From assembly GCA_016185205.1 (NCBI GenBank), contig JACPOA010000102.1:1-51980 (forward strand): a stretch of DNA of 51,980 nt, given 5' to 3'. Shown piece by piece: positions 1 through 51,980 of this stretch; the first letter of the stretch is position 1, and every line of letters begins with the position of its first letter. The notes below the pieces were generated by a model. The model saw only the letters and a list, made by a program, of their open reading frames with translations, searched no databases and had not been told where the DNA came from. The stretch is from Hyphomicrobiales bacterium (GTDB lineage Bacteria; Pseudomonadota; Alphaproteobacteria; Rhizobiales; Xanthobacteraceae). Both the position numbers and the translations under genes were made by a program.

Positions 1-1
1 C

Positions 2-109
2 TATCCAAAGGGCGTCAAAGTCTCCGACGCCGAAATGGCGGCCATCAACATCGCGCGCCACGAATTCCATGGCGATTGGAACTACACCATCGCGCCAAAC
101 TCATCGTAA
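2..109 (+). mobile_element. ISAzo13-like transposase, C-terminal fragment
   Basis: A frame already open at the window edge codes for 35 residues and stops with TAA at 107-109. The tail reads KVSDAEMAAINIARHEFHG followed by DWNYTI. From memory, an HGxWNYTI ending after KVSDxxM is characteristic of ISAzo13-type DDE transposases. The catalytic domain lies outside the window. The stop is only 28 bp from the end of the aat-like gene on the other strand, so the right end of the element probably lies at or just inside 110-140. Confidence 0.72.
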
Positions 110-137
110 GATAGAGCGATTGTTCCCTAACGGGCCC

Positions 138-1058
138 TTAGTCGCCGCAGCCTGTTTGTGGCTGCCAATGCGACACGGTGTCAAGATCGGCCTCGACCTG
201 CCAGCGGCCGGTCTTGGCAGGCAGCCGTACCGCTTCGGCGAGACGCGCGAGGAAATCGCGGCGCGGAATTTCGCGGAACCCCATGTTCTGCCACAGCGGC
301 CCGATCAGCTTGCCGTCGTTGTAGCGGAAGCCCCAGTGATCGAGGTGCCAGTTGAGCACGGTCATGCCGATGCGCGAGGCATTCGACTCGAGCGCGAATT
401 GCGACTCGGAGGTAAAGCTGGCGCCGCTCGCCAGTCCGTAGCCGCCGCCGACCAGTTTGCCGGCTTCGTTCCAGACCTCGAAGGAGTGCGCGTGGCCGGC
501 GTCGAACGCCTCGGCATAGACGCGCATGATGCGCGGCGTGATCCAGGTGAGATGCCAGCGGCCTTGCCGGCGGCCGGCGCAACCGGCGATCACGGCTTCG
601 AAATCGCGGTCGAAGGTCACGGTGTAGCGGTCCTGCCGCATCAGGCGGGCCAGATTGTTGGAGATGTGCACATTCTTGAAGAACAGCACGGAGCGTTGCG
701 GCGGCGACCACCATTTCAGCGGCGCGATGTGCGCCCAGGGATAAAGCCCGCGCCGATAGGCGGCGAGCAGAGTCGGCAGCGTGAGGTCGTGCACGATGCC
801 GGCGAGCCCGGGCGGATTTTCCAGCGCGCGTTCGGGATCGGGCAGGGCGTAGTCGGGCGCCAGAAGCTCGTCGAAGCAGAGCCGCCACAGGGCCGGCAGT
901 CCGCCGATGCGTGACGGCATCAGCGACCAGGCGAGACCCAGCGTCCAGCGCTCGGCCATGTCAGCCAGGTTTTCCCGGAACAGCGCGGCGCGGCGGTCGG
1001 CGCCTGCGGATTGGGTCAGGGTCAGATGGTCGGCGTGGAAGGCCAAGGCGAGCCCCAA
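138..1058 (-). CDS. aat: Leucyl/phenylalanyl-tRNA--protein transferase family (Aat-like, divergent)
   Basis: Aat enzymes move Leu or Phe from tRNA to the N-terminus of proteins that begin with Lys or Arg, marking them for ClpS/ClpAP in the cytoplasm. The family frame is visible: YRRGLYPW at 101-108, WWSPPQRSVL at 116-125, WITPRIM at 172-178 and GHAHSFEVW at 188-196. Where standard Aat proteins have a GESMFSR-type motif, this one has FTSESQFALESNASR (215-229). It also has about 60-90 extra N-terminal residues. It therefore belongs to a divergent, longer branch, and the aminoacyl-transferase activity is inferred. The frame starts at TTG (1058), with few better options, so the start is uncertain. 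It is divergent from guaA and ends next to an IS end. Confidence 0.75.
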   Translation of the reverse strand: MGLALAFHADHLTLTQSAGADRRAALFRENLADMAERWTLGLAWSLMPSRIGGLPALWRLCFDELLAPDYALPDPERALENPPGLAGIVHDLTLPTLLAAYRRGLYPWAHIAPLKWWSPPQRSVLFFKNVHISNNLARLMRQDRYTVTFDRDFEAVIAGCAGRRQGRWHLTWITPRIMRVYAEAFDAGHAHSFEVWNEAGKLVGGGYGLASGASFTSESQFALESNASRIGMTVLNWHLDHWGFRYNDGKLIGPLWQNMGFREIPRRDFLARLAEAVRLPAKTGRWQVEADLDTVSHWQPQTGCGD

Positions 1059-1246
1059 ACGTGTGGAAATGGCGAAATTATCTCCCTTTGTCTCTCACAC
1101 CGGGGCTAATGGAGGGTTATCTCAATGTGGCGAAAACTTGAATAGTTGACCGGAGCAGGCCCGCCGCCTTGACCCGAAGCGCGCTCACCCCCACAAAACG
1201 GCCTCGGACGGGGCCGATTCCGGCGTCTTCCGCGGGTCCGTCCCCT

Positions 1247-2794
1247 ATGCATGACAAGGTGCTGATCGTCGATTTCGGCTCCCAGGTCACCCAGCTCATC
1301 GCGCGGCGGGTGCGGGAGGAGCGGGTCTATTGCGAGATCGTGCCCTATCAGAAGGCCGAGGCCGCCTTCCGCGAGATGAAGCCGAAGGCGGTGATCCTGT
1401 CCGGCGGCCCGGCCTCGGTGCTCGACCAGGATGCCCCGCTGGCGCCGAAGGCGATCTATGAGGCCGGCGTGCCGGTGCTCGGCATCTGCTACGGCGAGCA
1501 GACCATGGCGGCCCAGCTCGGCGGCAAGGTCGAAGGCGGCCATCACCGCGAGTTCGGCCGCGCCGAGGTGGAAGTCGTCGCCGACAGCCCGCTGTTCGAA
1601 GACGTCTGGCGCGTGGGCGAGAAATATCCGGTCTGGATGAGCCACGGCGACCGCGTCACCGTGCTACCGCCGGGCTTCAAGGTGCTCGGCCGCGCGCCGA
1701 ACTCGCCGATCGCCATCATCGGCGACGACAAGCGCAAATTCTACGCCACCCAATTCCATCTCGAGGTGATGCACACGCCGCACGGCGCCGCGCTCATCCG
1801 CAATTTCGTGCGCAAGGTCGCGGGGCTCGCCGGCGACTGGACCATGCGCGCCTTCAAGGACGAGGCGATCGAGAAAATCCGCAAACAAGTGGGCAAAGGC
1901 CGCGTGATCTGCGGCCTGTCCGGCGGCGTCGACAGTGCGGTGGCCGCCGTGCTCATTCACGAGGCGATCGGCGAGCAGCTCACTTGCGTGTTCGTCGATC
2001 ACGGGCTGTTGCGGCTGGCCGAGGCCGAGAGGGTCGTGACGATGTTTCGCGACAGCTACAATATTCCGCTGGTGCATGTCGACGACAGCGAGGTGTTCCT
2101 CAAGGCGCTCGATGGGGTTTCGGACCCGGAAGAGAAGCGCAAGACCATCGGCAAATTGTTCATCGACGTGTTCGACGCCGAGGCCAAGAAAATCGGTGGC
2201 GCCGATTTCCTGGCACAGGGCACGCTCTATCCCGACGTGATCGAGAGCGTGTCGTTCACCGGCGGGCCTTCGGTGACCATCAAGTCGCATCACAATGTCG
2301 GCGGCCTGCCCGAGCGCATGAAGATGCAGCTGGTCGAGCCGCTGCGCGAACTGTTCAAGGACGAGGTGCGCGCGCTCGGCCGCGAGCTTGGCCTGCCGGA
2401 GGCCTTTGTCGGCCGCCATCCGTTCCCGGGACCGGGGCTCGCCATCCGCTGTCCGGGCGCCATCACGCGCGAGAAGCTCGACATCCTGCGGCTGGCCGAC
2501 GAGATCTACATCGAGGAAATCCGCCGCACCGGCCAATACGACGACATCTGGCAGGCCTTCGCCGTGCTGCTGCCGGTCAAGACCGTCGGCGTCATGGGCG
2601 ACGGCCGCACCTACGATTTCGTGGTGGGCCTGCGCGCGGTGACCTCGACCGACGGCATGACCGCCGACTTCTATCCGTTCGACATGAAGTTTCTCGGGAT
2701 GGTGGCGACGCGCATCATCAACGAGGTCAAGGGCGTCAACCGCGTGGTGTACGACGTGACCTCAAAGCCGCCGGGGACGATCGAGTGGGAGTGA
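1247..2794 (+). CDS. guaA: GMP synthase (glutamine-hydrolysing)
   Basis: Converts XMP, ATP and glutamine to GMP, the last step of guanine nucleotide synthesis in the cytoplasm. From ATG 1247 it is 515 aa. The class I amidotransferase domain has its nucleophile in GICYGEQTM (Cys81) with His171/Glu173 in [12 protein letters not shown]. The PP-loop SGGVDS lies at 225-230, followed by the C-terminal dimerisation domain ending in [11 protein letters not shown]. The frame is open back to a TTG at 1169, and relatives often carry a 15-25 residue N-terminal extension, so that start is possible. Neither start has a strong Shine-Dalgarno. The last 85 bp are duplicated at 3994-4078 behind the next gene, which begins 1 nt after this stop. 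Confidence 0.97.
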
Positions 2795-2795
2795 T

Positions 2796-3854
2796 ATGTC
2801 TACGGCTCCTGATTTTGACGTCAGTATTCTGAAGCCGCTTTGGACGCGCCGCGAAGATGGACGATGGGCCGTCCACGGCGCCAAAGGCATTAAACTTGCC
2901 CCTAGAGCTGGTCACGAACCAGACTATTTTCAGTTTGAAAGCGACGTTGAACTTCTATCGAATTCGCCACCAACAAATATCGGGGACTTCCTTTCTTCTT
3001 TTGGTTCGACAAATTTCTTACTGAAACAAAGTATCCTTCCTGTCGTGGTGTGGGAGCAAGGCGCTCCGAGCATTCGCTGTATTGGTACAGCGTTTGTAGT
3101 CAGTTGCACTGGTTATGTAATCACAGCATGCCATGTGCTTACTGATCCGCGAGAACGGGGCTATGGAAAGGGCACGTTGCGGGATACAACCGTCGATAAA
3201 ATTGAAATGCATGACGGTTTTCTTATGGGTGTCCTTATGCCGCTTGCGCCGGGGTCCGGTGTGAAAGGATTCAGAGTTCTGCAGTTCGAACAAGGATGGT
3301 ACTGGGGTAATTGGGCAGAGAGTCCGCTCATTCACGAGAAGGAAAAATTTGAAGGTGTGACAGACGTGGCGGTTTGTAAGCTGCGACAAAATCAGGATGG
3401 ATCTGCCCATCAGCCGCTGAATCTTTCACTCCACCCTTTCGTTAAAGGCGAAAAAGCCTACGCAATCGGCTATGCGGAAATGGAGGATATCCAGGTCGAG
3501 TACGATAACGGTCAACCAAAAATCGTAGACTTTAAATGGGACCTCTACGTTTCTGTTGGGGAAGTTGTCGAAGTCTTTCCACAAAATCACCTTTCAAAGG
3601 CCATTCCTGCTCCCGGACCAAGTTTTGATTTTCGTGCTCGAATTCCCGGTAAAATGAGCGGCGCGCCGATCTTCGGGGCTCAGGGCGCCGTCGTTCGAGG
3701 AGTTGTAAGCCGCAGTTTTTCGGGCGAAAAGCATGCGTTTGGGAGCATGATTGGCCCTGCACTTACCCTTCCGCTTAGTGATGGAAGCTCACTTAAATCG
3801 AAAATGAATTCAGGGAACGAAGGCATGGCGGTAGTTATGGGTCAGGGATTGTAA
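2796..3854 (+). CDS. Trypsin-like serine peptidase (cargo gene behind guaA)
   Basis: A 352-aa protein with no signal peptide. The middle and C-terminal parts fit a chymotrypsin/HtrA-like fold: GTAFVVSCTGYVITACHV with His113 as general base, TDVAVCKL with Asp190, and GKMSGAPIFG (285-294) with Ser288 as nucleophile. The usual GxSGGP has become MSGAP, which keeps Ser-Gly but replaces the next Gly with Ala. There is no PDZ domain, and about 85 N-terminal residues are unassigned. The start is 1 nt after the guaA stop (TGATATG) and its Shine-Dalgarno GGGAG lies in the last guaA codons, so the gene appears translationally coupled to guaA. Codon use is clearly AT-richer than guaA. The substrate is unknown. 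Stand-alone trypsin-like proteins of this type often sit in accessory loci, but no partner is visible here. Confidence 0.75.
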   Translation: MSTAPDFDVSILKPLWTRREDGRWAVHGAKGIKLAPRAGHEPDYFQFESDVELLSNSPPTNIGDFLSSFGSTNFLLKQSILPVVVWEQGAPSIRCIGTAFVVSCTGYVITACHVLTDPRERGYGKGTLRDTTVDKIEMHDGFLMGVLMPLAPGSGVKGFRVLQFEQGWYWGNWAESPLIHEKEKFEGVTDVAVCKLRQNQDGSAHQPLNLSLHPFVKGEKAYAIGYAEMEDIQVEYDNGQPKIVDFKWDLYVSVGEVVEVFPQNHLSKAIPAPGPSFDFRARIPGKMSGAPIFGAQGAVVRGVVSRSFSGEKHAFGSMIGPALTLPLSDGSSLKSKMNSGNEGMAVVMGQGL

Positions 3855-3873
3855 GCTTCATCATTGCATCCAA

Positions 3874-3991
3874 ATGCCCATCACCATCTACGGCATCAAG
3901 AACTGCGACACCATGAAGAAGGCGCGCGCTTGGCTGGACAAGCAGGGCGTCGATTATGCCTTCCACGATTACAAAACCGCCGGCATCGAAC
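3874..3991 (+). pseudogene. 5' fragment of an ArsC/Spx-like reductase gene (diverged copy)
   Basis: From ATG 3874 the sequence codes for [20 protein letters not shown] and continues to about codon 39 of the family, where it is cut. It matches the start of the intact gene at 5956 with roughly ten base differences in about 113 bp, including amino-acid changes (VDYAF against VAYDF, TAGIER against TKGIER). It is therefore a diverged orthologue rather than a fresh local duplication. After GIER it runs directly into the guaA tail in a different frame and stops at 4036-4038, giving a 54-aa hybrid frame that is unlikely to be functional. Confidence 0.85.
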
Positions 3992-3993
3992 GT

Positions 3994-4078
3994 GCGCATC
4001 ATCAACGAGGTCAAGGGCGTCAACCGCGTCGTGTATGATGTGACCTCAAAGCCGCCGGGGACGATTGAGTGGGAGTGA
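3994..4078 (+). pseudogene. Displaced 3' end of guaA
   Basis: Repeats guaA 2710-2794, including the stop, with four differences in 85 bp: GTG/GTC, TAC/TAT, GAC/GAT and ATC/ATT. All four are third-position synonymous changes, so both copies evolved as coding sequence. The sequences before and after the repeat are unrelated. It is fused upstream to the truncated ArsC-like gene, with only a few shared bases (CGCG) at the join. Confidence 0.92.
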
Positions 4079-4146
4079 CGGGTATCCCGGCTTGGCTTTG
4101 GTGCGGGTCTTAGGTGAGCTGCCGTTCTCTGCCCGCAGATCGAACG

Positions 4147-4758
4147 TCAGCGCCCCGGTCGCCGGAACGTCTTGCGCGCGCGCTCAACTTTGGCTCGGAT
4201 CACGCAATCCACAACGTGATCGTTGATCAGCCCCATGGCCTGCATGAAGGCATACACCGTGGTCGGTCCGACGAATTTCCAGCCTTGTTTCTTGAGGGCC
4301 TTCGACAAGGCAAGCGATGCCGTGGAGGTCGATGCGGTCTGCGGTTTTGCGAGCTGCTTCGCGTCGGGTTCGTAACGCCAGACGAAGGCGGCGAGCGAAC
4401 CTTCTTGCTTGACGAGTTCTTGCGCCCGTCGTGCATTGTTGATGACCGCTTCGATCTTGCCGCGATGGCGGACGATGCCGTCATCCTTGAGCAGACGATT
4501 GACGTCGCGCTGGGTGAAGCGCGCTATTCTGTCGAAATCGAAATCATGAAACGCTGCGCGGAAGTTGTCGCGCTTGGCGAGAATGGTGCGCCAGCTCAGT
4601 CCGGATTGAAAACCCTCCAGACTCAATTTCTCGAACAAGCGACGATCATTACTGACCGGGAAGCCCCATTCGGTATCGTGATAGCCAAGAAACTCCGGGG
4701 CGGCGCCGCACCAGCGGCAGCGCGACTTGCCGTCCGGCCCCAATATCGTTGTCCTCAT
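4147..4758 (-). CDS. tag: DNA-3-methyladenine glycosylase I
   Basis: A base-excision repair enzyme that removes 3-methyladenine from alkylated DNA. The 203-aa product starts MRTTILGPDGKSRCRWCG and has the family signatures YHDTEWGFPV, FEKLSLEGFQSGLSWRTIL, HRGKIEAVINNARRAQEL and FVGPTTVYAFMQAMGLINDH. The zinc-site cysteines and histidines (Cys14 and Cys17 near the N-terminus, a His and a Cys in NDHVVDC near the C-terminus) are present. Length is as expected. It lies 42 bp downstream of the yciI-like gene on the same strand and may be the last gene of the tetR-yciI-tag group. The 68 bp to the displaced guaA tail hold nothing recognisable. Confidence 0.95.
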   Translation of the reverse strand: MRTTILGPDGKSRCRWCGAAPEFLGYHDTEWGFPVSNDRRLFEKLSLEGFQSGLSWRTILAKRDNFRAAFHDFDFDRIARFTQRDVNRLLKDDGIVRHRGKIEAVINNARRAQELVKQEGSLAAFVWRYEPDAKQLAKPQTASTSTASLALSKALKKQGWKFVGPTTVYAFMQAMGLINDHVVDCVIRAKVERARKTFRRPGR

Positions 4759-4800
4759 GTGTCTAAGATCCTTGCGCCGAGAAGATAGGGCGGATGTTAT

Positions 4801-5088
4801 TCAAGCGAGCAGAAACTCTAGCCGTTGATCGGTCCGCGATAGCGCGATCTCAAGAATTTCCGCGCTGACAACATTTTCCGCGACAAACGGATCGTCGTTC
4901 ACCCTGCTTTGAAGGGCCGGCAGCGACGTATTATGCGCCACAATACCACCACCCAAGTTCGGCTGAAGATTGCCGACCAACAAAAACACGCCGTCATCAA
5001 AACCGCGTTTGATCCATGCCTTGTGGCCTTCCATGAATTGGCCGGCATTGCTTTTGTTGTCGGAGAATTTAAGCGTTACGATAAACAT
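4801..5088 (-). CDS. YciI-like (YCII domain) protein
   Basis: A 95-aa single-domain protein starting MFIVTLKFSDNKSNAGQFM, with HKAWIKRGFDDGVFLLVGN and DPFVAENVVSAEILEI. This is the ferredoxin-like pattern of the YCII family: a His near the start of helix 1 (H23), and an acidic DPF motif. Family members are small cytoplasmic proteins, probably enzymes, of mostly unknown substrate. The start is fixed by a strong Shine-Dalgarno AGGAGAGG just upstream of ATG 5088, although the frame stays open further upstream. It follows the TetR gene by 26 bp and is probably co-transcribed with it, so it is the likeliest regulated target. Confidence 0.85.
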   Translation of the reverse strand: MFIVTLKFSDNKSNAGQFMEGHKAWIKRGFDDGVFLLVGNLQPNLGGGIVAHNTSLPALQSRVNDDPFVAENVVSAEILEIALSRTDQRLEFLLA

Positions 5089-5114
5089 CCGATGTCCTCT
5101 CCTATAAATATGCC

Positions 5115-5735
5115 TTAACGCCGCGCGGCCTTGTCCACGCCGCGTCCGCCGGATGCATTGAGCGCCGCGCCTTCGGTGTACGAATCCAGCCACTCACACA
5201 TCTGCTGCACTTCTTGCTTGATGAACTTCTCATCGTGAAACGCGCTTGCCAGTGTGGCGACGCCCTGGCTGCGGGCGAGCAGATGCATCGCCAGCGCGTC
5301 GGCGTCCGCTTTGCGGCCGAGCAGCGTGAATTGCCTGCGCAGCCAGGTCCGAAACAGCGTAAAGAGCTTGTTGGCCTCGGCTTGCGAGGCATGAGTCAGC
5401 TTCGTAAGCTCGGTGCACAGCGTGCCGACCGGGCAGCCGTAACGTTTAATGTCGGCCCGGTTCGCGATCAGAATATGGATAAAGCTCCGGATGCGATCGG
5501 CAGGTTGTTTCCCTTCGATTTCCCACTGCTCCAGCATCTTCCGGGTGCTGGCTAGACGCACATTGATCACGGCATCCAGAATTTCATCCTTGGATTTGAA
5601 GTGATAGTAAAAATTGCCACGCGAAATCTGGACGGCGTCCGCGATGTCCGAAAACGAGGTGTGTTCGTAGCCGTGCCGATAGAATAGCTGATCGGCAGCT
5701 TCGATAATGTGATTGCGGGTTGTCTGATCGCTCAT
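5115..5735 (-). CDS. TetR/AcrR-family transcriptional regulator
   Basis: A 206-aa regulator. The N-terminal helix-turn-helix is textbook: NHIIEAADQLFYRHGYEHTS, then FSDIADAVQISRGNFYYHF (residues 28-46) and KSKDEIL. The C-terminal ligand-binding half is variable (IANRADIKRYGCPVGTLCTE onwards), close to the YxxGCPxG pattern of TetR proteins that sense electrophiles or alkylated compounds. The conserved Cys in GCPVG could be a redox sensor, but that is inference. A perfect 16-bp inverted repeat lies 40-81 bp upstream of the start and is the probable operator. It heads a likely operon with the YciI-like gene and tag. Confidence 0.93.
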   Translation of the reverse strand: MSDQTTRNHIIEAADQLFYRHGYEHTSFSDIADAVQISRGNFYYHFKSKDEILDAVINVRLASTRKMLEQWEIEGKQPADRIRSFIHILIANRADIKRYGCPVGTLCTELTKLTHASQAEANKLFTLFRTWLRRQFTLLGRKADADALAMHLLARSQGVATLASAFHDEKFIKQEVQQMCEWLDSYTEGAALNASGGRGVDKAARR

Positions 5736-5774
5736 GAGATAAACTCACCCACCGGCAGTCTGGCGTGGACGGAG

Positions 5775-5816
5775 TCGGACGGTCGTCCTAATGGCACAAG
5801 TAGGACGACCGTCCGA
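5775..5816. promoter_or_regulatory. Probable TetR operator: perfect 16-bp inverted repeat
   Basis: TCGGACGGTCGTCCTA (5775-5790) and TAGGACGACCGTCCGA (5801-5816) are exact reverse complements separated by 10 bp. Each arm is itself nearly palindromic (GGACG-GT-CGTCC), so the site may hold two operator units bound by two dimers. It sits 40 bp upstream of the tetR start, where binding would repress tetR, and 140 bp upstream of the ArsC-like gene on the other strand. Confidence 0.8.
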
Positions 5817-5955
5817 ATCTGTCAAGGACCAACCGGGATGCAAAATGCGGCACGGCGGATTCACAGGTTAGGTAGAAAACGGTCAAAAGCGCGGCATCCG
5901 GCCTTGCCGCGCGGCGCCTCCGGGCCGATGAATCGCATGAAAATGGCGGGATCGA

Positions 5956-6321
5956 ATGGGCAATTCCATCACCATCTACGGCATCAAGAACTGCGACACC
6001 ATGAAGAAGGCGCGCGCCTGGCTCGACAAGCAGGGCGTCGCCTATGATTTCCACGATTACAAAACCAAGGGCATCGAGCGCGAGAAGCTGGAGCGCTGGG
6101 CCAAGGAAGCCGGTTGGGAAACGCTGCTCAACCGCGCCGGCACGACCTTCAAGAAATTGCCCGACAAGGACAAAGACGGCGTCACCGAGAAAAAGGCCAT
6201 CGCGCTGATGCTGGCGCAGCCGTCGATGATCAAGCGCCCGGTGCTCGAGCTTGGTGGGGGCAGGCTGTTGGTGGGCTTCAAGCCGGAGCAATACAGTGAG
6301 GCCGTTGTCGTGCAGGCGTGA
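5956..6321 (+). CDS. ArsC/Spx-family thioredoxin-fold protein (YffB type)
   Basis: A 121-aa protein with the ArsC-like fold. Cys13 is in [17 protein letters not shown] and the conserved Arg is in MIKRPV. YffB-type proteins keep a single N-terminal cysteine and are not proven arsenate reductases. They are thought to act as glutathione- or thiol-dependent reductases. The product is complete, unlike the 5' fragment at 3874. It is read away from tetR and is followed closely by hicA, whose likely start lies 8 bp past this stop. A second possible hicA start (GTG 6318) overlaps the end of this gene by 4 bp. Confidence 0.9.
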   Translation: MGNSITIYGIKNCDTMKKARAWLDKQGVAYDFHDYKTKGIEREKLERWAKEAGWETLLNRAGTTFKKLPDKDKDGVTEKKAIALMLAQPSMIKRPVLELGGGRLLVGFKPEQYSEAVVVQA

Positions 6322-6329
6322 GGCTGCCA

Positions 6330-6587
6330 ATGGCCAGCGACAAAAAGACCTTTGACGCGGTCCTTAGTGGCCGTGGAACCATAGCTTTCCGCGACTTTGA
6401 ACATTTGCTCTTGGCGCTTGGGTTCAACCTGGCGCGTACGAAAGGCAGCCATCATATGTACGTGCATCCGGCGGCCGGCAGGCCTTTTCCCGTCCAGCCG
6501 GAAGGAAAGGACGCAAAGCAGTACCAAGTCCGCCAGCTTCGGACTATAATAGATAAACATAGGCTCACACTCGACTCGAACGCATGA
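6330..6587 (+). CDS. hicA: HicA-type toxin (mRNA interferase)
   Basis: An 85-aa protein from ATG 6330, preceded by GAGG at a good distance. An upstream in-frame GTG (6318) is less likely. HicA toxins have a small dsRBD-like fold with a catalytic histidine and cleave mRNA. The signature is GFNLARTKGSHHMYVHP followed by GRPFPVQP, and the end (QLRTIIDKHRLT) matches the family's last helix. The N-terminal 20 residues are longer than in the shortest HicA proteins. The stop overlaps the hicB start (ATGA), the usual toxin-antitoxin coupling. Confidence 0.85.
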   Translation: MASDKKTFDAVLSGRGTIAFRDFEHLLLALGFNLARTKGSHHMYVHPAAGRPFPVQPEGKDAKQYQVRQLRTIIDKHRLTLDSNA

Positions 6588-6802
6588 ACAATTACGCCAT
6601 TGTCGTCTACTGGTCGGATGAGGACTCCGTCTGGATTGCGGAGGCCCCGGACCTTGAACCTTGTGCCGCGCATGGCGACACGCGCGAGGCCGCCGTCGCA
6701 GAGTTGCGGGTGGCCATGGAGGCGTGGCTCGAGGTCGCCCGCGAAAATGGTATGCCGATCCCTGAGGCGCGCTACCGGCCGGCGACCGTCGCGGCTGAAT
6801 AA
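6584..6802 (+). CDS. hicB: HicB-type antitoxin
   Basis: A 72-aa partner of hicA. The N-terminal partial RNase H-like fold is typical of HicB: YAIVVYWSDEDSVWIAEAPD, then CAAHGDTREAAVAELRVAME and a final helix. There is no clear C-terminal helix-turn-helix or ribbon-helix-helix after VARENGMPIPEARY, so this is a short form that may neutralise the toxin without strong DNA binding of its own. It starts inside the hicA stop (4-bp overlap). Confidence 0.85.
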   Translation: MNNYAIVVYWSDEDSVWIAEAPDLEPCAAHGDTREAAVAELRVAMEAWLEVARENGMPIPEARYRPATVAAE

Positions 6803-6846
6803 CCGCGGCAACCCCGCCCCTTGATCCGGCCCGCTTTCCCTGCCAC

Positions 6847-8484
6847 ATGCGCCTTATGAACGTCGCGCTGGCCCCCTCCGAGTCGATCCCGAATACGCCG
6901 CTCGCCACCCAAGTCGAGCGCCGGCGCACCTTCGCCATCATCTCGCACCCGGACGCCGGCAAGACCACGCTCACCGAAAAGCTGCTGCTGTTCGGCGGCG
7001 CCATCAATCTCGCCGGCCAGGTCAAGGCCAAGCGCGACCGCCGCTCGACCCGCTCCGACTGGATGGCGATCGAGCGCGAGCGCGGAATTTCCGTTGTGAC
7101 GTCCGTTATGACCTTCGACTACGACGGCCTCGTGTTCAACCTGCTCGACACGCCGGGCCACGAGGACTTCTCCGAGGACACCTATCGCACGTTGACGGCC
7201 GTCGACTCGGCGGTGATGGTGATCGACGCCGCCAAGGGCATCGAGGCGCGCACCCGCAAGCTGTTCGAGGTGTGCCGGCTGCGCGATATTCCGATCGTCA
7301 CCTTCATCAACAAGCTGGACCGCGAAAGCCGCGATCCGTTCGAATTGCTGGACGAGATCGAGAAGACGCTGGCGCTCGACACCGCGCCGATGACCTGGCC
7401 GATCGGGCGCGGCCGCGATTTCGCCGGCACCTATGACCTCACGACCGGCGAGATGCGGCTGCTCGGCGAGGACAGCAAGACGGCGGCACCGCAGCCGCTC
7501 GATCTGGCGGCGCTGGCGGCGAAAAATCCGATGCTCGATGCCAAGGCCGTCACCGAGGAATTGGCGCTGGTGAAGGACGCCTGCCGGCCGTTCGACTTCG
7601 CCTCGTTCCGCGAGGGCCACCTCACGCCGGTGTTCTTCGGCTCGGCCTTGAAGAATTTCGGTGTCAAGGACCTGCTCGACGCGCTGGCCAAAGTGGCGCC
7701 GCCGCCGCGTGCGCAGGTCGCCAACAAGCGCACCATCGACGCGCACGAAGATTCCATGACCGCCTTCGTCTTCAAGATCCAGGCCAACATGGATCCCAAT
7801 CACCGCGACCGCATCGCCTTCGCGCGGCTGTGCTCCGGCAAGCTGCGCCGCGGCATGAAGGCCAGACTGGTGCGCACCGGCAAGCCGATGACGCTGTCGG
7901 CGCCGCAGTTCTTCTTCGCGCAGGATCGCACGGTGGCGGACGAGGCCTATGCCGGCGACGTGGTCGGCATCCCCAACCACGGCACGCTGCGCATCGGCGA
8001 CACGCTGACCGAAGGCGAGGAGATCGCCTTCCTCGGCGTGCCGAATTTCGCGCCGGAAATCCTGCGCCGCGTCAAGCTCGGCGACCCGATGAAGGCCAAG
8101 AAGCTCAAAGAAGCGCTGCAGCAGATGGCGGAGGAGGGCGTGGTGCAGGTGTTCCGCCCGCTCGACGGCGCGCCGGCGCTGGTCGGCGTGGTCGGCCCCT
8201 TGCAGCTCGACGTGCTGAAAGACCGGCTCGCCGGCGAATACGGCCTCGACATCGGCTTCGAGACGCCGGAGTTCCAGCTGGCGCGCTGGATTGCCTGCGC
8301 CGATCTGAAAAAGATCGACGATTTCGTGCAGGCCAACTATTCGAGCGTCGCCGAGGATCTCGACGGCGACCGCGTGTTCATGGCGCGCAACCAGTTCATT
8401 CTCGACTATACGCGCGAGCGCAGTGCCGGCATCGTTTTCACCGATATCAAGGACGTGAAGAACAGGGATGCCGCCGCGGCATAA
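6847..8484 (+). CDS. prfC: Peptide chain release factor 3
   Basis: A translational GTPase that recycles RF1/RF2 from the ribosome after termination. The 545-aa product has G1 SHPDAGKTTLTEK, switch regions in STRSDWMAIERERGISV, G3 DTPGHEDFSEDTYRTL and G4 NKLD, then domain 2 and the RF3-specific C-terminal domain (FRPLDGAPALVGVVGPLQLD). Length fits the family. ATG 6847 or 6856 could start it. It is a single-gene unit 44 bp after hicB and has normal GC-rich codon use. Confidence 0.96.
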   Translation: MRLMNVALAPSESIPNTPLATQVERRRTFAIISHPDAGKTTLTEKLLLFGGAINLAGQVKAKRDRRSTRSDWMAIERERGISVVTSVMTFDYDGLVFNLLDTPGHEDFSEDTYRTLTAVDSAVMVIDAAKGIEARTRKLFEVCRLRDIPIVTFINKLDRESRDPFELLDEIEKTLALDTAPMTWPIGRGRDFAGTYDLTTGEMRLLGEDSKTAAPQPLDLAALAAKNPMLDAKAVTEELALVKDACRPFDFASFREGHLTPVFFGSALKNFGVKDLLDALAKVAPPPRAQVANKRTIDAHEDSMTAFVFKIQANMDPNHRDRIAFARLCSGKLRRGMKARLVRTGKPMTLSAPQFFFAQDRTVADEAYAGDVVGIPNHGTLRIGDTLTEGEEIAFLGVPNFAPEILRRVKLGDPMKAKKLKEALQQMAEEGVVQVFRPLDGAPALVGVVGPLQLDVLKDRLAGEYGLDIGFETPEFQLARWIACADLKKIDDFVQANYSSVAEDLDGDRVFMARNQFILDYTRERSAGIVFTDIKDVKNRDAAAA

Positions 8485-8529
8485 GGGAGCTTGCCTAAAG
8501 CCATCGCAATCGCTTCTACTGCGTCGTCC

Positions 8530-8577
8530 GCATGATCCCGAAAAGGGGGAACCGGTTTTCGGATAAGATCATGCGCA
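8530..8577. repeat. Rhizobiales-type palindromic repeat, copy 1
   Basis: GCATGATCCCGAAAAG at the left and TTCGGATAAGATCATGCGC at the right form an inverted repeat around GATC/CATGC ends. A second copy lies at 32091-32140. Similar GCATGATC...GATCATGC elements are, from memory, abundant between genes of Bradyrhizobium-like genomes. It lies in the 114-bp gap between prfC and the NnrU gene. Confidence 0.85.
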
Positions 8578-8598
8578 GACAATGTACCGGGAGTACCC

Positions 8599-9180
8599 AT
8601 GGGCTTAACTATCCTCATCCTCGGACTGCTCGTCTTCCTCGCCACGCATGTCTTCGTGACCATGCGCGCGGCACGCGCCGCCACCATCGCGAAATTGGGG
8701 CTCAACACCTATCGCGCGCTGTTCAGCATCGTATCGCTCGGCAGCCTGGCACTGATCGTGTGGGGCTTTGGCGAATACCGCGCGCATGGCTGGATCCAGG
8801 TCTGGTCGCCGCCCGGCTTCATGCGCCACGTCACCGTCGCCCTGATGCTGCCGGCGGTCATCCTGCTCGTCGCCTATTTCATTCCGAGCCACATCAAGGC
8901 CAAGGCCAAGCATCCGCTGCTGGCCGCGGCCAAGACCTGGGCGCTTGCGCATCTGCTCTCGAACGGCGATCTCGGCTCGATCCTGATGTTCGGTGTGTTC
9001 CTGGCCTGGGGCGTCTATGCTCGCATCGCCGCCAAGCGGCGCGGCGACCTGGGCACGACCACCGCGCCGACGGGCTTTACCAATGACATCATCGTGGTGG
9101 TGGTCGGCATCGTGGTTTATCTCGCGCTCGGTTATGCATTCCATCCGGCCGTCATCGGCGTGCCGGCGTTTGGGAGATAG
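8599..9180 (+). CDS. NnrU-family membrane protein
   Basis: A 193-aa polytopic inner-membrane protein with hydrophobic segments near residues 3-20, 43-59, 75-96, 125-143 and 160-185. The family pattern includes [13 protein letters not shown] near the N-terminus, [35 protein letters not shown] and the conserved [10 protein letters not shown]. NnrU proteins were named for a link to nitric-oxide-related denitrification and later grouped with 15-cis-zeta-carotene isomerase-like heme proteins. Nothing nearby points to denitrification, so its role here is open. It is followed 5 bp later by panB. Confidence 0.9.
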
Positions 9181-9185
9181 TCCCG

Positions 9186-10010
9186 ATGTCAGTCCAGAAC
9201 GAGACCAGGCGGCTGACCGCTCCCGATATCCTCGCGCGCAAGGGCGGCGAGCCGATCGTCTGCCTCACCTCCTATCACGCGCATACCGCTGCGGTCGTCG
9301 ACAAGCATTGCGACGTCATTTTGGTCGGCGACTCGCTCGGCATGGTGATGCACGGGCTGGAGACCACGGTTCCGGTCACCCTCGACATGATGATCCTGCA
9401 AGGCCACGCGGTCATGCGCGGCTCCAGGCGCGCGCTGGTGGTGGTCGACATGCCGTTCGGCTCCTACGAAGCCTCGAAGGAGCAGGCTTTCATGAATGCC
9501 GCGCGCGTGCTCAAGGAAACCGGCTGCGGCGCCATCAAGGTCGAGGGCGGCAAGCGCATGGCGGAGACGATTGCCTTCCTGGTCGAGCGTGGCGTGCCGG
9601 TGATGGGCCATGTCGGCCTCACGCCGCAGTCGATCAACACCATCGGCTCGTTCCGCGCGCAGGGCCGCGAGGAATCGGACTGGGGGCGCATCGAGGCGGA
9701 TACGATCGCCGTGGCCGAGGCCGGCGCGTTCTCGGTGGTGATCGAGGCGGTGGCGGAGCCGCTGGCGCGCAAGCTGACGAGTGCGGTGCCGATCCCGACC
9801 ATCGGCATCGGGGCGAGCGCGGCCTGCGATGGTCAGATTCTGGTGATGGAAGACATGCTCGGCCTGTCGCCGCGGGTGCCGAAATTCGTCAAGCGCTATG
9901 GCGAATTGGCCGCCGGCATCGAAAAGGCGGTGGCCGACTATGCCGCCGACGTGCGCAAGCGCGCCTTCCCGGGGCCGGAGCACGTCTATCCCATGAAGAA
10001 GAAGCCTTAG
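9186..10010 (+). CDS. panB: 3-methyl-2-oxobutanoate hydroxymethyltransferase
   Basis: First committed step of pantothenate (coenzyme A) synthesis: adds a hydroxymethyl group from 5,10-methylene-THF to 2-oxoisovalerate. The 274-aa product has the family blocks [31 protein letters not shown] with the metal-binding Asp, [28 protein letters not shown] and [17 protein letters not shown]. It is a TIM-barrel enzyme that forms a decamer. No panC is present in the window. The start is 5 bp after the NnrU stop and the two may be co-transcribed. Confidence 0.96.
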
Positions 10011-10018
10011 CTTTCTTG

Positions 10019-10118
10019 TCATTCCGGGGCGCCGCGAAGCGGCGAACCCGGAATCCATACTCCCGGTGCTGGGGTTATGGATTACGGGCCCGGCCCTTCG
10101 GGCTGTCCCGGAATGACA
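10019..10118. repeat. Clover-leaf dispersed repeat (CATTCCGGG family)
   Basis: The element is bounded by TCATTCCGGGGC and GTCCCGGAATGA as inverted ends. Inside are three shorter stems: GCCGC-GAA-GCGGC, ATCCATA...TATGGAT and GCCC-TTC-GGGC. This layout would fold into a branched structure. Similar intergenic repeats are common in Bradyrhizobium-like genomes. It fills much of the 230-bp gap after panB and could act as a transcript end, but has no T-run. Confidence 0.75.
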
Positions 10119-10240
10119 GTGCTAAATCCCTGAATATTAATGATTATCGGTGCAGCTTTTGCCTTGCGCCCGCCATATCGTTAGGTTACGGCGCAATCCA
10201 TAAGCCCGGGGTACGGGCGGCAGGGGTTTTGGAGCTTTTC

Positions 10241-10894
10241 GTGGCCGATATTTTTCATGAAGTCGACGAGGAAGTCCGGCGCGATCAGCTCAAAAAGCTG
10301 TGGGACCGCTACAGCATCGTCATCATCGCCGTTTGCGTCCTGATCGTCGCCGGCATCGGCGCCTGGCGCGGCTATGAATATTGGGTGGCCAAGCAGGCCG
10401 CCGCCGCCGGCGCGGCCTTCGAAGCCGCGGTGACCTTGGGCGATCAGGGCAAGCATGCCGAGGCGGGGGCCGCCTTCGCCAAGATCGCGACCGAGGCGCC
10501 GGACGGCTATCGCGTGCTGGCGCGCTTTCGCGCCGCCGCCGCATTGGCGCAGGTCACGTCCGCCGATGCGGTGAAGGCCTATGACGATCTCGCGGCCGAT
10601 AGTTCGCTCGGCACGACTTGGCAGGACCTGGCCGCGATCCGCGCCGGCCTGCTGCTGGTGGACAGCGCATCGCTCGCCGACATGCGCCGGCGGCTGGAGC
10701 CGCTCGCCGAACCGGGCCGCAGCTTCCGCCACACCGCGCGCGAGCTGCTGGCGCTGTCGGCCTGGCGCAACCACGATGTCGCCGCGACCCGCCGCTATGT
10801 CGACATGATCGCCACCGATGCCGAGACTCCGGCCAGCACGCGCGCGCGCATCGACGTGCTGTCGGCGCTGATCGCCGGCGACGGGAAAAGTTGA
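10241..10894 (+). CDS. YfgM-like tetratricopeptide membrane protein
   Basis: A 217-aa protein starting at GTG 10241 (GGAG six bases upstream). A short cytoplasmic start (ADIFHEVDEEVRRDQLKKL) is followed by one transmembrane segment at about 25-42 and a periplasmic alpha-helical TPR-like domain. This is the layout of YfgM, an ancillary subunit of the SecYEG translocon that helps secreted proteins fold. In many proteobacteria yfgM precedes bamB and der. Here it precedes a small lipoprotein gene and der, which supports the assignment. Family assignment is from layout and context more than from a diagnostic motif. Confidence 0.82.
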   Translation: MADIFHEVDEEVRRDQLKKLWDRYSIVIIAVCVLIVAGIGAWRGYEYWVAKQAAAAGAAFEAAVTLGDQGKHAEAGAAFAKIATEAPDGYRVLARFRAAAALAQVTSADAVKAYDDLAADSSLGTTWQDLAAIRAGLLLVDSASLADMRRRLEPLAEPGRSFRHTARELLALSAWRNHDVAATRRYVDMIATDAETPASTRARIDVLSALIAGDGKS

Positions 10895-10902
10895 GAACCT
10901 CC

Positions 10903-11355
10903 ATGCGTGGCATGCACCGCATCGTTCTGTTGGTCGGATTGATCGCGATCGGCCCTGTTATGGCTGGCTGCGCGGACTTCGACATGGACAAGCTCGACGT
11001 GTTCGGCCTCAACGAAAAAGCGAAGCTGCCGGGCGACCGCAAGCCGGTGTTCCCGCAAGGCGTGCCGGGCGTCAGCCAGGGCATTCCGCAGGAATACATC
11101 AGGGGTAACCAGCCGCCACCGGACACCGCGCAGACACTGCCGGTCGAGCCGGAAAAACCCGCCACCGCGGGTAAACCGGCCAAGAAGACCGCCGCGGTCC
11201 AGTCTGCGGACGAGCCGAAGCCGAAACCCAAGCGCAAACCGAAACCGCCCGCGCCGGCCGCGCAAGGCCAGCAGCAGCCGCAGCCTGGGCAGGGACAGAG
11301 CACCAGCAGCGCGCCCTGGCCGTCCGCGCCGGCACCCGGCACCTTCTCGCGCTGA
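10903..11355 (+). CDS. Proline-rich lipoprotein in the bamB position
   Basis: A 150-aa protein with a signal peptide and lipobox VMAGC (Cys23), so it is probably lipid-anchored. After the anchor comes KLPGDRKPVFPQGVPGV, a linker-like motif also seen, from memory, near the N-termini of rhizobial proteins encoded at this locus. The rest is low-complexity Pro/Lys/Gln (KPKPKRKPKPPAPAAQ). No beta-propeller is encoded. It sits between the yfgM-like gene and der, where other alphaproteobacteria usually carry bamB. It may be a truncated or substitute protein, which is inference. Low-complexity tails like this are easily mis-annotated. Confidence 0.78.
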   Translation: MRGMHRIVLLVGLIAIGPVMAGCADFDMDKLDVFGLNEKAKLPGDRKPVFPQGVPGVSQGIPQEYIRGNQPPPDTAQTLPVEPEKPATAGKPAKKTAAVQSADEPKPKPKRKPKPPAPAAQGQQQPQPGQGQSTSSAPWPSAPAPGTFSR

Positions 11356-11403
11356 TCTGTTCTTAACCCTCTCCCACAGGGGGACAGGGGAAAGAAAAAA
11401 ATC

Positions 11404-12768
11404 ATGACCTTCACCGTCGCCATTGTCGGCCGGCCCAATGTCGGCAAGTCGACTTTGTTCAACCGATTGGTTGGCCGGCGCGTCGCGCTGGTCGACGACC
11501 GGCCGGGCGTGACCCGCGACCGCCGCGAGGGCGAGGCTAGGCTCGGCGATCTCGATTTCACCGTGATCGACACCGCCGGCCTTGAGGAGTCGGCGCCCGA
11601 GAGCCTGTCGGGCCGCATGCGCGCGCAGACCGAAACCGCCATCGGACAGGCCGATGCGATCTTCTTCATGATCGACGCGCGCGTGGGACCGACGCCGGCC
11701 GATCGCGCCTTCGCCGAACTCGCGCGCAAATCCGGCAAGCCGTCCGTGCTGATCGCCAACAAGATGGAGGGCACCGCCGGAGAAAGCGGGCGGCTCGATG
11801 CTTACGCGCTCGGCCTCGGCGACCCGGTGGCGATCTCGGCCGAGCACAATGAGGGCCTGGTCGATCTGTACGATGCCTTGCGCGCGGCCTTGCCGGATCT
11901 CACCGCCGAGCAGATCGCGACCGCGGGTGAGCCGCAGGGGCCAAAGCCGATTCGCGTCGCCATTGTCGGGCGCCCCAATGCCGGCAAGTCGACGCTGGTC
12001 AACCGGCTGATCGGCGAGGAGCGGCTGTTGACCGCGCCCGAGGCCGGCACCACGCGCGACGCCATCGCGGTCGATCTCGACTGGCGCGGGCAGAAATTCC
12101 GCATCCACGACACCGCCGGCCTGCGTCGCCGCTCGCGCATCGACGAGAAGCTGGAAAAGCTGTCGGTGGCCGATGCGCTCAACGCGGTGCGCTTCGCCGA
12201 GGTCGTGGTCGTGCTGCTCGACGTCGAGAACGCCTTCGAGGAGCAGGACCAGCGCATCGCCGACCTGGTCGAGCAGGAAGGCCGCGCCATCGTTATCGCG
12301 GTCAATAAATGGGACTTGAAGGAGAAGACGGCGGGCGAGATCGGAAAGCTGCGCGAGCAGGCCGGCGAGAAGCTCACGCAGATGAAAGGCGTGCCGCTGG
12401 TGGCGGTCTCCGCCATGACCGGCGAAGGCCTCGACCGGCTGATGCAGACGATCGTCGATGCGCACGCGGTCTGGAACAAGCGGGTGTCGACCAGTGCGCT
12501 CAATCGCTGGTTCGAGGCTGCCACCGGCGCGCATCCGCCGCCGGCGGTGTCGGGACGCAGGCTACGGCTGAATTACATCACCCAGGCGAAGACGCGGCCG
12601 CCGAGCTTCGTGCTGTTCTGCACGCGCGCCGACGCGCTGCCCGACGCCTACAAGCGCTATCTGGTGAATTCGCTGCGCGAGGCCTTCGAAATGCCGGGCA
12701 CGCCGATCCGCCTGACGCTGCGCGAGAAGGCCAATCCGTTCAAGGGCAAGGCGAAGCGGAAGCATTGA
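11404..12768 (+). CDS. der: Ribosome-assembly GTPase Der (EngA)
   Basis: A 454-aa essential GTPase needed for 50S subunit maturation. Two tandem GTPase domains are visible: GRPNVGKST (8-16) with DTAGLEE and NKMEG, and GRPNAGKST (near 190) with DTAGLRRRS and NKWD. They are followed by a KH-like C-terminal domain ending [13 protein letters not shown]. Length is normal. The 48-bp gap upstream contains a short inverted CCTCTCCC...GGGGGACAGGGG stretch. The gene is convergent with the following dehydrogenase gene. Confidence 0.97.
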
Positions 12769-12797
12769 TCACCTCTCCCCGCACGCGGGGCGAAGGA

Positions 12798-13538
12798 TCA
12801 GGCCGGCGGATGAAATTCCAAAAACTTGCCGGTGCGGAAATCGCAAATCTTGCCGCTCTCCGCGCAGTCCGCCAGGCACAGCGGCACGATGGCGCGTGCG
12901 ACCTCCTCCGGCGTCGGCAGCGTCAGCGGATCGATGCCGGGGAAGGCGCCCAAATACATGCGGGTGCGGGTCGGCCCCGGCGCGAACAAATTGGCGCGCA
13001 CTGGCGTGGTGGCGCATTCCGCAGCGTAGGCGCGCACCAGCTCTTCCAGCGCCGCCTTGGAGGCCGCATAGGGCCCCCAATAGGCGCGCCCCATATGCGC
13101 GACCGCCGAGGTCATGAACACCGCGCGGCCGGCCGGCGCCGCCCTGAGCAGCGGGTCCATGGTGCGGATTAACTGCCAATTGGCGGTGACGTTGACCGCG
13201 AATACGTTATCCCAGTCCTTCGGCTCGATATGGCCGAGCGGCGACAGCGGCCCGATCAGGCCGGCATTGCCCACCAGCACGTCGAGCCGGCGGTAGCGCT
13301 CGTTGAGCGCCAGCGCCAGGCGGGCGATGCCGTCTGAGTCCTTCACATCGAGCGGCACCAGCGTGGCCGAGCCGCCGGCCGCCTTGATCCTGTCGTCGAG
13401 CTCTTCCAAGGCCCCGACGGTGCGCGCCACCGCCACCACATGGCAGCCTGCCTGCGCCAGCTCAAAGGCGAGCGCTGCGCCAATGCCGCGCGAGGCGCCG
13501 GTGACCAGCGCGATACGGTCGGAGAGGGGTTTCGACAT
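12798..13538 (-). CDS. SDR-family oxidoreductase
   Basis: A 246-aa classical short-chain dehydrogenase/reductase. The Rossmann motif is TGASRGIGAAL (13-23), NAG is at 91-93, Ser144 is in TSAVAHMG, and Tyr157/Lys161 are in PYAASKAA. An Asp in VPLDVKD marks the adenine pocket. The substrate cannot be read from sequence. It follows purF on the same strand (26 bp apart), a common position for an SDR gene in this order. The gap to der holds a CCCCG-CACG-CGGGG hairpin without a T-run. Confidence 0.92.
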   Translation of the reverse strand: MSKPLSDRIALVTGASRGIGAALAFELAQAGCHVVAVARTVGALEELDDRIKAAGGSATLVPLDVKDSDGIARLALALNERYRRLDVLVGNAGLIGPLSPLGHIEPKDWDNVFAVNVTANWQLIRTMDPLLRAAPAGRAVFMTSAVAHMGRAYWGPYAASKAALEELVRAYAAECATTPVRANLFAPGPTRTRMYLGAFPGIDPLTLPTPEEVARAIVPLCLADCAESGKICDFRTGKFLEFHPPA

Positions 13539-13564
13539 GAACTAACGCCAGCGCCAGCCGAGGT

Positions 13565-15055
<1,491 letters not shown>

Positions 15056-15057
15056 CG

Positions 15058-15681
15058 CTATCGCGTTCCCATGGTTTGGAGCTGATTGCTTTGCGTTTGC
15101 ATCATCGGCGCTGGTCGCTCGGAACGCCGGCCGGGAGCCGTATCGGGCGCATCCTCGTCGTCCGGCTTGGGCTTCTTCAACCGCTTCAAAATGGTGCTTT
15201 CGGGGTCATCCGGCAACATGGACATCAGCCATTGTCCCGTACTTTGCAGCACGACCTTCGACTTGGCGGCGCGCACCCATTCCGGCTGGCTGCGGTCGGG
15301 CACCAGCCAGGCGAAGAACAGGAAGGCGACCACCACGATGATGAGGCCGCGGCCGAGCCCGAACAGGAAACCGAGCGTGCGGTCGAGCGCGCCGACCCGG
15401 CTGTCGAGGATCATGTCCGATATGCGCACGGTGATGATCGACACGATCAGCAGCGTGAGCAGGAAAATGCCGCCGACGGTGACGCCGGCCGCCACCATGT
15501 CGCTTGCGAAGTACTGTTTCGCCATCGGCAGCACGCGCAAATAGGAATAGAGCGTGACCAAAGCGGCGATGCCCCAGGCGGCGATCGACAGGATCTCGCG
15601 CATGAAGCCGCGGATCATGGCGAGCAGCCCCGAGATCAGCATGACCGCCAGCAGGATGATGTCGAGCAGCGTGATCGGCAT
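15058..15681 (-). CDS. cvpA: CvpA-family membrane protein
   Basis: A 207-aa inner-membrane protein. Four hydrophobic segments (about 5-22, 28-47, 63-84, 104-126) are followed by a charged, Pro-rich cytoplasmic tail. The N-terminal LLDIILLAVMLISGLLAMIR and RGFMREILSIAAWG match the CvpA pattern. In enteric bacteria CvpA is needed for colicin V release and envelope stress tolerance, and it is nearly always next to purF. The gene is read into purF with 2 bp between them. The 218-bp gap upstream to radA contains no gene. Confidence 0.93.
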   Translation of the reverse strand: MPITLLDIILLAVMLISGLLAMIRGFMREILSIAAWGIAALVTLYSYLRVLPMAKQYFASDMVAAGVTVGGIFLLTLLIVSIITVRISDMILDSRVGALDRTLGFLFGLGRGLIIVVVAFLFFAWLVPDRSQPEWVRAAKSKVVLQSTGQWLMSMLPDDPESTILKRLKKPKPDDEDAPDTAPGRRSERPAPMMQTQSNQLQTMGTR

Positions 15682-15899
15682 CGGGCTCAGTCGCTCCGCG
15701 CAGTGGCGCGACCGCGATCGCGCATAACCCAGGGCCCGGGGGCCGAATCCGGCAAAGCCGGCTTGGCTCCGGAACAGGGCGGCGATGTCGGCCTTAAGTG
15801 CTTAATATTAAGCTCTTTTCTGCTGCCGTTCCCGGGCCTTAGATAAGCCTTCCGGGGGCGGTTTCGAGGCCCCGTATATAGCGGGGTGTCAGCGTGCCG

Positions 15900-17306
15900 T
15901 CACCCGTCTTGTCCCCGGTTTTTGCCGGCTGTGCCCCGATTGCCACGCGCGGCGATATCGGCGACCAGGCTGCTCAGGCTGGCGACGAAGCTGGCCTTGA
16001 GGCCGCCGTCGCCGCCTTCGGTTTTGGCCGCCTCCGGCACGACGGCGCGGGTAAAGCCGAGCTTGGCGGCTTCCTTGAGCCGAGCGGGCGCCTGCGCCAC
16101 CGGGCGGATCGCGCCCGACAGCGACACTTCGCCGAAATAGACCGCATCGGCCGGCAGCGGCGCATTGGCGAGCGAGGACACCAGCGCGGCGGCGGCGGCG
16201 AGATCGGCCGCCGGCTCCTGGATGCGCATGCCGCCGGCGACGTTAAGGTAAACGTCATAGCCGCCGAGCTTGACGCCGCAATGCGCCTCCAGCACCGCCA
16301 GCACCATCGAGAGCCGGCTCGGGTCCCAGCCGACCACCGCGCGCCGTGGCGTGCCGAGCGAGGTCGGCGCCACCAGCGCCTGGATTTCGACCAGCAGCGG
16401 CCGCGTGCCCTCCATGCCGGCGAACACAGCGGTGCCGGGCGAGCCGAGATCGCGCTCGGAGAGAAACAGCTCGGACGGGTTGGCAACCTCGCGCAGGCCG
16501 GCGCCGGTCATTTCGAACACGCCGATCTCGTCGGTTGGACCGAAGCGGTTCTTCACCGCGCGCAGGATGCGGAACTGGTGCGAGCCTTCGCCCTCGAACG
16601 ACAGCACGGCGTCGACCATGTGCTCGACCACGCGGGGACCTGCGATCTGGCCGTCCTTGGTGACATGGCCGACTAGGATGATGGCGGCGCCGGACCTCTT
16701 GGCGAAGCGGATCAACGCCTGCGCCGAGCCGCGCACCTGCGTGACCGTGCCGGGCGCGGATTCGACCAGGTCGGTCCACATGGTCTGGATCGAGTCGATG
16801 ACGATCAGCCGCGGCACCTTGCCTTCCGACAGCGTGGCGACGATGTCCTCGACCGAAGTCTCCGCCGCCAGCTCGACCGCGGCATCGCGCAGGCCGAGAC
16901 GCTCGGCGCGCAGCCGCACCTGCGCCACCGCCTCCTCGCCGGAGATGTAGACCGCGCGGTGGCCGGCGCGTGCCATCGCGGCGCTGGCCTGGATCAGCAG
17001 CGTCGACTTGCCGATGCCGGGATCGCCCGCCATCAGCAGCACCGAGCCGCGCACGAAGCCGCCGCCGGTGACGCGGTCGAGCTCGGCCACGCCGGACGGC
17101 AGCCGGGGCGCGTCATGCGCCTCGCCGGCCAGCGGCTCGAGCGCGAACAGGCGGCCCTTGCCCGGCTTGCGGCCGGGGCCGGCCGGGCGCTCGGCGCCTT
17201 CCTCGACCAGGGTGTTCCATTCGCCGCAGGCCTCGCACTTGCCCTGCCAGCGGTGCGCCGCCGCCCCGCAGTTCTGGCAGATGAAGCTAAGGGTCCGTTT
17301 TGACAC
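15900..17306 (-). CDS. radA: DNA repair protein RadA (Sms)
   Basis: A 468-aa RecA-like branch-migration ATPase. The N-terminal zinc finger has Cys10, Cys13, Cys24 and Cys27 (CQNCGAAAHRWQGKCEACG). It is followed by Walker A GDPGIGKST, the KNRFG motif specific to RadA, and a Lon-protease-like C-terminal domain (DLAAAAALVSSLANAP onwards). It starts at GTG 17306 with AAGGA upstream. RadA helps process recombination intermediates and, in naturally competent bacteria, extends D-loops during chromosomal transformation. Confidence 0.96.
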   Translation of the reverse strand: MSKRTLSFICQNCGAAAHRWQGKCEACGEWNTLVEEGAERPAGPGRKPGKGRLFALEPLAGEAHDAPRLPSGVAELDRVTGGGFVRGSVLLMAGDPGIGKSTLLIQASAAMARAGHRAVYISGEEAVAQVRLRAERLGLRDAAVELAAETSVEDIVATLSEGKVPRLIVIDSIQTMWTDLVESAPGTVTQVRGSAQALIRFAKRSGAAIILVGHVTKDGQIAGPRVVEHMVDAVLSFEGEGSHQFRILRAVKNRFGPTDEIGVFEMTGAGLREVANPSELFLSERDLGSPGTAVFAGMEGTRPLLVEIQALVAPTSLGTPRRAVVGWDPSRLSMVLAVLEAHCGVKLGGYDVYLNVAGGMRIQEPAADLAAAAALVSSLANAPLPADAVYFGEVSLSGAIRPVAQAPARLKEAAKLGFTRAVVPEAAKTEGGDGGLKASFVASLSSLVADIAARGNRGTAGKNRGQDG

Positions 17307-17729
17307 GAGAATCGTCCTTGAAATGGCTCATGGCAGGCTAACCCGGCCATGAGAACATTACAAGAACATTGTTTACTAACCCCTAAATTTGGCCATGTCG
17401 CAGTTCGAGACTAACTTGTAATAATTGCATTTTAGGGTGTGAAAATGTTGTCATGACCTGCCAACTACGGATGTGATAGGACCAAAAGTAACGAAGACGA
17501 AAGTTGGATGCCGACTGGACCAAGAGGCGAAAAGCGTTCCCAGACGTGAGCGGTGAGCGGTGATGGTAGCGCGAGTTGTGACCGGCGAGATCACGGAAAT
17601 GCAAGCGCAATAGTCTGGAAGAGTTCGCACCGGAAAAGCCGCAGCCAAAGTGTGGGCGGTAAATCAAAGCCGGCAAGAGCGAAGCAAAATCGCAAAGAAG
17701 GCAGCAAAAGCACGGTGGCGTTTGTAATC
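17307..17729. other. 423-bp gap between radA and the 82-aa gene
   Basis: Holds the radA promoter region (minus strand, close to 17307-17400) and the upstream region of the 82-aa gene. The sequence is AT-richer than its surroundings. Reading frames are open here on both strands, but they lack start signals and recognisable products. I see no RNA gene and no strong inverted repeat. Confidence 0.5.
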
Positions 17730-17978
17730 ATGTCTCAGGAAGAGCAAGTCAAACTTAACTACGAAGCATTCAAAAAATTGCTTCCGGAACTCCTTAAGCA
17801 GGAGGCAAATAAATACGCTCTGATGAGAGATGGAAAGCTAATTGCAGTTTATGAGACGATGCCAGATGCAATTACGACAGCCGAGACCATGTTTTCTGAC
17901 GGTCGATGGTCGATCCAAAACATTACTGATCGACCAATAAATTTAGGATACCGGTCCCGTGCCGTGCTTGTCGGGTAG
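17730..17978 (+). CDS. Small conserved-looking protein paired with retropepsin gene
   Basis: An 82-aa protein from ATG 17730 (an in-frame GTG at 17715 is possible). A helical start (SQEEQVKLNYEAFKKLLPEL) is followed by NKYALMRDGKLIAVYETMPD, a strand-turn-strand 'alive with own flag' block, then a helix (ITTAETMFSDG). I do not recognise a named family. From memory, similar short proteins with LLPELL...KYxxxxDGxxxxxxD precede clan AA aspartic protease genes in other bacteria. Here it overlaps the protease gene by 20 bp. Codon use is AT-richer than the flanking radA and alr. Confidence 0.65.
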   Translation: MSQEEQVKLNYEAFKKLLPELLKQEANKYALMRDGKLIAVYETMPDAITTAETMFSDGRWSIQNITDRPINLGYRSRAVLVG

Positions 17979-18414
17979 TTTCGATCCTCGCGATGGAATC
18001 TACTATACTGTTACAATATTGCCCGTTCCTGTCCCAGGAGCGGTTGGAAATGTTATCTCCAATCAGACGTTACATGGTTTTAAGGCGCTTTTTGACACCG
18101 GCGCTCAATGCACATGCGTCTCACAAAGAGTAGCAGAGAAAGTTGGTCTGTCGCCCCGTGGAAGAGGTAATTTAATATCGGCTTCCGAGGTAAAAGAAAC
18201 CAACATCTATCTATTCAACGTTGGATTTGTGATGAGTTCTACGCAAGACGCACAAGGGAAGGTTTCTGGGCATTTGCAAATATTTGGACCATTACAGGGT
18301 CTCGAAATTCGTGCGGAAGATAGTGATGACGTTGACGTGTTGATTGGCATGGATGTTCTTGGACGAGGCGCGTTGCACGTCGGTTTTGACGGCCGATTCT
18401 TGTTTAGCTGGTGA
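17959..18414 (+). CDS. Retropepsin-like (clan AA) aspartic protease
   Basis: A 151-aa soluble protein starting at GTG 17959. The catalytic motif FKALFDTGAQCTCVS places Asp46-Thr47-Gly48 as in retropepsins, and the second signature VDVLIGMDVLGRGALHV matches the IIGxDxL element of bacterial members. One DTG per chain means the active site would form by dimerisation. There is no signal peptide or membrane segment. It overlaps the 82-aa gene by 20 bp, which suggests translational coupling. The pair interrupts the usual radA/alr neighbourhood. The substrate is unknown. Confidence 0.82.
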   Translation: MPCLSGSFDPRDGIYYTVTILPVPVPGAVGNVISNQTLHGFKALFDTGAQCTCVSQRVAEKVGLSPRGRGNLISASEVKETNIYLFNVGFVMSSTQDAQGKVSGHLQIFGPLQGLEIRAEDSDDVDVLIGMDVLGRGALHVGFDGRFLFSW

Positions 18415-18472
18415 AAATAACGCTCGCTATTAAGGCGCTTGAATAAGCTGCCCATTGAGAAGCCGGGCACTG

Positions 18473-19651
18473 TCACTCCGCCCGATAAACCCGGTGATAC
18501 CTGCGCCCCAGGCTGGTGAGAACCTCATAGCCGATGGTGCCGGCGGCCTTGGCGACGTCGTCGACTGTGATTTTGTCGCCGATCAATGTGGCCAGCTCGC
18601 CGCGGCGGGCGGCGCCTTCGGGCAGCCCGGTGATATCGATCGCCAGCAGGTCCATCGATACGCGGCCGGCGAGCGGGCAGCGCACACCGGCCACGATGGC
18701 GTCGCCGCCCGGCGCCGCGTCGGAGGAACTGGACGCGCGCAGATAGCCATCGGCATAGCCGACCGCGACCACGGCGATCTTGGTCGCATGCTTGGTGGTC
18801 CAGGCCGCGTCATAGCCGACGGTCTCGCCCTTCGGCACGTTGCGCACCTGCACGATGCGCGCCTGCAAGCGCACCACCGGCCGCATCGGATTGCGCTGGC
18901 CGGGGGTCGGATTGACGCCGTACAGCGCGACGCCCGGGCGCACCATGTCGCAATGGGCGGCGTTGCCGAGGAAAATGCCGGACGAATTGGCGAGCGAGGA
19001 GGGAATGCCGCGATAGAGCAGGCGCACTTCGCGGAACAGGGCGATCTGGCGCTCGTTGAGCGGATGCTCCGGCGCTTCCGCGCAGGCGAGGTGGCTCATC
19101 AGCAGCGTGATGCCGTGATTTTCCGAGCGGATGCGCGGCGCCAGCGCCGCCGCCTCATCGGCCGAAATGCCGAGCCGGTTCATGCCGGTGTCGACATGCA
19201 GCGCAGCGCCGCCATGCCACCCATTGGCGGAGCAGAAGGCGTCCCATTCCGCCAGTTCCTGCATGCTGCCGATCACCGGCCGCGCGCGCAGCTCGGGATA
19301 GACCGCAGCGGTGTCCGGCAGCAGGCCGTTGAGCACATAGATCGCCGGCTCCGCCGCCGCCGCGCGCACGCGCCGCGCCTCGGCCAGATCCGCGACGAAA
19401 AACGTCTTGCAGCCGGCATGGGCGAGGCGGGCCGCGACCGGCTCGATGCCGCAGCCATAGCCGTCGGCCTTGATCACGGCCGCGCATTCCGTGGGCAGGG
19501 CGCGGCTGCCGAGCGCGCGCCAGTTGGCTTCGATGGCCGCGAGGTCGACGGTCAGGATGCCGCCCGCCTGCGGCGCCGGCGGGCCGGCAGTCTTTTCGGC
19601 CGGATGCGGTTCCGGCGGCTTCACGTCGGCCTGGCTGGTGCGGTCGTCCAT
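18473..19651 (-). CDS. alr: Alanine racemase
   Basis: Makes D-alanine for peptidoglycan using pyridoxal phosphate. The 392-aa product has the PLP lysine in CAAVIKADGYGCG, the second catalytic tyrosine region in VGYDAAWTTKH/VAVGYADGYLR, HVDTGMNRLGI, and LAGRVSMDLLAIDIT near the C-terminus. About 25 residues of Pro-rich N-terminal extension (PPEPHPAEKTAGPPAPQ) precede the barrel. It lies 50 bp downstream of dnaB on the same strand, a common order in this group. Confidence 0.96.
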   Translation of the reverse strand: MDDRTSQADVKPPEPHPAEKTAGPPAPQAGGILTVDLAAIEANWRALGSRALPTECAAVIKADGYGCGIEPVAARLAHAGCKTFFVADLAEARRVRAAAAEPAIYVLNGLLPDTAAVYPELRARPVIGSMQELAEWDAFCSANGWHGGAALHVDTGMNRLGISADEAAALAPRIRSENHGITLLMSHLACAEAPEHPLNERQIALFREVRLLYRGIPSSLANSSGIFLGNAAHCDMVRPGVALYGVNPTPGQRNPMRPVVRLQARIVQVRNVPKGETVGYDAAWTTKHATKIAVVAVGYADGYLRASSSSDAAPGGDAIVAGVRCPLAGRVSMDLLAIDITGLPEGAARRGELATLIGDKITVDDVAKAAGTIGYEVLTSLGRRYHRVYRAE

Positions 19652-19701
19652 GGCGAAGGTTTAACCCGCACGGCGCGGGGCGTCCATGCGGGGCCCGAGC
19701 G

Positions 19702-21204
19702 CTAGCCGATCCGGTCCGGCAGATGGTCGGTCTTGGCCAATGACGAGAACTTCGTGATGGCGCCGTCGAACTGCAGTTCGACCGTGCCGGTGGGGCCGTG
19801 GCGCTGCTTGCCGATGATGACTTCCGCCTTGCCGTGAAACTTGTCGCTGTCGGCCAGCCAGGTGGCGAACTTCTCGCGGTCTGATTCCAATGGCTTGCGC
19901 ATCACGTGGTAATATTCCTCGCGATAGACGAACAGCACCACGTCGGCGTCTTGTTCAATTGATCCGGATTCGCGCAAGTCCGACAGCTGCGGGTGTTTGT
20001 CGTCGCGGCTTTCCACCTGGCGCGATAATTGCGACAGCGCCATGATCGGCACGTTGAGTTCTTTCGCCAAGGCTTTCAGCTTGGTGGTGATCTCGGTGAT
20101 TTCCTGCACGCGGTTTTCTTGGCTGCGCCGGGTCGAGCCTTGCAGCAGTTGCAGGTAGTCGATGATCAGCAGATCGAGGCCGCGCTGGCGCTTGAGCCGG
20201 CGCGCGCGCGCGGCGAGCTGGGCCACCGACAGGCCGCCGGTCTCGTCCACGAACAGCGGCAGGTGCTGCAATTCGATCGAGTGATCCTTGATGCGCTCGA
20301 AATCGGCCTCGCCGATGGCGCCGCGCCTGATCTGGTTCGATGGAATGCCGGTCTGCTCGGCGATGATGCGGGTGGCGAGCTGCTCGGCCGACATTTCGAG
20401 CGAGAAGAAGCCGACAATGCCGCCATTGACCGTGACCGAATGCCCGTCGGTCTTGACCTCGCCGCGCCAGGCGCGCGCGACGTTGTAGCCGATATTGGTG
20501 GCGAGCGCGGTTTTGCCCATGCCGGGACGGCCGGCGACGATGATCAAATCCGACGGCTGCAGGCCACCCATCATGCGGTCGAGATCGTCGAGGCCGGTGG
20601 CGATGCCGGACAATTTGCCGTCGCGCTGATAGGCGCGCGCGGCCATGTCGACCGCGGTGGTGAGCGCCTGCGCGAAACGCTGGAAGCCGCCGTCGTAGCG
20701 GCCGGTCTCGGCCAGCTCATACAGCTTGCGCTCGGCGTCCTCGATCTGGTTGCGCGGCGAGAAATCGACCGGCGCGTCGAAGGCGACATTGACCATGTCC
20801 TCGCCGACCAGAATGAGCGCGCGGCGGATCGACAGGTCGTAGATGGTATGGCCGTAGTCCTCGGCATTGATGATGGTGGTGGCCTCAGCCGCCAGCCGCG
20901 CGAGATATTGACCGAGCGTCATGCCGCCGATGTCGATCGTGGCGTCGAGGAAGGTCTTCAGCGTGACCGGCGTGGCGATCTTGCCGGCGCGGATCAGGTC
21001 GCGCGCGATCTGGTAGACCTTCTGATGGATCGGCTCGAAGAAATGCTCCGGATTGAGGAAATCGGAAACCCGGTAGAAGGCCTCGTTATTGACCAGGATC
21101 GCGCCCAACAGCGCCTGCTCCGCCTCGATGTTGTGCGGGGCGGAACGAAAAAGCGGGGCAGGGTCGTCGACCTGCTTGCGGGCTGTCGAATCGGCGATGG
21201 CCAT
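19702..21204 (-). CDS. dnaB: Replicative DNA helicase DnaB
   Basis: A 500-aa hexameric 5'-3' helicase of the replication fork. The N-terminal DnaG-interacting domain (HNIEAEQALLGAILVNNEAF) and linker are followed by a RecA-like motor with Walker A GRPGMGKT (225-232), Walker B LLIIDYLQLL and the DnaB loop SGSIEQDADVV, ending with KQRHGPTGTVELQFDG. There is no intein. Length is normal. It reads into alr. Upstream, the second accessory zone replaces the usual direct link to rplI. Confidence 0.97.
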   Translation of the reverse strand: MAIADSTARKQVDDPAPLFRSAPHNIEAEQALLGAILVNNEAFYRVSDFLNPEHFFEPIHQKVYQIARDLIRAGKIATPVTLKTFLDATIDIGGMTLGQYLARLAAEATTIINAEDYGHTIYDLSIRRALILVGEDMVNVAFDAPVDFSPRNQIEDAERKLYELAETGRYDGGFQRFAQALTTAVDMAARAYQRDGKLSGIATGLDDLDRMMGGLQPSDLIIVAGRPGMGKTALATNIGYNVARAWRGEVKTDGHSVTVNGGIVGFFSLEMSAEQLATRIIAEQTGIPSNQIRRGAIGEADFERIKDHSIELQHLPLFVDETGGLSVAQLAARARRLKRQRGLDLLIIDYLQLLQGSTRRSQENRVQEITEITTKLKALAKELNVPIMALSQLSRQVESRDDKHPQLSDLRESGSIEQDADVVLFVYREEYYHVMRKPLESDREKFATWLADSDKFHGKAEVIIGKQRHGPTGTVELQFDGAITKFSSLAKTDHLPDRIG

Positions 21205-21354
21205 GGATGTCTGTGTGTACCCGGGGATTGTGGCATAGCACGGGCGTTTGCGGCGGCAGTGCGCGGTCTACGCTTGCGCCCGCAATTCACAAGGGCCAAT
21301 CAGCGGTGGGAAAGACCTTGACCCGGCGGCATCGCGCGCGATGCGAACGGATGG

Positions 21355-22605
21355 CTACTCGCCAGCCAGTCGCAACGGCGCCCGGCGGTTCCCTTCGGCC
21401 GAGAGCAGGCGCTGCTCCTCGCGCGTGATGTAGTCGCGCGTCATCGGCACCACGTCCTGCCGCTTGGTGAGCTGGATCTGGAACACCATCATGTCCTGCT
21501 CGCGGAACGACATTTCCGATGACGCCAGATAGAATTCCCACATACGCACGAAGCGCCGGTCGTAGATGCGCTCGACTTCCTCGCGGTGCGCCAGGAAGCG
21601 CTCGCGCCAGGACTTCAGCGTCTCGGCGTAATGCAGGCGCAGGATTTCGATATCGGTGACCAACAGGCCGGAGCGCTCGATTGCCGGCAGCACTTCCGAC
21701 AGCGATGGAATATAACCGCCCGGGAAAATGTATTTTGAGATCCAGGCATTGGTGACGCTGGGGCCTTCCGAGCGACCGATCGAATGCAGCAGCATCACGC
21801 CGTCGTCGGCGAGCAGTTGCGCGCTCTTGCGGAAGAAGGTGTCGTAATGATTGACGCCGACATGCTCGAACATGCCGACTGAAACGATGCGGTCGAACCG
21901 ATCGCTGGCGTCGCGATAATCCTGCAGGCGGAAGCGGGCGCGCTCACTCAAGCCCTTCTCGGCGGCGCGCTCGTTGGCGATGGCGTGCTGCTCTTGGCTG
22001 AGCGTGATGCCGGTCACGTCGGCGCCGGCGATTTCCGCCAGATAAAGCCCCAGCCCGCCCCAGCCGCAGCCGATATCGAGCACGCGCTTATCGGGAGAGA
22101 GCAGGAGCTTGGCGGCGAGGTGCCGCTTCTTGGCCAGTTGCGCGTCGTCGAGCGATTGGTCGGGCCTTTGGAAATAGCCGCAGCTGTATTGCCGGTCGGC
22201 GTCGAGGAACAGCGAGTAGAGGCGTCCGTCGAGATCGTAATGATGCGCCACGTTGCGGCGCGCGCGCTTGCGCGGATTGAATTGTTTGAGCCGGCGATGG
22301 AGATAGCGCAACCACGTCTGCGGTCGAGCCCAATGCGGAACGTCGGTATTCTGCCCGAGACAGATCGCGAGCACGTCGGCGATCGAGCCTTGCTCGACCA
22401 CGAAGCTGCCGTTCATGTAGGATTCGCCGAACTTGAGTTCGGGATCGAGCAGGATGCCCCATTCGGCGGCGCGGGTGGCAAAGCGTACCGAAACCGGCTG
22501 GCCGGTCCCATCGCCGAACGTAAAGACCGCGCCGCGCGAGGTGGTGACTCGGAACGTTCCCCGCTGGATAAAGGTCTTGAGCAGGAACTGAAGCAACCGA
22601 TCCAT
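21355..22605 (-). CDS. Cyclopropane-fatty-acyl-phospholipid synthase family methyltransferase
   Basis: A 416-aa SAM-dependent methyltransferase. SAM motif I is VLDIGCGWGGLGLYLA (175-190). Family features include HHYDL (121-125), YSCGYF (140-145), QEQHAIANERA, GMFEHVGVNHYDTFF and the lipid-site region SKYIFPGGYIPSL. Such enzymes add a methylene bridge to unsaturated acyl chains in the membrane. The N-terminal half is shorter than in E. coli Cfa, as usual for the rhizobial paralogues, so the exact product is not certain. It is divergent from the cytochrome gene and 150 bp beyond dnaB. Confidence 0.9.
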   Translation of the reverse strand: MDRLLQFLLKTFIQRGTFRVTTSRGAVFTFGDGTGQPVSVRFATRAAEWGILLDPELKFGESYMNGSFVVEQGSIADVLAICLGQNTDVPHWARPQTWLRYLHRRLKQFNPRKRARRNVAHHYDLDGRLYSLFLDADRQYSCGYFQRPDQSLDDAQLAKKRHLAAKLLLSPDKRVLDIGCGWGGLGLYLAEIAGADVTGITLSQEQHAIANERAAEKGLSERARFRLQDYRDASDRFDRIVSVGMFEHVGVNHYDTFFRKSAQLLADDGVMLLHSIGRSEGPSVTNAWISKYIFPGGYIPSLSEVLPAIERSGLLVTDIEILRLHYAETLKSWRERFLAHREEVERIYDRRFVRMWEFYLASSEMSFREQDMMVFQIQLTKRQDVVPMTRDYITREEQRLLSAEGNRRAPLRLAGE

Positions 22606-22854
22606 CGGCCGCCCCCCATCACACCATAATCAGCTACCCGATCGTCGGCGTCACTTGCCCATCACGCCGCGGTTCCAAGAAGGTTGATCCGAATCAATTA
22701 AACCAAAGAACAAAATGGCCGGCAATGCCTTTGATTTGAGGCGCTTACGCACGGTGGCCGACATAGCAGCGGTGGTTATGGTACTCACACCGGCATGAAT
22801 ATCGTCTAAGAGAGTACGGTGGCGGTTTAGCGAAACGAAAAGGCTGGAGATCAA

Positions 22855-23478
22855 ATGTCCGAGTTTGTCCGTCGATCGATATGCATGGTCGGTTTTCTGC
22901 TTATCCTCGGGATCCCATTGCGGGCGCAGGAGAACCTGGATTTTGGCAAGACGCCGGCCCAGCTGTTCGCCTCGGATTGCGCCACTTGCCACAAGTCGCC
23001 GCAGGGCCTGGCGGCGAAGGGCGGCGGCATACTCGGGCTGGAAAACTTCCTGCGGGAACATTATACCGCCAGCCGTGAAACGGCGGCGTCCATCGCCGGC
23101 TATCTGCGCGCGGCGGGCAGCGGCCCGGCAGCAAAGCCCGGACGTACCGCCAAACGCCCGCCCAAAAGCGACTCGCAAAAGAGCGACGACAAGGCCAAGG
23201 GGGCCGAGAAGAAGCCGGACGCGTCCAAACCCGGAGAGGCCAAATCTGGCGAGGCCAAGTCTGGCGAGGCTAAGTCTGGTGAGGCCAAATCTGGCGAGGC
23301 CAAGTCTGGCGAGGCTAAGTCTGGTGAGGCCAAATCTGGCGAGGCCAAATCTGGCGAGGCCAAGTCTGGCGAGGCAAAGTCTGGCGAAGTTAAGCCGGCT
23401 GCCGCCAAGCAGGCCGCGCCCAAGCCGGCCAAGCCCAAGGCTGAGCCGAAGCCGGCCGAGAGCGGCAAGTCGGATTAG
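22855..23478 (+). CDS. Secreted cytochrome c-like protein with pentapeptide-repeat tail
   Basis: A 207-aa precursor. Residues 1-24 look like a signal peptide (MVGFLLILGIPLRA, cleavage before QEN). One CATCH heme motif (42-46) lies in a short domain that continues to about residue 85. No Met follows the heme site in this domain. His65 in LREHYT is the only obvious alternative ligand. The C-terminal half is low-complexity Lys/Ala/Ser/Glu and holds eleven tandem pentapeptides (PGEAK, nine SGEAK, SGEVK). Small proteins of this form occur in Bradyrhizobium relatives, from memory. The role is unknown. It could be an electron carrier tethered to the cell wall by its charged tail, which is inference. 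Confidence 0.8.
   Translation: MSEFVRRSICMVGFLLILGIPLRAQENLDFGKTPAQLFASDCATCHKSPQGLAAKGGGILGLENFLREHYTASRETAASIAGYLRAAGSGPAAKPGRTAKRPPKSDSQKSDDKAKGAEKKPDASKPGEAKSGEAKSGEAKSGEAKSGEAKSGEAKSGEAKSGEAKSGEAKSGEAKSGEVKPAAAKQAAPKPAKPKAEPKPAESGKSD
23230..23394 (+). repeat. Eleven 15-bp tandem repeats with a 45-bp higher-order period
   Basis: Units encode PGEAK, SGEAK (nine) and SGEVK. Silent third-position variants follow a three-unit cycle: AAA/GGC, AAG/GGC with GCT, AAG/GGT. Two 45-bp blocks (23236-23280 and 23281-23325) are the same at the base level, followed by a single 15-bp unit and a third, slightly changed block. Growth therefore occurred in 45-bp steps. Confidence 0.93.
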
Positions 23479-23881
23479 GGCGTGGCCTGTCCGGTGTGAC
23501 GGCCAAAGCGGACGTGCGTCGAATAGCGCAAACCCCAAACAGACATTCACGGCAGCGAGCAACCACGCTTAAACGAAACGCGGAAAGCCGTTTGTCATCT
23601 TGACGTTTCATTGGTCGTGGTCGCGCAGAATGAAAAAACCCCGGCCGCAAGGCCGGGGTAACGTTGTCAGGCAATTCTTCTGTTTTCGACGTTTTTGATT
23701 CTGCCGAAGGGTTCTGTCTCAACCAGAGATCAATTGCGGCTCGCGCAGCGATCACAGCTCGCTGTCGTGGACCGCTCGTTTCACCGTTCTTCGACTTGGC
23801 AACGCCGAGATAAACTGTCCAACTCCACTTGTTTTTTCCAGGACGCGCTCGAATTTCATATCTAATTCCTTTGTGTTCCAT
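23390..23881 (-). CDS. Small unknown protein; 3' end uncertain
   Basis: ATG 23881 is preceded by a strong GGAGG five bases upstream, so translation very probably starts here. The first 70 or so residues look like a compact domain (MEHKGIRYEIRARPG, KWSWTVYLG, AVIAARAAIDLWLRQN). I do not recognise a family. The open frame then runs through a strong terminator hairpin at 23633-23658 and on into the antisense of the cytochrome gene to 23390. A TGA in the neighbouring frame just before the hairpin suggests that the ancestral gene ended near 23670 and that a small frameshift near the end now prolongs it. The downstream residues should not be taken as real protein without evidence. Confidence 0.5.
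   Translation of the reverse strand: MEHKGIRYEIRARPGKNKWSWTVYLGVAKSKNGETSGPRQRAVIAARAAIDLWLRQNPSAESKTSKTEELPDNVTPALRPGFFHSARPRPMKRQDDKRLSAFRLSVVARCRECLFGVCAIRRTSALAVTPDRPRPNPTCRSRPASAQPWAWPAWARPAWRQPA
23633..23658 (-). terminator. Rho-independent terminator (minus strand)
   Basis: On the minus strand CCCCGGCC-TTGC-GGCCGGGG is a perfect 8-bp GC stem followed at once by TTTTTT. It would end transcripts of the small unknown gene that starts at 23881. On the plus strand, the same stem lacks a T-run. Confidence 0.88.
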
Positions 23882-24061
23882 GGGGACCTCCACAGCGGTC
23901 CCTTCGGCTCATAGTACTAACGTTTAATATTGTTTGCGGTTCCATTTTCCGCGCTCGCTGATGACGCGCTGCATCATCCAAGTCGGGATGATGACGCGTT
24001 GCATCATCTCAGGCGGAGCAACACCTTATCGACTTCGCGAGGAGTGACCGCGTGACATTCA

Positions 24062-24137
24062 CTAGTGTCCCGATTCCGAAGTTCGCAAGACTTGGCGGTA
24101 CGCATTGATGCGAACTTCGGAATCAAGGGGACACTAG
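24062..24137. repeat. CTAG-ended hairpin element A (MITE-like)
   Basis: Arms CTAGTGTCCCGATTCCGAAG...(24062-24087) and its complement (24109-24137) pair over 26 bp with a 3-base bulge (AAG) in the right arm and a 21-base loop. Both ends read CTAGTG/CACTAG. No coding capacity. Element B, 13 bp away, has the same design but a different core. Confidence 0.85.
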
Positions 24138-24150
24138 CAATTTAATGATT

Positions 24151-24227
24151 CTAGTGCGGTTTTGGATTTGAAGTTCCTGTTTGGACTCGCGGGAGCAATA
24201 GCAGGAACTTCAAATCCACCGCACTAG
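24151..24227. repeat. CTAG-ended hairpin element B (MITE-like)
   Basis: Arms from CTAGTGCGG (24151) and CACCGCACTAG (ending 24227) pair over about 26 bp around the core GGATTTGAAGTTCCTG, with a 3-base bulge (TTT) in the left arm and a 22-base loop. Same ends and same one-sided 3-base bulge as element A. Together the two elements occupy half of the 374-bp gap between the small unknown gene and the Crp/Fnr gene. The rest holds a short direct repeat (GATGACGCG...GCATCATC, twice near 23961-24008). Confidence 0.85.
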
Positions 24228-24267
24228 CGCTTTGTTGGGCTGTTCAGTCCAAAAAAATATCTGACTT

Positions 24268-24987
24268 TTATGGACGAACTGAAGGCCCGCCGAGTAGCCG
24301 CTTGTAAGAGGCCTTGACCGTCTCATGGCACTCACAAGACACTTCTTGGAGACCTTCCAGGTTGGTGATCTGAATTTGTCCACGGCGGTATTTGATCAGA
24401 CCCGCCTGCTGCAAGGTGTTGGCGACAAGCGAAACGCTGGTTCTTCGCACCCCGAGCATCTCCGCAAGAAATTCTTGCGTGAACAGGAGAGCGTGGGTGC
24501 CGTTCAATTCGTGAGCGCGCAACAGCCAGCGTGACAGCCGCGCTTCCACCGAGTGGGTTGCGTTGCATGCTGCCGATTGTTGCACCTGGCTACGAAGAAA
24601 TTGTTCATGCCGAACGAGCGCCGTCCGGATTGCGCTGCTCCGGTCGGCAATCCGCCGCAACTTATTGAGATCGAGCACTGAACTCTCGCCTGCCATCTGG
24701 ACGACAGCGCGGCACAATGAAATCGGCCGCCCCAGCGCGGCTAACCCATTAACAATCCCGTCGCGCCCGACCATGGCGGCTTCGATCATCTCTCCGGTGG
24801 AGAGGGTTACGACCAGGGAAACAATGGCGGTACGAGGGAAATAGACGCAATCGACACTGTCGCCAGCTTCAAATAGGACCGTTTCGCCGACCAACTCTTT
24901 GGTCTTCAGATGTGGCCGCAGCAGGCCAAAGTCGGTCGCCGGCAGGGATGCCAAGAAATAATTTGGGGACCGGGGTTTTGCAACCAC
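24268..24987 (-). CDS. Crp/Fnr-family transcriptional regulator
   Basis: A 239-aa regulator if GTG 24987 is used, which has GGAG six bases upstream and gives the usual family length. The frame is open further back (ATG 25116, TTG 25152). The N-terminal cyclic-nucleotide-binding-like barrel (LVGETVLFEAGDSVDCVYFP, GEMIEAAMVGRDGIV) is followed by the winged helix EFLAEMLGVRRTSVSLVANTLQ and IKYRRGQIQITN. There are no Fnr-type iron-sulfur cysteines at the N-terminus and the cAMP pocket is not conserved, so the effector is unknown. It is divergent from the sensor kinase gene. Confidence 0.9.
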   Translation of the reverse strand: MVAKPRSPNYFLASLPATDFGLLRPHLKTKELVGETVLFEAGDSVDCVYFPRTAIVSLVVTLSTGEMIEAAMVGRDGIVNGLAALGRPISLCRAVVQMAGESSVLDLNKLRRIADRSSAIRTALVRHEQFLRSQVQQSAACNATHSVEARLSRWLLRAHELNGTHALLFTQEFLAEMLGVRRTSVSLVANTLQQAGLIKYRRGQIQITNLEGLQEVSCECHETVKASYKRLLGGPSVRP

Positions 24988-25234
24988 AGCGCTCTCCGTC
25001 CAGGCGGGAGCGCTATGCTGTCTCTCAGCCACCGACGCCTGAGTTTTTGCAGCCGGTCGGTGATTTTTCCAATATGGGTCGTTGTGTTGCCGATTACCAG
25101 GACCATTTTTCATCATGCTGCATTGCGATATAGCTTCTATGTTGGGTACCAAACAGACAATTTAAGGCGGAAGGGATGCATAATGCTACCTCGCGCTAGA
25201 AGGGCGCCGATTTTTTTGCAGCGCGCGCGATCGA

Positions 25235-26704
25235 ATGATCTTTCGAGCCATTGAACGATGGCGGACTGGGCGGAATTGGGGCTTCGGATTTGCCGTTGTC
25301 GCCTTTCTCCTCGCCTTCGGCATGCGCTATGGCCTGAATGACTGGTTGCCTGCTGGAGCCCTACCTTTCCTCTTCTTCGTTCTCGCAGTGATTGTGACAG
25401 CCTTCTTTGCCGGTCTGTGGCCTGGCGTTTTATGCGCCGCTTTGTCCGGGTTGGCCGCGTGGTACTTCTTTCTGCCACCGCTAAACTCCTTCGCGTTAAA
25501 CCTTCAGAACGTACTCAACCTCGGCGCCTACGCCCTCGTCGTCACGCTTGCTATTTTGCCAATTCATTACCTCGATATGGTTCTAAAGCGACTGCAAAGT
25601 GCCGAGGCGAGCAAGGCTGTTTTCGCACGCCAGCGCGAAGCCATGTTTGAAGCCGACCCGAATGGAATCCTGCTCGTCGACCACAGCGGCCGCATCAACC
25701 TGCTCAATGCGCAGGGGGCGAAGCTGTTTGGCTACGGCCGCGAGGAATTGATCGGCCAACTGGTCGACACGTTGGTGCCCGCCCGGTTTCGCGGCCGTCA
25801 CGCGGCTTTACGCGCTGGGTTTGCCGCGCAACCTTCGATGAGGGCCATGGGAGCGGGGCGAGACCTCTATGGTCTACGCAAAGATGGCAGCGAATTTCCC
25901 ATTGAGATCGGCTTGAGCCCGTTTGCAAGCGAGGGCGCTGAAATGGTGCAAGCGATCATCATCGATATTACCGAACGGAAACGCGCCGAAGAACGTCTGC
26001 GCCAAGCCTATGCGGAGGCGGAGAAAGAGCGGGCGAGAGCGGAAACCTTCGCGCAACAGCGCGAAACGATGTTCACCGAGCTGCAACACCGGGTGGCCAA
26101 TAATTTGCAGCTCGTGGCGGGCATGCTCAATCTTGAACGCACGCACGTCGCCGATCAGCGCGCTAAGGAAGCCCTCACCACCTCCATCATGCGACTCACG
26201 CTGATCAGCAAGCTGCATCGCAAGCTGCACGATCCTGATGGCATCCAAATCGATTATGGCGCGTTCCTCCAAGAACTCTGCGACGACATCGTGACGTCTT
26301 GGGGCGCACCCAGCGTTAAATGTCTGGTCAATTCGGTCAATGTGACGATCCCCGCCGACAAGGCTATTCCCATCGCGCTGGTCGCGACCGAACTGATAAG
26401 CAACGCCCTGGAACATGCGTTTGACGGACGGCCGCAGGGAACGATCAATATCGACCTCGGAAGGGACGATGACGGTGCGATCACGTTGACGGTGAGCGAC
26501 GATGGCATCGGACTTCCGGACGGCTTCGTCGCGGAGAACTCGACAAGTCTGGGGCTGCGCATCATTCGGGGCCTCACGGCGCAACTCGGTGGCCGGTTCG
26601 AGATGGTCAACGGCAAGGGCGCGACCTTCAGCCTCATTATTCCCGACACCGTGCCGTTGTCGCTTGGCCAGCATCAGCCATCGGGAAACGTTTCATTAAA
26701 CTGA
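25235..26704 (+). CDS. Membrane PAS sensor histidine kinase (HisKA_2 type)
   Basis: A 489-aa protein. Four hydrophobic segments in residues 16-112 resemble the DUF4118 membrane module of KdpD (YFFLPPLNSFAL is the hallmark). They are followed by a PAS domain at about 130-245 (GILLVDHSGRINLLNAQGAK), a coiled-coil linker, and a HisKA_2 dimerisation box TELQHRVANNLQLVAGML with phospho-acceptor His285. The HATPase domain has ATELISNALEHAF and SDDGIGLPDG. Such kinases often drive general stress or light/energy responses in alphaproteobacteria, but no response regulator is adjacent. The neighbouring Crp/Fnr gene is read in the opposite direction. Confidence 0.92.
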   Translation: MIFRAIERWRTGRNWGFGFAVVAFLLAFGMRYGLNDWLPAGALPFLFFVLAVIVTAFFAGLWPGVLCAALSGLAAWYFFLPPLNSFALNLQNVLNLGAYALVVTLAILPIHYLDMVLKRLQSAEASKAVFARQREAMFEADPNGILLVDHSGRINLLNAQGAKLFGYGREELIGQLVDTLVPARFRGRHAALRAGFAAQPSMRAMGAGRDLYGLRKDGSEFPIEIGLSPFASEGAEMVQAIIIDITERKRAEERLRQAYAEAEKERARAETFAQQRETMFTELQHRVANNLQLVAGMLNLERTHVADQRAKEALTTSIMRLTLISKLHRKLHDPDGIQIDYGAFLQELCDDIVTSWGAPSVKCLVNSVNVTIPADKAIPIALVATELISNALEHAFDGRPQGTINIDLGRDDDGAITLTVSDDGIGLPDGFVAENSTSLGLRIIRGLTAQLGGRFEMVNGKGATFSLIIPDTVPLSLGQHQPSGNVSLN

Positions 26705-26826
26705 GGCCTGCCGTCGACTTTCGACTGGCACCTAGCGGACATGCCGCGACTGCCATCGAGAGTCCGCTGTCGGTGGCAGAGCGAACATCCGCCACCGACT
26801 TAACCCGCCCACGACCTGGCCTCTAA

Positions 26827-27507
26827 TCAGGCCTCCTCGTCTTTCTTCTTGGCCTTCTTGGCGGCCTTGGCCGGCTTGTCTGCGTCGGTCGTGGCCACGG
26901 CTTCGCCGCCGGCGTCGGCTTGTTCTTCACCTTCTTGCAGCGCCTTGGCCGCTTCCGGCTCGAAGAAGGCTTCCGCATTGGCCAGCGCCGCGGCCGCTTC
27001 CTCCTCGGCATCCTCGCGCCGCACGGTGACGTTCTCGCCGCGCGCGATACGCTCGGCTTCCGCCTGACTGCGCGCGACGATGACGGTGATGGAAACTTCA
27101 ACGTCCGGATGCAGCGCCAGCGGCACCTTGTACTGGCCGATCGATTTGATCGGCGTGTTGAGCGTCACATGCGAGCGGTTGATCTCGGCGCCGTCGGCCT
27201 TCATCAGGCCGGCGATGTCGCGTGGGCTGACCGAGCCGAACAGCTGGCCGCTTTCGCTCGCCTGCCGGATCACCGTATAGCTCTTGCCGTCGACCTTGGC
27301 GGCGGTTTCGCCGGCGACACCCTTGGCCTCGAGGCTCTTGGCCTGCAGCTCGCCCTTCATGCCTTCGAAGCGCGACTTGTTATCGGCGGTGGCGCGCAAC
27401 GCCTTGCCGCGCGGCAGCAGGAAATTGCGGGCGTAGCCGTCTTTCACGCGCACGACGTCGCCCATTTGACCGAGTTTGCCGATGCGCTCAAGCAGGATCA
27501 CTTCCAT
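26827..27507 (-). CDS. rplI: 50S ribosomal protein L9
   Basis: Starts at ATG 27507 with AAGGAG upstream. The product is 226 aa, longer than the usual 150. Residues 1-50 are the classic rRNA-binding N-domain ([31 protein letters not shown]). After the long helix and the C-terminal domain (residues up to about 150) comes an extension rich in Ala, Glu and finally Lys ([14 protein letters not shown]), as seen in many Hyphomicrobiales. It is the last gene of the rpsF-rpsR-DUF2232-rplI group. Confidence 0.96.
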
Positions 27508-27575
27508 TGTCGTTACTCCTTGATCTGAATTTGTTGGGTTGTTGGATTCGAATGTCGGGTTGCTGGTCTCGATGG

Positions 27576-28571
27576 TCAGGTCACGGCGGGCGGTCCGCGT
27601 TTTTGCGCGACGCGCGCGCGGATATTGAAGGCGATCTCGACCAGGCCGAGCAGGCAGAGCGCCAGCACCGGCCAGCCGAACACGAGCACGGCTGCATAGA
27701 CGCCGCCGAGCAGGAAGCCGCGGCTGTTGATGCCTTGCGTGATGGCATGCAGCACCGCGAAGCCGAGTACGCCAAAGGCCATCAGCAGGCTGGCCGACAA
27801 CACGCCGGCGATGATGCCGATCAGGCCGCCGAGAAAGCTCAAACCCATGGCGATGGCGAGCGCCGCCGCCGCCAGCGGCGGGAATGTCATGGCCGAGAGC
27901 TGCGGCCAGGGCCGCTTCAGTAGGCCGGAAAATTTCACGATGCGCGCGGAGAGCCACAGGTTGAACGTGTTGGTGATGGTGGCGAGCACCGCCGCCGCCG
28001 CCGGAATCGCCGCCACCAAAAAGTCGATCAGCCGCTCGGCATTGCTGACGCCGGGCACCGAGAGCGGCGCGCCCGCCGGCGCGCCGGTTTCGATGCGCAG
28101 CATGCGCGAGAGCGCCTGGTGCAGCCCGGCGCGGAAACTTTCCGCATCGGTGCCGAAATTGGGGATGGCGACCACCACGATCAGCGCGGCGAGCACCGCC
28201 GCCCACACCACCAGCCGGCCGGGCGGATACCATTCGAGCGCGGCCGCACTGCCGCCATTGGGGCCGTGGCCGCCGACCGTCGCCGGACGCGCCAGCATGG
28301 CGAGATAGCCAAGCCACCAAGCCGGGATGCCGGCGCCGGCCAGGAAGGCGAAGAAGAACACCGTGCCGAACACCAGCCCGAGCGCGAGCGCGGCCGAAAG
28401 CGCGGCCGTCAGCGCCGCCCAATGGCTCCAGCCGATTCCGGCGATCATGATCGGCAACGGCGCAAGATAGAACAGGATGATCGACAGCCACGAGCCCGAC
28501 GTCACCGAGGCGAACAGCAAAGCCGCCGCGGCGCCAGCACCGATACCGATCAATCCGAGTTGCATCATCAC
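27576..28571 (-). CDS. DUF2232 polytopic membrane protein
   Basis: A 331-aa protein, hydrophobic along most of its length with roughly eight membrane segments. The start is GTG 28571 or ATG 28568. Members of this family sit between rpsR and rplI in many alphaproteobacteria, and in other bacteria resemble the substrate-binding S components of ECF-type transporters or YybS proteins. The family signature near the end ([20 protein letters not shown]) fits. Function is unknown. It is probably transcribed with the ribosomal genes (88 bp after rpsR, 68 bp before rplI). Confidence 0.88.
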
Positions 28572-28659
28572 GAGCTGTCCCGCTCTTCGAGCGGTTAGAG
28601 ACGGAACGCGTCCGTCCCAACCATCGGCTCGCGGGACGATCCCGCAAGCCTCGTTTGTC

Positions 28660-28923
28660 TTATCTTATCACGTAAGGCAGCAGGCCAAGGAAGCGCGAGC
28701 GTTTGATCGCCTGGGCCAGTTCGCGCTGCTTCTTGGCCGACACCGCGGTGATGCGGCTCGGCACGATCTTGCCGCGCTCCGACACGTAGCGCTGCAACAG
28801 CTTGACGTCCTTGTAGTCGATCTTCGGCGCATTGGCGCCGGAGAACGGACAGGTCTTACGACGGCGGAAGAAAGGTCGGCGGGCTCCGCCGCCACCACCA
28901 CCAGCTTGCGATCCAAATGCCAT
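28660..28923 (-). CDS. rpsR: 30S ribosomal protein S18
   Basis: An 87-aa basic protein that pairs with S6 on the platform of the small subunit. Typical blocks are [50 protein letters not shown] and [14 protein letters not shown]. The N-terminus has a Gly run (GGGGGG) common in the group. It is 3 bp after rpsF. Confidence 0.97.
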
Positions 28924-28926
28924 GGT

Positions 28927-29370
28927 CTATTCCTCCACCGCTGCGACTTCGACGTCGTCATCGCGACGCGGACGGCGTGGACGATCGCCACGGTCGCCCC
29001 GATCCCCGCGATCCCCGCGATCACCACGGTCGCCGCGATCATCGCGGTCGGATTTGCGCATCATCGCGGAGGGGCCTTCCTCGTGCGCCTCGACCCGAAT
29101 GGTGAGGTAGCGCAGCACGTCTTCGCTGAGCCGTTCCTGGCGCTCGACCTCGTTGAGCGCGGCCGACGGCGCATCGACGTTGAGCAGCGTCAGGTGCGCC
29201 TTGCGGTTCTTGGCGATGCGGTAGGACAGCGACTTGAGGCCCCAATATTCGGTCTTGGTGATCTTGCCGCCGGCCTCGGCAATGACTCCGCTGAGCTTGG
29301 CGGTCAATTCCTCGACCTGCTGCGTGCTCAGATCCTGGCGCGCAAGATAGACGTGTTCGTATAGCGGCAT
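28927..29370 (-). CDS. rpsF: 30S ribosomal protein S6
   Basis: A 147-aa protein. The ferredoxin-like S6 core ([55 protein letters not shown]) is followed by a charged tail built from repeats of Asp-Arg-Gly ([12 protein letters not shown]) encoded by 9-bp repeats at about 28975-29045, then RRPRRDDD. Such tails are usual in alphaproteobacteria. It is the first gene of its operon, behind a leader of about 180 nt. Confidence 0.97.
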
Positions 29371-29554
29371 GAAATGCCTTTCCTTTTTTCACCCATGGCC
29401 GCGACCCTGGCGCCTAGCCCCTCGAGCCCTTCGGGAAAGGCTCGAATGCTCTGAAGGCGGGAACACGGGACGACGGGCACAAGGGCCCTACCGTTCATGA
29501 CCGAAGGCCATGAAACCGGCCGTCCGTTCAGCTCCCAACCAGGATCGACGGAAC
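29371..29554 (-). promoter_or_regulatory. rpsF leader with hairpins (possible S6:S18 autoregulatory leader)
   Basis: Between the predicted promoter and rpsF lie about 180 nt. One hairpin is CGAGCCTTT-CCCG-AAGGGCTCG (29423-29444; nine pairs, one G-U). A second, further upstream, is CATGGCC-TTC-GGTCATG. Many bacteria control this operon by S6:S18 binding to the leader. I cannot confirm the S6:S18 consensus by eye. No T-run follows either hairpin. Confidence 0.5.
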
Positions 29555-29560
29555 GCTCGG

Positions 29561-29588
29561 TTTATAGGGAGTTTTGCCGAAAAGGCAA
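29561..29588 (-). promoter_or_regulatory. Sigma-70-type promoter for the rpsF operon
   Basis: On the minus strand TTGCCT (29588-29583) and TATAAA (29566-29561) are separated by 16 bp. This is the clearest promoter I see in the window, and it points at rpsF. Transcription would begin near 29554. Confidence 0.7.
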
Positions 29589-29764
29589 GACGCTGATCCC
29601 GTCCATGCCATTGACGGTTTCGCTTCAGCTTGGGACCATTGATTGATGCATTTCAAGATTTTGGGCGAAATTTTGGTCGTTGAGACGTTCGCCACGGGAT
29701 CTGGAATCCGCGAGATCGCGCGTAAGGAACTCAAGATTAAGCACCTGCTTTGAAACGCGAAACC

Positions 29765-29995
29765 ATGGCAAAGCCGCAAGCAAAACAATTGGTCGTCTGC
29801 GTCAACAATGAAGGCTACCCAGCCTCGCTTGAGAAACGGAAAATCTACCTTTCGATTCGTGACCCGGGTGCGGAGAAACACGGTCTGCTCAGGATCGTCG
29901 ACGAATCCGGCGACGATTACCTCTATCCGAAGGCGTTTTTCAGATCGATCGCGTTGCCGCAGTCCGTCAAAAAGGCGGTTTTATCTGCTGCCTAG
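29765..29995 (+). CDS. Small conserved unknown protein (76 aa)
   Basis: From ATG 29765 the product is 76 aa. It has the look of a compact beta domain: QLVVCVNNEGYPASLEKRKI, then GLLRIVDESGDDYLYPKAFF and PQSVKKAV. From memory, similar small proteins (VVCVxNxGYPASLExRK...DESGEDYLYP) are widespread in proteobacteria, without known function. It is convergent with the 79-aa gene, and the two stop codons overlap in CTAG at 29992-29995. Confidence 0.8.
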   Translation: MAKPQAKQLVVCVNNEGYPASLEKRKIYLSIRDPGAEKHGLLRIVDESGDDYLYPKAFFRSIALPQSVKKAVLSAA

Positions 29996-30231
29996 GCCGC
30001 CCGCGGGCCGCCGCTGCGGTTGTCGCGTTGCAGCCGCTCGGCCAGCTTGACCGCCAGATCGACGCCTTCCCGGATCTGACGCGCGGCATCCGGACTGTTA
30101 TTGTCGGGAACCTTGCGCATGTCGTTGAGCGCTTCCAGCAGCCGCTCGAGATTATGCGCCAAAAGCTGCTGGCGGAACTCGGGGTCTTTGCGGGCCCGAT
30201 CGAGGTCGTTCTCGCTGACCAGGTCGCTCAT
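29992..30231 (-). CDS. Small helical unknown protein (79 aa)
   Basis: From ATG 30231 the product is 79 aa, mostly helical and charged (SENDLDRARKDPEFRQQLLA, LERLLEALNDMRKV, GVDLAVKLAERLQRDN). No signal peptide or membrane segment. I do not recognise a named family, but the position between rpsF and fabD, the codon bias and the absence of better frames support a real gene. It is divergent from fabD, 164 bp away. Confidence 0.72.
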   Translation of the reverse strand: MSDLVSENDLDRARKDPEFRQQLLAHNLERLLEALNDMRKVPDNNSPDAARQIREGVDLAVKLAERLQRDNRSGGPRAA

Positions 30232-30395
30232 CGCTGGGTCCTCAATCGTTAACGCCGACCCTAGCCGACGGAGTCTTGTCGTCAGGTTACCGGCGGGCCC
30301 ACAACTTGACAGAACCCCGTATCGCGGTGTCTTTCGGCCCATTATCGAGGCGCCGCGCGCCAAAAAGGGCACGGCAAGGGGCAAAGGCCAGGGGC

Positions 30396-31343
30396 ATGGC
30401 GGTCGCTTTCGTATTTCCGGGTCAGGGCAGCCAGACGGTCGGCATGGGCAAGGCGCTGGCGGCGAATTTCCCAGCCGCCGCCAAAGTCTTTGCCGAAGTG
30501 GACGAGGCGCTCGGCGACAAGCTCAGCTCCATCATCTTCGAGGGGCCGGCCGACAGGCTCACCCTCACCGAAAACGCCCAGCCGGCGCTGATGGCCATGT
30601 CGCTCGCCGCCCTGCGCGTGCTGGAGCAGGAGGCTGGGTTCGATCTTGCGCGCGACGCGCAGTTCGTGGCCGGCCATTCGCTCGGCGAATATTCGGCGCT
30701 GGCCGCCGCCGGCGCCTTCACGCTCGCCGATACCGCGCGGCTCTTACGCACGCGCGGGCAGGCCATGCAGAAGGCGGTGCCGGTCGGCGTCGGCGCCATG
30801 GCGGCGCTCATCGGGCTCGAATTCGATGCCGCCGCCGCGGTCGCGGCCGAAGCCGCGCAAGGCCAGGTTTGCCAGGCCGCCAACGACAATGGCGGCGGCC
30901 AGGTGGTGGTGTCCGGCGACAAGGCCGCGGTCGAGCGCGCGGTGGAGATCGCCAAGGGCAAGGGCGCCAAGCGCGCGATGATTTTACCGGTATCCGCGCC
31001 CTTCCATTGCGCGCTGATGCAGCCCGCCGCCGCGGCCATGGCCGACGCTTTGTCAAAGGTATCGATCAAGCCGCCGGTGGTGCCGGTGGTCGCCAATGTG
31101 CTGGCCAAGCCGATCCAAGACCCGGTCGAGATCGTGCGCGCGCTGGTGACGCAGGTCACCGGTACCGTGCGCTGGCGCGAGTCGGTCGCCTTCATGGCGG
31201 GCGCCGGCGTCACGCGCTTCACCGAAATCGGCACCGGCAAGGTGCTCGGCGGCCTGATCAAGCGCATCGCCGAGGGCGCCACCACCAGCGCGGTCGGCAG
31301 CCCTGAAGACATCGCGGCGTTCAAGGCCGCGCAAACTCATTAG
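30396..31343 (+). CDS. fabD: Malonyl-CoA:ACP transacylase
   Basis: Loads malonyl groups onto acyl carrier protein to start fatty-acid elongation. From ATG 30396 it is 315 aa. Motifs are FVFPGQGSQTVGMG at the start, GHSLGEYSAL with nucleophile Ser95, PVSAPFHCALM with the catalytic His, and the GGG/QV segment DNGGGQVVVSG. The frame stays open upstream, but AAGG at a good distance and the family's usual N-terminus fix this start. fabG follows 9 bp later. Confidence 0.97.
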   Translation: MAVAFVFPGQGSQTVGMGKALAANFPAAAKVFAEVDEALGDKLSSIIFEGPADRLTLTENAQPALMAMSLAALRVLEQEAGFDLARDAQFVAGHSLGEYSALAAAGAFTLADTARLLRTRGQAMQKAVPVGVGAMAALIGLEFDAAAAVAAEAAQGQVCQAANDNGGGQVVVSGDKAAVERAVEIAKGKGAKRAMILPVSAPFHCALMQPAAAAMADALSKVSIKPPVVPVVANVLAKPIQDPVEIVRALVTQVTGTVRWRESVAFMAGAGVTRFTEIGTGKVLGGLIKRIAEGATTSAVGSPEDIAAFKAAQTH

Positions 31344-31352
31344 GAGTTCACT

Positions 31353-32090
31353 ATGTTCGATCTGAGCGGCAAGACCGCGCTGGTGACGGGCGCGACCGGC
31401 GGCATCGGGGCCGCGGTGGCGCGTGCGCTGCATGGCCAGGGCGCGACGGTGGCGATCTCCGGCACCAGGGCCGCGGTGCTCGATGCGCTGGCCAACGAGC
31501 TCGGCGCCCGCGTGCATGTGCTGCCCTGCGATCTCGCCGACAAGGACGCGGTCGAGAAACTGGTGCCGGATGCCGAAGCGAAGATGGAGAAGCTCGACAT
31601 CCTGGTCGCCAATGCCGGCGTCACCAAGGACAATCTGTTCGTGCAAATGCGCGACGAGGAATGGGATCAGGTCATCGCCATCAATCTGACCGCGACCTTC
31701 CGGCTCACGCGCGCCGCGGTGAAGGGCATGATGCGCCGCCGCTACGGGCGGGTGGTCGGCATTTCCTCGGTGGTCGGCGTCACCGGCAATCCGGGGCAGG
31801 GCAATTATACCGCCTCCAAGGCCGGCATGATCGGCATGATGAAGTCGGTGGCGGCCGAATATGCCAAGCGCAACGTCACCGCCAATTGCATCGCGCCCGG
31901 CTTCATCGCCACGCCGATGACCGACAAGCTCAACGACAAGCAGCGCGAGGCGATTTTGGGCCGCGTCCCCGCCGGCCGGCTGGGCACGCCCGCCGACGTG
32001 GCGGCGGCGGCGGTCTATCTGGCCTCCGACGAGGCCGCCTACATCACCGGCCAGACGCTGCACATCAACGGTGGGATGGCCATGTTTTAG
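31353..32090 (+). CDS. fabG: 3-oxoacyl-ACP reductase
   Basis: NADPH-dependent reduction of beta-ketoacyl-ACP in fatty-acid synthesis. The 245-aa SDR protein has TGATGGIGAAVA, NAGVTKDNLF, SSVVGVTGNPGQGNYTASKAG with the Ser-Tyr-Lys active site, and CIAPGFIATPMTDKL. Length is standard. It lies between fabD and acpP in the classic order, and is followed directly by a palindromic repeat. Confidence 0.97.
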   Translation: MFDLSGKTALVTGATGGIGAAVARALHGQGATVAISGTRAAVLDALANELGARVHVLPCDLADKDAVEKLVPDAEAKMEKLDILVANAGVTKDNLFVQMRDEEWDQVIAINLTATFRLTRAAVKGMMRRRYGRVVGISSVVGVTGNPGQGNYTASKAGMIGMMKSVAAEYAKRNVTANCIAPGFIATPMTDKLNDKQREAILGRVPAGRLGTPADVAAAAVYLASDEAAYITGQTLHINGGMAMF

Positions 32091-32140
32091 CGCATGATCC
32101 CGAAAAGTGGCTACCGCTGTTCGGATAAGATCATGCGCAG
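32091..32140. repeat. Rhizobiales-type palindromic repeat, copy 2
   Basis: GCATGATCCCGAAAAGTGG ... TTCGGATAAGATCATGCGC, beginning just after the fabG stop. It shares both ends with copy 1 at 8530-8577 and differs in the middle. It could serve as a stem-loop at the fabG transcript end. The remaining gap to acpP (32141-32380, 240 bp) must carry the acpP promoter. Confidence 0.85.
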
Positions 32141-32380
32141 AAAGGTGCGAAATGCTTGGCTTTTGCGGGCCCGCCCGGCTACGCTGGCGCGCGCTAGTCA
32201 ACGCATTTGAAGTATGGTAACCGAAATTCGGCTTGGCGGGGGCGGCCGATGGCGGATCGCAATATGTGCTCCGCGATCGGAAATGGTCACGCCACCGTCA
32301 ACCACGACGAGGCCAATGCCGCGATGGTTGCGATCTGATCCGGGTTGCAGCCCAAATCTAAAAAGCACGAGGTTGGAACG

Positions 32381-32620
32381 ATGAGTGACATTGCCGAGCG
32401 GGTGAAAAAGATCGTCGTGGAGCACCTTGGGGTGGAACCCGACAAGGTGACCGAGCAAGCGAGTTTTATCGACGACCTTGGCGCCGACAGTCTCGACACC
32501 GTCGAGCTCGTGATGGCCTTCGAAGAGGAATTCGGCTGCGAGATTCCCGACGATGCCGCCGAGACCATTCTGACCGTCGGCGATGCCGTCAAATTTCTCG
32601 AAAAGAACGCAAAAAGCTGA
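32381..32620 (+). CDS. acpP: Acyl carrier protein
   Basis: A 79-aa acidic four-helix protein that carries growing acyl chains on phosphopantetheine. The attachment serine is Ser37 in [10 protein letters not shown]. The start ([20 protein letters not shown]) and length are canonical, with GAGG upstream of ATG 32381. It is followed 138 bp later by fabF. Confidence 0.98.
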
Positions 32621-32758
32621 GCAACCGTCGGCGCGCCTGCTCAATAGCTTCACTAGTCGGTGGCCGATGAGCTGTGCGCGGTGCGCAAAGCGCAGACAAG
32701 TTGACGCAGTCTGCGCAAGCTTGCCTGCGTTGGCGTACCATTACGCTCGGAGCCGGTC

Positions 32759-34024
32759 ATGAGGCGTGTCGTCGTCACCGGGATGGGAATGCTGACGCCG
32801 CTCGCATGCGGCGTGGAGGCGACGTGGGCGCGCCTGCTCAAGGGCGAGAGCGGCGCCAAGAAGATCGATCGTTTCGATGTCTCCGACATCGCCTGCCAGA
32901 TCGCCTGCGTGATCCCGCGCGGCGACGGTTCGGACGGCACCTACAATCCCGATCAGTGGATGGAGCCGAAGGAGCAGCGCAAGGTCGACGAATTCATCGT
33001 CTACGCCATGTGCGCGGCGCGCCAGGCGCTCGACCATGCCGGCTGGCGGCCCGAGAGCTATGAGGATCAGACCTCGACCGGCGTGCTGATCGGCTCCGGC
33101 ATCGGCGGCATCGAGGGCATCGCTTCCATGGCGGTCACCCTGCACGAGAAGGGGCCGCGCCGGGTGTCGCCGTTCTTCATTCCCGGCCGCATCATCAATC
33201 TCGCTTCCGGCTTTGTGTCGATCGAGTTCGGCCTGAAGGGTCCCAACCATGCGGTGGTCACCGCCTGCTCGACCGGCGCGCATGCCATCGGCGATGCCGC
33301 CCGCATGGTCGCGCTCGGCGATGCCGATGTGATGGTGGCGGGCGGCAGCGAATCGCCGGTCAATCGCATGGCGCTGGCCGGCTTTGCCGCGCTACGCGCG
33401 CTCTCGACCAATTTCAACAACGAACCGAAACGCGCCTCGCGGCCCTACGACAAGGGCCGCGACGGCTTCGTGATGGGCGAGGGCGCCGGCGCCGTGGTGC
33501 TGGAAGAGCTCGAGCACGCCAAGGCGCGCGGCGCCACGATCCATGCGGAGCTGGTCGGCTACGGGCTGTCGGGCGACGCCTATCACATCACCGCGCCCTC
33601 GCCGGACGGCGACGGCGCCTTCCGCTGCATGAGCATGGCGATGAAACGCGCCGGCATCGCGCCCGGCGACATCGACTACATCAACGCGCACGGCACCTCG
33701 ACGCCGCTCGGCGACGAGATCGAGCTCGGCGCGGTGCAGCGCCTGGTCGGCAATGCCGCCGGCAAGATTTCGATGTCGTCGACCAAATCCTGCGTCGGCC
33801 ATCTGCTCGGCGCCGCCGGCGCGGTCGAGGCGATCTTCTCGATCCTGGCGATCCGCGACCGGGTCGCCCCGCCCACCATCAATCTCGACAACCCGTCGGT
33901 CGAAACCCCGATCGACCTGGTGCCGCACCAGGCGCGCCGGCGCGATATCGATATCGCGCTGTCGAACTCGTTCGGCTTCGGCGGCACCAACGCCTCGCTG
34001 ATCTTCCGCCGCTACGCGGAATAG
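32759..34024 (+). CDS. fabF: 3-oxoacyl-ACP synthase II
   Basis: Condensing enzyme of fatty-acid elongation. The 421-aa thiolase-fold protein has the nucleophile Cys170 in VVTACSTGAHAIG and the two catalytic histidines in NAHGTSTPLGD and KSCVGHLLGAAGAVE, with the C-terminal SNSFGFGGTNASLIF. Length is as expected. It sits in the conserved fabD-fabG-acpP-fabF-mltG order. Confidence 0.97.
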   Translation: MRRVVVTGMGMLTPLACGVEATWARLLKGESGAKKIDRFDVSDIACQIACVIPRGDGSDGTYNPDQWMEPKEQRKVDEFIVYAMCAARQALDHAGWRPESYEDQTSTGVLIGSGIGGIEGIASMAVTLHEKGPRRVSPFFIPGRIINLASGFVSIEFGLKGPNHAVVTACSTGAHAIGDAARMVALGDADVMVAGGSESPVNRMALAGFAALRALSTNFNNEPKRASRPYDKGRDGFVMGEGAGAVVLEELEHAKARGATIHAELVGYGLSGDAYHITAPSPDGDGAFRCMSMAMKRAGIAPGDIDYINAHGTSTPLGDEIELGAVQRLVGNAAGKISMSSTKSCVGHLLGAAGAVEAIFSILAIRDRVAPPTINLDNPSVETPIDLVPHQARRRDIDIALSNSFGFGGTNASLIFRRYAE

Positions 34025-34116
34025 CGCATGCGCAGGCCCCCAGCTTTCGCCATAATCCTTCCCAACCTTCGCCGCCTGCTGACGTTTATCGATTGTCGCC
34101 GTATGGGAGCGGGCGC

Positions 34117-35322
34117 GTGAATTCCAATCGACCGCCACTGAACCAGGGTCCCTTGCGGCAGCCGCCGAGCAATGGCGGCGGCCCCTTGGCCTCGGGCCCG
34201 AGCCCGGTTCCGCCGCCGCCACCTTCCAGCAAGCCGCCGCGCAGCCCGCGCGCCGCGCTCGAGCCGGAACGGATACCGATGCCGCGCCGCCGCTCGAAGC
34301 GCGTGCGCCATCCGCTGGTGATCGTCGGCAATGCAATCTTCACGGTGCTGGTGCTGATTTCGGTCGCCGTCGGCGGCGCGCTGTTCGTCGGCAAGCAGCG
34401 GTTCGACGCGGTCGGTCCGCTCGAGGCCGAGAAGGTGGTCAACATTCCGCGCGGTCTCGGCATCAAGGATATTTCCGACCTGCTGATGCGCGAGGGCGTG
34501 ATCGATCAGCCTTACGTATTCATCGGCGCCGTGGTCGTGCTCAAGGCGCGCGGCGAGCTCAAATACGGCGAATACCAGTTCGGCAAGCACGCCAGCGTCG
34601 CCGAGGTGGTCGACACCATCATCGAAGGCAAGGTGGTGCAGCACGCCATCACCATCGCCGAGGGGCTGACCTCCGAGCAGATCGTCGCCAAGCTGCTGGA
34701 GAACGACGTGCTCTCCGGCCAGATCAAGGAAATCCCGCGCGAAGGCACGCTGCTGCCGGAGACCTACAAATTCACCCGCGGCATGGCGCGCGACCAGATC
34801 GTGCAGCGCATGGCGCAAGCGCATAAGCGCGTGCTGGCGGAGGTCTGGGAACACCGCATGCCGGACTCGCCCATCAAGACGCCGGAGCAGCTGGTCACGC
34901 TCGCCTCGATCGTGGAGAAGGAAACCGGCCGGCAGGACGAGCGCTCGCGGGTGGCGGCGGTGTTCATCAACCGCCTCAAGACCAAGATGCGGCTGCAGTC
35001 CGATCCGACCATCATCTACGGTCTCACCGGCGGCAAGGGCGCGCTTGGCCGTCCGATCCTGCGCAGCGAGATCGATCAACATACGCCCTACAACACCTAT
35101 GTGATCGAGGGGCTGCCGCCCGGGCCGATCGCCAATCCCGGCCGCGCCTCGCTGGAGGCGGCGGCCAATCCGGCGCGCACCAAGGAACTCTATTTCGTCG
35201 CCGACGGCAGCGGTGGCCATGTGTTCTCGGATAACTACAACGAACACCAGAAGAACGTGGCGCGCCTGCGCGGGATTGAGCAGGCCAACGCGCCGTCGGT
35301 GCCGATCGCTCCTAAGAGATAG
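34117..35322 (+). CDS. mltG: Endolytic murein transglycosylase MltG (YceG-like)
   Basis: Cuts nascent glycan strands at the inner membrane and so ends peptidoglycan polymerisation. From GTG 34117 (GGGAGCGGG upstream) it is 401 aa. A Pro-rich cytoplasmic start (to about residue 65) is followed by one membrane helix (67-90), a LysM-like domain (VNIPRGLGIKDISDLLMREG) and the YceG domain with catalytic Glu267 in LASIVEKETG, then LQSDPTIIYGL and GLPPGPIANPG. The frame also has a TTG at 34093. Confidence 0.95.
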   Translation: MNSNRPPLNQGPLRQPPSNGGGPLASGPSPVPPPPPSSKPPRSPRAALEPERIPMPRRRSKRVRHPLVIVGNAIFTVLVLISVAVGGALFVGKQRFDAVGPLEAEKVVNIPRGLGIKDISDLLMREGVIDQPYVFIGAVVVLKARGELKYGEYQFGKHASVAEVVDTIIEGKVVQHAITIAEGLTSEQIVAKLLENDVLSGQIKEIPREGTLLPETYKFTRGMARDQIVQRMAQAHKRVLAEVWEHRMPDSPIKTPEQLVTLASIVEKETGRQDERSRVAAVFINRLKTKMRLQSDPTIIYGLTGGKGALGRPILRSEIDQHTPYNTYVIEGLPPGPIANPGRASLEAAANPARTKELYFVADGSGGHVFSDNYNEHQKNVARLRGIEQANAPSVPIAPKR

Positions 35323-35400
35323 CCTGGTCTTGTGACCACGCCGCCCCGCCGCTAAGGTCGCCGCGACTTCAACGGCATCAACAACACGAGATCGGATTCC

Positions 35401-36288
35401 ATGGCGCTGTCGAGCATGACCGGCTTTGCGCGCGGCCACGGCGTTGCCGGCTCCTATGCCTGGAGCTGGGAGATCAAATCGGTCAACGCCAAAGGCCTCG
35501 ATTTGCGGCTGCGGCTGCCGCCGGGCTGGGACGCGGTCGAGGTGCCGGCGCGCAAGAACGCCACCGAAAAACTGTCGCGCGGCACCGTCTATGCCAATCT
35601 CACGGTCGAGCGCAAAGGCGTGCAGCCGACCGTCAAAGTCAACGAGCCGGTGCTGGCCGCCGTGCTGGCGACGCTCAAGGGGCTGGCCGGCAAGGTCGAG
35701 GCCTCGCCGCCGAGCCTCGACGGCATTCTGGCGCTCAAGGGCGTGATCGAGGTCACCGAAGAGGACGAGCGCGAGGAAGACCGCCGCGCCGCCGAGGCCG
35801 CCATCATCGCCGGCTTCGACAAATTGCTCGCCGACCTCATCGCCATGCGGCGCGAGGAAGGCGCCACGCTCGGCCGCCTGTTGTCGGCGCGGCTCGACGA
35901 GATCGCCAAGCTCGCGGCGCGCGCCGAAGCGGCGCCCGGCCGCAAACCCGAAGCGATCAAGGCGCGGCTGGCCGAGCAGGTGGCGACCCTGCTGGCGGCC
36001 TCGCAGCGTTTCGATTCCGACCGCCTGCATCAGGAGGCGATCCTGATCGCCAGCAAGGCCGATATCCGCGAGGAACTCGACCGGCTCGTCTCTCATGTGG
36101 AGCAGGTGCGCAAGATGATCGCCGACGGCGGACCGATCGGCCGCCGGCTCGATTTTCTGGCGCAGGAACTCAATCGCGAATCGAATACGCTCACCGCCAA
36201 GGCCAATGACGTCGAGCTCACCAATATCGGCCTCGAGCTCAAGAGCGTGGTCGAGCAGTTCCGCGAGCAGGTGCAGAACCTGGAGTGA
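35401..36288 (+). CDS. yicC: YicC-family endoribonuclease
   Basis: A 295-aa protein that starts MALSSMTGFARG, the hallmark of YicC, and ends with the DUF1732 segment (RRLDFLAQELNRESNTLTAK, IGLELKSVVEQFREQVQNLE). YicC proteins form a clamp-like hexamer and cleave RNA, influencing stress adaptation and small-RNA turnover. The acidic residues of the metal site in HQEAILIASKADIREELDRL are present. gmk follows, with its likely ATG 5 bp past this stop. Confidence 0.95.
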   Translation: MALSSMTGFARGHGVAGSYAWSWEIKSVNAKGLDLRLRLPPGWDAVEVPARKNATEKLSRGTVYANLTVERKGVQPTVKVNEPVLAAVLATLKGLAGKVEASPPSLDGILALKGVIEVTEEDEREEDRRAAEAAIIAGFDKLLADLIAMRREEGATLGRLLSARLDEIAKLAARAEAAPGRKPEAIKARLAEQVATLLAASQRFDSDRLHQEAILIASKADIREELDRLVSHVEQVRKMIADGGPIGRRLDFLAQELNRESNTLTAKANDVELTNIGLELKSVVEQFREQVQNLE

Positions 36289-36293
36289 TTTCC

Positions 36294-36947
36294 ATGACGG
36301 TCAAACGGCAGGCGGAGACGAGCATCGCCCGGCGCGGGCTGATGCTGGTGCTGTCGTCGCCCTCGGGCGCCGGCAAGACCACGCTGTCGCGCCGGCTGTT
36401 GGCCGAGGACAAAGGCGTCACGCTGTCGGTGTCGGTGACCACGCGCAAGATGCGGCCGGGCGAAGTGGACGGCCGTGACTATCATTTCATCGACCGCAAG
36501 CAGTTCGACGCGCTGGTCGAGAAGGACGGCCTGCTGGAATGGGCCGAGGTGTTCGACAATTACTACGGCACGCCGGTCGCGCCGGTGATGGACGCGCTGA
36601 GCCGTGGGCACGATGTCTTGTTCGACATCGACTGGCAGGGCACCCAGCAGCTGAGCGAGAAGGCGCGCGGCGACGTGGTGAGCGTATTCATATTGCCGCC
36701 CTCGATCCCCGAGCTGGAGCGCCGGCTGCACAGCCGTGCGCAGGACGATTACGAGACCATCCACCGCCGCATGGCGAAAGCCGCCGACGAGATGAGCCAC
36801 TGGGCGGAATACGATTACGTCGTGATCAATCGCGACCTTGAGCAGGCCTTCGCCGACGTGACGGCGATCCTCGCCGCCGAGCGGCTCAAGCGCGAGCGCC
36901 AGCCGGGCCTGTCCGACTTCGTGCGCGGGTTGATGGCGAAGCTGTAG
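36294..36947 (+). CDS. gmk: Guanylate kinase
   Basis: Phosphorylates GMP to GDP. From ATG 36294 it is 217 aa. The P-loop is SSPSGAGKTTL, with SVTTRKMRPGEVDGRDYHF for GMP binding, LLEWAEVFDNYYGTP and VLFDIDWQGTQQL. The C-terminus is FVRGLMAKL. The last eight codons and stop recur at the end of the next gene (37987-38013; 25 of 27 bases the same). It works downstream of guaA in guanine nucleotide supply. Confidence 0.97.
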   Translation: MTVKRQAETSIARRGLMLVLSSPSGAGKTTLSRRLLAEDKGVTLSVSVTTRKMRPGEVDGRDYHFIDRKQFDALVEKDGLLEWAEVFDNYYGTPVAPVMDALSRGHDVLFDIDWQGTQQLSEKARGDVVSVFILPPSIPELERRLHSRAQDDYETIHRRMAKAADEMSHWAEYDYVVINRDLEQAFADVTAILAAERLKRERQPGLSDFVRGLMAKL

Positions 36948-37188
36948 CCGTCATCGTCCTCGTTGACCTACGGACCCGCACGGCGCGGTAGCGTGGAACC
37001 GTGCGCAGGCGGTTCCACTGTCCGCGATACGCGCCTTTACCGTCACTTAACCTTAACCAATGCAGAGTTATCCACGCGACGTGGGTTGTGTTGGGTGAGG
37101 CCGGGTTCTGCGTATCTTTTTCCGTATTGTTGCGTGCGCATGCGTCGCTGTCGGCTGCCTCATAGCCGCCGCGTGGACGCTGTCGTCT
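36948..37188. other. Gap after gmk with a hairpin and a coding extension
   Basis: GTGGAACCG and CGGTTCCAC (36993-37001 and 37010-37018) form a perfect 9-bp stem with an 8-base loop and no T-run. A DnaA-box-like TTATCCACG lies at 37068-37076. From 37099 onwards the frame of the DUF2778 gene is open and codes for a hydrophobic helix (see that entry). Confidence 0.6.
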
Positions 37189-38013
37189 TTGCTCGGCGCC
37201 AGATCCGAGCTGCGCTCGCATTCGCCGATGCAGATGGACAAGAGGGTTGCCCTGAACGGGCCCTATGGCGCACTGGCCAATGCGACGGAGCTCCCCAATT
37301 CTCCGCAGGTGGCCAGCCCGCTGTTCGAACCCAAGGTCTTGGCGCTCAACAGCGAGCCGACGTTCGAGCGGCCGCCAAAGTCGGCCTCGATCATCGAGGC
37401 GCCGCTGCCACCGCCAGCTCCCGTGCGAGTCACGAGCGATGTGCCGTTGCCGCTGCCGCGGCCGGTGTCAGCAGCCGTTGTGGCAGCAACCGCGCCGCCG
37501 CCCGCATCTGGGCTCCGTACGCCCCGCACGCAGGCTCACAACGGGGCCTTTGCGCTGCCCGGTGTCGACAGTCGCACCGCGGTCTATGACATCTCGGCGC
37601 GCACGGTGTATTTGCCTAGCGGCCACACGCTGGAAGCGCATTCCGGCCTGGGCGAGAAGATGGACAATCCGCGCTATGTCGCCGTCAAGAATCGCGGGCC
37701 GACGCCGCCGAATGTCTACGATCTCAGTCTGCGCGAGCGGCCGTTCCACGGCGTGCAAGCCATTCGCCTGACGCCGGTTGATGAGGGCAAGATGTTCGGG
37801 CGCGACGGCATGCTCGCGCATTCCTATATGCTCGGGCCGAACGGCCAATCGAATGGATGCGTGTCGCTCAACAATTATCCGGCCTTTCTGCAAGCCTTCC
37901 TCAGGGGCGAGGTCGATCGGCTGGTCGTCGTCGCGCGTCTGCCGAATTCGCCGTCGCCCGCGCTCATGTCGCGTCGCCAGGGCAACGTGCGCGGGCTGAT
38001 GGCGAAGCTTTAG
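37189..38013 (+). CDS. DUF2778/Tlde1-type (L,D-transpeptidase-like) protein
   Basis: The C-terminal domain (about TAVYDISARTVYLPSGHTLE to EVDRLVVVARL) matches DUF2778, the Tlde1-like L,D-transpeptidase fold. It has the His in GRDGMLAHSY and the Cys in NGQSNGCVSLNN. These proteins act on peptidoglycan in the periplasm. The middle is a Pro/Ala-rich linker. Coordinates begin at an in-frame TTG, but the frame is open back to 37099 and encodes FFRIVACACVAVGCLIAAAW, a good membrane anchor, without ATG, GTG or TTG. CTG 37108 has GTGAGG seven bases upstream. The last eight codons plus stop equal the gmk end, so the native C-terminus seems to have been replaced. Confidence 0.8.
   Translation: MLGARSELRSHSPMQMDKRVALNGPYGALANATELPNSPQVASPLFEPKVLALNSEPTFERPPKSASIIEAPLPPPAPVRVTSDVPLPLPRPVSAAVVAATAPPPASGLRTPRTQAHNGAFALPGVDSRTAVYDISARTVYLPSGHTLEAHSGLGEKMDNPRYVAVKNRGPTPPNVYDLSLRERPFHGVQAIRLTPVDEGKMFGRDGMLAHSYMLGPNGQSNGCVSLNNYPAFLQAFLRGEVDRLVVVARLPNSPSPALMSRRQGNVRGLMAKL
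37987..38013 (+). repeat. Second copy of the gmk 3' end
   Basis: 27 bp encoding VRGLMAKL plus TAG, matching 36921-36947 with two differences (TTG/CTG and CTG/CTT), both synonymous. The sequences on either side are unrelated. It serves as the last codons of the DUF2778 gene. Confidence 0.82.
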
Positions 38014-38084
38014 GGCGCGGACTCCCTGGTGACGGTCCCGGTCCGGATGATATTCTCTCATCGGTCATAAATCAGGGGGACGTC

Positions 38085-38576
38085 ATGCGTTTGCCGACTT
38101 GCGGGATGCTGGTGTTTGTCGCGCTGACCGCCGCCGCGCCGGCCTTTGGCCAGAGCGCGGATTGGAAACAATGCGCGGATGTCAACAATAGGGACGCGGT
38201 CGCTCGCAGTCTGGCGGCCTGCAATCGCATCTTGAAAGATAGCCGCGAAGCCCAGAACCATCCGATGGCGCTCAGAAACCGCTGCGGGATTTATTATACC
38301 AATGACGGCTACGAGCACGCGCTGGCAGACTGCAATCTGGCCGCCCGCCGGGAGCCCCAATCCGCCATCGTGTACGACCGGCGCGGCCTGATCTGGCGCG
38401 CCAAGGGCGACAATGACCGCGCCATCGCCGACTACGACCAGGCGATCCGGATCAATCCAAATTATGCCCGCGCCCTCTACCATCGCGGCACCGCTAAGCA
38501 GGCGAAGGGCGATACGGCCGGCGGCGATGCCGATATCGCGCGGGCCAAGCAGATTGATCCGGACATCGATAAATAG
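38085..38576 (+). CDS. Secreted tetratricopeptide-repeat protein
   Basis: A 163-aa precursor with AGGGGGA upstream of ATG 38085. Signal peptide at about 1-22 (LVFVALTAAAPAFG), then TPR helices: ALRNRCGIYYTNDGYEHALA, AIVYDRRGLIWRAKGDNDRA and YARALYHRGTAKQAKGDTAG. At least three repeats follow a Cys-containing start (CADVNNRDAVARSLAACN). Small periplasmic TPR proteins of this form are common in Bradyrhizobium relatives and act as protein-protein adaptors. The partner is unknown. Confidence 0.85.
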   Translation: MRLPTCGMLVFVALTAAAPAFGQSADWKQCADVNNRDAVARSLAACNRILKDSREAQNHPMALRNRCGIYYTNDGYEHALADCNLAARREPQSAIVYDRRGLIWRAKGDNDRAIADYDQAIRINPNYARALYHRGTAKQAKGDTAGGDADIARAKQIDPDIDK

Positions 38577-38602
38577 CCTAATCAAGCGCCGACGATCCCG
38601 GA

Positions 38603-39043
38603 TTATCGGCAGAACGTAAAGGCGAGGGTGGGTTTGCTGGTCGTGGGGAACTTGCCATCCGCGATCAGGACGGTGCCATCGGCACGAACCGAGCGCCAGC
38701 TGCGGAACTTGCCCGCGACTTTGACCAGGGTGATCACCAGCTCGGATTGCCGCCCGGTTTCGTTGAATTGCAGCGTGTCGGGGGCGAGCAGGCGCAAGTT
38801 GCGTATCGCGAGCGTGGCGTCGAGCCCGGGATCCATCATCTTCAAGGTGCGCGTGGCCTTGCCCTGGGGCGAGACGGCGAAGATCACGTACGGGTTGCTA
38901 GGGCCGGGCGGCGCGGCGCAGTCGACGGCGGTCGTGCCGAGCATCCCGAACTTCTTCAGGACATCGCCGTCGGAGGCGGCGTCAGCGGGCGCGATGCCGA
39001 GCAAGCCGAGGAACACCAGCAGAGCGAAGCTAACCGGGCGCAT
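38603..39043 (-). CDS. Secreted unknown protein (146 aa)
   Basis: Signal peptide at 1-22 (MRPVSFALLVFLGLLGIAPADA), then a beta-rich domain (AVDCAAPPGPSNPYVIFAVS, QSELVITLVKVAGKFRSW) with two cysteines, one near the start and one at the very end (FTFCR), that could form a disulfide. I do not recognise a family. It is convergent with the TPR gene with 26 bp between stops, and lies 42 bp downstream of the alcohol dehydrogenase on the same strand. Confidence 0.78.
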   Translation of the reverse strand: MRPVSFALLVFLGLLGIAPADAASDGDVLKKFGMLGTTAVDCAAPPGPSNPYVIFAVSPQGKATRTLKMMDPGLDATLAIRNLRLLAPDTLQFNETGRQSELVITLVKVAGKFRSWRSVRADGTVLIADGKFPTTSKPTLAFTFCR

Positions 39044-39085
39044 GTCGTATCCTCTCGTGTGATTGATGAATCCCTGACCCCATTC

Positions 39086-40135
39086 TCACGCCGTCAGTAC
39101 CACGCGCCCGACGATGTGGCCGGCGCGCAGGTCGTCGAGCGTGGCCTGCGCTTGCGCCAGAGGCCGCTCGGCGATCGGCGGGCTCGCAATGTTCTTCGCG
39201 CGCACCAGCTCGATCAGCTCGCGCGCCTCGGCCAGCGTGCCGGTGGTGGTGCCCTCGATGGTCATGGCCTTGAGCGGGAACATGGCGACCGGCGTGGAAA
39301 ATCCGCCGCCGAGCAGGCCGGTGACCACGACCTTGCCGCCCTTGGCCAGCACGCCGGTGGCGAAATTGAGCGACTTGTCGGAGCCGACGAAATCGCAGGC
39401 GGCGTAGATGCCGCCGCTCGCCTTCAGCAGCGCTTTACGCGCGCCCGCGTCGGCCGGATCGAAGGCGGCCGCGGCGCCGGCGGCAAGCGCGGCCTCGCGT
39501 TTCTTGGCGTCGATGTCGGCCACAAACGGCGCCGTGCCATACATCGCGCGCGCCAGCGCCAGCCCCATCAGCCCGACGCCGCCAAGCCCGATCAGCAGCA
39601 GCGGCGCGCGCGCGGCGCGATCCGACAGCCGCTTGAGCGCGGCATAGGCGGTGAGCCCCGAGCACATCAGCGCGCCGGCGTAGGACGCCGACAGCGGCGC
39701 GTAATCGATCAGATAGCGCTCATGCGGGATCAGCACGTGCGTGGCGAAACCGCCGTCGACGGTGATGCCGAGATGGCGTGGGCTCGCGCAGATGTTCTCG
39801 TCGCCGGCCTTGCAGGCAGCGCATTGGCCGCAGCCGATCCAGGGATAGATCGCGACCTTGGCGCCCGGCGCCACATGGGCATCCGCCCCGGCGCTTTCGA
39901 CCTCGCCCGCGATCTCGTGGCCGAGCGTGAACGGCAGCGTGCGGCCGGCGCGCACGTCGAGCTGCTTGCCGTCGCCGAGCAGGAAATAGCCGTCCTGCAT
40001 GTGCAGGTCGGAATGGCAGACGCCGCAGCGCGCAATACGCACCAGCACCTCGCTGCCTTTCGGTTGCGGGGCGTCCACCACCGTCTCGCGCAGCGGCGTG
40101 GCATAGGCGGTCAGCGATTGGCGGTGCATCTGCAT
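39086..40135 (-). CDS. Zinc-dependent alcohol dehydrogenase (MDR family)
   Basis: A 349-aa medium-chain dehydrogenase. Catalytic zinc ligands are in CGVCHSDLHMQDGYF and GHEIAGEVE. Structural zinc is bound by CGQCAACKAGDENIC. The Rossmann motif is GLGGVGLMG, and an Asp in FVADIDAKKRE suggests NAD(H) preference. The substrate cannot be told from sequence. The start is ATG 40135 or 40129. It is read in the same direction as rsmA, 11 bp after it, and could be co-transcribed with that operon, although it is not part of the usual order. Confidence 0.93.
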   Translation of the reverse strand: MQMHRQSLTAYATPLRETVVDAPQPKGSEVLVRIARCGVCHSDLHMQDGYFLLGDGKQLDVRAGRTLPFTLGHEIAGEVESAGADAHVAPGAKVAIYPWIGCGQCAACKAGDENICASPRHLGITVDGGFATHVLIPHERYLIDYAPLSASYAGALMCSGLTAYAALKRLSDRAARAPLLLIGLGGVGLMGLALARAMYGTAPFVADIDAKKREAALAAGAAAAFDPADAGARKALLKASGGIYAACDFVGSDKSLNFATGVLAKGGKVVVTGLLGGGFSTPVAMFPLKAMTIEGTTTGTLAEARELIELVRAKNIASPPIAERPLAQAQATLDDLRAGHIVGRVVLTA

Positions 40136-40146
40136 AGCCAAGAACT

Positions 40147-41004
40147 TTACACGCGCGCCTTCGCCTGCCCAGCGAAAATATTGGCAAGCCGCACAAAGCC
40201 CTCGACCGCGATTTCCTCCGCCCGTGCGGTTGGCTCGATCCGGGCGTCGCTGAGCAAGGCGGCGGCGTCGACGGCCAGCGATTTCAGGCTTTGGCGCAGC
40301 ATCTTGCGACGCTGGCCGAAGGCGGCCTCGGTCACCCGCTGCAACGCCACCGCGTCGCAGGCCAGCGGCTCGGCGCGCGGCACCAGCCGGACGACTGACG
40401 AGGTCACCTTGGGGGGCGGCACGAAGGCCGTCGGCGCTACGTCGAACAGGATTTTCGCCTGACAGCGCCAGCCCGCCAGCACCGCCAGCCGGCCGTAGGA
40501 TTTGTCGCCGACCTTGGCGACGATGCGCATCGCTACCTCGCGCTGGAACATCAGCACCAGCATGTCGTACCAGGGCGGCCACGGCTCGACCGTCAGCCAA
40601 TTAATCAGCAGCGCGGTCGCGATATTGTAGGGTAGGTTGGCGACCACGCGTGCGCGTTCGCGGCCGAGCTGCGCGCGCGCGTCAAACTCCAGCGCATCGC
40701 CGGCGACGATCTCGAGCCGGTCCGGATAACGCGCGGCGATCTCCTGCAACGCGGCGATGGCGCGCCGGTCGCGCTCGATGGCGATGACGCGGGTGGCGCC
40801 GAGCGCGAGCAGGGCGCGCGTCAGGCCGCCGGGTCCGGGCCCGACCTCGATGACGGTGGCGCCCTCGAGCGGCTCGGCCGCGCGCGCGATGCGGGCGGTG
40901 AGGTTGAGATCGAGCAGGAAATTCTGGCCGAGCGATTTCTTCGCCGACAGCGCGTGGCGCCGGATCACGTCGCGCAGCGGCGGCAGGTCGTCGATCTGGG
41001 CCAT
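40147..41004 (-). CDS. rsmA: 16S rRNA (adenine1518/1519-N6)-dimethyltransferase
   Basis: Dimethylates two adjacent adenines in the 16S 3' end during small-subunit maturation (KsgA). The 285-aa protein has SLGQNFLLD at the N-terminus, SAM motif [13 protein letters not shown] (51-62) and the catalytic NLPYN at 123-127. It begins 3 bp after the pdxA stop, in the conserved lptD-surA-pdxA-rsmA operon. Confidence 0.97.
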
Positions 41005-41007
41005 AAA

Positions 41008-42060
41008 CTATTTCGCGGGCGCCAGCGCCAGCGCTGGCGCGGCGGCGGTGAGCCGCGCGGCGAGCGTGAGCGCCGCCACCAGGCTCGCCGGGTCGCCGCG
41101 GCCGGTGCCGGCGATGTCGAAGGCGGTGCCGTGGTCGGGCGAGGTACGCACGAACGGTAGGCCGAGCGTCACATTCACCGCGTGATCGAACGCCAGCGTC
41201 TTGATCGGGATCAGCGCCTGGTCGTGATACATGCAAAGCGCCACGTCGTAGCTCGCACGCGCGGCCGCGTGGAACATGCTGTCGGCCGGCAGCGGGCCGA
41301 CGGCGTCGATGCCCTCGGCCTTGAGCCGCGCGATGGCCGGCGCCACGATGCTGCGGTCTTCCTCGCCGAGCGTGCCGTCTTCGCCGGCATGCGGATTGAG
41401 CCCGGCGATCGCGAGCCGCGGACGCGCGATCCCGAAGCGCGCCGCCAGATCGCGCGCGGCAATGCGCCCGGTCTCCACGATCAGGTCGGCGGTGAGCGCC
41501 GCGAACACGTCGCGCAGCGGCAGATGGATGGTCACCGGCACCACCGCGAGTTCGCTCGACCACAGCATCATCACCGGCCTGACCGGTTTGCCGGTGCTCT
41601 CCTGCGCGAGCCGCGCCAGGAATTCGGTATGGCCCGGCTCGGCAAAGCCGGAAGCGTACAGCACGTTCTTGGCGACCGGATTGGTGACGATCGCGGCGGC
41701 GCGGCCCGCCATCACATCGGCGACGGCGCGGCGGATCGAGGCGATCGCGGCCGGCGCGCTTGTTACGTCGGGCTTGCCGGGCGCGGCGGTGACCGCGAGT
41801 TCAAGCGACACCACCGGCACGGCGCGCTCGAAGGCGGCGCAAATATCGCTGCACGTGTCGGCGGGCGCAACCACGCTGAGCGGAACGTCGAGCCCGATGG
41901 TGCGCGCGCGCGCGGCCAGGAAATCCGGATTGCCGATGAGATAGAAGGCCGGCAGATCGAGCGCGACCCGGCGCTGCCAGATGTCGAGCGTCAAATCGGG
42001 GCCGATGCCCGCCGGCTCGCCGAGTGTCACCGCGAGAGGAAGGCGGCCGCGCGCGCTCAT
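41008..42060 (-). CDS. pdxA: 4-hydroxythreonine-4-phosphate dehydrogenase
   Basis: NAD-dependent step of pyridoxal phosphate synthesis. The 350-aa protein has LGEPAGIGPDLTLD near the start, TNPVAKNVLYASGFAEPGHT with a metal-binding His, LNPHAGEDGTLGEED and MYHDQALIPIKTLAF. Length is slightly above average. Its ATG overlaps the surA stop by 4 bp (ATGA), so translation is coupled. Confidence 0.96.
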   Translation of the reverse strand: MSARGRLPLAVTLGEPAGIGPDLTLDIWQRRVALDLPAFYLIGNPDFLAARARTIGLDVPLSVVAPADTCSDICAAFERAVPVVSLELAVTAAPGKPDVTSAPAAIASIRRAVADVMAGRAAAIVTNPVAKNVLYASGFAEPGHTEFLARLAQESTGKPVRPVMMLWSSELAVVPVTIHLPLRDVFAALTADLIVETGRIAARDLAARFGIARPRLAIAGLNPHAGEDGTLGEEDRSIVAPAIARLKAEGIDAVGPLPADSMFHAAARASYDVALCMYHDQALIPIKTLAFDHAVNVTLGLPFVRTSPDHGTAFDIAGTGRGDPASLVAALTLAARLTAAAPALALAPAK

Positions 42061-43004
42061 TTGTATTCGATCATGGCCTGCTTGCGGATTTCGTCGAGAA
42101 ACTTCTTGGCTTCGCTTTCAAAGCGTTTGCTGTAAAGCTGCTCGCGCGCTTCGCGCTTGGCCGGGGTATCCTCGGAGCTCTCTTTCTTGGCGCAGAGCGC
42201 GAACATCTGCAGGCCTTGCTCGGTCACTTCCGGCGCGGTCAGGCGGCCGACCTCGATGCTGCTGAGCAGCTCGCGCAGTTGCGGCGCCAGATCGGCCGAG
42301 CTGCGGCTGATCGGCTCGCGCACCGCCACGTCGCGCAGCGCGCGCGCCAATGGCAGGCCCTCGTTGCAGGTGAGGAAGCGGCTGCGCAGGTTTTCCGCCT
42401 CGCGGCGCTTGGCTTCGATGGCGCCTTCGCTCAACCCGCGCCCGACCACGATGGTGATCGGGTACAGCGTATAGACATAGCCGACCGTGGCGCTCTCGCT
42501 CGTGTTGCGGTCGCGCAAGATCTTGGCGATGTCGGATTCGCCGACCTGCAGCGAGGATCCGTACTTGCCGCGCACCAGCTGGTTCCAGGTCAGCTCCGCG
42601 CGCAGGCGCGCCTTGATGGTGCTCGGCTGGATCCCGGCGCGCTCGATCGCTTGGGAAAATTGTTGCACCGAGATGCGCTGGCGCTTGGCCATGCTTTCGA
42701 AGGCCTGGTCGACCTCCGCGTCGCTCACCTCCAGACCGTAGACCTTGGCCTTGGCGATCTTGAGCCGGTCGTCGATCAGGTCGTTGATGATCTCCTGGCG
42801 GGTCGGCTTCGTGTTGCTCGAGGTGGCGACCAGCTTGAGTCGCTGCTGGATGTCGAGTTCGGTGATCGGCGAACCGTTGGCGATCACCACAACCTGCGCA
42901 TGGGCGAGGGACGGCAGCGCCAGCGCGAGCGCGACAACGGCGCCCGCCAGCCATCGACGAAGTGTTCGAATTGTCACATTCAGCATCGGCATCGCGATAT
43001 CCAC
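42057..43004 (-). CDS. surA: SurA-like periplasmic chaperone
   Basis: A 315-aa exported protein: a hydrophobic signal segment (LAGAVVALALALPSLAHA) followed by a SurA N-terminal domain (ANGSPITELDIQQRLKLVA, NDLIDDRLKIAKAKVYGLEV). The C-terminal half (about 175-290) is in the place of a parvulin domain, but I see no clear parvulin signature, so isomerase activity is doubtful. SurA helps outer-membrane proteins such as LptD reach the Bam complex. Starts at GTG 43004, or at ATG 42992 or 42986. Confidence 0.85.
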   Translation of the reverse strand: MDIAMPMLNVTIRTLRRWLAGAVVALALALPSLAHAQVVVIANGSPITELDIQQRLKLVATSSNTKPTRQEIINDLIDDRLKIAKAKVYGLEVSDAEVDQAFESMAKRQRISVQQFSQAIERAGIQPSTIKARLRAELTWNQLVRGKYGSSLQVGESDIAKILRDRNTSESATVGYVYTLYPITIVVGRGLSEGAIEAKRREAENLRSRFLTCNEGLPLARALRDVAVREPISRSSADLAPQLRELLSSIEVGRLTAPEVTEQGLQMFALCAKKESSEDTPAKREAREQLYSKRFESEAKKFLDEIRKQAMIEYK

Positions 43005-43049
43005 GGTCTCAATTGCGCCGGCGCTCGCAGGCGTCGGCGTGGCTTTGCA

Positions 43050-45536
43050 TCAAAGGCCGCCCATCCCGCCGACGGACTGGCTGACCGAGGTACCGCCGAG
43101 CGTGCGCAGGACCATCTGCAGCATGAGCGTGTGGTTGATGTTCGGCGTGCCAGATCCGTAGGTGTAATTCGTAATGTAATTCAGGGACAGGAGGAGGCAA
43201 TCGTCGATATAGCCAAGACCGAGACGGGTCTGGCCGAACTTGCTGGCGTTGATGTCATAGCGGGCGGCGCCGAGCACCGCCCAATTGGCATCGAGTTTGA
43301 GCATTCCGGAACCGAGTACGCCCTGGCGGCGGTCCAGGAAGCCGAGCTCGGGCTGCGCGGCATAGTCGCCATAGAGCAGACTGACATTCCATCGATCGAA
43401 CTTGGCGCGGGCCTCGAGCTCGGTCCGCCGCACGGTGAAATTGTCGTTGTCGAAGCGGAAGCGCGAGGTGAAAGTATAGGTGCTGTTGGGCTGATAGGAG
43501 AAGCGCGCCACATAGTCGGAGCGGCGCGTGTCGACGCCGCTGGCGAGGCCGGTATTGGTGGTGCCGCCCTGCGCGAAGGAATTCTGCCCGAACAGGCTGT
43601 AGGACTGGCCAAACAAGGCGTTGACGAAGCCGCCTTGGTTGAACTGGGCGGTGTATTGCAAGCCGTAATTGGCGCGGCCGCCGCCCTCGACCCGATCCCA
43701 GCCGGAGAACTTGTCGACGCGGAACAGGTTGCTGTCGTCGAACACGAAACTTTGCGCGTCCTCGTTCGGCCATTTGCCGACCTGCGGCTCGTTCGGCCGC
43801 GCGATCACCTGCGCCATCGGCTCCACCGTCTGCGTGCCCCAGGAATGCACGTTGATGAATGGATAGCGATATTCCAGTCCGACGGTCGGCATGGCGCGCA
43901 CGAGGTCGCTGTTGCCGGTATTGATGAAGTTGGACACGCCAGGATCCGATATCACCTGCATGGAGGCGGCATCGGCGCGCACCGACGCGAACGGCGTGAA
44001 CACCTGGCCGAACTGGTCGGTGATGCTGCGCCGCCAGTGGGTCTCCGCCGTGAAGCGGCTGTAGGTGCCGGGGATACCGCGCAATAGACAGTTGGCCGAG
44101 GTCTTGATCGCGGGATCGGCGGTCTGCGCGCAGGTGCCATTGATGAGCGCAGTCTGGGTGATCGCGTCGAAATTGGCCTGATTGCGCGTCAGGCTGGTGA
44201 AATTGATGTTGTATCCAAGTTCGCCGCCCAACACCGGATGGTCGAGCGTGTACATGTAGTCGATTACCGGATGGATGACCGGAAGCTGGTTCTGTATGTC
44301 CGCTGGCGAGAAGCCCAGATAATAGATGCTGCGGGCGTCGAAATAGCTGCGGTTGCCCTTGCCGGCGATATAGAGCTGGGAAATGCCCGAGCTGGCGGCC
44401 GACGAGAACGGATCGGCGAAGTAGTAGCTCGACAGGCGCGGATTGTAGTCTTGCAGGAACGTCTTGTCGGACAACAACACCCCATCCCAGCCCCACACCC
44501 ATTTGTCGGTGATGGCGAACTGGCCTGAGCTTTCCACGCTGCCGCGCCAGTCGCGATAGCCGGGCGCGACGGAGGCGTCGGTACTCGCGAAGGTGTCCTT
44601 GTTCAGCTGATAGATGCCGGCGCCGCGGATCGAATAGGCGCCGTTGAGCAGGCGTTGGCGGAATTCGCCCTCCAGCATAACGCCCTGCTTGGTGGTCACC
44701 ATCGGCGCGAGCGTGGCATCGTAGTCGGGCGCCAGCGCCCAGTAATAGGGAACTTGGACTGACTGGCCGTAAATCGAACTTTGTCCGATGAACGGTGGCA
44801 GCACGCCGGTCTTGCGCTTGACGGTCGGGTCGGGCGCCGAGAAGTAAGGCAGCCAGGCCAACGGCTTGCCGAAGAATTCGAGGCGCGCGTCCTCGAAATA
44901 GATCATCTTCTCGCCCTGGTCGTGGATGATGCGCGCGGCCTTCACCTGCCAGAGCGGCGGCTTCTTCGGATCGTCCTTGCAGGGCAGGCAGGCGGTGTAC
45001 ACGCCGTTATGGAAGACGGTGAAGTTGCCGCTCGATCGCTCGGCGCGGGCGGCCGCCATGCGGGTCTGGTCGGGGGAATCCAGCCGTAGCGAGTCGACGA
45101 ATCCGTCGCGATAATCGTCCGACAGATCCATGATCTCGCCATAAGTGACCTTGCCGTCCTCCTCGCTCAGCCGGACATTGCCTTCGGCGTGCAGACGCTT
45201 GGCGGTCTGGTCGTAGATGACCTTGTCGGCTTCGATGGTGGATCCGCCATAATAAATCTGCACGTTGCCGACGGCGGCGACGCGATGATTGGCGTAGTCG
45301 TAATTGATCTCGCGCGCCTGCACGAGCATCTGTTTCTGCGCGGCCTTTTCGCGCTCGATGCTGATCTGCGACCGTTTCGTCTGCGGACGCTGCGGGAAGC
45401 TGAGCACCTGCCCATCGGCCGGCGCAGGCGCGAGTAAGCCGCCGCAGGCCATGATGGCGAGGACGGCAGCAAGACCTGCGACGCCGCGGCAAAGCCGCCG
45501 AGGCGCTGGTGGACGAGAGCGACCAGGCCCCGCCAT
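43050..45536 (-). CDS. lptD: LPS-assembly protein LptD
   Basis: Outer-membrane beta-barrel that inserts lipopolysaccharide into the outer leaflet. From ATG 45536 (TGATG overlap with the lptG stop) it is 828 aa. After an Arg-rich signal peptide (RGVAGLAAVLAIMACGGLL) comes the periplasmic LptA-like jellyroll (INYDYANHRVAAVGNVQIYY, YDQTAKRLHAEGNVRL), then the large barrel with alternating aromatic strands. Length fits alphaproteobacterial LptD. The frame is open a further 22 codons upstream, inside lptG. Confidence 0.95.
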   Translation of the reverse strand: MAGPGRSRPPAPRRLCRGVAGLAAVLAIMACGGLLAPAPADGQVLSFPQRPQTKRSQISIEREKAAQKQMLVQAREINYDYANHRVAAVGNVQIYYGGSTIEADKVIYDQTAKRLHAEGNVRLSEEDGKVTYGEIMDLSDDYRDGFVDSLRLDSPDQTRMAAARAERSSGNFTVFHNGVYTACLPCKDDPKKPPLWQVKAARIIHDQGEKMIYFEDARLEFFGKPLAWLPYFSAPDPTVKRKTGVLPPFIGQSSIYGQSVQVPYYWALAPDYDATLAPMVTTKQGVMLEGEFRQRLLNGAYSIRGAGIYQLNKDTFASTDASVAPGYRDWRGSVESSGQFAITDKWVWGWDGVLLSDKTFLQDYNPRLSSYYFADPFSSAASSGISQLYIAGKGNRSYFDARSIYYLGFSPADIQNQLPVIHPVIDYMYTLDHPVLGGELGYNINFTSLTRNQANFDAITQTALINGTCAQTADPAIKTSANCLLRGIPGTYSRFTAETHWRRSITDQFGQVFTPFASVRADAASMQVISDPGVSNFINTGNSDLVRAMPTVGLEYRYPFINVHSWGTQTVEPMAQVIARPNEPQVGKWPNEDAQSFVFDDSNLFRVDKFSGWDRVEGGGRANYGLQYTAQFNQGGFVNALFGQSYSLFGQNSFAQGGTTNTGLASGVDTRRSDYVARFSYQPNSTYTFTSRFRFDNDNFTVRRTELEARAKFDRWNVSLLYGDYAAQPELGFLDRRQGVLGSGMLKLDANWAVLGAARYDINASKFGQTRLGLGYIDDCLLLSLNYITNYTYGSGTPNINHTLMLQMVLRTLGGTSVSQSVGGMGGL

Positions 45537-46633
45537 CACCCATCCTCCTGGTACAACAACGCGATAAACCCCGTCAGACCGCCGACGAGCACAGGCAGCC
45601 ATGCCGCTGCCACCGGGTGCATCAGCTCGGCTTTGCTCAGATCGTCGGTCACTTTCGATAAAACATAAAGCAGAAAGCCGGCAGCCACGCCACTTAAAAC
45701 CATCTTCTGCACCCCGCCGAAGCGGAAGAACCGTAAACTGACCGCGGCGGCAAGGAAAACCATGGCGGCCAGGAAAAATGGACGTGCCAGAAGCTTTTGG
45801 AACTGCAATCTATAGCCTGCCGCCCCGAGACCTGCGTGTTCCGCAATATTGATATACAGTGGAAGTTCCCAAAACGGGACAGTTTCCGGCGTCGCAAAAC
45901 TTTCACGGACCTGTTCCGGCGTCAGGTTGGTCTTGAGCGGGTAGCTGGCGCGGTCGGCCGGCAGGACGCCCGGCTCGTAGATGCGGGCATCGAGCAGCCG
46001 CCAGACGCCCGGCTCCAGCACCGCCGCGCGCGCCTCGATGCGCTGCTTGAAGTGGCCTTCGGGATCGAAGGTGAATACTGACACGCCGTTGAGGTTGACG
46101 CCCTGGTCGGTGCTCGATTTGGCATTGATGACGGCCTGGCCTTCGGCCGTGCGCTGGTTCACCCAGAGGGAGCCGCCACCGCTGCGCAACGCCGACGGGG
46201 TCCGTCCGAACAGTTCGGCTTCGTAGCGCTTCGAACGCTCCTGCAGCGAGGCGGAGACCGGGTTGTAGACGGTGGTGAAGAAAACCCCGAGCAGGAAGGC
46301 CACCACCACCGCCGGCGAAATGAATTGCCAGGCCGACATGCCGGCGGCGCGCGCCACCACCAGTTCGAGCCGCCGCGACAGATTGAGATAGCAGGACATC
46401 GCGGCGATCAGCACGCAGAATGCCAGGAACTGCTCGGTCACTTGCGGCACGCGGTAGAACGAGGTCTTGGCCACCAGGGCAGCCGTGACATTCGGAATGT
46501 CACTGGTGCGGCGCATCAGTTCGACATAGTCGAGCAACGCCACCAGCGCGAAAATGCCGACGAACACCAGCAGCACCGCGCTCAGAAAGCGCAGGCCGAA
46601 ATATCGAGCGAGTGTTCCAACCAGTATCTGCAT
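45536..46633 (-). CDS. lptG: LPS export permease LptG
   Basis: A 365-aa inner-membrane subunit of the LptB2FG transporter. Three N-terminal membrane helices (LSAVLLVFVGIFALVALLDY and two more), a periplasmic beta-jellyroll (about 150-260), and three C-terminal helices. RRLELVVARAAGMSAWQF is the cytoplasmic coupling helix that contacts LptB. It is the second permease after lptF (9 bp gap) and overlaps the lptD start by 1 bp. lptB is not in the window. Confidence 0.94.
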   Translation of the reverse strand: MQILVGTLARYFGLRFLSAVLLVFVGIFALVALLDYVELMRRTSDIPNVTAALVAKTSFYRVPQVTEQFLAFCVLIAAMSCYLNLSRRLELVVARAAGMSAWQFISPAVVVAFLLGVFFTTVYNPVSASLQERSKRYEAELFGRTPSALRSGGGSLWVNQRTAEGQAVINAKSSTDQGVNLNGVSVFTFDPEGHFKQRIEARAAVLEPGVWRLLDARIYEPGVLPADRASYPLKTNLTPEQVRESFATPETVPFWELPLYINIAEHAGLGAAGYRLQFQKLLARPFFLAAMVFLAAAVSLRFFRFGGVQKMVLSGVAAGFLLYVLSKVTDDLSKAELMHPVAAAWLPVLVGGLTGFIALLYQEDG

Positions 46634-46642
46634 GGCGTTACT

Positions 46643-47803
46643 TCACGGGGTGGCGAATTGCCGGTTGAGGCGATCGATAACGGCGGTCATCCACTTGGCG
46701 AGGAAGGCCGGCGGCTCCAGGATGAGGCCGCGGCGGATCACGAACATCCCGGCGCCGAAGGCGATGACGAGCGCCACGTACTGCAGCGACAGCATCCACG
46801 GCGTATTGGCGCCGAACACGGTGGAGACGAATCCGATCAGACGCAGCAGCCCCACCCCGCTGATGGCGCCGATCAACGACATCGTGCGGCTTTGCCGCGT
46901 GGTGCGCGGCGCGCCGAGATAGGTGAAGGCGATCACCACGAAGGCGAACGGATAGATCGGCGCCACCAGCCGGTCGTGCAGTTCGGCGCGGAACTGGCCC
47001 GGCTGCTCGATGTAGAACGGGTCCTTCGGATCGGGGAACATGAGCTGCCAGAGATAGCGTTCGCGGATCGAATATTTCACCGCCTGCTGGCCGCCGGAGA
47101 ACTGCGCCAGGTCGAAGGCGTAGCGGTCGAACACCACCATCGCCGGATCGCGCTCCTTGAACTCGTGGCGCTGCACGATGCCTTTCTGCAGCACCAGGAA
47201 GGTGCCGTTGTCGTTGTCCAGAAGCTCGCCGGTCTCGGCGAGCACGGTGATGCGTTCGTTCGGATTGCGGCGGTCGTCGAGGAAGATGCCGGCGAGCTCG
47301 CCGTTGTTGCGCCGCTCGCGGATATGAATCATGACGCCGTTTTCGATCGAGGTGAAGCGGCCAGGCTGCACGATCGTGCTCACCACATTGGCGCGCACCT
47401 CGGTGAGCCAGTCGCGCAGCATGCGCAGGCCCTTGGGCGCGAAATAGGCGCTGATCGCGCACACGATCAGCGACACCACGAGCGCTACCGACATGAAGGC
47501 GCGGAACAGGAACCACGGCGACATGCCGGCGGCGTTCATCACGATGATTTCGCTGTCGGTGGACAGCTTGTTGAGCACGTGCACCACCGCGATCAGCAGC
47601 GCGATCGGCGCGATCACCAGGATCAGCAGCGGAATGATCAGGCCGGTGATGCCGACGAACACCAGGATGGTCTGCCCCTGGCTGGTCATCAGGTCGAAGT
47701 CGCGCAACGCCTGCGTGACCCAGATCAAGGCCGTCAGGCTGACCAGCACGACCGTGAACGCACCGAACGTCGTGCGGAAGATATATCGATTGATCGACCC
47801 CAT
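46643..47803 (-). CDS. lptF: LPS export permease LptF
   Basis: A 386-aa partner of LptG with the same six-helix plus jellyroll layout. The N-terminal MGSINRYIFRTTFGAF fixes the start at ATG 47803, although the frame stays open upstream. STDSEIIVMNAAGMSPWFLF is the coupling helix and the periplasmic domain covers about residues 125-265. It is the first gene of the lptF-lptG-lptD-surA-pdxA-rsmA series. Confidence 0.94.
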   Translation of the reverse strand: MGSINRYIFRTTFGAFTVVLVSLTALIWVTQALRDFDLMTSQGQTILVFVGITGLIIPLLILVIAPIALLIAVVHVLNKLSTDSEIIVMNAAGMSPWFLFRAFMSVALVVSLIVCAISAYFAPKGLRMLRDWLTEVRANVVSTIVQPGRFTSIENGVMIHIRERRNNGELAGIFLDDRRNPNERITVLAETGELLDNDNGTFLVLQKGIVQRHEFKERDPAMVVFDRYAFDLAQFSGGQQAVKYSIRERYLWQLMFPDPKDPFYIEQPGQFRAELHDRLVAPIYPFAFVVIAFTYLGAPRTTRQSRTMSLIGAISGVGLLRLIGFVSTVFGANTPWMLSLQYVALVIAFGAGMFVIRRGLILEPPAFLAKWMTAVIDRLNRQFATP

Positions 47804-48335
47804 CCGCGACGTCGTCCCCCAGTTCCGGCCGGCATCAGTCGGCGTCCGGCGTCCCACCGGCGCATAGACAACAGAACGTAAACCCAACCCCCCGTCAGGT
47901 TTACCTTGTTCGGTCTACAAAGTGGCCATGCAAAGGCAAAGCCGTTGAACATGCACAACAAAAGGTAAATGCCGGGAACAACGGAGGCTCCGAATCCGTG
48001 CCTCTGGCGGCCGATTTTGGTAAAATAATACCGCAACGGATGCAGCTGGACCCGGAAATGGCGTCCGACCCCCATGAAAAGCCTAAAAACGTGGCGATTT
48101 GGCCTGGCGCTGTCCACCCTCGGTGAGGCCGCCAACCCGGCCGCGGGGTCGGGTTCCTCGATTGGACGGGGACTTTTAGGCCGTCGCCGCCAGTAACCCG
48201 ATGGCATGCGCTAGGGGCAGCGGAAAGGAAAAGAAGCATATGTCCTGCTGCGCGACGTGACGCCGCCGAGCAGCGGTTCGCCGGCCGTGCATGACAAGGT
48301 GCCGGTGAATATGACGTGACGGGCCGCCGCATCGG
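47804..48335. other. 532-bp gap upstream of lptF
   Basis: Should carry the lptF operon promoter near 47804-47950. Some frames are open on the minus strand (up to about 150 codons), but their predicted products are Arg/Pro-rich shadow-like sequences without start signals. I see no RNA gene or strong repeat here. Confidence 0.5.
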
Positions 48336-48725
48336 TCAGATTGAACATGCGGGCAAAACCAACAGCACACGTGCGTCGGTCTGCGCCCAGGCCACCGAAG
48401 ACCAGCGCGCGCCCCCGGCGGCGAACACGAACATGTACCAAAGCATGCCGACGCTGAGCGCCAATCCGGCGCAAACCGCAAAACCGCCGAGCGCCTTTCG
48501 CCAATTTTGAAAATAAAGCAGAAAGTAGCCGGTGACGGACTGACGCCAGACCAGCGTCGCGAACAGATAGGCGCAAATCAACACGATGAGGTAGTTGACG
48601 ATTTGGCCGGCGCCGCTGGCCGCCATCAGGTCGATCGAAATGCCGGCGGCGTTGAGAACCGATTGCGCGATAAACGACGCGAAGAAAATGCTCGCGATGA
48701 GGCCGAGCAGGTAAATGATCCGCAT
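48336..48725 (-). CDS. Small four-helix membrane protein of unknown function
   Basis: From ATG 48725 the product is 129 aa. Four hydrophobic stretches (IIYLLGLIASIFFASFIAQ; IVNYLIVLICAYLFATLVW; the segment around GGFAVCAGLALSVG; and MLWYMFVFAAGG) suggest an inner-membrane protein. No named family is recognised. A GTGAAG sequence upstream gives a modest ribosome site. It is divergent from pepA (224 bp apart). Confidence 0.65.
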   Translation of the reverse strand: MRIIYLLGLIASIFFASFIAQSVLNAAGISIDLMAASGAGQIVNYLIVLICAYLFATLVWRQSVTGYFLLYFQNWRKALGGFAVCAGLALSVGMLWYMFVFAAGGARWSSVAWAQTDARVLLVLPACSI

Positions 48726-48949
48726 GACTTCACCAAGGATCGGCACGCCGGGAGACGGCCTGTTGTGACGGATTTTTCCGGTGCAAGGAAGCCGGCGGCC
48801 TCGGCTCGACGGCCGTTATCGGCATGTCCCCAGATAATTCTCGAATTGACAGGCATTCCGCTGATGGACATGGGAATGGCATGTACGATAGCAGACGGTT
48901 GCAAACACCGGCTAACCCGCCGGGTTTTCCCGCATAAGGATTACGCGCA

Positions 48950-50449
48950 ATGACCGCTGCCCTGAAGCTCGGATTTGGCCCCTTCGCCGCGCCGGCCAAA
49001 GGCGTCCTCATCGTGTTTTGCGACGATGCGCTCAAATTCGGCCCGGCTACCCGCAAGGCCCTGGGCACGGCCGCCGACCTGGTGGCGCGCGCGGCCAAGA
49101 CCGAGCGTTTCACCGGCAAGAGCGGCTCCGCGCTCGAGCTGATCCTGCCGGAAGGGCTGAAAGTCGCCCGCCTGGTGGTGATCGGCAGCGGCAAGACGGC
49201 CGAGCTTCAGCCAAAGGACATCCTCAAGCTCGGTGGCGCCGCCATGGGCCGACTGCCGGCGGCGGCCTCCGACGGCAGCGTGTTCGCCGAGTTCGCCAGC
49301 GGCGCGCTCGGGGCCGAGCAGGCGGCGGATCTGGCGCAAGGCGTGCGGCTGCGCGCTTACGCTTTCGACCGTTACAAGACCAAGCGTAAGGATGACGAGA
49401 CGCCGCCTGCGAAGCGGAGCGTGACCATCGCCGTCGCCGATGTCATCGCCACGCGCAAGGCCTATCAGAGCCGCGAGGCGGTGGCCGAGGGTGTGGTGAT
49501 GGCGCGTGATCTCGTCAACGAGCCGGCCAACGTGCTGCATCCGGAGGAATTCGCCCGCCGCGCGGCCAGCTTGAAAAAAGTCGGCGTCGCGGTCGAGGTA
49601 CTCGACCTCAAGGCGTTGAAGAAGCTCGGCATGAACGCATTACTGGCGGTCGGCCAGGGCTCGGCGCACGAGAGCCGCGTGGTCGTCATGCGCTGGAACG
49701 GTGGCAAGAAAGGCGAGGCGCCAGTCACCTTTATCGGCAAGGGCGTCTGTTTCGACAGTGGCGGAATCTCGATCAAGCCGTCCGCCGGCATGGAGGACAT
49801 GAAGGGCGACATGGCGGGCGCCGCCTGTGTAGTCGGGCTCATGCATGCGCTTGGCCGCCGCAAAGCCAAGGTCAACGCGATCGGCATCATCGGCGTGGTC
49901 GAGAACATGCCGGACGGCAATGCACTTCGACCAGGCGACATCATCAAAACCATGGCTGGAAAAACGATTGAGATTATCACCACCGACGCCGAAGGCCGAA
50001 TGGTGTTGATCGACGTCCTCACTTATGTTCAGAAATATTTAAAGCCAAAAGCCATGGTCGATCTGGCGACACTCACCGGCGCAATCATTGTGGCATTAGG
50101 TTTCGAATACGCAGGCTCGTTCTCGAACGACAATGCGCTCCATCAAAAGCTGGAGAAGGCATCGGAAAAAACCGGCGAGAAAATCTGGCGAATGCCGGTT
50201 GGCGAAGAACACGATCACTATATAAAATCTCAGTTCGCCGATTTGAAAAATGCGGGCGGCCGTTGGGGCGGTGCCATTTCAGCGGCGCGATTTCTGCAGA
50301 ATTTCGTGACCGAGGTACCCTGGATTCACCTCGATATTTGCGGAGTTGCATTCAATAATAAATCCGACGAAATCAGGCACTCATGGGCGTCGGGATGGGG
50401 CGTCCGTCTGCTGGATGAATTTTTGAAAGAAAACTTTGAGAAGAAGTAA
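48950..50449 (+). CDS. pepA: Leucyl aminopeptidase (mosaic gene)
   Basis: An M17 two-metal aminopeptidase, 499 aa, with AAGGA upstream of the start. Metal and catalytic residues are Lys264, Asp269 and Asp287 ([17 protein letters not shown]) and Asp346, Glu348 and Arg350 ([10 protein letters not shown]). Codon use changes sharply near 49920, at the conserved GNALRPGD block. Before it, third positions are mostly G or C. After it, codons such as AAA, TTA, GCA and ATT are frequent. All active-site residues remain, so the hybrid should work. A GC-rich alternative C-terminal end of the same family lies at 51618-51791, beyond the next gene. Confidence 0.95.
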
Positions 50450-50461
50450 CACCCGGCGTGC

Positions 50462-51505
50462 CTATTTAGGCTCCCACCACATCAGGATGCCATTGCCTGG
50501 GAAGATCGGATGGCTGATGACGCATTGGATAAAGCCATCGTCGATCTCAGAATAGAGAAGATTTTTGTCGGTTTGTTGCTTTAGCGGCAGCACCGGATCA
50601 GCTATCATCCTGATCGATTTTGGATAATGCGCCGCAAATGTAAGGCTGTCGCAAATGAACAGCATGCGATAAAGCTCTTTGTCGCTTTTCCGCTTTATCA
50701 TTCGATATGACAAGCAAACCAATTTTGATTGGCCGGCCTCGAGAGGAATCGGAAACGTAAAATTCTTATTCCGCTCATCGTCCGGCGCCAATTTATCGGT
50801 TTTATTCAGCGCCGCTAAATTAAAGTATTTGCCGTCAATATTTAATGATAACAGGCCGGTTTTCGCCACCAGGCTATTCGGGTTGAAGAATTCCTTCAAT
50901 TCCTTTTCAACCGTGAATGCGCCGGGAAAATTGCCTGAATATCCTGAAATATTTTTAACGACATAGGACACCTCGACATCGAAAATTAACAGCGATGCGC
51001 ACATTTCAAGTTTAGTTTTTGCCGAAACATTTTTGCTGATGTCGTCGCTATTCAATTCATTTACATGGTATGTAATTTTCAAATTCTCTCGCATGAATTG
51101 TTCCTTAAAAAGATTCTCCTCGATCAATTTGAAAACTTTTGGTGGCAAATTTACGTTATAAAGAAACTCGTAGATCGATACTGACAATTGTTGGCTGGTT
51201 TCTTCAACAAACTGAATGTATTCTCGCCGGGCGTTGGCTTCTATGAGCCATGCGACAACAAATGAAATAATAAATGCAAATCCGAGTTCTTTCAAAAAGG
51301 CGGAGACTTGTTTGAGATCAAGTCCGATTTGGCTGTACGCAAGCTCCCGGCCATAGGTTGGATAAATAATTCCAGCGATGATCAGCAGGCTGCCTATGAT
51401 GAACGGCCATGTCGGTGGATAGCGTTTATATTTATTTGCAATCGCATTAAGTCGGGTCTTAATGCGCTGAAGTTTTTCGTTGAACATTTCAGGCGAGTTT
51501 TGCAT
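50462..51505 (-). CDS. Two-helix membrane protein of unknown function (cargo gene behind pepA)
   Basis: A 347-aa protein of AT-rich codon use. A basic, coiled N-terminus (NEKLQRIKTRLNAIANKYKR) is followed by two membrane helices, about 34-48 (PFIIGSLLIIAGIIY) and 72-87 (GFAFIISFVVAWLI). The remaining 250 residues look soluble, with helices up to about 140 and a beta-rich part after it (LEMCASLLIFDVEVSYVV; LLSLNIDGKYFNLAALN). I do not recognise a family. It is convergent with pepA, 12 bp apart. Two N-terminal helices with a cytosolic sensor-like domain occur in several defence and stress proteins, but there is no effector motif to support a function. Confidence 0.72.
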   Translation of the reverse strand: MQNSPEMFNEKLQRIKTRLNAIANKYKRYPPTWPFIIGSLLIIAGIIYPTYGRELAYSQIGLDLKQVSAFLKELGFAFIISFVVAWLIEANARREYIQFVEETSQQLSVSIYEFLYNVNLPPKVFKLIEENLFKEQFMRENLKITYHVNELNSDDISKNVSAKTKLEMCASLLIFDVEVSYVVKNISGYSGNFPGAFTVEKELKEFFNPNSLVAKTGLLSLNIDGKYFNLAALNKTDKLAPDDERNKNFTFPIPLEAGQSKLVCLSYRMIKRKSDKELYRMLFICDSLTFAAHYPKSIRMIADPVLPLKQQTDKNLLYSEIDDGFIQCVISHPIFPGNGILMWWEPK

Positions 51506-51617
51506 GAAAAACCTTTACGTCAGGCCGTGCAATCTTAAATTGTAAGTTTTTAGAGTAGCCGAGGCAACCACGATAAATATGGCTATTGCGCGCGGCCGGT
51601 GCCTGCGAATATGTTCG

Positions 51618-51791
51618 GTCACCGCCGCGCAATTCATCAAGCGCTTCGTCGACGACAAGACGCCGTGGGCGCGTCTCGACATCGCCGGCACCGGCTTCGA
51701 CAGTCGCCAGACCGACATCAACAAGAGCTGGGGCTCGGGCTGGAGCGTGCGGCTGTTGGATAAATTGGTGAAGGATTATTACGAGCGGTGA
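51618..51791 (+). pseudogene. Displaced C-terminal end of pepA
   Basis: 57 codons plus TGA that read [20 protein letters not shown], then [20 protein letters not shown] and [17 protein letters not shown]. They align along their length with the last 57-59 residues of the pepA at 48950 ([10 protein letters not shown]...PWIHLDI...[14 protein letters not shown]), but with GC-rich codons like the 5' part of pepA. There is no start codon or ribosome site. The join with foreign sequence is near 51617. Confidence 0.9.
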
Positions 51792-51811
51792 ATCTGTGGT
51801 ATGCTGAATCA

Positions 51812-51842
51812 ATGACCAAGCTGCTGGAACAAGCTGTCGCTA
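51812..51842 (+). pseudogene. Start of a small gene cut by the IS630-like element
   Basis: ATG 51812 begins MTKLLEQAVA and is cut at the TA where the insertion element starts. From memory, MTKLL(E/D)xA starts are typical of small antitoxin-like proteins next to toxin genes. Ten codons are too few for certainty. Confidence 0.35.
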
Positions 51843-51980
51843 GTGGTCCCGCGCTAACAAACGAGTCCCTTTAGGGATTCCCCGTGACTCGCGGGCATGC
51901 GAGTCTGGGGGGATGCGCAAGGGAATCGTGGTGAACGTTACGGCTGGCGGTCGCAAGCGTCTTGCAGCGATCGTAGCCGA
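51841..51980 (+). mobile_element. IS630-family element, left end with transposase start
   Basis: The element appears to begin at TA 51841 (TAGTGGTCCCGCGCTAAC), consistent with the TA target of IS630/Tc1-type elements. The transposase starts at ATG 51913 behind a G-run and reads MRKGIVVNVTAGGRKRLAAI before leaving the window. This resembles the MRxGIxVxVTxxxRxRLEAI start of IS630-family transposases of rhizobia. The right end is outside the window. Confidence 0.72.

What the first reader, a model, noticed from the sequence alone, without database searches (positions are those of the whole stretch)
1247..51791. Three housekeeping genes show the same 3'-end capture: intact gene, cargo gene, displaced native tail
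guaA, gmk and pepA are each complete, each followed by a cargo gene (trypsin-like protease, DUF2778 protein, two-helix membrane protein), and each have a second copy of their own 3' end beyond the cargo. This is read directly from the sequence. All three are plus-strand genes and none has an integrase nearby. The geometry fits homology-facilitated illegitimate recombination, known from natural transformation: one end of incoming DNA pairs with a conserved gene, the other joins by a few bases of chance identity. If right, this genome gains accessory genes by repeated one-sided capture at essential genes, giving a simple way to find cargo genome-wide.
Basis: partly seen in the sequence, partly recalled or inferred. 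Interest (0 to 1): 0.85.

Follow-up and report, generated by a model that had tools for sequence, protein, structure and literature searches.

The report
One-sided gene capture at gene ends
Foreign genes appear to have been slipped in just behind two housekeeping genes of this bacterium by a sloppy, one-sided recombination that leaves a displaced scrap of the gene's end as a scar, and similar scars turn up at other genes and in related bacteria.

Summary
Two of the three loci hold up. At guaA, the intact gene is followed by a protease gene, a 5' fragment of the neighbour arsC, and an 85-nt second copy of the guaA 3' end. At pepA, the gene is a mosaic: from about codon 320 it is AT-rich and unlike all 26 relatives compared. 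A minus-strand cargo gene follows, then the native pepA tail with native sequence behind it. The switch point and the tail start lie about 360 nt apart, which fits homology-facilitated illegitimate recombination (HFIR) better than one-site integrase insertion. gmk does not fit: its 28-nt copy looks like a short ectopic patch. The scar recurs: 29 of 391 family genomes (26 strong) carry downstream guaA tail copies with varied, partly clustered breakpoints; no head copy was seen near guaA. In 1.65 Mb sampled from three genomes, 12 partial gene tails lie downstream of their parent on the same strand and none upstream. I found no tyrosine integrase at these loci. HFIR and the displaced-tail geometry are known (Vibrio T6SS and Rhs loci); their spread over housekeeping genes is what I did not find described. 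Donors and uptake route are not shown.

The parts
1247..2794 (+). guaA (GMP synthase), intact; anchor gene of capture 1
   Evidence: Pfam GATase, GMP_synt_C; homologues in relatives
2796..3854 (+). cargo 1: trypsin-like serine protease, GC about 0.49
   Evidence: Pfam Trypsin_2; GC profile; homologues at 36-46% identity in 8 other family genomes
3874..3992 (+). 5' fragment of a second arsC-family gene, cut off at about 3992
   Evidence: 115 nt (3878-3992) at 91% to intact arsC 5966-6080
3994..4078 (+). displaced guaA 3' end including stop (85 nt, 95%)
4147..4758 (-). gene behind the displaced tail: 3-methyladenine DNA glycosylase; same order with tetR, arsC and prfC in G028 as far as its contig reaches
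5956..6321 (+). intact arsC-family gene; directly follows guaA in some relatives
36285..36947 (+). gmk (guanylate kinase), intact
37189..38013 (+). DUF2778 / Tlde1-domain ORF; also next to gmk in G028
37986..38013 (+). 28-nt copy of the gmk 3' end forming the last codons of the DUF2778 ORF; short ectopic patch, not a displaced tail
48950..50449 (+). pepA, intact mosaic ORF: native to about nt 49,905-49,930, foreign and AT-rich from there to the stop
   Evidence: GC3; window identities against 26 relatives
51615..51791 (+). displaced native pepA tail (last 58 codons plus stop)
   Evidence: 74-88% to relatives' pepA, 43% to the main gene's own C-terminus
51792..51834 (+). native downstream sequence of pepA, 97.7% to the sequence behind pepA in G028
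   Evidence: 1 of 26 relatives matched

Best explanation
guaA and pepA carry scars of one-sided capture of foreign DNA, i.e. homology-facilitated illegitimate recombination or a process with the same products. Incoming DNA carried the 3' part of the homologous housekeeping gene plus the donor's downstream gene(s). It recombined by homology inside the conserved gene; its other end joined with little or no homology to a point near the 3' end of the recipient's gene. The result is an intact (for pepA, hybrid) gene, the donor's downstream cargo, and the recipient's own tail displaced behind it. Shown: the anatomy, the pepA mosaic, the native context of the displaced pepA tail, no integrase found, and recurrence at other genes and in other genomes. 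Inferred: that the DNA came in linear, the strand-exchange steps, and the donor (for guaA probably a congener with guaA-protease-arsC order). The gmk case is a separate, short ectopic patch of about 26-28 nt.
For: pepA: in the twelve 25-codon windows up to codon 300 at least 1 of 26 relatives is less typical than G000; from codons 301-325 on, in all eight windows, none is. GC3 falls from 0.75-0.95 to 0.50-0.70 at codon 321. The displaced tail is native in sequence and context. Switch at about codon 320 and tail start at about codon 442 mean that native codons in between were lost, which a single crossover site cannot give. guaA: a truncated arsC 5' end is joined to the guaA tail; arsC follows guaA directly in G007, G018, G021, G022 and, in another family, G050. 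G008 shows the same anatomy: guaA, minus-strand low-GC cargo, a 105-nt segment also present 7.6 kb further on, guaA tail. G005 has a 185-nt, 98.9% pepA tail copy behind a BrnT/BrnA pair. Family: 29 of 391 genomes with downstream guaA tail copies, 26 of these 29 at E below 1e-8, sharp junctions to unrelated sequence at many positions, against no head copy near guaA on the same contig. Scan: 12 partial tail copies downstream on the same strand, 0 upstream, 0 on the opposite strand, among 1126 genes; hits classed as paralogues show no such bias (tail hits 7 downstream, 6 upstream).
Against: No donor with guaA-protease-arsC or pepA-cargo order was found. In 9 of 10 family guaA loci tested the displaced copy was not closer to most congeners than the main tail; decay and close donors would explain it, but so might other routes. 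Breakpoints look too alike: 9 of 28 guaA breakpoints fall within 17 nt (83-99 nt before the stop; p 0.002 against uniform, 0.03 against a smoothed null), and the pepA tails of G000 and G005 start at about codons 442 and 440. Clean head cases (2 genes) are rarer than tail cases (10 genes; p 0.04), which HFIR alone does not demand and which I ascribe to selection. Several tail copies of the scan are weak (43-83 nt, 56-61 bits: histidine kinase, uvrA, acetate kinase). Competence genes were not looked for. On recheck the pepA coincidence made me lower this confidence slightly.
Confidence: 0.67

Rival explanations
1. The inserts are remnants of integrative elements whose recombinase cut inside the 3' end of the gene; the displaced tail is the far attachment site and the recombinase gene was lost or acts in trans.
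For: guaA 3' ends are a known integrase target (PMC9376610, passages); tails outnumber heads; guaA breakpoints cluster at 83-99 nt; G000 and G008 guaA tails start 85 and 87 nt before the stop, and G000 and G005 pepA tails at about codons 442 and 440.
Against: The published guaA core GAGTGGGA lies in the last nucleotides of the gene, whereas copies here run from 26 to 324 nt with many start points. pepA has different left and right breakpoints. No match to an HMM of 10 own-genome integrases in 28 family loci or window 1-9000; no PF00589 match on this contig. Serine recombinases were not searched for on their own, and the HMM had no outside positive control.
Confidence: 0.15
2. Single-crossover (Campbell-type) integration of a circularised fragment or plasmid that carried a truncated gene tail plus cargo.
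For: Gives the same order intact gene - cargo - truncated tail; PMC3240628 (abstract) reports circularisation and single crossing-over of incoming linear DNA in E. coli. Fits guaA and G005 pepA as well as HFIR.
Against: At window pepA the switch lies about 360 nt upstream of the start of the displaced tail, outside the segment such a circle would carry.
Confidence: 0.13
3. Assembly or binning artefact joining two strains or contigs.
For: The genome is a 112-contig assembly; the window is one whole contig.
Against: Junctions show no long shared sequence; genomes listed with one contig show the same scar (G249, G321, G345, G366, G385, G404; G004 aspS); main and displaced tails differ, from 1% (G005) to 57% at protein level (window pepA).
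Confidence: 0.03
4. For gmk alone: the DUF2778 3' end acquired 26-28 nt of gmk sequence by template switching or a short-patch illegitimate substitution.
For: Aligning flanks on both sides of the patch in G028; same frame and stop as in gmk.
Against: Only two genomes compared; direction of change inferred, not polarised with an outgroup.
Confidence: 0.75

Closest known systems
Homology-facilitated illegitimate recombination (three naturally competent species; E. coli at very low rate, PMC3240628)
   Same: One end by homologous, the other by illegitimate recombination (abstract of PMC3240628; passages of PMC2884548)
   Different: Laboratory events; here natural scars inferred from genomes, uptake route unknown
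Vibrio cholerae T6SS immunity-gene arrays and Rhs C-terminal displacement (PMC5361080, passages)
   Same: Conserved upstream part as anchor, new 3' part plus cargo inserted, old 3' end and genes shifted downstream, repeated accretion; the authors propose a mechanism akin to HFIR
   Different: There the anchor is an effector gene region; here housekeeping genes (guaA, pepA, rpoD, uvrA, aspS, radC) with intact reading frames
GIsul2-type islands in guaA (PMC9376610, passages)
   Same: Cargo inserted at the 3' end of guaA
   Different: Integrase with 19-bp att sites and a GAGTGGGA core; here no integrase found and tails of up to 324 nt
Neisseria minimal mobile elements (search listing only; concept recalled)
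   Same: Cassettes exchanged between conserved flanking genes without own recombinase (recalled)
   Different: Recalled as two-sided replacement by homology in both flanks, without displaced tails
Short-patch double illegitimate recombination in Acinetobacter (recalled; the abbreviation SPDIR occurs in 3 papers listed, none read)
   Same: Very short ectopic substitutions, as at gmk/DUF2778
   Different: No experiment here

Membership tests
Homology-facilitated illegitimate recombination | Homologous crossover in one flank, seen as a change of affinity inside the anchor gene | tested here: met
   Window pepA only: identity and GC3 switch at about codon 320; guaA inconclusive
Homology-facilitated illegitimate recombination | Other end joined at a sequence without extended homology | tested here: met
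   Sharp junctions with unrelated upstream sequence at window guaA and the 25 family loci printed (of 28; L151, L152, L163 not printed)
Homology-facilitated illegitimate recombination | Left and right breakpoints independent, with local deletion or duplication | tested here: met
   Window pepA: about 360 nt of native gene lost; not tested at the other loci
Homology-facilitated illegitimate recombination | Entry as linear DNA and RecA dependence | not testable with these tools
   Needs experiment; competence genes not searched for
Integrase-borne genomic island in a gene 3' end | Integrase gene in the element | tested here: not met
   Tyrosine type only: none on this contig; no hit in 28 loci and window 1-9000
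Integrase-borne genomic island in a gene 3' end | One fixed crossover core shared by both ends and by independent insertions | tested here: not met
   Tail lengths 26-324 nt and different ends at window pepA; but a cluster at 83-99 nt and similar pepA starts in G000 and G005
Campbell-type single crossover | Crossover inside the duplicated segment | tested here: not met
   Window pepA; not resolved at guaA

The most novel reading that the evidence does not exclude
In this bacterial family the 3' ends of housekeeping genes act as general landing pads for integrase-free, one-sided capture, so that displaced gene tails are a countable scar of single acquisition events genome-wide; guaA is a shared pad that gathers defence and other accessory genes, and its preferred breakpoint 83-99 nt before the stop, like the matching pepA breakpoints of two genomes, points to a joining step with sequence preference that I have not found described.
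Probability: 0.3. Interest if true: 0.75.

Novelty: new variant of a known kind. Interest (0 to 1): 0.58.

Why it matters
How bacteria gain single accessory genes that carry no mobility gene is hard to study because old events leave few marks. If displaced tails are reliable scars, each marks one capture with its boundaries, anchor gene, cargo and junction, so rate, cargo, donor range and joining preference can be measured from sequence. The pepA locus also shows a housekeeping gene replaced over its 3' third by a distant version as a by-product.

Tried and rejected
Donor search: the protease has homologues at 36-46% in 8 other family genomes and weak matches in 3 more (12 of 391 genomes matched, own genome included); the pepA cargo found no relative in one scan of genome contigs; the foreign pepA part found only homologues at 43-49% (16 loci). 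Rejected: gmk as a third capture; one fixed integrase site at guaA. A guaA affinity switch was not resolved (the nearest relative changes along the gene without clear pattern). The family search with the pepA tail was not resolved, since pepA has a paralogue and most second matches fell below the listed rows; only G000 and G005 are verified. The head control: one search showed, by my reading, 20 of 391 genomes with two or more matches; re-search of these 20 with 400 nt gave no head copy near guaA on the same contig. G305 has a head-part match on another contig that overlaps its main match and cannot be placed, and G272 a diverged full-length match; copies on other contigs were left out for tails too. 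One search lost its relatives through a wrong motif filter; only its GC3 column is used and the comparison was repeated (26 of 29 relatives; G008, G017, G026 dropped because no reading frame passed the filter). The integrase HMM had no outside positive control. The Pfam and PADLOC scans of cargo took 150 of 176 ORFs (26 ORFs of 91-123 aa left out) and list only the 25 commonest families, so rare families may be missed. ORF calls contained shadow genes; replace them. The 28 breakpoints were taken with shared junctions (L140/L141; L154/L158/L159) counted once and L151 and L152 left out.
Full report
What the window is. The window is the whole of contig C100 of an unnamed 4.38-Mb genome in 112 contigs, 96% complete. 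Related genomes are known here only by handles; same genus and family as stated by the genome search. The group is not named by any search; from recall, a family with a large genus of 5-11 Mb genomes looks like the Bradyrhizobium group.

guaA. The intact gene (1247-2794) is followed one base later by a protease ORF of lower GC (2796-3854; Trypsin_2). Then come 115 nt that are 91% identical to the 5' end of the intact arsC-family gene at 5956-6321, and, one base on, 85 nt that are 95% identical to the guaA 3' end with its stop. Behind that lie a 3-methyladenine glycosylase, a tetR gene and the intact arsC. G028 has glycosylase-tetR-arsC-prfC in the same order up to its contig end. In G007, G018, G021 and G022 arsC follows guaA directly, and in G050, of another family, by coordinates; in 14 other genus genomes with both on one contig about 4-25 kb lie between them. 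The simplest reading is that a donor with guaA-protease-arsC order recombined in guaA and its end, inside arsC, was joined to the recipient's guaA tail. The guaA gene itself gives no clear affinity switch.

pepA. The ORF 48950-50449 is open, but codons from about 320 on are foreign: GC3 falls from 0.75-0.95 to 0.50-0.70, and in all eight windows from codon 301 the gene is less similar to 26 relatives than each relative is to the rest, while in the twelve earlier windows 1 to 25 of 26 relatives are less typical than it. By tblastn the C part is 57-61% identical to the relatives with a complete pepA in L098-L117, the N part 65-81%. The displaced tail 51615-51791 is 74-88% identical to relatives and 43% to the main gene's own end, and the 43 nt behind it match the sequence behind pepA in G028 at 97.7%; no other of the 26 relatives matched there. 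So the native tail is in its native place; what is new is the 3' third of the gene plus a minus-strand gene. Switch point and tail start (about codon 442) are some 360 nt apart, so native codons in between were lost. This is the strongest evidence for one homologous and one illegitimate joint.

gmk. The second copy is 28 nt (26 identical) and forms the last codons of the DUF2778 ORF. G028 carries gmk, DUF2778 and the next gene in the same order (80% over about 2250 nt) with a different DUF2778 end and aligning sequence on both sides. This is a short replaced patch, not capture. Separately, gmk falls in two groups in the genus: 77-94% protein identity to the window in 5 loci (L098, L099, L100, L102, L115), 54-59% in 14 others.

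Recurrence at guaA in the family. Searching 391 family genomes with the last 100 nt of guaA, 79 by my reading of the table had two or more matches. Besides G000 and G008, 77 were searched again with 400 nt; 27 have a second match on the same contig and strand downstream, which with G000 and G008 makes 29 of 391. The rest were short hits of chance size, copies on other contigs or far away, or a full-length second gene. Comparing each main gene with its own downstream sequence, 26 of the 29 loci have a copy at E below 1e-8 (L151, L157, L163 are weaker); gaps run from about 0.3 to 17.7 kb and tails from 26 to 324 nt, some copies do not reach the stop, and several loci have two. Junctions are sharp. 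Loci L140 and L141 share one junction, and L154, L158 and L159 probably one, so events are fewer than loci. Nine of 28 start points lie at 83-99 nt, which is unexplained. Cargo at these loci includes HamA with a helicase (L145), DUF4238, DUF2971, cytochrome bd oxidase, LysR regulators, an SNF2 helicase (L151, a weak locus), and among the 150 ORFs scanned together GajA-like, AriA/PtuA-like and AcnB-like proteins. The protease and the pepA cargo of the window have no PADLOC match. No head copy near guaA was found on the same contig in the same 391 genomes (Fisher p 2e-9 for 29 against 0); G305 has an overlapping head match on another contig that cannot be placed.

Recurrence at other genes. A scan of 851 kb of this genome (593 genes), 400 kb of G004 (285) and 400 kb of G385 (248) for partial copies within 8 kb found 12 tail copies downstream on the same strand at 10 genes, 0 upstream and 0 on the opposite strand. 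The window's guaA is one of the 12; without it 11 copies at 9 genes remain. The genes are guaA, rpoD (two copies), an enolase-superfamily gene, a histidine kinase, uvrA, marC, an acetate kinase, aspS (G004; named by eye), a FAA-hydrolase and radC (two copies; G385). Head copies upstream on the same strand number 4; one belongs to a tandem paralogue pair and one is 32 nt with an inverted partner, leaving cobW and mnmE. Partial mid-gene copies on the same strand are roughly balanced in G000 (7 downstream, 5 upstream; 9 more lie upstream on the opposite strand) but not in G385 (11 and 2, nine of the 11 from one repetitive gene). An earlier protein-level scan of 452 kb of G000 and 400 kb of G004 gave 22 partial hits: tail downstream same strand 12 (pepA among them), head upstream 4, head downstream 4, tail upstream 1, tail downstream opposite strand 1, some of them weak domain matches. 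G005 has a pepA event of its own with a BrnT/BrnA pair; its tail starts at about codon 440, close to the window's 442.

Mechanism. Steps shown: anatomy, mosaic and native context at pepA, varied breakpoints, no tyrosine integrase found, recurrence, tail-over-head bias. Steps inferred: entry as linear DNA, RecA pairing, end joining. Selection can explain the bias, since insertion behind a gene spares its promoter, but this was not tested. Against: no donor found, no closer affinity of displaced guaA copies to congeners in 9 of 10 loci tested, and the partial clustering of breakpoints.

Compared with the literature. HFIR and its products are known (PMC3240628 abstract and outline; PMC2884548 passages). 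The Vibrio T6SS arrays show the same geometry and the authors propose a mechanism akin to HFIR (PMC5361080 passages). GIsul2 integrates at a GAGTGGGA core in the guaA 3' end (PMC9376610 passages). In the listings that I read of searches for natural HFIR scars at housekeeping genes and for guaA hotspots, no title or abstract start describes them (capped lists, an open-access library only).

Noticed in passing
L216-L225 (G000:C7) 41801-48849: rpoD has two displaced tail copies downstream (86 and 175 nt) and a 93-nt mid-gene fragment, with a CotH-kinase-like gene in between: nested accretion.
   Followed up: partly
window 8529-8579 and 32091-32141: A 51-nt repeat element (GCGCATGATC...GATCATGCGC type); similar copies in sampled contigs C7 and C92.
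   Followed up: no
window 23177-23431: 15-nt tandem repeat array (about 10 copies).
   Followed up: no
window 17300-18400: Low-GC stretch (about 0.47) with short ORFs between high-GC genes, a possible further acquisition.
   Followed up: no
window 36285-36947: gmk falls into two protein groups within the genus (77-94% and 54-59% identity to the window), suggesting allelic replacement.
   Followed up: no
L145 1698-4840: A HamA-helicase pair (Hachiman-like) sits between guaA and a 235-nt displaced guaA tail.
   Followed up: partly
L118-L137, region between guaA and arsC: Between guaA and arsC the genus carries anything from nothing to about 25 kb: an insertion hotspot.
   Followed up: partly
L138-L164 and L118, 83-99 nt before the guaA stop: Breakpoints of displaced guaA tails cluster here (9 of 28), for no known reason; pepA tails of G000 and G005 also start within a few codons of each other.
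   Followed up: partly
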